From positions 1-42,322 of the forward strand of contig NZ_CANBCC010000033.1 in the NCBI RefSeq assembly GCF_947366995.1: a stretch of DNA of 42,322 bases, in the 5' to 3' direction. Below the pieces are notes generated by a model that was not told the DNA's origin, did no database searches, and saw only the letters and a list, made by a program, of their open reading frames with translations. This document shows positions 1 through 42,322 of the stretch, piece by piece; within the stretch, counting starts at the first letter, position 1, and each line of letters starts with the position of its first letter. The position numbers were made by a program, and so were the translations under genes. The DNA comes from an uncultured Aquabacterium sp. Its GTDB lineage: Bacteria > Pseudomonadota > Gammaproteobacteria > Burkholderiales > Burkholderiaceae_C.

Positions 1-7
1 TTATCCG

Positions 8-41
8 GTGACTGGAGTTCAGACGTGTGCTCTTCCGATCT
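8..41 (+). other. Illumina TruSeq read-2 adapter (assembly artefact)
   Basis: These 34 bases, ending in GCTCTTCCGATCT, match the well-known Illumina multiplexing read-2 adapter. They are not genomic. Translated in the frame of the downstream gene, the adapter gives the peptide MCSSDL, a familiar artefact at the start of predicted proteins from poorly trimmed assemblies. The seven bases before it (1-7) have no clear origin. Everything to the left of base 42 should be ignored for biology. Confidence 0.97.
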
Positions 42-42
42 C

Positions 43-3000
43 ATCAGCCCGGGCCAGCTGAGTGGCGAGGCCGCCCCTTCTTCGCTGGCGTCGACCGCGA
101 CACAGCCGCGCGAGACGAGCTATGTGGAGGGCGCAGATGCCGGCTGGCTCAGCCTGAAGGGCAGCACGCTCTACATCGGCGCCGAGATCCAGGCCGGCGC
201 CGTGGTGGGGCCGCTGCAGCTGTGGGGCAACCCCAGCGGAACGACGGTCTCGGCCGCGGACACGACGGTGCGCCTCAACACCAAGGTGTCGACCGAGCTG
301 GGGCGGCTTGCCACACTCATCGACAAGCCACACCTGTATGCCGCTGTGCGGCCGCTCGGGGGGCGCGTCGACATCGAGAACACCCAGGGCTCGGTGCGGT
401 TGCAGGCGGACACCGCGGGCGCCATGCCGACGCTGCCCGATGAGGATGGGGGTGCTGCGTCGAACTGGTTGGCCGGCTTGGCGACCGAGACCCGCGTGTC
501 GGCCACCATGCTGCAGAACAGCGGGGCCTCGGCCGTGGCCCTGAAGGCGACCCACACCAGCGACACGGTGCCGCACGACGTGAACGTGGATGCCGACGTG
601 AGACTGGATCTGGGCGCGTCGGGTTCGTTCCTGGCGGCAAGCCAGGGCGGCGGCACGGTGACGATGGCGGGGCAGGTGCGCGCTGCAGGCGGCACCATTG
701 CGCTGGAAGCCGGTCAGGCCCGCGCCAGTGGCACCGGCGAAGGCAACGCCATTGGCGCTGGCCCGGGGAATGTCATTGTCGCGTCGACGGCCGTGCTGGA
801 TGTGTCGGGCGGGGCGAGTGCCCGCGGCGCCGAGGCCGATGGCGGGCAGATTGCGATCAAGGCCGGCCACAGCGTGTCGGTGGCCGGGGGGGCCTTGCTC
901 AACGTGTCGGCCGCGCTGCTGCGTGGCGCGCCGTCGGGCACGGTGAAAGGCGAGGCCGGCGGCATCAACCTCCAGGTCAACACCGCCGTGCCGGCAGGCG
1001 TGCCGGAAGACACCGTCTCAGGAAAGTTGATCCTGGCGGGCACCTTGCGTGGCTTCGATTTCAACCGAGGCGGCAAGCTGGCGATCGGTGGCCTGCGGAG
1101 CCTCTGGATCGGTGAGCCGACGGCCCAGGTTCCGCAGGCACTGCAAAGCGGACTGCAGATCGCACCGACCTTCTTCTCCGAAGGCGGATTCGGCACGTTC
1201 ACGCTTCAGACCAAGGGCGACATCGTGGTGGCGGACCACACCCGCATCGTGCCCAGGCTCGTCAACCTGAGCGAGCCGGTGAACTCGTCGCAGATCAATG
1301 TGGGCCGCGCCGGCCCGACGGGCACGGCGATGGCCGCAGAGACCGAGCGCGTGGTGCTGGACGATGCGCTGCGGCAGCCGGTTTCGATCACGCTGGATGC
1401 ATCGGCCTTGAAGGCCGATGTGGCGATGTCGATCCAGCCAACCGGGTTGAACCGGGGGGGCAGCGTCACGCTGGGCGTGGGCGCGGTGATGGACGCCGGG
1501 CTCGGCGGCAGCCTCACGCTGCGTGGCAGCTACCGCGTGGACGTTCACGGTGCGCTGCTGGCGCGGGGCGGCGACGTGACGGTGGGACTCGGCACCGACA
1601 CGGTGTTGCACCGGGTGGGCTCGTCGCCCACCAACGCGCTCGAACTCGACCCGGTGGGCTACCTGCCCGACCAGGCCGTTCAGCTGCACGACACCAGCCT
1701 GATCGACGTATCGGGTGCGGCCAGGGTGCGTGCCACCACGGTGGCCGGCCAGACGCGACTTGTCGGCGACGTGCTGGGCGGCGGCACGGTCAGCCTCAAC
1801 CCGGATGCCCAACGCGGCTGGGTGCTGATGGACGAAGGGGCGGTCATCAACCTGAGCGGTGCACAGGCCGCGCTGCATACGGGGGTGTCGCGTCAGGCCA
1901 CGACCGTGAGCGCCGCAGCGGGCACGCTCAACGTCTCCTCTCTGTATGGCTTCTACCTGGGCGGCACCCTGATCGCCCACCGCCCGGACGCCAGCGTGTC
2001 CGGCGGGCAGTTCAACGCGCGCTCGGTGGCAGGCAGCATCCGTGATTTCCAACTGCAGCCCGACACCGTGCCGGGCACGGCCTTCCCGGTGACGGCGCTG
2101 TCTGAGGTGGGGCGCATCCGCGTGGTGGGCGAGGGGCAGGCGGTTTCAACGGACGCCGCCGCGCGAACCTTTGGTGAGAGCCAGGTCTCGGCCTCGGGGC
2201 TGCTGGACAGCGGCTTTGATCGCCTGTCCTTCACGGCCAGCGAGCGGGTGGTGCTGGGGCGCGATGCCAACCTGGTCGCCAGACCGGCCGACCGCGCGGG
2301 CCATGTGCCACTGCGCTCGGTGGTGCTGGACGCGCCGGTCATCGCCGCAGAGGCCAGTGCTTCAGGCACGCCGAACGCCGTGACGGTACAGGCCCACCAT
2401 GTCAGCATCGGCTCGGCCCGATCGGCCGACCCGGCGTTGGGCATGCAGCCGCCGGGCGCAGCCACGACGGGCACGGCCGCGCTGACGGTGAACGCAGGGC
2501 TGATCGACTGGTATGGCACACACGCCTTCCAAGGGTTCGCCAACGTCGCGTTGCGGGCCACGTTGTCTGCCAAGCACGAGGTGGGCGCGCGCCGCAATGG
2601 CGAGATCCGCCTCAACGGCCTGGGCGCTGGTACGACGCGGCCGACCGCGGCCCTGTTGTTCGATGGCCACCTCGAACTGCAGGCGGGCAACCTGTACGCC
2701 AGCACGCTGACCGATGCCCGGATCGAGGGTACCGCGACGTCCACCCTGCAGACCCTGAATCCCGAGAAGGGCTCCAGCAGCGCGTCGCCACTGTCTGCCC
2801 TGGGGCGCCTCACGCTGGACGCCGGCACGGTGAGCCACGCCGGCACGATCGACCAGCCGTTCGGCGACATCCGGATCACCGGAACCCAGGTGGCGCTGCA
2901 GGACGGCAGCCGGCTTTCCGTCAGCGGCGAGGGGCTGGTGGTGCCGGTGGGCTTCATGCTGAACGGGCAGCGCTGGCTGTATGGCACGAGCGAGGCCGGC

Positions 3001-6000
3001 GTTGCCTCTTCTGCGGATGCCAAGGCCGTGCTGGATCTGGTGGACCTGCACAAGGACGTCACGGTCGAATCGCCGAACCTGACGGTGGCGTCCAGCTCAC
3101 GTATCCAGGCCCAGGCCGGTGGTGACCTGCTGGCGTGGGAGTTCGTGGAAGGCGTGGGCGGCACGAAGGACACCTTCAACCGCGCCGGCGTCTATGCCAT
3201 TGTTCCGAGCCACACATACGAGTTTGCCCCCTACGACACACAGACGGCGCTGACTGCAGCGGCCAACGGGCAACCCCTGTCTGTCGGTGCGCAGGTCCGG
3301 ATCACGAGTGCCAACGGGGCCCTGCCACCGGGCACCTACACGCTGTTGCCCGCACGCTATGGGATCCTGCCAGGCGCGGTGCTGGTGTCGGCCCGGACGC
3401 TGGCGTCGGACCAGCCGCTGGCGACCGGGCTGACACGACCCGATGGCAGTGTGCTGGTCTCGGGCGTCGAGACTGCCGTGGGCACCGACATCAACGGCGG
3501 CAACCGCCGCAACCTCGCGCTGCTGCTGGAGCCGGCTGCGACGGCGGCCGCGCAGTCGCGGGTCGACCGGGTGTCGATCAACGATTTCCTGAGCACGCAG
3601 GAGGGCACGCGACCTGCAACGGGCGGGCGCGTTTCCCTGCTCTCGACCCAGGCGTTCGACTGGACCGCCAGCTACCAGCTCAAGGGCGGCGAGCTCGATC
3701 TCAGCATGGGCCGTTCCCTGGTGGTGGGCCTGGCCGGCACCACCCGGCTGGAGGAGGGCGAAGTGCTGGTGTCGGCAGAGGCCTTGTCTCGCACAGAAGC
3801 CGACAGCATTCTGCTGGGGGGCCAGCGCGAGGAGGTGAAGGGCGAAACCGTCGTCACCGCCAAGGCCGAGCACATCCGGTTCGATGGCGATGTGTCGACC
3901 GGTGAGCTGATCGCGGTGGCCCAGCGCGGCATCGATGTGGCTCAAGGGGTGAGCCTCACCGTCGACGAGGACAAGCACGCCGACACGGACGTGCAGCGCG
4001 TGGTCCGTGTCCAGGGTGATGGGGCTACGCTGGCCGTCAGTCACAACAAGGGCCTGGACGTGCAGCGCGACCTCGCTTCGGTGGCGCCGGGTACCCCGCT
4101 GGCAGGCCAGCTGAGCATCGCCTCGTCCCCGGCCGCACCGAGTGCGCTGAAGGCGGCGCATGTGGTGATGGACGCGGCGGGTGCACTGTCGGTGAACCCG
4201 GACACGGCCATCCAGGCCCGGGCCATGAGCGTGGCCGCCGGGCAGATCGCCATCGGAGACACCACCGCAGACTCGGCCCTGGTGCTGGCCGGTGGCCTGC
4301 TGGAGAGCGTCAACGCCGCCGAGCGCGTGCAGCTGCGCAGCTACGGGGCCATGCAGTTTGCGGCGAATGCAAGCCTGGGCAGCGTGAAGACAGCCCAGTT
4401 GACACTCGATGCCCCCGCCCTCGTCGGCCAGGGGGGTGACATCACCGTGCGCGCCGGCGAGGTGGTGCTCCGCAACACCACCGGGCGCGCCGCGCCGACC
4501 GACCTGACCGGCGCCGGACGACTTCGCATCGAGGCCAACCCGGCCTTGTCGGATGTCCGAACGGGCGGCCTCATTGTGGGCGTCGGGCCGGTGCGCTTGG
4601 CGGCCGAGTCGGTGACGCTGGCGAGCCAGGGCGATCTGGTGTTCGATGGCCGCGGCAAGCAGACCAACACCCTGTCCTCACAGGGCGACCTGACGCTGAG
4701 TGCAGCACGGGTGACGGCCCTGTCGGGTGGAGCGCATCAGGCCCGGGCCGATGGCGTTCTGCGCGTGGAGAAGGCAGCGGGCTCGCGCACACTGGGTGAG
4801 ACCGCCGGGTTGGGCGCGACGCTCGCCCTGTCCGGCACGCGGGTTGAACAGCAAGGCCGTGTCGAGGTGGCTTCGGGCAAACTGGAGATCGAAGGCCGCG
4901 GTGCGACCGACAGCGCCCGGACGGTGGTGCTGGGCGAGGGCTCCGTCACCCGTGCCGCGGGGACCGTCGTCCAGGCAGGCCGCACGTGGGCGGCCAGTTC
5001 GGCAGGCGGCGAGGTGCGCATCCGCGCGGCTTCGGGCGACATCGAGGTCTTGGGCCAGATCGATGTGTCTGCTGGTGGGGTACCCGTGTACGACGGCACC
5101 GGCAAGGTGGTGGGCTGGAAGACAGCCTCTGCTTCCGACAGCGCCAAGGCCGCCGGCACGATCGAACTCAGCGCACCCACCGAAAGCGGTCGCGTGGTGT
5201 TCGGCGCAGAGGCCTCCCTGCTGGGCCGGGCCAGCACCGACACGCTCAGCGGCCAGCTGGTTGTCGACGCGGGCCGTGTTGCCGAGGCGGCCCAGGCCAG
5301 CGCCGCGGCTGGCGTGCGCGGCACGCTGGACCGCCTGGCCGAGCTGAGCAACGAAGGGGGGCTGCACGGCGCGGTCACGGTCCGCTTGCGCGGCACTGAG
5401 GATCAGAGCCTCCACACGGCCATGAAGGCCGTGCGCACGCGCATTTCGGTGGACCAGCGCAGCCTCACACTGGGCCGTGACGCGCTCATCGATGCACGCG
5501 CGCCGCAAGGTGGGATGGTGCAATTGGCGGCGCGCGGCTTGACGCTCGAGGACGGCGCGCGCATCGAGGCGGCCTCCAGCCGCGACGGCGCTCAGGGCGG
5601 CGACGTCCTGCTCTCGGCCACCACGGGCGTGCGCATCGTGACGACGGTCGACGCTGACACGGGCGAAACCACCGTGAGCACGGAGTCGGATCCCGGCGTG
5701 CTGGACCTGCGTGCCGGCGCCACCGTGGATGCAGGAACCGGCCGCATCGTGCTGCGCGCCGAGCGGGACGACAACGAGCTCGCCGCAGCAATGGCCCTCG
5801 CAGCGGATGCCGCGGCACAAGCCGCCGACGGACGGGATCCAGTGCTGGATGCCGCGGCGCTGGCGCGCGGGCTCCGCATGGCGCCAGTGCAGGCGACCCT
5901 GAACGCACGCGAGGTGCTGGTGGAATCGGCCCGCGTGTACGAGCGCAATGACGATGGTGAGGCCTACACCGGCATCCGCACGGCGGCCAGCAGTGGCACG

Positions 6001-9000
6001 CTGCTGGGGCAGCGCGATCTGGCCACCCATGCAGCTGAGTTCCTGGCGGCGCGCGATGTGCTGATGGGCTCGCTGGGCCTGCTCGGTCGGGCACAGCTCC
6101 GTGCAGGCGTCGAAGTGCGTACGACGGGCGACTTCACGGTGTCGAACGACTGGAACCTCTGGCGTGCCGACCGGGCGGACGACCCCACCCTCGCACCGCT
6201 CATGCTGACCCTGCGCGCCGGCGGACACCTGCGCGTCAATGGCACGCTCAGTGACGGTTTCACCACCGCCGCCGCCACGGGCAGCGTCGCACCGGGCGAT
6301 GCGGCGTCTTTCCGCCTCACCGCAGGGGCTGACCTGAGCGCATCCGATCTGCTCGCCGTGCAGCAGACCGCTGCCGAAGCCGACCTCACGGTGGCCGCCG
6401 GCAAGGTGGTGCGCACGACGACGGGCTCGATCGAGATGGCAGCGGCACGCGACGTGGTGCTGGCACCGGGAAGCGGCACCAATCCCGTCCAGGGTCTGGT
6501 GTACGTTGCAGGTCGCCCGGTCGAGTTGCAGGCCGACCAGGTAGCGGCCGCACCCGACGTGAACGCCCTGAGCTACACCGAGCGCGGTGGGCGGCTGGAG
6601 GTGCACGCAGGGCGTGACGTTCGCTCGGCCGCGCCGGTGCAACTGCCGAGCAACTGGCTGCTGCACGCGGGCGTGATGGCCGACGACGGCAGCGTGGGTC
6701 TCGGCGCGTGGGCCAGCTACCTCGCCGGCTTCCGGCAGGGGCTGGGCTCTTTTGGCGGGGGCAACGTGCATGTCTCGGCCGGGCGCGACATCCTCGACCT
6801 CGGGGTCGTGGCACCCACCTCGGCCCGCCACGTCCAGACGTGGACGACCAACACCGACGGAGACGCGGTGCTCGGCACGCCGGCACTGGACGTGCGCAAC
6901 GGCGGTGACGTGACCGTGCAGGCGGCGGGCGACATCCGGGGCGGTGTCTACCTGCTGGGCCGCGGTGAGGGCCGGCTGGAAGCGGGCGGCGCGCTCACGA
7001 CGGGCAGCAATGTCAAGGCCGACGTGCCTGCCCAGGGCGCCATCCTCGCCCTGATGGATGGCCACTGGTCGCTGCAGGCTCGCACCGGTCTGGAGATCGC
7101 CGCGGTCTACAACCCCACGGCGCTGTCTTCGCCCTCGACCACGCGGGTGCCCGCAGAAAGCGCGGCGTCCTTCTTCACGTACGGCAGCGACAGCGGCGTG
7201 CGGCTGTCCAGCGCCGCGGGCGATGTGGTGTGGAATGCCGAAGGCGCCTTCTCGTCTTTCGAGACGCTGGTGGGCACGCCCACCCGGCCCACCACGGTAC
7301 AGGGCTACTTCAACTACCTGCATGGCAGTGGTCAACTCATGCCGGCCGCAGACCGCGTGACGCGGGCGCTGGCGGTGAGCAACCGCCTGGCGCAAGTGGC
7401 GCCGCCCACCGTGCAGGTCAGCGCCCTGGATGGGGCGGTCAAACTGCTGACTTCGGAGCTGTACGCACTGTGGCTTTTCCCGTCGGCCACGGGCAACCTG
7501 AGCGTCTATGCCGGACATGACCTGTCGATTCAAGGCGGCAGTCGCGGCGTGGTGATGCTGGACGGCGATCCGGGACGCTGGCCCAGCGTGAGCCGCCCTG
7601 CGCTGGAAACCGGCTGGACGGACGGCGTCTACGCCACCTTGCGCCCGGCAGAGCTTGGCCTGGCCGGGGAGAACCGCAAGCTGTCGGTCGACACGCTCTA
7701 CAGCAGCACCCTGCACCAGAACGATGCCTTGCCTGCCACGCTGTATGCGGGCGGCAGCATCACCACCGACACGAGACTGACCGTGCCCAAGGCGGCGGTG
7801 GTGGAAGCCGGTGGCGACATCATGGACCTGAGCTTTGCCGGGCAGCATTTCCACGAGACCGACGTCACGCTGATCAAGGCGGGCGGCCGCATCGTGGGAC
7901 GCGACAACACGCTTAGCGACCGCGACAGCGGCATGATCCAGCTGGCCGGGCCGGGTGAACTGCAGGTGGAAGCGGGGACCGACCTCGACCTCCGCACGGC
8001 AGGCGGCATCCAGACCATCGGCAACCTGCCGGGCAGCTACTACGGCATCTCGGCCTTCAACGTCGGCAACGCTGCCTTGCCGGACACCGGGGCCAGCGTG
8101 CGCGTCAGCGCGGGTATGAACCGACGTGTCGACGTGGACACCCTGATGCAACGCTACCTCGCGCAGGATCCGCAGGCACAGGTGGCGCTCGTGAACCACG
8201 TGCGCGGCGTGCTGGCCCTGCCCGCGAGCCAGATGCCCGACCTGAGCGGCCTTGTGGGCGCCGAGTTGCAGACGGCGCTGGCATCGGCCTTCCCGGCCGC
8301 GCTGCAGTACTACAGGCAGTTCAGCCAGGCTCACCAACTGAGCTTCGCCGAGGCAGTGGTCGACCGCGCGTTTGTGGCCCGCTACGTGGCCCCGGGCCAG
8401 GCGTACGCCGTCGCATGGGCAGCCCGTGCCAGCGCGCTCGGTCTCGACCCGGCCCGCACCGAGGGAACGGCCTTCCAGCAGTTCAAGGACGAAGTCCTGA
8501 TAGGTGAGGTGCGCCGGCTGGGCCAGCAGGCGGTCGAACTGGCCGACTCGACCGACCCGGCCGAGAACCAGCGCCGCCAGGCACAACGCAACGCGCTGTG
8601 GGCCCAGGTCGATGAAGTCACCAGCCTCGCCGGCCTGGGGGCAGGCTTCCATTTCGATGGCGACATCAACCTCGCTTCGAGCAAGATCCACACCCTGGCA
8701 AATGGCAACCTGTTGTCGGGAGGCGCCGACCTCTTCGCGCCTGGTGGGCAGATTCTGGTGGGCTACTCGTCCTCGACGCCGACCGACCGGGACAACGCGG
8801 CCACGCGCGGCCTGGTGGCCTACAACGGCGGCAGCATCCGCGCGTTGGCCGATGCCGACTTCCAGGTCAACACCCAGAAGGCCTTTGTGGTCGGTGAAGG
8901 TGACCTCGTCCTGTACAGCCGGCGCGGAGCCATCGACTCCGGCCGCGGCTCGAACACGGACGTGACGGTGCCTGCGCCCGTACCGGTGGTCGATCCCCTC

Positions 9001-9456
9001 ACGGGGGCGGTGGTGTTCCGCTCACCCGCCGTCACCACCGGCAGCGGCATCGGCCTGCTGAAGAAGGCGGACGGCACGTCCCGCGGCACCGTGGACCTCT
9101 TCGCGCCCATCGGCGGTGTGCTGGCGCTCGACACCTTCATCCGCAACGAGTCGGGTGGCGACATCCGCGTGGCCGGGCCGGTCAAGGGCGGCGACAACCT
9201 CAAGGGCAACGTCAAGGGCGGTGCGCCCACCGTCTCCCGTCCGTCGGTGAAGGTCGGCACGAAGATGCCCGGAGAGGTCACCTCGGGCGCCACGCAGATG
9301 GCCGAAGCCAGCCAGGCCGCGCGTCGCAAGGAAGCCAACGGCATCCTCACGGTGGAGTTGCTGAGCCTGGGCGATGACAGCGTGACCCGAAGCGGCGCGC
9401 CCCAGGCGGGCCCGGCCTCGCCCTGCCCACCGAACGAGCGCGACTGCGCGCGCTGA
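43..9456 (+). CDS. Giant filamentous-haemagglutinin-family protein, 5'-truncated
   Basis: The visible 3137 residues are the C-terminal part of a very large secreted protein. The bulk is degenerate beta-helix sequence rich in Gly, Ala, Val, Ser and Thr with recurring GGxV/AGGDI-like turns, typical of filamentous haemagglutinin and HMW-type adhesins. The segment encoded at about 8760-9200 (AATRGLVAYNGGSI onward, with DSGRGSNTDV and GTVDLFAPIGGVLALD) resembles the DUF3739 domain found near the end of such proteins. In the family, an N-terminal TPS domain is exported through a TpsB/FhaC pore; both would lie left of the window. The translation has no cysteine until the last ten residues, where CPPNERDC occurs. 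The apparent GTG start at 25 lies inside sequencing adapter, so the true start is unknown. The energiser operon follows on the same strand. Family assignment is firm; ligand and role are unknown. Confidence 0.85.
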   Translation: MSPGQLSGEAAPSSLASTATQPRETSYVEGADAGWLSLKGSTLYIGAEIQAGAVVGPLQLWGNPSGTTVSAADTTVRLNTKVSTELGRLATLIDKPHLYAAVRPLGGRVDIENTQGSVRLQADTAGAMPTLPDEDGGAASNWLAGLATETRVSATMLQNSGASAVALKATHTSDTVPHDVNVDADVRLDLGASGSFLAASQGGGTVTMAGQVRAAGGTIALEAGQARASGTGEGNAIGAGPGNVIVASTAVLDVSGGASARGAEADGGQIAIKAGHSVSVAGGALLNVSAALLRGAPSGTVKGEAGGINLQVNTAVPAGVPEDTVSGKLILAGTLRGFDFNRGGKLAIGGLRSLWIGEPTAQVPQALQSGLQIAPTFFSEGGFGTFTLQTKGDIVVADHTRIVPRLVNLSEPVNSSQINVGRAGPTGTAMAAETERVVLDDALRQPVSITLDASALKADVAMSIQPTGLNRGGSVTLGVGAVMDAGLGGSLTLRGSYRVDVHGALLARGGDVTVGLGTDTVLHRVGSSPTNALELDPVGYLPDQAVQLHDTSLIDVSGAARVRATTVAGQTRLVGDVLGGGTVSLNPDAQRGWVLMDEGAVINLSGAQAALHTGVSRQATTVSAAAGTLNVSSLYGFYLGGTLIAHRPDASVSGGQFNARSVAGSIRDFQLQPDTVPGTAFPVTALSEVGRIRVVGEGQAVSTDAAARTFGESQVSASGLLDSGFDRLSFTASERVVLGRDANLVARPADRAGHVPLRSVVLDAPVIAAEASASGTPNAVTVQAHHVSIGSARSADPALGMQPPGAATTGTAALTVNAGLIDWYGTHAFQGFANVALRATLSAKHEVGARRNGEIRLNGLGAGTTRPTAALLFDGHLELQAGNLYASTLTDARIEGTATSTLQTLNPEKGSSSASPLSALGRLTLDAGTVSHAGTIDQPFGDIRITGTQVALQDGSRLSVSGEGLVVPVGFMLNGQRWLYGTSEAGVASSADAKAVLDLVDLHKDVTVESPNLTVASSSRIQAQAGGDLLAWEFVEGVGGTKDTFNRAGVYAIVPSHTYEFAPYDTQTALTAAANGQPLSVGAQVRITSANGALPPGTYTLLPARYGILPGAVLVSARTLASDQPLATGLTRPDGSVLVSGVETAVGTDINGGNRRNLALLLEPAATAAAQSRVDRVSINDFLSTQEGTRPATGGRVSLLSTQAFDWTASYQLKGGELDLSMGRSLVVGLAGTTRLEEGEVLVSAEALSRTEADSILLGGQREEVKGETVVTAKAEHIRFDGDVSTGELIAVAQRGIDVAQGVSLTVDEDKHADTDVQRVVRVQGDGATLAVSHNKGLDVQRDLASVAPGTPLAGQLSIASSPAAPSALKAAHVVMDAAGALSVNPDTAIQARAMSVAAGQIAIGDTTADSALVLAGGLLESVNAAERVQLRSYGAMQFAANASLGSVKTAQLTLDAPALVGQGGDITVRAGEVVLRNTTGRAAPTDLTGAGRLRIEANPALSDVRTGGLIVGVGPVRLAAESVTLASQGDLVFDGRGKQTNTLSSQGDLTLSAARVTALSGGAHQARADGVLRVEKAAGSRTLGETAGLGATLALSGTRVEQQGRVEVASGKLEIEGRGATDSARTVVLGEGSVTRAAGTVVQAGRTWAASSAGGEVRIRAASGDIEVLGQIDVSAGGVPVYDGTGKVVGWKTASASDSAKAAGTIELSAPTESGRVVFGAEASLLGRASTDTLSGQLVVDAGRVAEAAQASAAAGVRGTLDRLAELSNEGGLHGAVTVRLRGTEDQSLHTAMKAVRTRISVDQRSLTLGRDALIDARAPQGGMVQLAARGLTLEDGARIEAASSRDGAQGGDVLLSATTGVRIVTTVDADTGETTVSTESDPGVLDLRAGATVDAGTGRIVLRAERDDNELAAAMALAADAAAQAADGRDPVLDAAALARGLRMAPVQATLNAREVLVESARVYERNDDGEAYTGIRTAASSGTLLGQRDLATHAAEFLAARDVLMGSLGLLGRAQLRAGVEVRTTGDFTVSNDWNLWRADRADDPTLAPLMLTLRAGGHLRVNGTLSDGFTTAAATGSVAPGDAASFRLTAGADLSASDLLAVQQTAAEADLTVAAGKVVRTTTGSIEMAAARDVVLAPGSGTNPVQGLVYVAGRPVELQADQVAAAPDVNALSYTERGGRLEVHAGRDVRSAAPVQLPSNWLLHAGVMADDGSVGLGAWASYLAGFRQGLGSFGGGNVHVSAGRDILDLGVVAPTSARHVQTWTTNTDGDAVLGTPALDVRNGGDVTVQAAGDIRGGVYLLGRGEGRLEAGGALTTGSNVKADVPAQGAILALMDGHWSLQARTGLEIAAVYNPTALSSPSTTRVPAESAASFFTYGSDSGVRLSSAAGDVVWNAEGAFSSFETLVGTPTRPTTVQGYFNYLHGSGQLMPAADRVTRALAVSNRLAQVAPPTVQVSALDGAVKLLTSELYALWLFPSATGNLSVYAGHDLSIQGGSRGVVMLDGDPGRWPSVSRPALETGWTDGVYATLRPAELGLAGENRKLSVDTLYSSTLHQNDALPATLYAGGSITTDTRLTVPKAAVVEAGGDIMDLSFAGQHFHETDVTLIKAGGRIVGRDNTLSDRDSGMIQLAGPGELQVEAGTDLDLRTAGGIQTIGNLPGSYYGISAFNVGNAALPDTGASVRVSAGMNRRVDVDTLMQRYLAQDPQAQVALVNHVRGVLALPASQMPDLSGLVGAELQTALASAFPAALQYYRQFSQAHQLSFAEAVVDRAFVARYVAPGQAYAVAWAARASALGLDPARTEGTAFQQFKDEVLIGEVRRLGQQAVELADSTDPAENQRRQAQRNALWAQVDEVTSLAGLGAGFHFDGDINLASSKIHTLANGNLLSGGADLFAPGGQILVGYSSSTPTDRDNAATRGLVAYNGGSIRALADADFQVNTQKAFVVGEGDLVLYSRRGAIDSGRGSNTDVTVPAPVPVVDPLTGAVVFRSPAVTTGSGIGLLKKADGTSRGTVDLFAPIGGVLALDTFIRNESGGDIRVAGPVKGGDNLKGNVKGGAPTVSRPSVKVGTKMPGEVTSGATQMAEASQAARRKEANGILTVELLSLGDDSVTRSGAPQAGPASPCPPNERDCAR

Positions 9457-9474
9457 CAACACGCGGCGCTCCCT

Positions 9475-9532
9475 CCGATGGTCCGATCTGCACCACCTGT
9501 CCAGGGGGGCGCTGGTCCGATCGGACCATCGG
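9475..9532 (+). terminator. Long stem-loop after the giant adhesin gene
   Basis: CCGATGGTCCGATC at 9475-9488 is repeated exactly as its reverse complement at 9519-9532, leaving a 30-base loop. The right arm overlaps a self-complementary GGTCCGATCGGACC at 9514-9527, so alternative foldings are possible. It lies 18 bases after the stop codon of the adhesin gene and is not followed by a T run. It may be a partial terminator, an mRNA-stabilising hairpin or a protein-binding site. Confidence 0.6.
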
Positions 9533-9539
9533 CTTTACC

Positions 9540-9558
9540 AAGGGGGACACACCCCCTT
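9540..9558 (+). terminator. Compact hairpin before the DUF2341-ExbB gene
   Basis: AAGGGGG (9540-9546), loop ACACA and CCCCCTT (9552-9558) form a perfect 7-bp stem. It follows the larger stem-loop by eight bases and ends 36 bases before the next start codon. With the first hairpin it could lower readthrough from the giant gene into the energiser genes. No T tract follows, so Rho-independent termination is not assured. Confidence 0.5.
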
Positions 9559-9594
9559 CTGACAATCGCTCACCTGTCCTGAACACCTGTTGCC

Positions 9595-11292
9595 ATGAAT
9601 GCCGTCCGGAAAGCTGTCTGCCTGATTGCCATGTTGTCTGCCTTCGCCAGTGCGCCTGCGCGTGCCTGGTGGGATACCGACTACAAACAGCGCACCCGTG
9701 TGACGCTGAACACGTCCAGCGATGGCGTGACCACGCAGGAGGCGCTCGCGGGCCCCGTCATTCCGGTGCGCCTGCATTCGGGCAACTTTGACTTTGTCGG
9801 TGCACGTGAAGATGGCAGCGACCTGCGCGTCGTCGCCGCAGACGACAAGACCCCGCTGAAGTTCTGGGTCGAGCGCTTCGATGGCGCCAATGAACTGGCC
9901 GTGCTGTGGGTGCAGCTGCCGAACGTGGCACCGGGCACGGACAAGAACGCCGTGTACGTGTACGCCGGCCACGACAAGGCGGCTGCCGAGACGACCTCGC
10001 CGAAGCTCTTCGACGCCGCCATGCGGGCCGTAGTCCCCTTCGGCGGCAAGGCCGGCGAAGAGCTCCTCAATGGCCTGCAGGCTGCCGGGCCGGTGGCGCA
10101 GGAAGCGAACGGTCTGATCGGTGCAGCGGCCCAGCTTCAGGGGCAGGCGCTGACCTGGAAAGGCGACACGCTGAAGGGCGAGCCGCAAGGGCCTCACAGC
10201 GTGAGCCTGTGGCTGAAGCCCGCCACGCTGGATGGCACGGTGTTCGAGCAGGGGGCGCTCAAGCTGGTTGTGGCGGGCGGATCGCTCAAGGCCACGCTCG
10301 GTACGGCGCAGGCCGCGGGCGGCACGCTGCCCGTGTCTTCGTGGGCGCACCTCGCCGTCACGGTGGGGGCGGGCAAGCTGACGCTGTATGTGAACGGCGC
10401 ACAGGCGGCGCAAGCCGAGCTCGCGGGCGGGCAGGCGCCCATTGCCGGCGAGATCTCGGTCGGTGCCGGCCTGACCGGTCAGGTCGATCAGCTGGAGGTG
10501 GCCAACACCGTGCGCAGCAGCGACTGGGTGAAGTTCGCCCACGCGGCGCAGGGCGCCGAAGCCAAGCTGGTTCTGTCGGTGACGCAGACGCCCGAGACCG
10601 CCGAGTCCGAAGCGGAAGCCGGTGAGGCCGGCCACTTTGCCATCCTGGTCGACAACCTCACCACCGACGCCTGGGTCGTGATCGTGATCCTGGCCATCAT
10701 GTTCGTCATCGCCATCTGGGTCATGTACGACAAGGCCGTGCTGGTGGGCCGGGCCGACAAGGACAACCGCCGCTTTCTGGCCGCGTTCCGCGACAGCAAG
10801 GACGTAATGTCCGTGGCGGCGCAAGGCATGCCGCACTCGCAGCTGGCGCGGCTGTACCAGGCTGGCCTGCGCGAGTTGCGCAAGCGGGATGTCGGTGCAC
10901 CCGGCGCAGCGCCCCTGAGTGGCGCGTCGATCGACGCGGTGAAGGCCGCCATCGACGCCGACCTGGTGCGCGAGGGACACACCCTCAACAGCCGCATCGT
11001 GCTGCTCACCATCGCGATCTCTGGTGGGCCCTTTCTGGGGCTGCTGGGCACCGTCGTCGGCGTCATGATCACCTTTGCGGCCATCGCCGCAGCGGGTGAC
11101 GTCAACGTAAACGCCATCGCCCCGGGCATTGCGGCCGCGCTGCTGGCGACGGTGGCAGGCCTCGGCGTCGCCATCCCGGCGCTGTTCGGCTACAACTACC
11201 TCGCGTCGCGCATCAAGTCGATCTCGGCCGACATGAGCATCTTTGTTGACGAGTTCGTGACGCGCGTGGCCGAAAACCACGGCGCACGCTGA
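9595..11292 (+). CDS. DUF2341-LamG-ExbB/TolQ fusion proton-channel protein
   Basis: The 565-residue protein combines an extracytoplasmic sensor-like part with a Ton/Tol motor subunit. A signal sequence (1-24, cleavage near APARA) is followed by a DUF2341 domain (about 25-130, beginning WWDTDYKQRTRVTLN). A concanavalin-A/LamG-like sandwich follows at about 195-310 (HSVSLWLKPATLDG, then AHLAVTVGAGKLTLYVNG). A membrane helix lies at about 358-377, and the MotA/TolQ/ExbB domain at about 460-560 carries LGLLGTVVGVMITF and ALLATVAGLGVAIPAL. T486 and T519 match the conserved pore threonines of ExbB. It probably forms an inner-membrane proton channel with the two following ExbD proteins and powers the TonB-like protein. 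The N-terminal domains would sit in the periplasm and might bind glycan or peptidoglycan; that is inference. No strong ribosome-binding site is visible before ATG 9595. Confidence 0.88.
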   Translation: MNAVRKAVCLIAMLSAFASAPARAWWDTDYKQRTRVTLNTSSDGVTTQEALAGPVIPVRLHSGNFDFVGAREDGSDLRVVAADDKTPLKFWVERFDGANELAVLWVQLPNVAPGTDKNAVYVYAGHDKAAAETTSPKLFDAAMRAVVPFGGKAGEELLNGLQAAGPVAQEANGLIGAAAQLQGQALTWKGDTLKGEPQGPHSVSLWLKPATLDGTVFEQGALKLVVAGGSLKATLGTAQAAGGTLPVSSWAHLAVTVGAGKLTLYVNGAQAAQAELAGGQAPIAGEISVGAGLTGQVDQLEVANTVRSSDWVKFAHAAQGAEAKLVLSVTQTPETAESEAEAGEAGHFAILVDNLTTDAWVVIVILAIMFVIAIWVMYDKAVLVGRADKDNRRFLAAFRDSKDVMSVAAQGMPHSQLARLYQAGLRELRKRDVGAPGAAPLSGASIDAVKAAIDADLVREGHTLNSRIVLLTIAISGGPFLGLLGTVVGVMITFAAIAAAGDVNVNAIAPGIAAALLATVAGLGVAIPALFGYNYLASRIKSISADMSIFVDEFVTRVAENHGAR

Positions 11293-11303
11293 GCGGGGCG
11301 GTC

Positions 11304-11711
11304 ATGGCCGGTGACGTCAAAGGCGATCTGCAGGCGTACGACGACATCAACGTCACGCCCATGCTGGACCTGGCCTACGTGCTGCTCGTCGTCTTCATCA
11401 TCATGACGACCGCTTCCGTGCAGGGCGTGAAGGTCGAGAGCCCGCAGACGCTGGCGGCCAACAACCTGGCCAAGCCGCAGACCAAGGGCATCACGATCAC
11501 CGCCGACGGACAGGTGTACCTCGACGCCTACCCGGTGAGCCTGGAGGAGCTGCAGTCCACGCTGGCGCAGTACAAGGCCGCCAACCCCGCTCTGCCCGTG
11601 ATCCTGAAGGCCGACGCCGCGGCGCAGTACGACAAGGTGATGGCGGTGCTCGAGATCGCGAAGCGCCTGGACATCACCGAAATCGGTCTGGCGACCAAAC
11701 GGGCGCAGTGA
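11304..11711 (+). CDS. exbD: ExbD/TolR family biopolymer transport protein (first copy)
   Basis: This 135-residue inner-membrane protein has the ExbD/TolR layout: a short cytoplasmic N-terminus, one membrane helix at about 23-42 and a periplasmic domain. The helix entry INVTPMLDLAYVLL contains D22, equivalent to the proton-carrying aspartate of ExbD. In known systems an ExbD dimer sits within an ExbB pentamer and couples proton flow to TonB movement. The gene starts 11 bases after the ExbB-fusion gene and is followed after 7 bases by a second exbD, so it belongs to the same transcript. The periplasmic part differs clearly from the second copy, so the pair may form a heterodimer or serve two partners. 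Family assignment is secure; the partner is inferred from gene order. Confidence 0.92.
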   Translation: MAGDVKGDLQAYDDINVTPMLDLAYVLLVVFIIMTTASVQGVKVESPQTLAANNLAKPQTKGITITADGQVYLDAYPVSLEELQSTLAQYKAANPALPVILKADAAAQYDKVMAVLEIAKRLDITEIGLATKRAQ

Positions 11712-11718
11712 GGGCCAC

Positions 11719-12120
11719 ATGCAGGTTCAGGACGACACCCGCCCCTACGACAGCATCAACGTCACGCCCATGCTCGACCTGGCGTACGTGCTGCTCGTCG
11801 TGTTCATCCTCATGACGACGGCGTCGGTGCAGGGCCTCACGGTCAACATGCCCAAGCCCAGCAACAAGCCGAGCACCGAGAAGCACGAGTTGAAGGTTGT
11901 GCAGGTGATGGCCGATGGCGCGTTGCTGCTCAACGGCGCGGCCATCAGCATGGCCGACCTGGAACGCCAGCTCACGGACGCCCGTGCACGCGACCCGAAG
12001 ATGAGCGTCGCCATCAAGGGCGATGCACGCACGCACTACGCCAAGGTGGTGGCCGTGATCGACCTGTGCAACAAGCTCGAGGTGGGCATGGGCCTTGTCA
12101 CTTCGCGCATCGGGACCTGA
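11719..12120 (+). CDS. exbD: ExbD/TolR family biopolymer transport protein (second copy)
   Basis: The 133-residue product has the same layout as its upstream neighbour: INVTPMLDLAYVLLVVFI with D20 at the start of the single membrane helix, then a periplasmic domain of about 90 residues. Helix sequences of the two copies are almost identical while the periplasmic parts are diverged (KPSNKPSTEKHELKVV here). A GAGGG ribosome-binding site spans the preceding intergenic region. In the Ton, Tol and Mot families this subunit carries the essential aspartate. Two tandem exbD genes with one exbB recur in some proteobacterial TonB loci. It is probably co-translated with the TonB-like gene that starts 9 bases downstream. 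Confidence 0.92.
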   Translation: MQVQDDTRPYDSINVTPMLDLAYVLLVVFILMTTASVQGLTVNMPKPSNKPSTEKHELKVVQVMADGALLLNGAAISMADLERQLTDARARDPKMSVAIKGDARTHYAKVVAVIDLCNKLEVGMGLVTSRIGT

Positions 12121-12129
12121 GGAAACGAC

Positions 12130-12831
12130 ATGGCCGAGCTGGCACTGAACCCGACTCCGGACGGTGGCGCTGCCGAGGGTGGCAAGCCACGCTGGCTGGC
12201 GCCTGCTGTCATCACCGTGTTGCTCGTCTGCGGTGCGGGATGGCTGTTTTCGACCCTGGGGGACAGCCCTGCCCCGCCCCGGCGCCAGACGGTGAAGATC
12301 GCGGTGCTGCCCGATACGCCGCCCCCCCCGCCTCCGCCCAAGGAAGAGAAGAAGCCCGAGCCCGACAAGCAGACGCAGCAGGCCGAGCCCGTGCCCATGC
12401 AGCAGCCCAAGCCAATGGAAGCGCCGCCTGAGCCGCAGCAGCTGAAGATGGACGGCCCGGCAGGCGATGGGCCCAGTGCCTTTGCCGCCGGCGCCGTTTC
12501 GCAGGACTACAAGGGCGGCGCCATCGGAAACGGTCCGGGCGGCGGCAACCGCATGCAGTTTGCGTTCTTCACCAACCGCCTGCTGCGCCACATCCAGACC
12601 GAGCTGGCCCGTCGCGCCGAACTCAAAGGCAGCGACTACCGCGTCAACGTGCGCGTCTGGCTGGCGGACGACGGCCAACTGCACCGCATCGAGCTGGCCT
12701 CGTCGTCCGGCGACCCGCAGACCGACCGCCTTCTGCAGGAGGCGTTGACCCGCCTGCCCGCCATCGATCAGGTTCCTTCCAATCTGCCTCAACCCCTGTC
12801 CATGCGCATCACCAACCGCGTGACAGGCTGA
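12130..12831 (+). CDS. TonB-like energy transducer
   Basis: The 233-residue protein has the TonB architecture: a short cytoplasmic tail, one membrane helix at about 25-43 (PAVITVLLVCGAGWLF), and a periplasm-spanning proline-rich stretch at about 47-107 with a run of eight prolines and a Lys/Glu-Pro segment. A C-terminal alpha/beta domain at about 150-233 (NVRVWLADDGQLHRIELASS) resembles the TonB C-terminal domain. In known systems this domain contacts the TonB box of an outer-membrane receptor. No TonB-dependent receptor is present in the window, so the target may be the adjacent beta-barrel, the secreted adhesin or its unseen transporter. A good GAGGAAA ribosome-binding site precedes ATG 12130. 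The C-terminal domain is recognisable but not close to Escherichia coli TonB. Confidence 0.85.
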   Translation: MAELALNPTPDGGAAEGGKPRWLAPAVITVLLVCGAGWLFSTLGDSPAPPRRQTVKIAVLPDTPPPPPPPKEEKKPEPDKQTQQAEPVPMQQPKPMEAPPEPQQLKMDGPAGDGPSAFAAGAVSQDYKGGAIGNGPGGGNRMQFAFFTNRLLRHIQTELARRAELKGSDYRVNVRVWLADDGQLHRIELASSSGDPQTDRLLQEALTRLPAIDQVPSNLPQPLSMRITNRVTG

Positions 12832-12843
12832 CCTCCTCCCATC

Positions 12844-14592
12844 ATGAAGTTCACCTCTGTTCCCGTTCGGCCCACCTTGATGGCGCTGTCCGTGCTGGCT
12901 GTTCTTGCGGCACCGTCGGCCCGGGCCGACCAGGCAGCCTCCATCGAAGCGGCGCGCCAGACCACGCTGAGCCTGATCGAAGTGCTGGTGGAATCCGGCG
13001 TGCTGACGCGGGACAAGGCCGATGCCATCCTCAAGCAGGCCGAGCAGCGGGCGGCTCAGGCCGTCGCAGCGAAACCGGCTGGCGCGGGCACCTTGCAGGC
13101 AACCCATGAGACCGGCGGCACCGGCACCGGCGCGCGCCCCGTGATACGGGTGCCCTACCTCAGTGAGGCGGCGCGCACCCAGCTGCGCAACGAGGTGCGA
13201 GAAGAAGTGCTGGCCCAGGCCCGACAGGAACGCTGGGGGGTGCCCAACGCACCGTCCTGGATCGACCGGGTGCGCATCGAGGGCGACATCCGCTACCGCT
13301 ATCAGAAGGACCGCCCTTCCAGCGACAACACCCCGGCCGACGACTACGTGGCCGCGCTGTTCAGCGGCACCGGCGGCCTGACCCGTGCGGCGGATTTCAT
13401 GGGCTACGAAGCCGTGACCATCGATGGCGCGGATTACGCGCTTGCGTCGGGCAACACGCAGAAGGCCCGCAGCCGCGAGCGGCTCCGTGCGCGCCTGGCG
13501 GTCTCGGCCAAGGTCAGCGACGAAGTCGGAGCCGGCTTCCGCCTGACCACCGGCAGCGCCACGGACCGCGTCTCCACCAACCAGACGCTGGGCCAGGACT
13601 TCAACAAGTACCAGGTGTTTCTCGACCGGGCTTTCCTGCGGCTGGATCCCAACGAGTACGTGACCCTGCAGGCGGGGCGCATTCCCAACCCGTGGTTCGG
13701 CACCGAAATGGTCTGGTCGGAAAACCTCAACTTCGAAGGCGTGGCGGCCAGCGCGCGGTGGTTCAACGAAGACCGCACCGCCGTTCCGTTCGCCACGGTG
13801 GGCTGGTTCCCGATTCGCGAGCAACGGCCGGGCGAGCGCGGCGGGCGATCCCTGATCGGCGCGCAGGTTGGCGCGCAGCTCGAGCCGACCTCACGCACCA
13901 AGGTCAAGCTGGGCCTGGCCTACTACCGCTACCAGAATCTGGAAGGCCGGGAAGACAACGGCTACTACGTCGAGTCCAACGGCGGCAGTGTGGCCGACCC
14001 GATCGTGTACGGACGCCACGAGTACGGCCGCAACCTGCGTCAGAAGGGCAACACCCTGTTTCAGACCAACCCGGCCGACCTGACGCCGGTCTGGGGCCTG
14101 GCCTACAAGTTCGAGCCGATGGTGTTGACCGCGTCGGCAGAGTTCATGCACTTTGCGCCCTTCAGCCTGATGGTGTCGGCCGAGTACGCGAAGAACCTGG
14201 GCTTCGATGCTGCTGACTTCCGCCGCCGCGCGGGCAGCGCCTTTGCCGGCGTCAACCCGGGTGGCAAGGACGACGGCTACATCATGAAGGCCGCCTTCGG
14301 CTGGCCCGAGGTGACCGACCTGGGCCACTGGCAGCTCACGACGTCGTACCGCCACATCGGCTCGGACGCGGTGCTCGACGCCTTCAACGACAGCGATCTC
14401 GGCCTTGGCGGCACCAACCTTGAGGGCTACACGCTCGGCTTCAACCTCGGGCTGGCCCGCCAGACGATGCTGGGCGTGCGCTACCTGGCAGGCCGCACGA
14501 TCGACTCTCCGCTCAACAACCTGACCAACGCTCAGAGCAAGGCGAAGTACCAGGTCAACACGCTGCAGGTGGATCTCAATGTGCGCTTCTGA
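12844..14592 (+). CDS. Putative outer-membrane porin (Porin_5-like)
   Basis: The 582-residue protein starts with a signal peptide (cleavage near PSARA, residue 29). A helical segment at about 33-75 (TTLSLIEVLVESGVLTRDKA) may be periplasmic or trimerising, and a linker leads to YLSEAARTQLRNEVREEV at about 103-120. The rest is beta-barrel-like with alternating hydrophobic residues and aromatic girdles (IRYRYQKDRP, AFLRLDPNEYVTLQAGRIPNPWFG), ending in VDLNVRF with the terminal Phe typical of outer-membrane barrels. This matches the family annotated as putative porin. Its place after exbB-exbD-exbD-tonB suggests that its function, or that of a partner, depends on the energiser. Substrate is unknown. 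The following gene overlaps its last 14 bases. Confidence 0.85.
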   Translation: MKFTSVPVRPTLMALSVLAVLAAPSARADQAASIEAARQTTLSLIEVLVESGVLTRDKADAILKQAEQRAAQAVAAKPAGAGTLQATHETGGTGTGARPVIRVPYLSEAARTQLRNEVREEVLAQARQERWGVPNAPSWIDRVRIEGDIRYRYQKDRPSSDNTPADDYVAALFSGTGGLTRAADFMGYEAVTIDGADYALASGNTQKARSRERLRARLAVSAKVSDEVGAGFRLTTGSATDRVSTNQTLGQDFNKYQVFLDRAFLRLDPNEYVTLQAGRIPNPWFGTEMVWSENLNFEGVAASARWFNEDRTAVPFATVGWFPIREQRPGERGGRSLIGAQVGAQLEPTSRTKVKLGLAYYRYQNLEGREDNGYYVESNGGSVADPIVYGRHEYGRNLRQKGNTLFQTNPADLTPVWGLAYKFEPMVLTASAEFMHFAPFSLMVSAEYAKNLGFDAADFRRRAGSAFAGVNPGGKDDGYIMKAAFGWPEVTDLGHWQLTTSYRHIGSDAVLDAFNDSDLGLGGTNLEGYTLGFNLGLARQTMLGVRYLAGRTIDSPLNNLTNAQSKAKYQVNTLQVDLNVRF

Positions 14593-15253
14593 TGTCCGTC
14601 GCCAAGCGGTATCTCACCCAAGGACCGCGCGACGCTGGTTGTGGCTCGGCCTGGCACTGGCCGTCGCGCTGCCGGTGCAGGCGCAGTCCGACCGGGAACG
14701 CGAGCAGATTCGCCGCCTGAGAGAGCAGCTGCGCCAGCAACAGCAGGTGCAGTCCGAGTTGCAGGCGGGGCAACAGGCTGCCCAGGCGGCAGCGGCCCGC
14801 CAGAAGAACGAGTTCGACAGCGCGCTGGCTGCAGCCCGAGCCGGTCAGAGCGCCGTGGCCCGCAAGCTGCAGGCCTTGCAGGACGAAGCCAACGGCTTGC
14901 GTGCAGACCGCGCACGGCTGGAGGGTGAGTTGCAGCAGGCCCGTGATGAGGTGACCCGCGTGAACGACGCCAGCCGCCAGGCCCGTTCTGCCGCACAACA
15001 GGCCGAGCAACGCGCCCAACAACAGCTCACCGCCCAAGGCCAGAGCCTGGCGTCCTGCCGCGCAGACAACGCCACCCTGGCGGCACTGGGCCACGAGCTG
15101 TTGGCCCGCTACGAGAACAAGGGCTTGCTCGATGTCTTCCAGGAAAACGAGCCCTTTGTGCAGGCAGGCCGCGTGACGCTGGAAAACGCCCAGGCCACCT
15201 ACGCCGAGCGCCTGGCCAAGGCCCGCCAGCGCCCCGCATCCGACGCCCGCTGA
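14579..15253 (+). CDS. Exported coiled-coil protein of unknown function
   Basis: This 224-residue product has an N-terminal export signal (RRWLWLGLALAVALPVQAQ, cleavage near residue 37) followed by about 130 residues of predicted coiled coil rich in Gln, Arg, Ala and Glu. The C-terminus is more globular (LGHELLARYENKGLLDVFQ). The start at ATG 14579 overlaps the porin gene by 14 bases, which suggests translational coupling; no other in-frame ATG lies before the signal sequence. The location suggests a periplasmic scaffold or peptidoglycan-spanning partner of the energiser-porin system. No enzymatic motif is seen. It is the last gene of the run: fabI converges on it with only 15 bases between the stops, and no clear terminator is visible there. 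Confidence 0.75.
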   Translation: MCASDVRRQAVSHPRTARRWLWLGLALAVALPVQAQSDREREQIRRLREQLRQQQQVQSELQAGQQAAQAAAARQKNEFDSALAAARAGQSAVARKLQALQDEANGLRADRARLEGELQQARDEVTRVNDASRQARSAAQQAEQRAQQQLTAQGQSLASCRADNATLAALGHELLARYENKGLLDVFQENEPFVQAGRVTLENAQATYAERLAKARQRPASDAR

Positions 15254-15268
15254 CCAGCCGCGCCGCCG

Positions 15269-16030
15269 TCACAGCACGTGAAAGCCGGCGTCCACAAACA
15301 GCGTGTTGCCTGTGATGGACTTGGCCGCGTCGCTGACCAGGAAAGTGCACAGCGCCCCGACATCGTCCAGGTCCACCAGCCGGCGCAACGGTGCCCGTGC
15401 AATGGCATCGGCCATCAACGCGTCGAAATCAGGGATACCGGAGGCCGCACGCGTGGCCAGCGGCCCGGGTGAGACCGCGTTGACGCGAATGCCTTTCGGG
15501 CCCAGTTCGCACGCCATGTAGCGCGTGCTGGCCTCCAGCGCGGCCTTCACCGGCCCCATCACGCCATAGCCCGGTATCACCTCTTCCGCGCCGACGTAGC
15601 TCATGGTGAGCAGGCTGCCTCCGTGCGCCATAAGCGGCTCCGCCAGGTGCGCCATGCGGGCAAATGAGTGGCACGAGATGTCCATCGCACGGGCGAAGCC
15701 TTCTCTGGATGCGTCGGTAACGCGGCCATGCAGGTCGGAGCGCGGCGCGAAGGCAATGGAGTGCAGCACGAAATCCAGGCGGCCCCACTGCGTCATGATC
15801 GCCTCGAACACGGCTTCCAGTTGCCCGGGCACTTCCACATCGAGCGGCATCAGAATCTGTGCGTCCACCGAACGGGCCAGCGGTTCGACGTACGGCCTGG
15901 CCTTGTCGTTGAACCAGGTCAGGGCCAGATCGGCGCCCGCCTCCCGAAAGGACCGTGCGGCACCCCACGCAATGCTGTGCTCGTTGGCCACGCCCACGAC
16001 GAGGCCCTTCTTGCCTTGTAAAGAAAACAT
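15269..16030 (-). CDS. fabI: Enoyl-[acyl-carrier-protein] reductase (NADH)
   Basis: FabI performs the last reduction of each fatty-acid elongation cycle, converting trans-2-enoyl-ACP to acyl-ACP with NADH. The 253-residue length fits the family. The cofactor motif GVANEHSIAWG is at residues 13-23 and the catalytic set Y145, Y155 and K162 sits in SYVGAEEVIPGYGVMGPVKA, with the FabI-type Tyr-x6-Lys spacing. The start MFSLQGKKG at 16030 was chosen because the fold begins there; an upstream in-frame ATG at 16090 would add 20 unconserved residues and run into the preceding gene. It lies 37 bases after the AI-2E/PerM-type permease gene on the same strand and is probably co-transcribed. It converges with the coiled-coil gene. 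Confidence 0.96.
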   Translation of the reverse strand: MFSLQGKKGLVVGVANEHSIAWGAARSFREAGADLALTWFNDKARPYVEPLARSVDAQILMPLDVEVPGQLEAVFEAIMTQWGRLDFVLHSIAFAPRSDLHGRVTDASREGFARAMDISCHSFARMAHLAEPLMAHGGSLLTMSYVGAEEVIPGYGVMGPVKAALEASTRYMACELGPKGIRVNAVSPGPLATRAASGIPDFDALMADAIARAPLRRLVDLDDVGALCTFLVSDAAKSITGNTLFVDAGFHVL

Positions 16031-16067
16031 CTCACGCCCTTGCGATGCTGCGGTGCCGCAAATCCTC

Positions 16068-17144
16068 TCAGGTGTCGCGGCGCTCTGCAACGGGCATGTG
16101 AGGGGGCGTGGCGTCGCCGGTGGGTTCGACCGTTGCGGGCATCGGGTCGTGCAGCACCTCCTGCACGTAGAGCTTCTGCACCAGGATCATCGTCACCACC
16201 ATCAACGGCGTGGCGAACACCACGCCAGCGACGCCGAACAGCAGCCCGAACACGACCACAGACAGCAGGCCCAGCACCGGGGGCAGCTCGACCGCGCGTC
16301 GCTGCACCACAGGCATCAACACATTGCCCTCGAACTGCTGGATCGCGATAGCGAGCAGGCCCACATACAGCGCTTTCTCGGGGCCTTCGGTGAAGGCAAA
16401 CAGCACCGCCAGCAAGCCAGATGCGATGGGGCCGAAGTAGGGAACGAAGTCCATGAGCCCGGCGATCACGCCAATGGACAAGGCCATCGGCATGCCGAGT
16501 ACGGCGAGACCGATGGCGGTGGCACAGCCCACAAAGAGCATCGAGATGCCCTGCCCCAGAAGCCAACGTTGCAGGCCCTCTGAGCTTGCCTCGAACGCGG
16601 CGGCCATGCGGGGGCGCAGCGCCTGCGGCACCAGTCTCAGCACGCCACGTCGGTACAGCTCCGGGTCCAGCGCAAGGTAGATGGCCAGGACCACCATCAG
16701 CGCTGCACTGCCCAGTGCGCCGAAGGTCAGACCGGCTGCGTTCACCACCGGCGCCCACGACACCGCATCGCCCTTCATGCCATTGCGCCACCATTGCAGC
16801 ACGCTCTGCCCGAAGGTCTGTTGCCGCAACCAGGTGGTGGCCGCCTCGATGGCCGCGGGCAGGCGCTCGCGCAACCGCTCCATCTGCTCTGCGAACCGAT
16901 CGCCCACCAGCCAGCCGCCAAACGCGAGTGCCAGCGTCACCAGCAGCAGGGTGACGACCACGGCGGTTCTTGGCGGTAACCCGAACAGGCGCTCGAGCCG
17001 CGTCGAACCCGCAAGCAGTGCGGTGGCCAGCACGGTGGCCCCGAAGGCGAGCACCAGCACATCGCTGAGCCGCCAGGCGAGCAGGATGACGCCGAGCGCG
17101 CCGATGACAAAGCCCACTTGCCGGGCGAACGTGCCCGTTACCAT
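16068..17144 (-). CDS. AI-2E/PerM family membrane transporter
   Basis: The 358-residue integral membrane protein has about eight hydrophobic helices. The N-terminal pair is followed by a charged segment (RFAEQMERLRERLPAAIEAA), and a C-terminal block of helices contains MDFVPYFGPIASGLLAVLFA, close to the most conserved segment of the UPF0118/AI-2E exporter family. Members have been linked to autoinducer-2 export, Na+/H+ exchange or unknown substrates, so the substrate cannot be read from sequence. It shares a strand with fabI, 37 bases downstream. The ATG at 17144 has no clear Shine-Dalgarno sequence. Confidence 0.88.
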   Translation of the reverse strand: MVTGTFARQVGFVIGALGVILLAWRLSDVLVLAFGATVLATALLAGSTRLERLFGLPPRTAVVVTLLLVTLALAFGGWLVGDRFAEQMERLRERLPAAIEAATTWLRQQTFGQSVLQWWRNGMKGDAVSWAPVVNAAGLTFGALGSAALMVVLAIYLALDPELYRRGVLRLVPQALRPRMAAAFEASSEGLQRWLLGQGISMLFVGCATAIGLAVLGMPMALSIGVIAGLMDFVPYFGPIASGLLAVLFAFTEGPEKALYVGLLAIAIQQFEGNVLMPVVQRRAVELPPVLGLLSVVVFGLLFGVAGVVFATPLMVVTMILVQKLYVQEVLHDPMPATVEPTGDATPPHMPVAERRDT

Positions 17145-17311
17145 GGACGGAAAAGGAAGGAGGAAAGGCGTGTCATGCCCGGCCTAGAGCAGCCAGGATG
17201 CCTGCCCCCCGGAGACAGGGGGTAGCTGAACAGGCTCGGCGCTTGCTGCGCCGGCCGATACGGCAAATTGCCGCAATTGAACAAACTGCGGCAGTCGTTG
17301 CCGGCAATTTA
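17145..17311. other. Intergenic region with nested inverted repeats
   Basis: This stretch between hns and the permease gene has no convincing ORF. It contains AAATTGCCG/CGGCAATTT arms (17265-17273 and 17302-17310) and, inside them, GCCGCA/TGCGGC arms (17270-17275 and 17287-17292). These may form alternative hairpins in the hns 3' region or a regulatory site for the downstream permease gene. No promoter was identified with confidence. Confidence 0.4.
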
Positions 17312-17332
17312 GGGGCGCAATGCAATGCGCCC
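17312..17332 (-). terminator. Likely terminator of the hns gene
   Basis: GGGCGCA (17313-17319), loop ATGCAA, TGCGCCC (17326-17332) form a 7-bp hairpin 30 bases past the hns stop codon. On the minus strand it is followed by CTAAATTG, a weak A/T tract. A second, looser repeat lies further on (AAATTGCCG at 17265-17273 against CGGCAATTT at 17302-17310). Confidence 0.55.
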
Positions 17333-17361
17333 GGGCCCGGTGCAGATGACCGGGTCGAAAC

Positions 17362-17685
17362 TCAGACCTTCAGGTCGTCCAGCGATTTGCCGGCGGCCAG
17401 CGCGGCCTGCACCCACTTCGGCTTCAGACCGCGGCCGCTCCAGGTGGCGCCGCTGTTCGGATCCTGGTATTTCGGGGCCACTTTCGAGCCCGCGCCTGCG
17501 CCGGTCTTGCCAGTTTTCACGGAAGCCAGGTCGGCCACGGTCAGGCCGTTGTCAGCCAGCATTTGGCGAATCTTGACGATGACGGCAGAGCGCTCGGCCT
17601 TTTTCGCTTCCTCGATCTGTTTCTCGAGTTCCTGTGCCTGACGCAGCAGATCGGCCTTCTTGGCGGACAGTTCTTGGTAATTCAT
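17362..17685 (-). CDS. H-NS family nucleoid-associated protein
   Basis: The 107-residue protein is a typical betaproteobacterial H-NS-like protein that binds AT-rich DNA and silences genes. Residues 1-60 form a charged, helical oligomerisation domain (LRQAQELEKQIEEAKKAERS). A flexible Gly/Ala/Lys linker follows, then the C-terminal DNA-binding motif DPNSGATWSGRGLKPKW, where the GRG loop enters the minor groove. The start MNYQELSAKK at 17685 is supported by a GGAGA ribosome-binding site; the in-frame ATG at 17778 would add 31 unlikely residues. The gene is monocistronic, with a hairpin after it. A TATCAT hexamer on the minus strand (17721-17726) could be its -10 box, without a recognisable -35. 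Its neighbour is a recombinase gene. Confidence 0.95.
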   Translation of the reverse strand: MNYQELSAKKADLLRQAQELEKQIEEAKKAERSAVIVKIRQMLADNGLTVADLASVKTGKTGAGAGSKVAPKYQDPNSGATWSGRGLKPKWVQAALAAGKSLDDLKV

Positions 17686-17830
17686 ACTCGTCTCCGGTGA
17701 TGCAAAAGATATTCGCACGGATGATACACGGAACGGTGGTTTTGCGATGCGCCGCCCGCCTGCGCCCAGTGCCACCAACCGGCAGCCATAAAGAAATGTT
17801 CACGCTCCGCAATATTCGTTAGATTTCGCA

Positions 17831-19018
17831 TCACGAATTGGCCGTGCGGGCGCCCCCTCCATGCACGCTGTGTGCCCTCTCCTCTATGGATTGCACCACC
17901 ATGCCCAGCGCAGCTTCTGAATCCTCCAGATAGCGCTGCACCGACTCCAGCCGATGCAGCCCCAACTGAGCCTGCAGCAGATGGGGCGACACGCCCTCGG
18001 AGAGCGCCATTTGGATGTGGGCCCTCCGGAGGGATTGGATGCCTCCGGTGAAAAGCCAGTGCACGGGATCGGGCGATGCCTCGCCGAGGCGCTCCAGTAT
18101 CCGGTAAGCCGTCGAGGCAGTAAGCGGACCGCCCTTCGCCGTGGATGGGAAAAGGACGTTGTCAGCGCCTCGCAGTGCGGCCGGCATGGTCGCCAGCCAC
18201 CACTTCAGAAGAATCTGCGCACGCCACAGGCCGAGTTGTCGCGGCCCACCGTCGTTTCGTGGCGACGCGATCGTGCGGTGTTTTGCCGTGCGAGCGGTTT
18301 CGTCCCGGTGCACCACCAGCTGGGCGCGCACTCGGTCGATCTCGACAGAACCTTGCCGGAGCAGGCGGATTTCCTGAAAGCGCACGCCAATATCGAGCCC
18401 CATGGAAAGCATCACCAAGTCGCGCGCGATTTTCCACGAGGCCGCTGGCGTTTGCGGCACCTCGATGGCCGGGCCGGTGACGGGGAGCCGGGAAAGCACC
18501 TGCAACAGATCTGCGGGCAGTTGCGCAATCAGCGGCGCAATCAATCGGTCGACCTCACCGCGCGATATCCAGGCCGTTGCACCTCCCATCCATTCATGAT
18601 CGACGTCGTTGCGAACGGCCGCTGCGGGGGGTCTTTCGGTTTGTCCTTCGATTACCACGAGCGCCCCGCCGCCGTGCGCCCAGTGCAGGCGGGTCAGCAA
18701 ACGCGCATATCTGCGATGGGTGGCCGCTGACCACGGCCGGGGCCCTGTGCAGCGCTCGGCCAGAAACCCATTGATGGCCCGTTGGGGTTCGGCGAACATG
18801 TCGATGCCAGCGGAGTGCGCCCACTGCGCATAGGCGGACACCATGGTGCGGTAGACCGCCACAGCCTCGGCGGACAAGGTGTTGGGGCCTCGCGTGCGTG
18901 CGCGGCTGGTAGCCGCATAGGCCTGTGTGTGCAACACCGCCATGAGCGTTTCCACGGTGGACTGGACGGGCTGCACCACTGGGCGCGCGCCGGAGGCTTG
19001 GAACAGGCGAGCTGGCAT
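17831..19018 (-). CDS. Diverged tyrosine recombinase/integrase-like protein
   Basis: The 395-residue protein has the two-part layout of tyrosine recombinases: an N-terminal SAM-like core-binding domain (about 45-120) and a C-terminal catalytic-like domain (about 195-370). The first catalytic Arg is present as R213 (GVRFQEIRLL), the second as R331 (SLRRAHIQMAL) and the nucleophile as Y363 (SVQRYLED). The two usual His positions differ: the box-II His is replaced by Q328 and the LGH motif reads LGL (L354). Activity is therefore uncertain, and it may be a DNA-binding relative. The ATG at 19018 has no good ribosome-binding site; an inverted-repeat arm lies 9-20 bases before it. No phage or transposon genes flank it. 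An integrase of a decayed island or a conserved chromosomal recombinase are both possible. Confidence 0.72.
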   Translation of the reverse strand: MPARLFQASGARPVVQPVQSTVETLMAVLHTQAYAATSRARTRGPNTLSAEAVAVYRTMVSAYAQWAHSAGIDMFAEPQRAINGFLAERCTGPRPWSAATHRRYARLLTRLHWAHGGGALVVIEGQTERPPAAAVRNDVDHEWMGGATAWISRGEVDRLIAPLIAQLPADLLQVLSRLPVTGPAIEVPQTPAASWKIARDLVMLSMGLDIGVRFQEIRLLRQGSVEIDRVRAQLVVHRDETARTAKHRTIASPRNDGGPRQLGLWRAQILLKWWLATMPAALRGADNVLFPSTAKGGPLTASTAYRILERLGEASPDPVHWLFTGGIQSLRRAHIQMALSEGVSPHLLQAQLGLHRLESVQRYLEDSEAALGMVVQSIEERAHSVHGGGARTANS

Positions 19019-19026
19019 CGATGGAT

Positions 19027-19119
19027 TTCAACTAACCGTAGAGAGGCCACCACTCTAAATCAAACGCTACGCAAGCGCGAGCATCTTGACTAGGCCGGCC
19101 TTCTTTGCGGTTAGTTGAA
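19027..19119. repeat. 12-bp inverted repeat flanking the recombinase 5' region
   Basis: TTCAACTAACCG at 19027-19038 is mirrored exactly by CGGTTAGTTGAA at 19108-19119, with 69 bases between. Allowing one mismatch extends the outer ends by three bases (GAT/GAA). The pair occupies almost the whole gap between the recombinase start and the AraC stop. It could be a recombination or autoregulatory site of the recombinase. The spacer itself shows no ORF. Confidence 0.6.
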
Positions 19120-19124
19120 TTCTG

Positions 19125-20126
19125 TCAGCGCCCCCGGTACACAGCCGGACTTTGCCCAGCCCACCTCTGAAAGGCATGGATGAACGCAGCAGACTCCGCA
19201 TAACCCAGCTGGTGCGCGATGTCCTCCACCGACAGGCTGCTGTGCTTCAACAGATGACGGGCTTTCACGTAGCGCGCCTCGGCCAGCAGGTCTCGAAAGC
19301 TGCGCCCTTCTTCACTGAGCGCGCGCCGCAGGCTGCGCTCGCTGAGGTCGAACGTACGGGCCACGGCTTCCACCGTCGGGAACGCCCCGCTGAACAGGCC
19401 CAGGTGCGCCAGCACCTTCTCCGACAGCGTGTCGTCGGTGCGTTCCTGCGCTTGCAGTTGCTGGTCGCACATCGCCCGGTACATCGCATGGCCCGAGGCA
19501 TCGGCTGTCGGAAAGCGCACCTGCAGGTGCTCGTTGCGCAACCAGAACCGCGCCTCATGCTCGCCAAAGCGCACCGGGCAGCCGAAGTAGGTCTCGTACG
19601 CCGCCGCCTCTGCCGGGCGGGGATACGGCATGTCGATGCGCTCGGCGTGGATGTCCATGCCCAGCGTGGCCTGCATGTCGCGCACCATCTTGTAGGTGCC
19701 CGATACCTCGCCGTCCACGCGGAAGCGGAAGGCCTGGGGCGGCATGGGCATGGGTTGCAGCACCAGGGCGCTCAGGCGCTCGCCGGGCTCCATGCGCAGC
19801 GTGCCGAACAGATATGTCAGCTTCTGATAGCGGATGCCCATCTGGAAGGCCTCGTACGCATTGGCGCAGGTCATCAGCAGCATCACCAGTGGGCCGTAAC
19901 CGGCCAGCCCATAGAAGCCCCCCAGTCGCAGACCGACAAGCGGATCGTGCAGCCCTTCGGCCAGATCGGCGTAGATGCGCAATTCGCGCGAGCGCTCGAT
20001 GCGCGTGCTCGGATCCAGCTGCTCCAGGGTCAGGCCGTGCCGCTGCAGCACCGGCTCGGGGTCTTCGCCGAGCTGCTTGAGGCCCTGAACCATGTAGATC
20101 AGGCCCAGGATCGATCGGGTGCTCAT
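19125..20126 (-). CDS. AraC family transcriptional regulator
   Basis: This 333-residue regulator has an N-terminal arabinose-binding-like effector domain of the OruR/ArgR type (about 15-200; LGLIYMVQGLKQLGEDPEP at the start) and a C-terminal double helix-turn-helix (about 235-330). The latter is recognisable from FDLSERSLRRALSEEGRSFR and the family signature AHQLGYAESAAFIHAFQRW. It is transcribed away from the Baeyer-Villiger monooxygenase gene with 198 bases between the starts, the usual arrangement for a local activator. Two GATCAATTTG copies in that gap are candidate binding sites. The effector is unknown but could be a ketone or a related substrate of the monooxygenase. A similar but truncated AraC gene lies at 31768-31968. 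Confidence 0.93.
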   Translation of the reverse strand: MSTRSILGLIYMVQGLKQLGEDPEPVLQRHGLTLEQLDPSTRIERSRELRIYADLAEGLHDPLVGLRLGGFYGLAGYGPLVMLLMTCANAYEAFQMGIRYQKLTYLFGTLRMEPGERLSALVLQPMPMPPQAFRFRVDGEVSGTYKMVRDMQATLGMDIHAERIDMPYPRPAEAAAYETYFGCPVRFGEHEARFWLRNEHLQVRFPTADASGHAMYRAMCDQQLQAQERTDDTLSEKVLAHLGLFSGAFPTVEAVARTFDLSERSLRRALSEEGRSFRDLLAEARYVKARHLLKHSSLSVEDIAHQLGYAESAAFIHAFQRWAGQSPAVYRGR

Positions 20127-20135
20127 GTTGATTCA

Positions 20136-20198
20136 GATCAATTTGACAGGCGGGGTTAACCCGGGAAACGGCCCGTTCTGGCCGAAACGATCAATTTG
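20136..20198. promoter_or_regulatory. Direct-repeat operator candidate between araC-type and monooxygenase genes
   Basis: GATCAATTTG occurs at 20136-20145 and again, in the same orientation, at 20189-20198. The start-to-start spacing is 53 bp, about five helical turns, so both lie on one DNA face. AraC-family proteins commonly bind direct repeats, and spacing by whole turns fits looping or cooperative binding. The palindrome GGGTTAACCC (20153-20162) lies between them. The first copy starts 10 bases upstream of the regulator start codon. Confidence 0.55.
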
Positions 20199-20324
20199 TC
20201 GGTCGAATCTAGCATGGCCCCTCGGACTGCGGGCGCCCACCATCGCGCCATGTTCGGAGACACGCCCCTGAATTGCACGGCGCGCACAGGTGGCCTCCAC
20301 AACCCAGATCCCGAGGGACAAGAC

Positions 20325-21896
20325 ATGACTACCGCACACGCTGCCGCCCCCGTCGTTTACCAGGTCGAAGTGGCCATTGCCGGCGCTGGCTTCGGCGGCC
20401 TGGCCATGGCCATCCAGCTGCAGAAGCACGGCATGAACGACTTTCTGATCCTGGAGAAGGCGGGCGAAGTCGGCGGGGCCTGGCGCGACAACCATTACCC
20501 CGGCGCCGCATGCGACGTGCAGTCGCACATGTACTCGTACTCGTTCGAGAAGAAGTCGGACTGGACCAAGCGCTATGCCCCCTGGCACGAGATCCAGCAG
20601 TACATCCTCGACACCGTCAAGAAGCACAACCTGCGCCCGAAGATCCACTTCAACCAGGAGGTGGTGAGCGCCGTGTTCAACGAAGGCACGGGCCGCTGGG
20701 TGATCAAGACCGCAGGCGGTGAAACCATCATGGCGCGCCACTGGGTGCTGGCCTCAGGCCCGCTGCATGTGCCGGCCTTCCCCGACATCCAGGGCCTGGA
20801 CACCTTCCAGGGCAAGGTGATGCACTCGGCGCAGTGGGACCACGGCTACGACCTCAAGGGCAAGCGCGTGGCCTCGCTCGGCACTGGCGGCTCGGCCATC
20901 CAGTACGTGCCCGAAATCGCGCCGAAGGTGGGCCAGCTGCATGTGTTCCAGCGCACGCCGGCGTGGGTCATCCCGCGTGACGAGCGCAGCTACTCGGGCC
21001 TGCGCAAGGCGATGTTCAAGGCCCTGCCCTTCACGCAGACGCTGCACCGCTGGCGTTGCTACTGGACGAACGAATCGCGCCTGTGGCCCATCCTGAACCC
21101 CTGGATGGCCCGCATCGGCGAAGGCCTGCTCAAGAAGTTCATCGCCTACCAGGTGAAGGACCCGGCGCTGGTCAAGAAGCTCACGCCCGACTACACGCTG
21201 GGCTGCAAGCGCATCCTGATTTCGAACAAGTGGTACCCGGCCTTCAACCGGCCCAACGTCGAGCTGGTGACCGACGCGATCTCGCACTTCACCGAAACCG
21301 GCATCGTCACGAAGGACGGCCGGGAGCGCAAGCTCGACTGCGTGATCCTCGGCACCGGCTTCGTGGTCGACCCGCGCATCTACATGAAGAGCTTCGAGCT
21401 GCGCGGCCTGAACGGCCACACCGTGCAGGAGGACTGGAAGGTCAGCCCCACCAGCTACTACGGCATCACCACCGCAAACTACCCGAACATGTACCAGCTG
21501 GTCGGGCCGCACACGGGCCTGGGGCACAACTCCATCATCTTCATGATCGAGGCGCAGGTGAACTACATCATCGAGTGCATCAAGCTGGTCAAGCGCAAGA
21601 ACGCCGACTGGATCGACGTGAAGCCGCAGGCCATGCAGCGCTTCCTGGGCGAGATGACGCAAAGCCTCAAGGGCACGGTGTGGAGCTCGGGCTGCAAGAG
21701 CTGGTACCAGACGGCCGATGGCATCAACTTCGCGATCTGGCCGAAATCGACGTGGCGTTACTGGCTGGAGACCCGCTCGGTGAAGGAGGCGGATTACGTG
21801 TTCGGCAAATGCAAGGCGCACGCCGTGACCGGCGCCATCGGCACACCGGCGGGCCTGGCCGGTCAGGCCATGGCGCGCATGGGCGGACCGCGCTAA
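20325..21896 (+). CDS. Type I Baeyer-Villiger flavin monooxygenase
   Basis: The 523-residue enzyme is predicted to use FAD, NADPH and O2 to convert ketones to esters or lactones. The FAD-binding GAGFGG is at residues 20-25. The Baeyer-Villiger fingerprint FxGxxxHxxxWD is complete (F161, G163, H167, W171, D172). The second, NADPH-binding Rossmann motif GTGGSA is at 186-191. ATG 20325 was chosen because a GAGGGA ribosome-binding site precedes it and the first strand of the FAD fold follows; an in-frame ATG at 20196 would add 43 unconserved residues covering the operator region. It is divergent from the AraC gene and likely activated by it. Substrate is not predictable; cyclic, steroid or long-chain ketones are all possible. 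The gene ends 12 bases from the convergent dikinase-like gene. Confidence 0.93.
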   Translation: MTTAHAAAPVVYQVEVAIAGAGFGGLAMAIQLQKHGMNDFLILEKAGEVGGAWRDNHYPGAACDVQSHMYSYSFEKKSDWTKRYAPWHEIQQYILDTVKKHNLRPKIHFNQEVVSAVFNEGTGRWVIKTAGGETIMARHWVLASGPLHVPAFPDIQGLDTFQGKVMHSAQWDHGYDLKGKRVASLGTGGSAIQYVPEIAPKVGQLHVFQRTPAWVIPRDERSYSGLRKAMFKALPFTQTLHRWRCYWTNESRLWPILNPWMARIGEGLLKKFIAYQVKDPALVKKLTPDYTLGCKRILISNKWYPAFNRPNVELVTDAISHFTETGIVTKDGRERKLDCVILGTGFVVDPRIYMKSFELRGLNGHTVQEDWKVSPTSYYGITTANYPNMYQLVGPHTGLGHNSIIFMIEAQVNYIIECIKLVKRKNADWIDVKPQAMQRFLGEMTQSLKGTVWSSGCKSWYQTADGINFAIWPKSTWRYWLETRSVKEADYVFGKCKAHAVTGAIGTPAGLAGQAMARMGGPR

Positions 21897-21902
21897 ACGG
21901 TA

Positions 21903-21915
21903 GCCCTCTCAGGGC
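21903..21915. terminator. Short hairpin between convergent genes
   Basis: GCCCT (21903-21907), loop CTC, AGGGC (21911-21915) form a 5-bp stem across the 12-base gap between the monooxygenase and dikinase-like genes. It reaches into the last codons of the latter. It is small and lacks a T tract, so its role as a bidirectional terminator is tentative. Confidence 0.3.
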
Positions 21916-23528
21916 ATCGCATCGCCCTGCAGGGCCACCAGGCGGGCACAGAGGTCGGCGGGCACATCGGCCTCGGTGCGTGCCACCCCGCGGTAGATGC
22001 GGCCGGCGTGGCCATCCAGGGTGAGGGTCTCGCCCTCCTGGAAAGTCTGGCCGCCCAGTTCCACGCGGCGGGCAGCCAGGTCGATGCGCAAAGCGTCGCA
22101 ACCCACCAGGCAGACCTTGCCAAGCTGCCGGGCCACCACCGCGGCATGGGAGGTCCGTGCGCCGCGCTGGGTCAGCAGGCCCTCGGCCTGCTCCAGCGCG
22201 GCGATGTCGCTGGTTTCGGCATCCACCCGCAGCAGTACGGTCGGCACGCCCTGCGCCTGGCGCGCCCGCACACGGGCCTCATCCAGCGCGATCTCGCCGC
22301 TGGCCACGCCGTCACAGGCTGCCACGGCTTCGGCCAGCGGCACCAGCGGGGCGCCATCCTCCCCCACCACACGCCGCGAGGTCAGGTGAGCCTGCGTCAA
22401 GTGGTGTACACGCGCCAGCGCTTCGGCCCGTGTGATGAGGCCTTCATCCAGCAGGTCCAGCGCAATGCGGGCCGTCGCGCGCGGGGTGCGCTTGCCGCTG
22501 CGCGTCTGCAGCATCCACAGCGTCCCGTCCTGCACGGTGAACTCGAAGTCCTGCATGTCGCCCAGTTCACGCTCGAGGTGCTGGGTCGCCTCCTGCAAGG
22601 CCTGCCAGGTCAGCGGCAGCACGCTCGCCAGCAGGGCGTGGCCGTGCGCGCTGTGGCGGCCAGAGACGACGTCTTCGCCCTGCGCATTGAACAGGAAGTC
22701 GACCCACAGCCCTGGCTCGCCGGTGGCGGGGTTGCGCGTGAAGCCCACGCCCGCGCCCGAGCGCCCGCCCGCATTGCCGAACACCATGGTCTGCACGGTC
22801 ACGGCGGTGCCGATGTCATCGGCGATACCGTGCGAGGTGCGGTAAGCCTGCGCGCGCGCGGACTGCCAGGAGGCGAGCACGGCCGTGATGGCCTCCGACA
22901 GCTGCATCCGCGGGTCCTGCGGGAACGCGCGCCCGGCGTGTTGGTGGTACACCGCCAGGTGCCGGTGGGTGAGGTCTCTCAGTTCGGCGAAATCCAGATC
23001 GCGCTCATTGCGGCCGCCCGCCAGCGCCTGCGTGGCGTCTTCGAAGTGGCGGGCGTCGATGCCGGCCACCACCTCGCCATACGTGGCCACCAGCCGGCGG
23101 TAGGCGTCCCAGACGAGCCGGGGGTGCCCGGTCTGCCGCAGCAACCCCGGCACGGTGGCTTCGCACAAGCCGATGTTGAGCAGCGTTTCCATCATGCCGG
23201 GCATCGACACCGGCGCACCCGATCGCACCGACAGCAACAGCGGGCGGCCCCCATGGCCCAGCCTGAGCCCGGTGCGCGACTCCAGCGCGGCCAGCCCGGC
23301 CTGCCAGGTGGCCGGCTGCGCCGCGGCAGCACGGGATGCCGCATCGTGGCACCACCCCGTTCCCAGCACAAAGGCCGGCGGCACCGGGAGGCCCATGTCG
23401 GCCATCCTCAGCAGGTTCCACGCCTTGAACCCCATGGTGGCGGGGCCCGGCTCAGAGCGGGTCGGGCGGGCCGCCGACGTCTTGGGCAAGCAGCCGATGA
23501 AGTAGGTGTCGTGCAGATCGGCTGCCAT
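21909..23528 (-). CDS. Pyruvate phosphate dikinase-like protein lacking the PEP-binding domain
   Basis: The 539-residue protein is collinear with the first two parts of pyruvate phosphate dikinase. The ATP-grasp nucleotide-binding region carries SVRSGAPVSMPGMMETLLN (about 100-118), GFTRNPATGEPGLWVDFLFN and MLQTRSGKRTPRA. The swivelling phosphohistidine domain has GARTSHAAVVARQLG with H461, close to the position of the catalytic His in full-length dikinases (about 455). The PEP/pyruvate-binding C-terminal barrel of roughly 340 residues is absent: the stop falls right after the His domain, and the next gene is an unrelated convergent monooxygenase. It can plausibly autophosphorylate from ATP but needs another acceptor. 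ATG 23528 is separated from the stop of the PhoU-like gene by one base, so the two are translationally coupled and probably work together. No frameshift is visible. Confidence 0.88.
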   Translation of the reverse strand: MAADLHDTYFIGCLPKTSAARPTRSEPGPATMGFKAWNLLRMADMGLPVPPAFVLGTGWCHDAASRAAAAQPATWQAGLAALESRTGLRLGHGGRPLLLSVRSGAPVSMPGMMETLLNIGLCEATVPGLLRQTGHPRLVWDAYRRLVATYGEVVAGIDARHFEDATQALAGGRNERDLDFAELRDLTHRHLAVYHQHAGRAFPQDPRMQLSEAITAVLASWQSARAQAYRTSHGIADDIGTAVTVQTMVFGNAGGRSGAGVGFTRNPATGEPGLWVDFLFNAQGEDVVSGRHSAHGHALLASVLPLTWQALQEATQHLERELGDMQDFEFTVQDGTLWMLQTRSGKRTPRATARIALDLLDEGLITRAEALARVHHLTQAHLTSRRVVGEDGAPLVPLAEAVAACDGVASGEIALDEARVRARQAQGVPTVLLRVDAETSDIAALEQAEGLLTQRGARTSHAAVVARQLGKVCLVGCDALRIDLAARRVELGGQTFQEGETLTLDGHAGRIYRGVARTEADVPADLCARLVALQGDAMP

Positions 23529-23529
23529 C

Positions 23530-25476
23530 TCAGGCCCCCTTGACGGACTGATCGAGCACGAGGGCGCGCAGGGCATAGCCGGCGGCGAGAAGGCGGTCCG
23601 ATGCGAGCTCGAGGCTCAGGGCCAGGTCGTTGGCCAGCATCAGCGCGGGCGCATCCTGCACGTTGCGCAGGATCTCGCGCCGCGCGTGGCGCAGCAGTTC
23701 GTCGCACTGCTTTTCGGCGCGCACCACATTCCAGGTGGCGGCAAGAAACGCGTCGGTGTCGTTGGTCTCGCTGGCGTGATCCAGTGTGCGCGCAATGGCG
23801 AGCGCCTTCACATGCTCCTGCACCGCCTGCAGCACCGTCTGCGCCAGCCGGGACAGGGCCTGCCGCACCTCGACGTTCCAACCGTGCTGGTGGTGGTCGG
23901 CCACCAGGCCTATCAGAAAGGCAGCTTCTTCGAGCGCATCCGCCACGTCGTCAGACAGGCTCAACAGTTGAACCACCGGCGCCAGGCGCGGCCGGCGCTC
24001 CGCCTCCTGCCGCGCCTGCATCACCAGATGGTCGGCACGACGCTCCCAGGCCTTGGCCCGGGCGGCCAGGTCGGCGGCGGCATCACGCAGGCCGTCGTGT
24101 CCCTGCAGCAGTACATCGCTCACACCCTGAGCCAGTGCATGGCACCAGGCGGCGTGTTCTTCCAGCAGGTCGAAGCCGGCGCCGCGCTGGTGCACCATGC
24201 GCGACAGCAGCATGCGGGCCTCGTCGGCCAGCAGGGCCGCAGGCTCACCGCGGCGCAGGGCTTCGCTCGACCGGACCAGCACGTCCACCAGGAAATGGCG
24301 TGCGCCCTCTGCGCCCAGCACCTCGTCCAGGCGGTCGCCGATGCGGAAGGCGCCCTGGTCGACATCCTGCATGGCCTGCCAGACCAGGTGCTCGCCACCC
24401 GCCTTCAGCCAGCCCATGTGGCCTGCTTCGGCCTCGGCCGCCGCGGTGAGCACCGCCACGGCACCCACCTTGTCCACGAAGTGCAGCAGCCGTTTGCGCG
24501 CCCGGTTCCAATCGATCAGGTAGACGATGCGTGCGCCGATGCCCTCCAGCGTGGCCTCCAGCGCCGCATCGGTCTCGGGCTCGAAACGCACGGTGCCGAC
24601 CGTGTAGGCCTTGCCCTCGTTCAACTCGGCGGTCTGCCGCGATTCGACCCCCGACCAGATGCCGCCCAGGGGGCCCAGCATGGCCTGGAAGAACGCAAAT
24701 CGGCTGCGGTGAAGATCCGAATAGGGCAGGCTGATGTGCCGTCCCTCGACCTGGATGACGAGCACATGCGCGTCGTTCGTGCCGATGTCGTTCTGCAGCA
24801 GCAGCCGGGCGCCGTCGCGCGTCGCTGCCGTGTCCAGGCCAGGGTGGTCGAACTTCAATGGCGCGGTGCGATTGAGGCCCCGCATGAAAGCGCGGATGCA
24901 GGCACGGTCAGCCTCGTCGATCTGCCAGACATGCGCGCCCTCGATGACCTCGCTGGCCAGCTCGGCAGACAGGCGGTTGATGGCCTTGTGCAGGTCCATG
25001 ACCAGCAGGTGCAGGCTGTCGTCGCCATGCCGCTGTCCGTGCGTGAGGCTGCGCAGGTGCGCCCGGTCGAGCTGCTCGCCTTTCAGCCCCGCAAGCCAGT
25101 CCTGCCACTGGCGGACACGGGCATGGGGCTCGACGTCGTCGGTGCAGGCCTCCAGCACGGGGCGCGCCATCACGGCGAGGTCTTCGCTCAGCGCCGTGAC
25201 GAGCGCGGGCAACTCGGGCAGGAGCAGGGCACCGTCGACGGCGCTGGCGCCCGCGGGCATGTCATGCAGCCAGCCGGCCGTCTCCAGCCCGGCCGCACGC
25301 AGCTCGCTCGACAGGTCGGGCGGCTCCTGGTCGGGGTGGGCCGCCCGCGTGGCAGATGCCTGCAGCACGGTGAGGTAGACCTTCAGCCGATCGTTGGCCG
25401 CCAGCGCGGCCTTCACCCAGACCGGCATCAGCAGCCCCCGATGCCCCAGCGATGCCACTGCCTGCTTCTTCAACAT
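23530..25476 (-). CDS. Large helical protein with PhoU/DUF47-like C-terminal part
   Basis: I do not recognise the full 648-residue protein. The last 220 residues are all-helical with acidic and histidine-rich stretches (LVADHHQHGWNVEVRQALS, AARAKAWERRADHLVMQAR, SDDVADALEEAAFLIG), resembling PhoU/DUF47 proteins that act in phosphate sensing. The N-terminal two thirds are mixed alpha/beta with no known motif. Start at ATG 25476 is set by a strong GGAGGG ribosome-binding site; an in-frame ATG at 25560 is unlikely. The stop is followed after one base by the start codon of the dikinase-like gene (TGAGATG), implying fixed co-expression. The two may form a phosphotransfer pair in which this protein is the acceptor or regulator. 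That function is inference. Confidence 0.6.
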   Translation of the reverse strand: MLKKQAVASLGHRGLLMPVWVKAALAANDRLKVYLTVLQASATRAAHPDQEPPDLSSELRAAGLETAGWLHDMPAGASAVDGALLLPELPALVTALSEDLAVMARPVLEACTDDVEPHARVRQWQDWLAGLKGEQLDRAHLRSLTHGQRHGDDSLHLLVMDLHKAINRLSAELASEVIEGAHVWQIDEADRACIRAFMRGLNRTAPLKFDHPGLDTAATRDGARLLLQNDIGTNDAHVLVIQVEGRHISLPYSDLHRSRFAFFQAMLGPLGGIWSGVESRQTAELNEGKAYTVGTVRFEPETDAALEATLEGIGARIVYLIDWNRARKRLLHFVDKVGAVAVLTAAAEAEAGHMGWLKAGGEHLVWQAMQDVDQGAFRIGDRLDEVLGAEGARHFLVDVLVRSSEALRRGEPAALLADEARMLLSRMVHQRGAGFDLLEEHAAWCHALAQGVSDVLLQGHDGLRDAAADLAARAKAWERRADHLVMQARQEAERRPRLAPVVQLLSLSDDVADALEEAAFLIGLVADHHQHGWNVEVRQALSRLAQTVLQAVQEHVKALAIARTLDHASETNDTDAFLAATWNVVRAEKQCDELLRHARREILRNVQDAPALMLANDLALSLELASDRLLAAGYALRALVLDQSVKGA

Positions 25477-25581
25477 GCCGCCCTCCTGACGTGGTTGCAC
25501 GTCGGAAGTCTGGGCACGAAGTATGACGAGGCCGTGGCACCCCCCAGGATGGGCGTCCACCGTGCATTCCGATGAATTACC

Positions 25582-25587
25582 TATAAT
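25582..25587 (+). promoter_or_regulatory. TATAAT -10 box candidate in an AT-rich divergent promoter region
   Basis: A perfect TATAAT at 25582-25587 lies 42 bases before the start codon of the tailed DNA-binding gene, in a sharply AT-rich patch (about 25571-25605) between divergent genes. No good -35 hexamer is seen at 16-18 bases upstream. The opposite strand offers TATTAT within the same patch, so the region may serve both directions. Confidence 0.4.
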
Positions 25588-25629
25588 ATTTATACGATTT
25601 CATCAAGTAGTCACACGAAGAGGATTTCC

Positions 25630-26262
25630 ATGACCACGCCCGCCGCTGCACCCGACAAGAAGGCCGAATCGCCTGAACAGAAGCCCGCCGATGCGGTGGT
25701 GACGCCGACGCCTGCCGTGGTGGCCCCTGCGGCGCCCCCGAAGCGCGTGCGCACCACGAAGGTCAAGGCTGTCGAGCCGGCGCCGGCCGCCTCAGCTGTG
25801 CCCGCCGAAGTGCCCGCGGTCACGCCGGCCCCGGCAAAGAAGGCATCGCCCGCCAAGGCACCCGCGCGCACGCCGGCGAAGGTGGCGAAGAAGTCGACCG
25901 GCACGTCGGTGCGCGCGCGGAAGACCGCGCCGAAGGCTTCCGCCGCCCCCGTTCCCGCCCCGAGTGCCACCAAGGTGGAGAAGCCGGCCAAGCCCGGCAA
26001 GGGCGTCAAGGCCGACAAGCCGGCCAAACCCCCCAAGGCCGCCAAGATCAAAATGGTGCGCGATTCGTTCACCATGCCCAGCGACGAATGGGCACTGATC
26101 GACCGCGTGAAGTTGCGCGCGCTGGAATGGCGCATGCCGGTCAAGAAGAGCGAGGTGCTGCGCGCCGCCCTGCACGCGCTGATGGGCCTGAGTGACGCCC
26201 GCCTGAAGGAGACGCTGGCCGCACTGGCGCCCATCAAGAAGGGCCGCCCCAGCAAGGCGTGA
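25630..26262 (+). CDS. Ala/Lys/Pro-tailed putative DNA-binding protein
   Basis: The 210-residue protein has two parts. Residues 1-138 are low-complexity Ala, Pro, Lys and Val sequence with repeated KPAK, APAK and TPAKVAKK motifs like histone H1 or AlgP tails, probably disordered and DNA-binding. Residues 139-195 form a compact domain (VRDSFTMPSDEWALIDRVK, then KSEVLRAALHALMGLSD) with a strand followed by two helices, resembling ribbon-helix-helix proteins. The end KKGRPSKA is again basic. A nucleoid-associated or regulatory role is likely, but targets are unknown. An AGAGGA ribosome-binding site precedes ATG 25630. The gene is monocistronic, with a strong hairpin after it. Confidence 0.7.
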   Translation: MTTPAAAPDKKAESPEQKPADAVVTPTPAVVAPAAPPKRVRTTKVKAVEPAPAASAVPAEVPAVTPAPAKKASPAKAPARTPAKVAKKSTGTSVRARKTAPKASAAPVPAPSATKVEKPAKPGKGVKADKPAKPPKAAKIKMVRDSFTMPSDEWALIDRVKLRALEWRMPVKKSEVLRAALHALMGLSDARLKETLAALAPIKKGRPSKA

Positions 26263-26266
26263 ACAA

Positions 26267-26291
26267 GCGGGGGCCTCTCGATGGCCCCCGC
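26267..26291. terminator. Bidirectional hairpin between convergent genes
   Basis: GCGGGGGCC (26267-26275), loop TCTCGAT and GGCCCCCGC (26283-26291) form a perfect 9-bp stem. It lies in the gap between the tailed DNA-binding gene and the chemoreceptor gene, which converge here. On the minus strand TTGTT follows. It probably ends both transcripts. Confidence 0.8.
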
Positions 26292-26298
26292 GTGCTAC

Positions 26299-27864
26299 TT
26301 ACACCGTCGTGGCCCGGGATGCTTCCACCCGGAACACCGACACCAGTTCAGCCAGCCGCGCTGCCTGGTCCTTCATGCTGGCCGCCGCCGCGGCGGACTC
26401 CTCGACCAGGGCAGCGTTCTGCTGCGTCATGCCGTCGAGTTCGCCCACGGTGCGGTTGACCTGCGAGATGCCGGCCGACTGCTCTTTGGTTGCCTCGGTG
26501 ATCTCGTTGATGATGTGGTTGACCTGCTCCACCGCGGTCACGATGTGGCCCATCGACGTGCCGGCCTCTTCCACCAGCCGTGCGCCGGCCTCGACCGACT
26601 CGACCGACGCGCCGATCAGCGACTTGATTTCCTTGGCGGCCTCGGCCGAGCGCTGCGCCAGCAGACGCACTTCACCGGCCACGACGGCAAAGCCGCGACC
26701 CTGCTCACCCGCTCGCGCAGCTTCCACGGCGGCGTTCAACGCCAGGATGTTCGTCTGGAACGCGATGCCGTCGATCACCGAGATGATGTCGACAATCTTC
26801 TGCGAGCGCTGGTTGATCTCGCCCATGGTCGTGACCACCTGCGACACCACGGCGCCGCCGCGCTGGGCGGCACCCGCCGCCTGACGGGCCAGATCGGCTG
26901 CGGTGCTGGCCGACTCGGCGGTCTGCAGCACGCCGGTGGCCACCTGTTCCATGGACGAGGCGGCGCCCTGCAGGCTTGAAGCCGTCTGCTCGGTGCGGTT
27001 CGACAGGTCCATGCCACCGGAGGCCACCTCGCTGCTGGCCACGCGGATGGAATCGGTGGAGTAGCGCACCTCCTGCACGATGCCGCCCAGCGACTGGCGC
27101 ATGGCCTGCAGCGAGCGCAGCACCTCGGACACCTCGTCCTGCCCTTCGATGCGCGACGAGCGGGTCAGGTCACCGTCGGCAATCGCCTTGGTCACCTTCA
27201 CCACATGGGCCAGCGGGCCCGTAACGGACACGGTGATGGCGCGCGCCACCAGGACACCGATGAGCAGACACGCGCCGCCCAGCGTCAGGATGAACATCTG
27301 TGCTGCGCTTACCTCATCGTCCACGGACTTCTGAATGGCTTCTGCGCTGGCCTGCTTCCTGGCGCCCACATCCGCGATGGCGGCCAGATAACGTTCGGCC
27401 AGCGGCATCATCTCGCGGTCGATGAAGGCCGCGGCTTCGGGTTCGCCGGCCTTCAGCCGCTTGAACGCCTCGTCCCGGGACGCCACGTAGGCCTTGCGGT
27501 GTTCCGCAATGGCCTTGAACGTGGCCCGCTCCTCGTCGGTGTTCGCGCCCTCTTCCAGCGCCTTCTGCAGTTTGGAGATCTCGGCCGAAGTCTGCTTGAT
27601 CTGGCTGCCGAACTGCGCCTGCACCGCGTCGTTGTTGCCCGACTTGGCGATGGCCAGTGTGCGGGTCACGTTCAAGGTGGTGAGGCTGTGCCAGTGCTCG
27701 GCCATCTCGGCCACGGCGCTCACCGCCGCCACGCGGTCGCCCCCTTCGCGGGTGGACTGCAGCTTGAACCAGCCAAGCGCGCAGATCCACACCACCAGCG
27801 TCAGCACCACCGCAAAGCCGAGCCCCAGCCGCCGGCCCATCTTCAAGTTGTTCAGTGCCTTCAT
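26299..27864 (-). CDS. Methyl-accepting chemotaxis protein
   Basis: The 521-residue chemoreceptor senses extracellular or membrane signals and controls CheA. It has a membrane helix at about 12-33, a periplasmic four-helix-bundle ligand domain (about 35-185; [20 protein letters not shown]), a second helix at about 187-210, a HAMP domain to about 262, and a cytoplasmic signalling coiled coil. The diagnostic hairpin tip ([20 protein letters not shown] followed by [14 protein letters not shown]) is complete. No C-terminal CheR/CheB-binding pentapeptide is present. The start [13 protein letters not shown] at 27864 follows an AGGAGAC ribosome-binding site; an upstream in-frame start at 27954 is less likely. 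The ligand is unknown. No other chemotaxis gene is nearby. Confidence 0.95.
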
Positions 27865-27928
27865 GACGCTCGTCTCCTGGTGATCTCCCAGGTATTTCGG
27901 GCAGGAACAGACCTTCTTGAGGAACGGG

Positions 27929-27962
27929 CCGCCGCCATACCGCCAAGTAAGCACGGCGGCGG
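27929..27962 (-). terminator. Weak stem-loop between the hydrolase and chemoreceptor genes
   Basis: CCGCCGCC (27929-27936) and GGCGGCGG (27955-27962) can pair over an 18-base loop, 18 bases past the stop of the CocE-like gene. No T tract follows on the minus strand. It may separate the hydrolase operon from the chemoreceptor gene. Confidence 0.35.
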
Positions 27963-27979
27963 GCGCTGAGAAAGCGTCC

Positions 27980-30046
27980 TCAGTTCAGGGCACTGGTCGG
28001 CACCACGGGCAGCACCACGCTGGAGGGGCGAGCCGGGTCGCTGTAGATCGTGGTGACGTTGCCCAGCGCCCCGGACTGCTGGGGCGCGGGCCACACACCC
28101 ATGGCCTGGTTGCTCGCGCTGATGGCGATGCGCAGCTTGTGACCCTTGCGCACCAGGGCCGCAGCCGGGAACACCTCCACCGGCACCAGCATCGGCTGGC
28201 CCGGGATCACGGCCAGCCGCGAAGCCTCGGTAAACGGATGCCAGGGCTGGATCATGACGCCGTTGACATGCCGCGATCGCATCGGGTCGACCGCCCGGAA
28301 GGCGGCCGACTGCAGGCCCGTGCTGATGGGGGTGGCCTTGCCGAACACATCCACATCGTCAACCCGCACGGCCAGGGCGGCGTCGGACCGCGTGGTCGAC
28401 ATCCAGATGTCAGCCTGGATGGGCCCGTTCAGGTAGAGGTCGCTCTGCAGCGGCTCGGTCTCATAGATCACCGCGCCCTGCGCCCGCTCGACCACGGCGC
28501 TGTTCGTGTAGCAGGCCTTTGGCAGCAGGCCCGGCAAGCCCAGCGACCACTGCACGAAGCTGCTCGAGCAGTCGCTGCCATCGTTGATCTGGACCTTGGC
28601 CTTCACCGTCGTGCCGTCCTCGCTCTTCTCGTAGGTGATGACGGGGGCGGCCGGTTCTCTCACCGTGCGGGCGGCCTCCACCGTGGTGGGCTTCAGTGCG
28701 CTCAGCTTTGCGCTGCCGCGCAGGTACATGCGCTGCGGGCTCATTTGCGGATGCGGCCAGTCGGTGGCCCGCGCGTACCGGGTGCTGCCCAGCACACCGT
28801 AGCCTTCCACGAACTGCGTGACGTTGGGCAGCGCGGCGGCGCCAGTGTCCATGCCGCGCAGGTACTGGTCGAACCACTGCAGCATCAGCGAGGCCGAGCC
28901 CGGCGCGCCACGGGCGGTGAGGTTGTCGGCGCCACTCGAGGCAGCCAGCACCGCCTGGATGTGGGCACCCTTCAGGATCACCAGCTTGGTCGTGGCGCTC
29001 TGCTTGATCTGCTCGTACAGCAGAGGCTCGTCGCGCTGGAAGATGTCGTTTGAGCTGCCCACGAGAAAGGTCGGCACCTTGATGCGGCTTGCACCTTCGA
29101 TGGGCGAGCGCACCGACCAGAATGTGCCATCGTCCGTCGCATAGCCCGGCTTGCCCGCCAGCGCATTGCCCACAGTGGGCAGGTACCAGCTGTCGATCGA
29201 CGCAATGTGCTGCTGGTTGGCCGCCTCGATCTGCGCCGCGTAGGCCGGGTTGCTCTTGATCGCGAGGTCGTTGGCCACGCTCAGCGAATGGGTCAGCGGC
29301 AGCCAGATGCTGATGAAGTTGGCGTTGAGCAGGCCGCCCGGGCCCACGGTGCCACGGAAGGCGTCGCCCATCGGCACTTGCGCAAACACCGCCTTCACCG
29401 CGGGATGCTGCTGCTTGGCGGTCTGCAGGCTGGTGATGCCCAGGAACGAGGTGCCCGCCAGGCCCAGGTTGCCGTTGAACCAGGGCTGCTTCGTGATCCA
29501 GTCGACGGCGTCGGCGTACGCGGCCTGCTCGGCCTCACCCAGCAGGGCCGCCTCGCCGCTCGACATGCCGGAGCCGAGCACGTCGACCGCCACCGAGATG
29601 TAGCCACGCCGGTTCATGAAGCGGTCCTGTCCGCCCACCAGCAAGGTGTTGCCCGTGCCAGAGACCGAGCCAAGCAACTGGCCGACGTCAATGCGATACG
29701 CCGTCTGGGTCAGGATGGCCGGAAAGGCGCCTGGCACGGGCCTGCCTTGCGCATCGGCCGGCACCGACACCAGCACCGCCAGCTTGTGGCCACTGCGGGT
29801 GGTGATGAACTGCAGCGGCAGCGTGATGGAGCCGGGGTGCTCTTCAGCCCGCGAGTACGCCTTCCACACCGCGCCTGCGTTGCTGGTCACCGGTGTGAGG
29901 GCCTGGGCCGTGGTGCCCCGTGTCCCCAGCGTCGTGGTCTGCGCGGTCGCGGTGCCAGCCAGGCACAGCGCGGCCGCAGCCAGGCTGAGTGCACGCAAGG
30001 TGGCCGGCACCGAGGTGAGGCGGTCAAGGGTTGAAGATGGGATCAT
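27980..30046 (-). CDS. Secreted CocE/NonD family (S15-like) hydrolase
   Basis: The 688-residue protein belongs to the S15/CocE alpha/beta-hydrolase group, which includes cocaine esterase, glutaryl-acylases and X-Pro peptidases. A signal peptide (about 1-36, [17 protein letters not shown]) indicates export. The nucleophile elbow is GTSFLG with S200; D334 ([11 protein letters not shown]) and H362 (LKGAHIQAV) are the likely other triad members. A C-terminal beta-sandwich (about 430-688, [20 protein letters not shown]) is typical of X-Pro peptidase-like enzymes. A GGAGGAG ribosome-binding site precedes ATG 30046. It lies 30 bases downstream of the GMC oxidoreductase gene and is probably co-transcribed, suggesting ester or amide hydrolysis in the same extracytoplasmic route. 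Substrate is unknown. Confidence 0.88.
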
Positions 30047-30076
30047 GGCTCCTCCAAGGGGTTTGAAATGGGCGGG

Positions 30077-31729
30077 TCAGAAATCGCGCAGCAGGATGTG
30101 CTCGATGTTGCGTTCAGCCAGTGCGGCAACGGTGAGGGCCGGGTTGGCCACCAGGGCGCCCGGGATGAGGGCGCCGTCCATCACGTACAGGCGTTCGTAG
30201 CCGGCCACGCGGCCGAACAGATCGGTGGCCTTGCCCAGCGGGCAGCCGCCCACCGGGTGGTAAGTGGTGCTGTCGGCAAAGGTCTTGCCGCTGAACAGGT
30301 CGGTGCGGTAGTGGGTGCCGGCCGCCTGGTTCACGCGGTCGAACACGTGCCGGGCGCTGCGCACGGCCGGCGCGTTCTGTCCGTTCCAGTTCAGCACGGC
30401 GCGGCCGGTGGCCGGGTCATACGCGAACGTCCCGAGCTCGGGGTTCTGCGTCATGACGATGTTCATGTTGGTCCAGGACTCCACGCCCAGCGGGAGCGGA
30501 ATGTTCATCGAGAACACGGGCAGACCATCCTGATCCCGGGCGTGGAATCCCGTGGCCGGCACCAGCGACTGCTTCGTGCCGGTGGGATTCCACACCGGGT
30601 TGCCGCGCACCACGAAGATGTCGCTGTTGGCGCTCCACTGTGTGCCGATGGCACGGTTGAGGTTGGGCAGCGTGCCGGTCTCGCGTGCGCGCACCAGCAT
30701 CTCCGACGTGCCCATGCTGCCGCCGGCCAGGAACAGGTGGTCGCAGCTCAATGCATAGCGGCGCAGCAGGTTGCCCAGCGCGTCGATCTCTTCGACCGTG
30801 ACCACGTAGCGTCCATCGGGGGCCTGCTCGATGCGCTTGACGGACGACAGGGCGCGGATGCTCACCCGTCCCGTGCCCAGCGCATCGGCCAGGTAGTTCT
30901 TCGTGAGGTCGCGCTTGCCATGGTTGTTGCCATAGCCGCCCTCCATGCCGAGCGCCGACTTCGGCACCAGACCGGCTTCTTCCTGCTCCATGTACTGGAA
31001 GTCGTAGCCGCAATCGAGGAACTCGGTGCTGTAGCCCGCCCTGGCAAGGGCCGCCCGGTTCACGCGCGCGTAGCGGTGATAGGGGCTTGCTTCGAAGTAA
31101 GCCGGTCGAATCCGGTTCTGGTTCAGCTGTGCCAGCGCCCGGGGGCAGAGCCGGCGCAGGAAGTCGTCGACATCGAAGCCGGCCGGCATCAGGGTCCGCA
31201 GCACCTCGCGTTGCGGCGTGATCAGGATGGCCATGTTGACGAGCGAGCCCCCGCCCACGCCACGGCCACCGTAGACGTCCATCGCCCCGTTGGGTGCTCG
31301 CAGCACGTCCAGAACACCGGCCCCGTATGGCACCTTGATGTGGATGGGGATGTTGAACAGGCTGGTCGTCACCGCGGCCGCGCGGGTCGAGAACCACATG
31401 GCCCGCTCGTCGGGCTTGAGGCTGTTGCAGAACACCTTGCCGTCGGCGCCCGGCTTGTTCCACAACTGCCCCATCTCCAGCATCGTGACCGGCACGCCGG
31501 CCTGCGCGAGCCGCATCGCCGTGACGGCGCCGCCATAGCCGGTGCCCACCACGAGCGCCCGCACGTGGTCCACCCCGGCGGCGGCCTGCGCCGCCTGGGC
31601 CGCGGCCGCCGCGACACCACCCAGGGCCACCGTGCGCCCCAGACCGGCCGTCGCACCGACGGTCTGCAGGCCCCATGCCGCTGCGGCATCAAGAAGCTGT
31701 TGTCCGAACTGACGACGGGTGCTGGCCAT
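30077..31729 (-). CDS. Cholesterol-oxidase-like GMC flavoprotein, Tat-exported
   Basis: The 550-residue enzyme is related to the non-covalent FAD cholesterol oxidases of actinobacteria. A Tat-like signal begins TRRQF (4-8). The FAD motif GTGYGG is at 62-67, and family blocks GRGVGGGSLVN (155-165), YGNNHGK (266-272) and HPVGGCPLGKATD (491-503) are clear. The active-site His and Asn appear as H491 and N529 (VANPALTVAALAERN). The Glu that acts as isomerisation base in the Streptomyces enzyme falls in PVFSMNIPLP and is replaced by M408. Alcohol oxidation is therefore plausible while steroid isomerisation is doubtful, and the substrate may not be a sterol. An AAAGGGAT ribosome-binding site precedes ATG 31729. 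The hydrolase gene follows in the same operon and a truncated araC-type gene precedes it. Confidence 0.88.
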   Translation of the reverse strand: MASTRRQFGQQLLDAAAAWGLQTVGATAGLGRTVALGGVAAAAAQAAQAAAGVDHVRALVVGTGYGGAVTAMRLAQAGVPVTMLEMGQLWNKPGADGKVFCNSLKPDERAMWFSTRAAAVTTSLFNIPIHIKVPYGAGVLDVLRAPNGAMDVYGGRGVGGGSLVNMAILITPQREVLRTLMPAGFDVDDFLRRLCPRALAQLNQNRIRPAYFEASPYHRYARVNRAALARAGYSTEFLDCGYDFQYMEQEEAGLVPKSALGMEGGYGNNHGKRDLTKNYLADALGTGRVSIRALSSVKRIEQAPDGRYVVTVEEIDALGNLLRRYALSCDHLFLAGGSMGTSEMLVRARETGTLPNLNRAIGTQWSANSDIFVVRGNPVWNPTGTKQSLVPATGFHARDQDGLPVFSMNIPLPLGVESWTNMNIVMTQNPELGTFAYDPATGRAVLNWNGQNAPAVRSARHVFDRVNQAAGTHYRTDLFSGKTFADSTTYHPVGGCPLGKATDLFGRVAGYERLYVMDGALIPGALVANPALTVAALAERNIEHILLRDF

Positions 31730-31767
31730 GGATCCCTTTCTGGTGTGCGGTTCAGTGAGTGGCCATG

Positions 31768-31968
31768 CTAGGAAGCGCTCTCGCCGTCGGCATTAGCCGC
31801 AGCGGCCATCATGTGGTCGAACTGCGCAAGCGGCGCCCACTCGCCGTCCTCGGGCAACTCCTCCATCGCGCACAGGCCGCAGCGGCGCAGCAGATCGCGC
31901 GAGTCCTGGCCTTCCACTTCCAGCGTGTGGGCAAGGATCTTCAGGTTGACGGAGGAGACACGCAGCAT
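31768..31968 (-). pseudogene. Orphan N-terminal fragment of an AraC-type regulator
   Basis: These 66 codons (VNLKILAHTLEVEGQDSRD, then LLRRCGLCAMEELPED) resemble the first strand-helix part of the arabinose-binding-like domain in AraC/OruR regulators. Full members have about 330 residues, but the reading frame ends in TAG at 31768-31770. The next gene begins 39 bases further on, so the effector-domain remainder and the DNA-binding part are absent in all frames here. No good ribosome-binding site precedes ATG 31968. It is probably the remnant of a former regulator of the GMC-hydrolase operon. A small functional protein cannot be excluded. Confidence 0.55.
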
Positions 31969-32071
31969 GGCAAGGCAGGAGGTTTCACGTGACGAGCATG
32001 GGCCGCCCGGCCCTTCATCGCTGTCCGTGAAATCCATGCCGTCACCGCATTTCGGGGTGTGGAAACCTTTC

Positions 32072-32099
32072 CCGACGCTGCGCCCGACCGGCGTATGCT
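32072..32099 (+). promoter_or_regulatory. Possible sigma70-type promoter of the CapA-like gene
   Basis: CCGACG (32072-32077) and TATGCT (32094-32099) are spaced by 16 bases and lie 40 bases before the capA-like start codon. The -10 box matches the consensus at four or five positions while the -35 box keeps only the GAC core. The rest of the gap 31969-32138 shows no ORF of note. Confidence 0.3.
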
Positions 32100-32138
32100 C
32101 TCGCGCAAATTCGCACCCCGCGCCCTGCGCTCCTTGCC

Positions 32139-33563
32139 ATGCACGCTGCTCCTGCCTCGCACCGCCCGTCCGCATCCCGCCCGCGGCGGCCCGCCCTCGC
32201 CCTGGCCCTGGTGATGTGGGGTGGCGTCGCGCACAGCGCCGCTGCCGAACCGACGCCCTCGGCCTTTCCAGAACTGCTGTGCGCGCTGCGCGTGGCGGGG
32301 CACACCCAGCTGGTGCGATCGCCCCTCGCGGCCGACCCGTACGCCCCCAGGGCCGCGGACGTGCGCGGACGCTTCCGTTTCAAGGCCGTGCTGCTGGGCC
32401 AAAGCATGCAGGCTGCCCATGCGACGGTGACCGTCACCGACACCGAAGCCGAGGAAGGCCCCGCAGTGCTGCAGCAGGTGAGCTGGCCGGCCCCGTCCAC
32501 CGACGCCGTCGGCCTCCTCACCGACGCCGATGCGTGGGCCCCCCGCCTCAGCGGCTGGCAGCGCGTGTACTCGCCTTACCTGGGGCGCGAGCTCACCTGG
32601 GGCTGCGCTCTGGTGCGTTCAGGCGCCACGCCGCGCGGGACAGCCGATGTGGACGGCACCGTCCCATCCGTGGTGGCCGCGCCCTCGCCTGCGCCCCAGG
32701 TCAGCATGACCGACGCCGGGCCCACCGTGCGGCTGGCCTGGATGGGCGACGTGATGCTGGCCGACGGGCCGGGGCAGGTCATCCGCCGCGGCGGTGACCC
32801 GTTCGCGGCGGTCGCCACCCGGCTGGCCACGGCCGACCTCCGCATCGCCAACCTCGAGTGCGTGATCGCCCGCGGCGGCAAGGCCCTGGCCAAGCCCTGG
32901 ACTTTCCGGGCGCATCCGCGCGTGCTGCCGGTGCTGCAGAAGCATGTCGATGTGGTGTCTCTGGCCAACAACCACTCGGGCGATTACGGCGCTGAGGCGT
33001 TCGAGGAGATGCTGACGCGCCTCGACCGTGCCGGCCTGCCCTATGTGGGCGGCGGCCGCAATCTGCGCGAAGCACACCGGGTCCAGGTGATCGAGCGCAA
33101 GGGCGTGCGCATCGCGCTGATCGCCTACAACGAGATGTTCCCCCGTCGCTTCGAAGCGGGCGACGACCACGCCGGCATCGCCTGGAGCGACGATGAACAG
33201 GTGCTGCACGACATCCGCCTGGCGCGGGCCCGGGCCGATGTGGTCATCCCCTTCATGCACTGGGGCCAGGAAGACAATGAGCAGGCGCATGCGCGGCAAC
33301 GTGCGCTGGCACGCCGCATGATCGAAGCGGGTGCGGCGGCCGTGGTCGGCACGCACCCCCACCTGGTCCAGGACACGGAGATGATCGACGGCAAGCCTGT
33401 GATCTACAGCCTGGGCAACTTCGTGTTCGACGGCTTCACCAAGCCGCTCAATAACACGGGCGCCCTGCTATGGATGGACGTGAACCGCCGGGGCGTGGCG
33501 TCATGGCGCATGGAGACCGTGCGCATCGATGCACGCGGCGTGCCCCACCCGGCGTCGAAGTAA
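32139..33563 (+). CDS. CapA family (poly-gamma-glutamate type) metallophosphatase-like protein with N-terminal extension
   Basis: The 474-residue protein carries a calcineurin-like CapA domain from about residue 198: GDVMLADG, ANNHSGDYG, MHWGQED, GTHPHLVQDTE and SLGNFVFDG are the expected metal-site and fold motifs. CapA/PgsA proteins act in export or anchoring of poly-gamma-glutamate, and many relatives have unknown phosphatase-like roles. A signal peptide (about 16-36, cleavage near AHSAAAE) places it outside the cytoplasm. Residues 37-195 form an extension of unknown family with a Ser/Pro-rich linker. No CapB or CapC synthetase genes are nearby, so polyglutamate synthesis is not supported. 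No clear ribosome-binding site precedes ATG 32139. It converges with the FadR-type gene over a 30-base gap. Confidence 0.86.
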   Translation: MHAAPASHRPSASRPRRPALALALVMWGGVAHSAAAEPTPSAFPELLCALRVAGHTQLVRSPLAADPYAPRAADVRGRFRFKAVLLGQSMQAAHATVTVTDTEAEEGPAVLQQVSWPAPSTDAVGLLTDADAWAPRLSGWQRVYSPYLGRELTWGCALVRSGATPRGTADVDGTVPSVVAAPSPAPQVSMTDAGPTVRLAWMGDVMLADGPGQVIRRGGDPFAAVATRLATADLRIANLECVIARGGKALAKPWTFRAHPRVLPVLQKHVDVVSLANNHSGDYGAEAFEEMLTRLDRAGLPYVGGGRNLREAHRVQVIERKGVRIALIAYNEMFPRRFEAGDDHAGIAWSDDEQVLHDIRLARARADVVIPFMHWGQEDNEQAHARQRALARRMIEAGAAAVVGTHPHLVQDTEMIDGKPVIYSLGNFVFDGFTKPLNNTGALLWMDVNRRGVASWRMETVRIDARGVPHPASK

Positions 33564-33569
33564 GGAAGG

Positions 33570-33587
33570 GGCCGCCGCCGGGCGGCC
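33570..33587. terminator. Hairpin between convergent capA-like and fadR-like genes
   Basis: GGCCGCC (33570-33576), tetraloop GCCG and GGCGGCC (33581-33587) form a perfect 7-bp stem in the 30-base gap between two stop codons. No T tract follows on either strand. It is placed to end both transcripts. Confidence 0.55.
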
Positions 33588-33593
33588 GCCGCT

Positions 33594-34403
33594 TCACCGC
33601 TCGCGCCAGGGGTCGGGCAGGCTGCCGCCCTGCACGGCTGCGCGGCGCACCGAGCGGGCCTCACGCTCACTCTCGTCGCGCATGCGCACCAGCGTGCGGT
33701 CCACGAAGTCGATGTGGGCTTCGGCCGCTGCCTGCGCGGCGGGCGGGTCGTGCGCCTCGATGGCATGGAAGATCGCCAGGTGCTGCGCCAGCAGATCGCT
33801 CGACACCGTGCCGACAGCGAACAGGTTCGCGATGTTGTCGTGCACGTGGGTGCGCATCATCGTGAACAGACTGGCCAGCAGGTGGCTGAACATCGCGTTG
33901 TGCGCCGCATCGGCAATGGCCTGGTGGAAGGCCGCATCGGCCTTGGACAGGGCTCCGAGGTCCTTGGCCGCGTGCGCCGTCTGCAGCGTCGTGACCACGG
34001 CTCGCAGGCGCGTGAGGTCGGCCTCGGTGGCGCGCTCGGCGGCATAGCGCGCCGTGCTGCCTTCCAGCATCCGTCGAAACTCCAGCACGTCACGGCGCAG
34101 TTCGGGGTGGCTGGCCACCATGCTCTGCCAGGGGCTGGAAAAGCTGGCTTCCAGCTGGTCGGACACGTAGGTGCCGCCGCCCTGGCGGCTGATGAGGAGC
34201 CCGCGGGCGGCGAGCTTCTGGATCGCCTCGCGCAGTGAAGGCCGCGACACGCCGAGTTGCTCCGCCAGGGACCGCTCGGGAGGCAGCGCATCGCCCGCCT
34301 TCAGGCTGCCCTCCAGAATCATCGATTCGATCTGCTGGACGATGGCGTCTGAGAGCCTGGGCACGTTCACCCGCTTCAGGGGCTTGGGGAGGGCGTCGTT
34401 CAT
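33594..34403 (-). CDS. FadR-subfamily GntR transcriptional regulator
   Basis: The 269-residue regulator has an N-terminal winged helix-turn-helix (about 12-80; LPPERSLAEQLGVSRPSLRE is the recognition segment) and a C-terminal FCD effector domain. His residues in ADAAFHQAIADAAHN, THVHDN and QHLAIFHAIEAHD could bind a metal ion, as in many FCD proteins that sense carboxylic acids such as lactate, glycolate or pyruvate. The ATG at 34403 was preferred over a GTG at 34421, though neither has a clear ribosome-binding site. No catabolic genes follow on the same strand, so the target is unknown. It lies 74 bases beyond the end of the metal-efflux operon. Confidence 0.9.
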   Translation of the reverse strand: MNDALPKPLKRVNVPRLSDAIVQQIESMILEGSLKAGDALPPERSLAEQLGVSRPSLREAIQKLAARGLLISRQGGGTYVSDQLEASFSSPWQSMVASHPELRRDVLEFRRMLEGSTARYAAERATEADLTRLRAVVTTLQTAHAAKDLGALSKADAAFHQAIADAAHNAMFSHLLASLFTMMRTHVHDNIANLFAVGTVSSDLLAQHLAIFHAIEAHDPPAAQAAAEAHIDFVDRTLVRMRDESEREARSVRRAAVQGGSLPDPWRER

Positions 34404-34477
34404 GGGTCGGACTGGGGGCACGGACCGAACGATAGCAGGTCAACGCGGGCCCCGCGCCAGGTGGGCCTCTGCCCTGC

Positions 34478-34696
34478 TCAGTCCCAGTCGGCCCGGATGG
34501 CCTGTGCCATGCCGTCAAGCGCCAGATAGCGGCGTCGGTACATGGCACGCTTGCGGGCGTCCACTTCTTCCAGCGGGCGACGCTCCAAAGCCCGGGGCAG
34601 CTGCCAGTGGGCGTCGGCCCCCTGCGTCCCACCGGCTTCTTGCCAGAACGCCCGGTAGTCGAAGTGGACGGCGGTTTCGGCCGTCACGGGCATCAT
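34478..34696 (-). CDS. Small protein of unknown function at the end of the metal-efflux operon
   Basis: The 72-codon ORF begins with two Met codons (34694-34696 and 34691-34693) that overlap the stop codon of the RND pump gene by up to four bases (ATGA), a typical sign of translational coupling. The product is soluble, without signal peptide or membrane helix, and contains HFDYRAFWQEAGG, ALERRPLEEVDARKRAMYRR and an acidic end (RADWD). I do not recognise the family. Overlap with the pump gene argues for a real gene with a role linked to metal efflux, but it could also be incidental. It is too short for homology claims by eye. Confidence 0.6.
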   Translation of the reverse strand: MMPVTAETAVHFDYRAFWQEAGGTQGADAHWQLPRALERRPLEEVDARKRAMYRRRYLALDGMAQAIRADWD

Positions 34697-37600
34697 GCTT
34701 CGGACTCCGGCTCGAACACGCCGAGCAGGGTAGGCAGCAGCAGCAGCGTGAACACGGTGGCAGAAATGATGCCGCCGACGATCACAAGGGCAAACGGTCG
34801 CTGTGTTTCGGAGCCGATGCCGTGCGACAAGGCGGCCGGCAAGAGACCAAGCCCGGCCATGAGCGCCGTCATGAGGATGGGCCGCAAGCGCACGACTGCC
34901 CCCTGGACGATGGCCTGGCTGCGGCTCAGCCCGTTGTCCAGCTTGGACTGCACCTCTTCGACCAGGATCACGCCGTTTTGCACGCAGATGCCGGCCACGG
35001 CGATGAAGCCGACTGCCGCCGAGATCGACAGGTGCATGCCGGCCAGGCCGAGGGCGACGAAGCCGCCGATGAGGGTGAAGGGCACCATGGCAAGCACGAG
35101 CGTGGCACGCAGCACCGAGCGGAACGCCCAGAACAGCAGCACGAAGATGCCGCCCAGTGACAGCGGCACGACCACCAGCAGGCGCTTGAGCGCCCGTTGC
35201 TGGTTCTCGAACTGGCCGCCCCACGTCATCGAATAACCCTGGGGCAGGTGCACCGTGCGAGCAACCTTGTCCTGGGCTTCGGCCACGAAGCTGCCCTGAT
35301 CTCGACCACGCAGGTTGGCCTTGATGTGCACCATGCGTCCGCCCGCCTCACGCGAGATCCGCGTCGGGCCTTGTCGCACCGAGACCGAGGCCAGCTCGGA
35401 CAAGGGCACGCTGCCGCCTCCGGGCAGGGCCACTGGCAGGCGTCCAACGGCCTCGATGGCATCGCGATAGGGTCGGTCGAAACGCAGGGTGACGTTCGCG
35501 TTGCGCCGGGCCTCGTAGAAGGTGTTGACCGTGCGGCCCCCCAGCGCGGTTTCGACCACCGCATTGAAGTCTTCGATGGTGACGCCATAACGCGCCAGGC
35601 GATCCCGGTCGGGCAGCACCGACACCTCGCTGAGCCCGCTGATGCGGATGGGCTCGACGTCGGCAGCGCCCCGGATGCCGGATAGCACGGACGCCACCTG
35701 ATCGGCCTTCTGGCTCAGCACCTCGAGGTCGGGACCGAAGATCTTGATGGCCAGTTCGCCCTTGCCGCCCGACAGCGCCTCTTCCACGTTGTCCTGGATG
35801 ATCTGACTGAAGTTCGGGTGCACGCCCGGGATCACAGTCATGCGGCCGGCGAGATGGGCGATCAGCGCCTCCTTGTCGGCAAAGCGCCAGGTGCCCCGGG
35901 GCTTGAGGTCGGCCAGCATCTCGATGCTGTTCGGTCCCTTGGGGTCGGTGCCGTCGTCGGGGCGTCCAATGTGCGTCACGACCTTGCGGACCTCGGGGGT
36001 CTCCAGCAGGATGGCGCGCAGACGGGACTCCACCGCGCGGGTCGAGGCCATGCTGCTGGAAGGCGGCAGGCTGAGCGTGATCCACAGGTTGCCTTCATCG
36101 AGCTTGGGCAAGAACTCACTGCCCAGCAGCGGCACCAGCAGCAGGGCCGCACCCAGCACCGACACCGAACCCACGATCACCATGCGGCTGCGTTCGCGGC
36201 ACCACAACAGCGAGCGCATGTACTGATCCTTCAGCCTGTCCATCCACGGCAGGTGCTTTTCGAGCAGTGTGCGGCGACCCAGGAGAAAAGCCAGCATCGT
36301 GGGCACCCAGGTCAGCGTCAGGACAACGGCGCCGGCCAGCGCGAACGACAGCGTGAAGGCCATCGGCGAGAAGATCTTGCCCTCGACCCGCTGGAACGTG
36401 AAGATGGGCAGGAAGGCCAGGACGATGATCCCCTTGGAGAACACGATCGGGTGGCCCATGGCGGTGGCCGTCTGGCGCAAGGCGATCAGGCGGTGCGCCG
36501 GGTCGGACCGCGCGGCGCCCTCCGCCGAATCCAGCGTGAGCCGCACCATCAAGGCTTCGACCAGCACCACGGCCGAGTCGATGATGATGCCGAAGTCGAC
36601 AGCGCCCAGCGAGATCAGGTTGGCCGACATCCCCTTCAGGTGCATCAGCGTGAACGCGGTGAGCAATGAGAGCGGGATGACGCTGGCCACGATCAGCGCG
36701 ACCGCCCAGTTGCGCAGGAAGAGCACCAGAATGGCCACCACCAGCACGGCACCCACAAGCATGTTCTCGGCCACCGTGTGCACGGTGTGTTCGATGAGGT
36801 CGCGGCGGTCGTAGATGCGTTCGATGTGCACGCCCTTGGGCAGCCGTGATTCGAGCTCCTTGAGCCCACCGGCCAGCGAGGCGATCACCTTGGCCGGGTC
36901 CTGGCCGCGGATCATGTTCACGATGCCTTCGACGACGTCGTTGTCGCGGTCGAGCGCCACGATGCCGGAGCGCTCACGCTCGCCCCAGGCCACTTCGGCC
37001 AGATCGTCCACGGTGATGGCCGTGCCGTTGCGCGCGGCGACCACGGTGCGTCGCACATCGGTCAGCGAGGTGAACAGTCCCAGCGAACGCACCACCAGCG
37101 CCTCGTCGCCGCGCACCAGCACGCCGCCGCCGGCATTGGCACTGCCCTTGGCCAGCGCGGCCTGCAGTTCAGACAACGAGATGCCGAACTTGGTGAGCGC
37201 GTCGGGCCGGGCCCGAACTTGCACCTCCAGCAGGGCGCCGCCGATGGTGACGACGTCGGCGATGCCGGGCACGCGGCGCAGTGCAGGCCGCACCACCGTG
37301 TCCTGCAGCGTGCGCAGCTCGGACAGCGGCATGCCGGCCGGACCACGCAGGGTGTAGCGGAACACCTCACCCACCGCGGTGGTGAGGGGGGCCAGCTGGG
37401 GCGTGGTGCCCGGAGGCAGGCTCACGTTCTGCAGCTTCTCGAGCACCTGCTGGCGCGCGAAGTAATCATCCGTGCCATCCGAGAACAGCAGGGTCACCAC
37501 CGACAGGCCGGTCATCGAGACCGAGCGCAGCTGCGTGATACGCGGCACGCCGCTCATCTCGGCCTCGATCGGCCGCGAGACCATGCGCTCGACCTCCTCC

Positions 37601-37773
37601 GGCGCACCGGACGGGTAGGCCGTGATGATCTGGACCTGCACGTCCTGCACGTCGGGGAAGGCCTCGACGGGCAGGTTGCCCACCGCGTAGCCCCCCACCA
37701 GAAGCAATGCCCCGATGACGAGCACCACGAAGACGCGCTGATTCAGCGCGAAACGAACCATCTTGTCGAGCAT
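34693..37773 (-). CDS. Heavy-metal efflux RND transporter (CzcA family)
   Basis: The 1026-residue inner-membrane pump drives metal-ion export with proton flow through a tripartite channel. It has twelve predicted membrane helices and two large periplasmic loops. The fourth helix carries DFGIIIDSAVVLVEA with D393, D399 and E406 at exactly the spacing of the proton-relay residues of CzcA (D402, D408, E415). The consensus reads DGA and VEN in classical Czc pumps; here it is DSA and VEA, so the metal is uncertain. It starts one base after the adaptor stop (TGAcATG). Zn, Co, Cd or Ni are the usual substrates of the CzcA branch. It lacks the Met-rich clusters expected for Cu/Ag pumps, as far as can be seen by eye. 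Confidence 0.95.
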   Translation of the reverse strand: MLDKMVRFALNQRVFVVLVIGALLLVGGYAVGNLPVEAFPDVQDVQVQIITAYPSGAPEEVERMVSRPIEAEMSGVPRITQLRSVSMTGLSVVTLLFSDGTDDYFARQQVLEKLQNVSLPPGTTPQLAPLTTAVGEVFRYTLRGPAGMPLSELRTLQDTVVRPALRRVPGIADVVTIGGALLEVQVRARPDALTKFGISLSELQAALAKGSANAGGGVLVRGDEALVVRSLGLFTSLTDVRRTVVAARNGTAITVDDLAEVAWGERERSGIVALDRDNDVVEGIVNMIRGQDPAKVIASLAGGLKELESRLPKGVHIERIYDRRDLIEHTVHTVAENMLVGAVLVVAILVLFLRNWAVALIVASVIPLSLLTAFTLMHLKGMSANLISLGAVDFGIIIDSAVVLVEALMVRLTLDSAEGAARSDPAHRLIALRQTATAMGHPIVFSKGIIVLAFLPIFTFQRVEGKIFSPMAFTLSFALAGAVVLTLTWVPTMLAFLLGRRTLLEKHLPWMDRLKDQYMRSLLWCRERSRMVIVGSVSVLGAALLLVPLLGSEFLPKLDEGNLWITLSLPPSSSMASTRAVESRLRAILLETPEVRKVVTHIGRPDDGTDPKGPNSIEMLADLKPRGTWRFADKEALIAHLAGRMTVIPGVHPNFSQIIQDNVEEALSGGKGELAIKIFGPDLEVLSQKADQVASVLSGIRGAADVEPIRISGLSEVSVLPDRDRLARYGVTIEDFNAVVETALGGRTVNTFYEARRNANVTLRFDRPYRDAIEAVGRLPVALPGGGSVPLSELASVSVRQGPTRISREAGGRMVHIKANLRGRDQGSFVAEAQDKVARTVHLPQGYSMTWGGQFENQQRALKRLLVVVPLSLGGIFVLLFWAFRSVLRATLVLAMVPFTLIGGFVALGLAGMHLSISAAVGFIAVAGICVQNGVILVEEVQSKLDNGLSRSQAIVQGAVVRLRPILMTALMAGLGLLPAALSHGIGSETQRPFALVIVGGIISATVFTLLLLPTLLGVFEPESEA

Positions 37774-37774
37774 G

Positions 37775-38923
37775 TCAGTCGTCCGATGCCAGTTCAGCTT
37801 CGAGCAGGATGGCGCCCTGCGTCACCACGCGGTCGTCCGGCTTGAGGCCAGCGCGGACATGGCTCACCAGGCGGCCACGGTGGGCCAGGGTGACCGGCGT
37901 GCGGGCCAGCAGCCCCGGCGCGCGCTCGACGAACACGAAGTCCTGAACGCCGACCGTCACGAGCGCGCTGTTGGGCACCTCCACCGCGGCTTCGGCGCCG
38001 TCTGCGAGCGGAACAAGGCGCACGAACAGCTCGGGGCGCGCGCCCGGAACCGGCTCGGCAATGTGCGCACGCACCGCCACGCGCCGGGTCGCGGCGTCCA
38101 GCATGTTGCCCACGTGCACGATGCGGCCGCTCATGGGCGCCAGCGAATGGCCATCGTCCTCGATGCGCACGGTCTGCCCCAGGCGCAGGACATTGGCGTC
38201 GGCCTCCGGCACATCCGCCACCACATCGAGTCGACCTGGGTCGGTGACGACAAAGGCCGGATCGGCCGCATCCGGGCGCAACTCCTGCCCCGGGTTGAGC
38301 TGCCGGGACGCCACCACGCCGGCCAGCGGCGCCCTCAGCGCAAAGCGCCCGTCGGAGGCCACCGAGCCCAGGCTGCGCAGCCGGGCCGAGGCACGCTCCA
38401 GCTCGGCCTGCGCCACACGGGCCTCGGCCCGAGCCGCTTCCAGCTCCCGCGTGGCGATCACCCCCGCCTCATTCAAGCCCTGCGCGCGCCGCCATGCCGC
38501 TTCACGGCTGTCACGGTCCGCCTCGGCCTTGCGCGCATCGGCCACGGCCGCCGCGGCATCCGGGGCCACGACCCAGGCCAGGACATCGCCCGCCCGCACC
38601 AGCTGGCCGGGCCGGGCCACCACCTCCACCACCCTTCCGGGCAGGGGGCTGAACACGCGCACGGTGTGGTCTTCATCGGGCACCAGGCGTGCCGGCAGCG
38701 GCTCGACCAGCGGCGGAATGGAGCGCTTCACCGGCTGGATCGCCAGGTGAGCCAGTTGAGGTGAACCGGGTGGATAGCGCAGTTGGTCCGGCGCGATCCG
38801 GGTCGTCGCCGAGGCGACGGGGGTCTCTGGCTCCGCCTGGTCGGGAGCAAAGCGGGAGGCGGCCACGGCGAGGCCGACCACGGCGGCCGCGGCCCCCGCG
38901 TACAGCTGGAAGGTCTTGTTCAT
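37775..38923 (-). CDS. Periplasmic adaptor subunit of RND metal efflux (CzcB family)
   Basis: The 382-residue membrane-fusion protein links the RND pump to the outer-membrane channel. An N-terminal anchor (6-25, QLYAGAAAAVVGLAVAASRF) is followed by a beta-barrel/lipoyl region (FSPLPGRVVEVVARPGQLV), an alpha-helical hairpin (about 120-190, RDSREAAWRRAQGLNEAGV), the second lipoyl half (APLAGVVASRQLNPGQELRP) and a C-terminal barrel. ATG 38923 overlaps the stop of the upstream tolC-type gene by four bases (ATGA), which fixes the start. It has no His-rich N-terminal segment, which some CzcB proteins use for metal binding. It is the middle gene of a czcCBA-ordered operon. Confidence 0.94.
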   Translation of the reverse strand: MNKTFQLYAGAAAAVVGLAVAASRFAPDQAEPETPVASATTRIAPDQLRYPPGSPQLAHLAIQPVKRSIPPLVEPLPARLVPDEDHTVRVFSPLPGRVVEVVARPGQLVRAGDVLAWVVAPDAAAAVADARKAEADRDSREAAWRRAQGLNEAGVIATRELEAARAEARVAQAELERASARLRSLGSVASDGRFALRAPLAGVVASRQLNPGQELRPDAADPAFVVTDPGRLDVVADVPEADANVLRLGQTVRIEDDGHSLAPMSGRIVHVGNMLDAATRRVAVRAHIAEPVPGARPELFVRLVPLADGAEAAVEVPNSALVTVGVQDFVFVERAPGLLARTPVTLAHRGRLVSHVRAGLKPDDRVVTQGAILLEAELASDD

Positions 38924-40248
38924 GGGGTAACGACGTGAGCAGCAGAGAGGTCGGCACCGGGCAGGCCCGGGGCGTCGACGAGAAGAGCCAGGGTGGAGCG
39001 GACCATGGCGTGGTCGGCTTGTGCGGCAACGTGTTCGAGCTCCACCGCGTGCAGCGTGCGGCGGGCATCCAGCAGGTCCTGCAGGCCCAGCGCGCCCTGA
39101 GTACGGGCGTACTCGCTGGCTTTGAGCGCCTCGCGCGCCTGCGGCAGCAACTGCCGCTCGATGCGCGTCAATCGCGTGCGGGCGGTTTCCCATGCCGCAA
39201 GCAGGTTCTCGAGTTCCGCCTGGGCCACTGCGAGCGTGCGCTCGTGCTCGGCACGGGCGTCTTCGAGCTGGACCAGCGCCTTGGCCAGCGGGCCGGCCTG
39301 GCGGTCTGCCACCCCCAGCGGCACCGACACGCCAATGCCCCACAGGCGCTGCCCGACGGGCGGATCGTGCTCGAACTGCACGCCAACCGTGACATCGGCC
39401 TTGCGCTGGGCTTCGGCCAGCGACACGGCCGCTTCTGCCTGGGCCATTCGCTCCTGAGCGGCGCGCACTTCAGGTCGACGGGCCACGGCGGCCTGGATCA
39501 TGGCGTGATCCAGCGGGATCGCCCGTTGGTCATCGGGCCAGGGATCGTCCGCGCTCAGTGCGGCTGCGCGCTCGTCGCGCTCGAGCGCCAGCACCTGGCG
39601 CAAGCGCTGGCGGGCCTGCTGCAACTGCAGCTCGCTCTGAGCCTGCTCGTTGGCCGCCCGGTCGGCCTCGACGGACAGCCGGGTGGTTTCCAGCCTGGAG
39701 AGATCGCCACGGGCCAGCCTCTCCAGCGCGATGTCGCGGCCCTGCGCGGCCAGCCGCGCGTTGTCTCGGGCAATGTCGGTCTGGGCCTGGGCGAGCTTCA
39801 GGCGCCAGTAGGCCTCGGCCGCCGCGGCCGACTGCAAGCGGGCGGTCGCCTGAACGTCCAGACTCGCCGCGGCCACGCCGGCCTCGGCCACCTTTGTGCG
39901 CCAGGCACGCTTGTCACCCCGTTCCAGGGTCTGCTCAAGACGCAGGATGGTGTCGAACGGGCGGGACCAGGGGCCGCCGTGACCCATCTGCCTGGGATTG
40001 ATGGCCAGCGTGTTGAGGCTGAGCTGCATCGCCGGCGTGACACCGGCCGTGACCAGGTCGGCGCGGGCTCCTTCGAGCGCCCGTCGGGCCGACGACACAT
40101 CGCGCCCCGCCTCCACGGCCCGTGCCATCGCGGCAGACAGCGTCCATGACGCACCCGGCGGGCCGGCCGGGGCCCCGTCCGCCGGGGCAGCGTGGGCCGC
40201 AAGGGCGCCGGACATCAGGAGAATGACAGCACAAAGACCAGATCGCAT
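38920..40248 (-). CDS. TolC-family outer-membrane channel (CzcC-like)
   Basis: The 442-residue protein is the outer-membrane component of the tripartite metal efflux system. After a signal peptide (1-20, LCAVILLMSGALAAHA) come two repeats of long helices with the OEP pattern (AAEAYWRLKLAQAQTDIARD; AQAELENLLAAWETARTRL) and short barrel strands (VGVQFEHDPPVGQRLWGIGV; VPLG). The ATG at 40248 was chosen because a weak GGAAG ribosome-binding site precedes it and the signal peptide starts there; an in-frame start at 40278 is possible. It is the first gene of the operon, divergent from the two-component regulator, with an 86-base gap holding a direct repeat. Confidence 0.92.
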   Translation of the reverse strand: MRSGLCAVILLMSGALAAHAAPADGAPAGPPGASWTLSAAMARAVEAGRDVSSARRALEGARADLVTAGVTPAMQLSLNTLAINPRQMGHGGPWSRPFDTILRLEQTLERGDKRAWRTKVAEAGVAAASLDVQATARLQSAAAAEAYWRLKLAQAQTDIARDNARLAAQGRDIALERLARGDLSRLETTRLSVEADRAANEQAQSELQLQQARQRLRQVLALERDERAAALSADDPWPDDQRAIPLDHAMIQAAVARRPEVRAAQERMAQAEAAVSLAEAQRKADVTVGVQFEHDPPVGQRLWGIGVSVPLGVADRQAGPLAKALVQLEDARAEHERTLAVAQAELENLLAAWETARTRLTRIERQLLPQAREALKASEYARTQGALGLQDLLDARRTLHAVELEHVAAQADHAMVRSTLALLVDAPGLPGADLSAAHVVTP

Positions 40249-40307
40249 GACTTCCGGTCGAGTCGCCGACGGTGGCAAACTGACCGGGGCGCAGTCTCCT
40301 GCCGCTT

Positions 40308-40327
40308 CCTTTCACGAACCTTTCACG
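40308..40327 (+). promoter_or_regulatory. Tandem CCTTTCACG operator candidate of the two-component system
   Basis: CCTTTCACG occurs at 40308-40316 and again at 40319-40327, an 11-bp period typical of tandem half-sites bound by OmpR/PhoB-type response regulators. The second copy ends seven bases before the regulator's start codon, and the divergent efflux operon starts 86 bases away, so one site could control both. Confidence 0.6.
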
Positions 40328-40334
40328 GCCTTGC

Positions 40335-41012
40335 ATGCGCCTGCTCCTTGTTGAAGATGACGCACCCCTGGCCGCCGGGCTGGCCGCCACGCTGCGGCTC
40401 GGCGGCTATGCGGTCGACCCGGTCTCGACGGCCGCCGATGCCCGTGCCGCCGTGGCGGTGCAGCCCTTTGATGCGGTGATCCTCGACCTCAATCTGCCGG
40501 ATGGTGATGGCCTGACATTGCTGAGGGAATGGCGGCATCGTCGGGTGCGGCTGCCGGTGCTGATCCTGTCTGCACGCGATGCCGTCGAGGACCGCGTCAC
40601 CGGGCTGGATCTGGGTGCCGACGACTACCTCACCAAGCCCTTCGACCTGCCGGAGCTCGAGGCCCGCCTGCGCGTGCTCATCCGTCGCAGTCAGGGCGCC
40701 TGGGACAGCAGCGTTGCGGCGCTGGGCCCGCTGTCGCTCGACACGGCCGCCCGCCGCGCCACCTTGAACGGGCAGGACATGGGCCTGACCGCGCGCGAGT
40801 TCGCCTTGCTGCGCATGCTGGTCCTGCGATCGGGCCAGATTCAGCCGAAGGAAGCGCTGATCGCCCGACTGACGGACTTCGAGCAGGACATGAGCGCCAA
40901 TGCGCTGGACATCCTGGTACATCGGCTGCGCAAGAAGCTCTCCGGCAGCGGTCTGGGCATCCGCACCCTGCGGGGGCTGGGCTATCTGCTGGAGCAGGAG
41001 CCCGAGGCGTGA
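40335..41012 (+). CDS. OmpR/PhoB family response regulator
   Basis: The 225-residue regulator has a receiver domain (1-115) with acidic pocket E7/D8/D9, phospho-acceptor D51 in VILDLNLPDGDG, S79 and K101 (YLTKPF). A winged-helix DNA-binding domain (about 125-220) includes TAREFALLRMLVLRSGQIQ and ANALDILVHRLRKKL, and ends in the wing GIRTLRGLGYLL. It is related to the QseB/TctD/PmrA group. It is divergent from the metal-efflux operon and overlaps the sensor kinase start by four bases (GTGA), so the pair probably senses metal or envelope stress and activates the pump. No Shine-Dalgarno sequence is visible because the direct repeat occupies that position. Confidence 0.95.
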   Translation: MRLLLVEDDAPLAAGLAATLRLGGYAVDPVSTAADARAAVAVQPFDAVILDLNLPDGDGLTLLREWRHRRVRLPVLILSARDAVEDRVTGLDLGADDYLTKPFDLPELEARLRVLIRRSQGAWDSSVAALGPLSLDTAARRATLNGQDMGLTAREFALLRMLVLRSGQIQPKEALIARLTDFEQDMSANALDILVHRLRKKLSGSGLGIRTLRGLGYLLEQEPEA

Positions 41013-42322
41013 GAGGTAGCACACTCCAACGCCGGCTTGCGCGCCGGATGGGCGCGGTGCTGGTTCTCTTTGCAATCGCTGCCGCAGTCATCGTCTTCCA
41101 GCTGGCCAGCCGCTTCAGCGAGGAAGCGTACGATGAATGGCTGCTCGATACCGCGCGCTCCATCGCTCAGCTCATCAGGCCCCACAATGGCCTGCTCATC
41201 GCCGACCTCGCGCCGAACACACTCGATGCCGTGGTGTTCGATGCACACGACCGCGTGCTCTTTCGCATCGACAGCCCGACGCAAGGGCTCATTGCCGGCC
41301 AGACCAACCTGCCGCCTGGCACCCACACCGAAGGACACACCGTTCAGTACCACGACGTGGTCATCGACGGTCAGGCCATGCGACTGGTTCAGGTCACCCG
41401 CCTGGATCTCGTTCCCGGCCACCCGGTGGTTGTCAGCGTTGCCGAAACCCTCCACAAGCGAGACCGCCTCACCTCGCGTCTCATGGTCACGGTCATGGGG
41501 CTGATCGGGATGCTGGCCCTCGTCACCATGTGGGTGGCTGCCGACGTGATTCGCAGCGGCATGCGGCCGCTGGCCTTCCTGACGAAGACGATCCGCGCTC
41601 GCCAGCGCGACGACTTCACGCCGGTCTCCAGCGACGGGCTGACCGACGAGCTGCGCGTCTTCACCTCGGCACTCAATGACCTGCTGCGCCAGTTGGACGA
41701 AGCCGTGGGGCTGCAACGGCGCTTCGTCACCGACGCCGCCCACCAGCTGCGCACGCCCCTGGCCGCGCTGAAGGTCGAGCTGAGCCATGCCGAGCGGGAA
41801 ACCGATCCGGAGCAGCGGCGCCTGGCCATGCAGCAGCTCGGCGAAGGCGTGGAACGACTGGCGCGGCTGGTGCATCAGCTCCTCGGCCTGGCCCGCGCTG
41901 AACCGGGCGCCCTGACCCGGGTGGCGTTCAGCGACGTGTCGCTCGGCCCTTTGCTGCGCGAGGTGACGACCCGGTTCGTGCCCATGGCGCTGCGGGCCGA
42001 CGTCGACCTGGGCTACGAAGAGCTGGGGCACGCGACGGTGCGGGGCGACGCCCTGCTGCTGGAAGAAGCGGTCTCGAACCTGATCGACAACGCCCTGCGC
42101 TACGCGGGGCGCGGCGCCCGTGTCACGGTGCGGCTGCGGCTGGATGGCGCCCACGCCTGTGTCGAGATCGAAGACAACGGTCCCGGCGTGCCCGTGTCCG
42201 AGCTGCCCCACCTGGGCGCACGCTTTCACCGGTGCCCGGGTAGCCCCGCAGGGGGCTCGGGCCTGGGCCTGTCCATCGTGCGCGAGGTGGCCACGCTGCA
42301 TGGCGGCAGCGCTGCCTTCGCG
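41009..42322 (+). CDS. Two-component sensor histidine kinase, 3'-truncated by window end
   Basis: The reading frame starts at GTG 41009 inside the regulator's stop (GTGA) and runs open to the last base, giving 438 residues; the missing tail is probably short. It has a membrane helix at about 15-34, a periplasmic 2CSK_N-like sensor region (about 35-155), a second helix at about 157-178 and a HAMP-like linker. The dimerisation domain has H245 (FVTDAAHQLRTPLAALKVE). The ATPase domain carries NLIDNALRYAG (N box), DNGPGV (G1) and GGSGLGLSIVREV (G2). This is the TctE/QseC-like class. It should phosphorylate the preceding regulator and thus control the divergent metal-efflux operon. Signal unknown; no Cys or His cluster stands out in the periplasmic part apart from HNG, HTEGH and YHD. 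Confidence 0.94.
   Translation, partial: MRGSTLQRRLARRMGAVLVLFAIAAAVIVFQLASRFSEEAYDEWLLDTARSIAQLIRPHNGLLIADLAPNTLDAVVFDAHDRVLFRIDSPTQGLIAGQTNLPPGTHTEGHTVQYHDVVIDGQAMRLVQVTRLDLVPGHPVVVSVAETLHKRDRLTSRLMVTVMGLIGMLALVTMWVAADVIRSGMRPLAFLTKTIRARQRDDFTPVSSDGLTDELRVFTSALNDLLRQLDEAVGLQRRFVTDAAHQLRTPLAALKVELSHAERETDPEQRRLAMQQLGEGVERLARLVHQLLGLARAEPGALTRVAFSDVSLGPLLREVTTRFVPMALRADVDLGYEELGHATVRGDALLLEEAVSNLIDNALRYAGRGARVTVRLRLDGAHACVEIEDNGPGVPVSELPHLGARFHRCPGSPAGGSGLGLSIVREVATLHGGSAAFA

Follow-up and report, generated by a model that had tools for sequence, protein, structure and literature searches.

A variant Pdt-type two-partner secretion cluster encoding a giant exoprotein, a Ton-like motor and a porin in an uncultured Aquabacterium

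In the excerpts of the published accounts that we draw on, the Pdt/PUMA3 cluster of Pseudomonas aeruginosa (PA0674-PA0701, the sigma-VreI regulon) comprises pdtA, pdtB, exbB2-exbD2-tonB4, PA0696 and PA0697 (PMC2729926, PMC7035377), and as of 2020 its motor was described as uncharacterized. The same excerpts describe regulation of the cluster by phosphate (PMC7035377) and a pdtA promoter separate from that of the pdtB-exbB2D2-tonB4 unit (PMC4971064). A second point of comparison is SiiAB-SiiE from Salmonella SPI4, where a Mot/Exb/Tol-type proton channel is dedicated to one giant adhesin; according to the excerpts, SiiE secretion does not need SiiAB, while surface retention of SiiE is under its control (PMC6272769, PMC12607715). 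SiiE uses type I secretion, a TonB-like protein or porin is not described in those excerpts, and the two arrangements are not homologous as systems.

Here we analysed 42,322 nucleotides from an uncultured Aquabacterium sp. (the window). The best explanation of its first third is a Pdt-type two-partner secretion (TPS) cluster, represented by its genes for exoprotein, motor and porin. The kind of cluster is thus already known, and the window carries a variant of it. The published P. aeruginosa cluster had been missed by an earlier note on this DNA.

Gene content and the contig break

Seven genes run in one direction across 43..15253, as the earlier note had claimed; all were present at their proposed places by open reading frames, with families matched by Pfam. 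Bases 8..41 (no strand), inside the first gene, are an exact match to a 34-base adapter string, presumably Illumina, and represent a contig-end artefact rather than genome. Real sequence consequently starts at about base 42, and the start proposed at 43 was correct.

The first gene (43..9456, + strand) encodes a giant TPS exoprotein (the TpsA/PdtA-like "adhesin"), of which the window retains the C-terminal 3137 residues, including a DUF3739 domain (residues 2967-3069; 8899..9207, + strand; PF12545, E 4.7e-13), and lacks about 624 N-terminal residues. The first 615 residues of the missing part lie on another contig of the same genome (C21, locus L233), in an ORF identical at 615/615 positions to the start of P0008, a full-length copy of 3761 aa with PF13018 (ESPR), PF05860 (TPS) and PF12545 (DUF3739). 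The window exoprotein in turn is identical to P0008 over 3131/3131 compared residues; P0008 differs over the adapter stretch, with agreement from about window residue 15 onward. P0008 and the L233 N-terminus together identify the protein as a giant TpsA with a TPS domain. Directly upstream of the exoprotein start, with which contig C21 ends, lies a gene for a 548-aa TpsB, which escaped the earlier note because it was lost to the contig break.

The exoprotein gene is followed after 138 bases by a gene for a 565-aa protein (9595..11292, + strand) in which DUF2341 and a LamG (ConA-like) domain are fused to an ExbB/TolQ proton-channel subunit (MotA_ExbB 6.6e-28, Laminin_G_3 8.8e-12, DUF2341 9.9e-11). 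Residues 359-557 were matched by TolQ/ExbB chains of the PDB, and hydrophobic segments span 348-385, 466-493 and 503-521. Two ExbD proteins follow (135 aa, 11304..11711, + strand, PF02472 E 9.8e-27; 133 aa, 11719..12120, + strand, PF02472 E 9.6e-23), the first of which, aligned with ExbD from the PDB, has the membrane Asp at the corresponding position. Next comes a TonB-like force transducer (233 aa, 12130..12831, + strand) with one hydrophobic segment (21-45), a Pro-rich stretch and a TonB_2/TolA-like C-terminal domain (PF13103, TonB_2, 2.3e-7; tonB_Cterm 1.4e-6; tolA_full 1.8e-5, below cut-off), so that exbB, exbD and tonB are consecutive. The cassette ends with a Porin_5 outer-membrane barrel (582 aa, 12844..14592, + strand, E 1.1e-140) and a coiled-coil protein (14579..15253, + strand; alternative later start 14639). 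Spacing from exbB through the coiled-coil gene is 11, 7, 9, 12 and -14 bases. Between the cassette genes, promoter and terminator scans were uninformative, with 0 promoter-like sites and 6 terminator-like sites against a shuffle mean of 3.8; Rfam and tRNA scans gave no match. For the appended domains, an excerpt of one paper terms DUF2341 an appendage of unknown function (PMC12505986), and the literature searched gave nothing for DUF3739 under its family name.

With Pdt/PUMA3, as far as it is described in the excerpts, the cluster shares the order TpsB, ExbB, ExbD, TonB, putative porin and PA0697-type protein; a giant TpsA and a T2SS are also found alongside both. The coiled-coil protein, which has no Pfam family above cut-off, matches the cluster (c28) occupying the PA0697 position in VreAIR-type relatives (profile comparison, probability 99.6, E 6.9e-25); the equivalence of the porin and this protein with PA0696 and PA0697 is drawn from gene order together with published annotation. 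The differences are that TpsA lies between TpsB and ExbB, that a second ExbD, EpsA and a PEP-CTERM gene are present, and that VreA-VreI-VreR, PA0698 (YbjN) and PA0699 (PpiC) do not adjoin. The cassette sits in an EpsA/PEP-CTERM/T2SS island. No VreA-VreI-VreR genes were recognised beside it in the window and L233, and the locus is for that reason not filed as PUMA3. Downstream, YbjN and PpiC genes were not found, and a convergent short-chain dehydrogenase is the next gene; + strand frames at 15603-17638 were rejected as genes.

Conserved linkage and a distinct TpsB clade

The genome-neighbourhood survey bore out the conserved adhesin-motor linkage that the earlier note had asked for as a check. 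Among 200 sampled genomes of the same order, 22 of the 23 with DUF3739 also carried DUF2341, and in 20 of these 22 the two lay within 3 kb (DUF3739 alone 1, DUF2341 alone 3, neither 174; Fisher p 4.6e-25, a rough guide only since species are not independent). These counts exclude a chance neighbourhood. Genes around 38 DUF2341-ExbB genes encoded ExbD (38/38), TonB (37/38), Porin_5 (34/38) and the coiled-coil protein (30/38); two ExbD genes occurred at eight of the 38 loci, a local variant also present in the window. The same gene order recurs beyond Burkholderiales, both in further gammaproteobacterial orders and in one or more additional classes of Pseudomonadota, and the cassette is kept across many families while regulators and neighbours vary. 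PstS-like genes adjoin some exoprotein genes; a T2SS-linked protein (c7), considered as a PstS-like homologue of c43, gave a profile match of only 69 percent probability over 129 columns and was set aside.

Exoprotein genes outnumber motors in some genomes: one (G695) has six DUF3739 matches and another (G392) three, each with a single DUF2341. That one genome may hold six exoprotein genes and one motor is new here, and it indicates that the motor does not belong to any single ligand-binding exoprotein. In seven genomes (G158, G506, G291, G486, G325, G586 and G349) TpsB adjoins the motor and the exoprotein gene lies elsewhere. One exception (G469) has two DUF3739 genes with no DUF2341 and no ShlB among the matches listed.

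A 52-tip tree fully separated 29 motor-linked TpsB from 23 others, with a support of 1.0 for the split unrooted and 0.89 for the clade when rooted at the midpoint. The non-motor set came from 30 loci among the matches listed, of which 7 were removed as copies of motor-linked ones. The TpsB of the window genome falls inside the motor-linked clade. That motor-linked TpsB form one clade is likewise new. The earlier note had held that classical two-partner secretion needs no Ton motor, and no such motor was seen at other TPS loci. In 20 neighbourhoods of other TpsB in cassette-bearing genomes, blastp at 1e-4 with the cassette proteins of the window gave no match, nor did profiles at 1e-3 for ExbB, ExbD, TonB, Porin_5 or the coiled coil, whereas the same queries recovered their families in the cassette set. 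Like classical systems (FhaB/FhaC, HMW1), the cluster encodes ESPR, a TPS domain and a ShlB/FhaC-type TpsB. Unlike it, the classical controls have no motor, no DUF3739 (absent from 5/5 complete control TpsA scanned, all with the TPS domain) and no clear counterpart of the tail motif described below.

Conserved exoprotein tail and the porin

At the C-terminal end of the exoprotein lies a conserved strand-like motif, M1 (NGILTVELLSLGD, 9337..9375, + strand), identified from a conservation profile with the family form xPSFITVEVLGFG and a candidate TonB handle. M1 was matched by regex in the last 140 aa of 96/120 homologues listed compared with 29/2400 random windows of the same proteins, and in 39/44 exoproteins surveyed. 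A second strand-like motif, M2, occurred in 17/20 VreAIR/Hxc-type exoproteins and 0/21 of the EpsA type, one regex match (G029) being excluded as its own M1; in all these counts the relatives are not phylogenetically independent. The window-type exoprotein has no M2. One locus with VreA-like, ECF and FecR genes (G349, contig C5) had neither M1 nor M2 by regex. M1 sits in a predicted disordered tail (a weak model from six sequences, mean pLDDT 55.5), and close to the extreme C-terminus is a C-x6-C cysteine pair (9424..9447, + strand); at least two Cys lie within the last 60 residues in 7/21 EpsA-type exoproteins. Complete exoproteins are mostly about 3300-4600 aa. The M1 tail, with M2 in VreAIR-type relatives, is a new observation, and this tail may be the motor's handle.

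Because sequence searches recovered no PDB relative of Porin_5 (E up to 1), a fold search was used. Structure prediction gave a 16-strand barrel preceded by N-terminal helices predicted at middling to low confidence, with the attachment porin OmpM1 of Veillonella as best fold match and OprP among the neighbours. OmpM1 shares the 16-strand barrel, but identity is 17% and no SLH domain was matched by Pfam in the cassette porin, nor any plug domain or TonB-dependent-receptor signature. Behind the helices, cassette porins, that of the window among them, carry a conserved [VI]PY[VL]PE-like N-terminal segment. A strict regex matched it in 28/37; near-variants are visible in eight of the remaining nine, G037 being the one where none was seen. 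The segment is missing from 5/5 Porin_5-like proteins of cassette-free genomes.

How the motor might act on the exoprotein

By analogy with SiiAB-SiiE, we favour a model in which the proton-motive-force motor retains or releases the TPS adhesin through its C-terminus, at a probability of roughly 0.4. With its N-end leading, the exoprotein would pass out through its dedicated TpsB, encoded on the neighbouring contig, and its C-terminal part (DUF3739, flexible linker and M1 strand) would be kept at or inside the outer membrane, the tail staying periplasmic. The cassette TonB-like protein, driven by the ExbB-fusion/ExbD motor, would pair with the M1 strand, so that proton-motive force would be spent on holding the giant protein at the surface or letting it go; retention, not export, would be the energised step. 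Anchorage of this machine to the outer membrane and the wall would fall to the 16-stranded porin and the coiled-coil protein. In VreAIR-type relatives VreA, which also has a TonB/TolA-like domain, would sense the same tail via M2 and turn transcription on. SiiAB-SiiE serves as a works-like comparison only, as Pfam recognised no type I secretion ABC transporter or adapter among the cassette proteins.

Several published observations, as given in excerpts, count against this mechanism. Type V secretion is regarded as requiring no energy from outside (PMC5422565), and P. aeruginosa strains mutated in tpsA, tpsB, the tonB homologue and PA0696 kept wild-type virulence in zebrafish (PMC2729926). The M2-VreA step is weakened by sigma-VreI activity that seems independent of VreA (PMC7035377). 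The M1 strand could equally pair with the TpsB POTRA domains. In the boldest reading, which we consider rather unlikely, the exoprotein is itself the TonB-dependent element: M1 would be a TonB-box-like handle, sited at the end of a giant secreted protein and not at the start of a receptor, through which proton-motive force acts on the adhesin, and M2 would be the partner of the TonB/TolA-like domain of VreA, making exoprotein secretion status the PUMA3 signal.

The earlier note had offered export, surface positioning and uptake as uses of the motor. Uptake is the least supported, as the cassette has no TonB-dependent receptor; Pfam found none among the 7 cassette proteins or the 18 further proteins of the window that were scanned. 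On the same ground, a siderophore-type Ton locus of the conventional kind was dropped. A rival reading has the motor energise the porin, whose own N-terminal segment could be the TonB site. There, TonB would gate the barrel so that a small solute or polymer could be taken up or exported, and the exoprotein would be a co-regulated catcher or matrix protein. The cassette-specific segment fits this reading, since classical TonB boxes also lie at the N-terminus of outer-membrane barrels, as do OprP among the fold neighbours, a weak Porin_O_P similarity (below cut-off), phosphate regulation in P. aeruginosa and the nearby PstS-like genes. We consider it unlikely: the porin has no receptor signature, 16-strand porins are not known to need Ton energy, the top fold match is a tethering porin rather than a gated receptor, and the conserved exoprotein tail would be left unexplained.

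That the motor powers or speeds export through the special TpsB clade appears less likely still. The distinct clade, the size of the exoproteins and the motor's position beside TpsB even where the exoprotein gene is elsewhere all agree with it, but export of other large TpsA proceeds with no motor, no motor-binding domain was recognised in the TpsB scanned, and an excerpt reports TPS reconstituted without energy input (PMC5422565). Mere co-regulation, in which adhesin, motor and porin would share an operon because the same circumstances call for all three and would not be physically coupled, draws on the separate pdtA promoter (PMC4971064). It is improbable given near-complete paired presence in the samples and a cassette kept over many families and at least two classes despite changing regulators and neighbours. 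Least likely of all is a force machine moving the adhesin along the cell as in the AglRQS-Glt gliding motor, which has one TolQ-like and two TolR-like subunits: the window has one ExbB and two ExbD, and TonB gave a weak GltJ match (E 0.0027, far below cut-off), but the second ExbD is a local variant of just 8/38 loci and no other Glt family was recognised among the window proteins scanned.

A joint function of adhesin and motor is an inference, with energised retention or release as the favoured form. If true, a proton-motive-force motor dedicated to a giant TPS protein would conflict with the idea that TPS needs no energy at any stage, and SiiAB-SiiE would be one case of a general design. M1 and M2 make the target of TonB4/ExbBD2 and the signal of VreA experimentally addressable. 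DUF3739, DUF2341-ExbB and Porin_5, which have no established role, would become parts of one machine.

The cassette in the window and its missing start

The window is a complete contig, C33 (42322 bases). The genome it belongs to spans 4.0 Mb over 127 contigs and is 99.85 percent complete. Seven genes on the forward strand (43-15253) encode, in order, the DUF3739 exoprotein, a DUF2341-LamG-ExbB fusion, two ExbD proteins, a TonB-like protein, a Porin_5 protein and a coiled-coil protein. From exbB onward the intergenic spacing is operon-like (11, 7, 9, 12 and -14 bases); the exoprotein-exbB interval is 138 bases, and the first gene beyond 15253 is convergent. The named relatives found with the ExbB fusion were five MAG loci at 68-77 percent identity; three carry the name Aquabacterium, one Burkholderiales, and one has no finer name than Proteobacteria. 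The window's genome has seven MotA_ExbB-family matches, cassette ExbB included, and therefore encodes further motors of that family besides the cassette's.

A genome-wide TpsB search led to a second contig, C21. Because C21 terminates inside the exoprotein gene, that gene is split between C21 and the window. The 3′ end of C21 (stretch L233) encodes the T2SS proteins F and E and, after four small genes, a secretin and three pseudopilins, followed by an EpsA-type LuxR regulator, an ankyrin-type protein, a PEP-CTERM protein and a c7-family protein, and lastly TpsB (548 aa) and exoprotein residues 1-615. This start is identical at 615/615 residues to that of the full-length homologue P0008 (3761 aa; domains ESPR, TPS and DUF3739), and the window exoprotein is identical to P0008 at 3131/3131 compared residues. 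About 9 residues are lost between the two contigs. An Illumina adapter lies at window 8-41, and the adapter-bearing contig end (1-41) yields a spurious protein start, LSGDWSSDVCSSDL, which might get into databases.

Several neighbouring features were recorded. The c7 family (13 loci; L233 12028-13302), located between the T2SS island and TpsB, comprises exported proteins of ~510 aa lacking a Pfam match, with weak profile similarity to the PstS-like proteins near the exoprotein in VreAIR/Hxc-type clusters. The ankyrin-repeat-type protein (cluster c16; L233 9739-10635; G075, G157, G097 and others) recurs within the T2SS/EpsA/PEP-CTERM island. XrtB exosortase has two matches in the window's genome (G000 C107 and C23; stretches L255 and L256). 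The remainder of the window contains a weak phage-integrase-family match (17831-18979; E 3.4e-6), genes of 648 aa (23530-25476) and 210 aa (25630-26262) with no Pfam match at the cut-offs used, a PGA_cap (capsule synthesis) domain protein (32214-33563), and an RND efflux operon (ACR_tran, HlyD-type, OEP; 34693-40128) adjoining a two-component regulator pair (40335-42322).

Linkage across genomes and the two cassette settings

The earlier note had proposed that adhesin and motor work jointly, and a survey of other genomes found their linkage conserved. In the order sample (n=200 genomes) DUF2341 was present in 25, DUF3739 in 23 and both in 22, and in 20/22 of the latter the two families lie <3 kb apart on a single contig. 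The two exceptions are G158, at 21 kb, and G166, with the families on separate contigs. DUF3739 occurred without DUF2341 only in G135 (match 0.4 kb from a contig end), and DUF2341 without DUF3739 in G038 and G137, whose open frames of >1300 aa are unlike the ExbB fusion, and in G052 (on a 3.5 kb contig). Porin_5 was matched in 28/200 genomes, 23 of them at E <1e-100; these 23 are all 22 both-family genomes plus G082, which has a partial Porin_5 gene at a contig start and no DUF3739 or DUF2341 match. Matches in the remaining five were weak and partial.

In the phylum sample (n=349), which shares at least G000, G049 and G158 with the order sample, all 10 DUF2341 genomes fall within the 11 with DUF3739. 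The one left over, G469, carries two DUF3739 exoproteins (L111, L112) with VreA-like, ECF and FecR genes; its genome gave no DUF2341 match and no ShlB among the matches listed. DUF2341 accompanied DUF3739 in 4/4 genomes of G325's family (n=99) and in 3/3 of G392's order (n=121).

Neighbourhood genes were predicted with a purpose-made gene caller. Around 38 DUF2341-ExbB genes, a biased sample collected via DUF2341, DUF3739 or window similarity, ExbD was found in 38/38, TonB in 37/38, Porin_5 in 34/38 and the coiled-coil protein (either cluster) in 30/38. The coiled-coil protein and the protein at the PA0697 position form one family. Two ExbD genes occur at 8/38 loci (the window, L002-L006, G025 and G072). 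The two genes upstream include the exoprotein or TpsB in 29/38. Five of the nine misses (G144, G037, G193, G072 and G118) have a cut piece of cluster c21, taken for the exoprotein's end, at the stretch edge (a contig edge in G118); L006 and G016 are gene-calling cases, and in G166 and G454 the exoprotein is on a different contig.

Two settings were observed. In the EpsA type, seen in Burkholderiales-level relatives, TpsB, exoprotein, motor, porin and coiled coil come after T2SS or pseudopilus genes, EpsA, a PEP-CTERM protein and c7, and in several genomes a PEP-CTERM-associated CAAX protease and EpsL lie next downstream. In the VreAIR type, genes for a VreA-like protein, an ECF sigma factor and FecR precede the exoprotein, TpsB adjoins ExbB, and YbjN and PpiC genes lie downstream. 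Eight VreA-like proteins all matched STN (7 above cut-off) and 6/8 matched TonB_2 at E <=0.05 (4 above cut-off); the same scan found no STN in 2/2 motor TonB proteins. G586 carries T2SS genes, a PstS-like gene, the exoprotein and a TpsB-ExbB-ExbD-TonB-porin-c28-YbjN-PpiC run, the published order for PA0677-PA0699 of the P. aeruginosa Pdt/PUMA3 cluster.

The exoprotein tail and its TpsB partner

Beyond DUF3739, the exoprotein continues with an Ala/Ser/Gln-rich stretch and then the strand-like motif M1 (family form PSFITVEVLGFG). The M1 regex matched the last 140 residues of 96/120 homologues listed (158 found), versus 29/2400 random windows of the same proteins. Among neighbourhood-set exoproteins it matched 39/44; the five without a match are one each in G097, L004 and G454 and two in G349. 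Strings akin to M1 can be seen in G097, L004, G454 and G349 C4.

By our own assignment to types, where M1 was found 3-47 residues separate it from the protein end in the EpsA type (the regex mis-placed M1 in G029, whose tail is also short), and a tail of 41-69 residues follows it in the VreAIR/Hxc type. A second motif, M2 (VQVLGAG-like), was found in 17/20 VreAIR/Hxc-type proteins and in 0/21 of the EpsA type, discounting a G029 match that is its own M1; the regex background was 13/1440 windows of 60 residues. The M2 misses are G291 and G486, which share a tail, and G469 C32 (VVQVSMG). The 21 comprise 13 with EpsA, PEP-CTERM or c7 upstream, the window (via L233) and seven placed by kinship (G173, G166, L002-L006). 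Within the 20, G325, G563, G574 and G586 were assigned by T2SS/PstS-like context. For G291 and G486 the assignment rests on ECF and FecR genes found on the stretch itself, and for three copies in G392 and G695 on the genome that holds them. G349 was left out of both types; a stricter M2 count is 17/21, because G349 C5 has VreA-like, ECF and FecR genes and lacks M2.

The predicted structure of the last 330 residues comprises two helices and a part rich in beta-strands, plus a disordered M1-bearing tail (mean pLDDT 55.5; residues 253-330 <50), and is weakly compatible with M1 being a short linear motif. M1 bears what we take to be a resemblance to TonB boxes. The C-terminal cysteine pair (window 9424-9447) is likewise present in Aquabacterium-type homologues, and 7/21 EpsA-type exoproteins have >=2 Cys in the last 60 residues; such pairs are reminiscent of the HMW1 C-terminal loop.

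In a tree of 52 TpsB proteins, 29 motor-linked sequences separated fully from the other 23, which come from these same genomes and were drawn among the TpsB matches listed (support 1.0 unrooted; 0.89 on the motor-linked clade after midpoint rooting). The nearest sister group in the tree is motor-free (L203, L207, L209, L210, L217, L219 and L220). Neighbourhoods of 21/23 controls, in 20 stretches, 8 of them <19 kb (7 ended by contig ends, L245 by the span chosen), gave no blastp match (1e-4) to window queries and no profile match (1e-3) to ExbB, ExbD, TonB, Porin_5 or the coiled coil; the TpsB profile matched 18/20. All five complete large proteins in these stretches have a TPS domain and none has DUF3739; four lack an M1 regex match and L239 has a poor one.

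Precedent and the motor-to-exoprotein ratio

Judged by alignment, the cassette motor looks intact: the ExbD membrane Asp is in register with PDB ExbD, and the ExbB membrane part is alignable to TolQ. SiiAB-SiiE is an experimentally tested precedent for the proposed mechanism, with SiiE secretion unchanged without SiiAB and surface retention reduced by an uncoupler (PMC6272769, PMC12607715).

The P. aeruginosa cluster, its conservation with TPS, ExbBD and PA0696 (PMC2729926) and its control by VreI and PhoB (PMC4971064, PMC7035377) are already known; exbB2-exbD2-tonB4 was 'still uncharacterized' as of 2020 (PMC7035377), and a published guess has the TolA/TonB-like domain of VreA contacting an outer-membrane partner. 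Not found in the literature searched, as far as its consulted parts extend, were the EpsA/PEP-CTERM setting of the cassette, the finding that DUF3739, DUF2341-ExbB and Porin_5 almost always occur together, the motor-linked TpsB clade and the M1/M2 motifs; on that basis these are new here.

Exoproteins can outnumber the motor: G695 has six DUF3739 matches versus one DUF2341, and G392 three versus one. Three tpsA with one tpsB-exbBD-PA0696 unit are likewise described for R. palustris and Janthinobacterium in Llamas 2009 (PMC2729926). Several exoproteins per motor fit a role at the level of TpsB or the tail better than single-ligand uptake.
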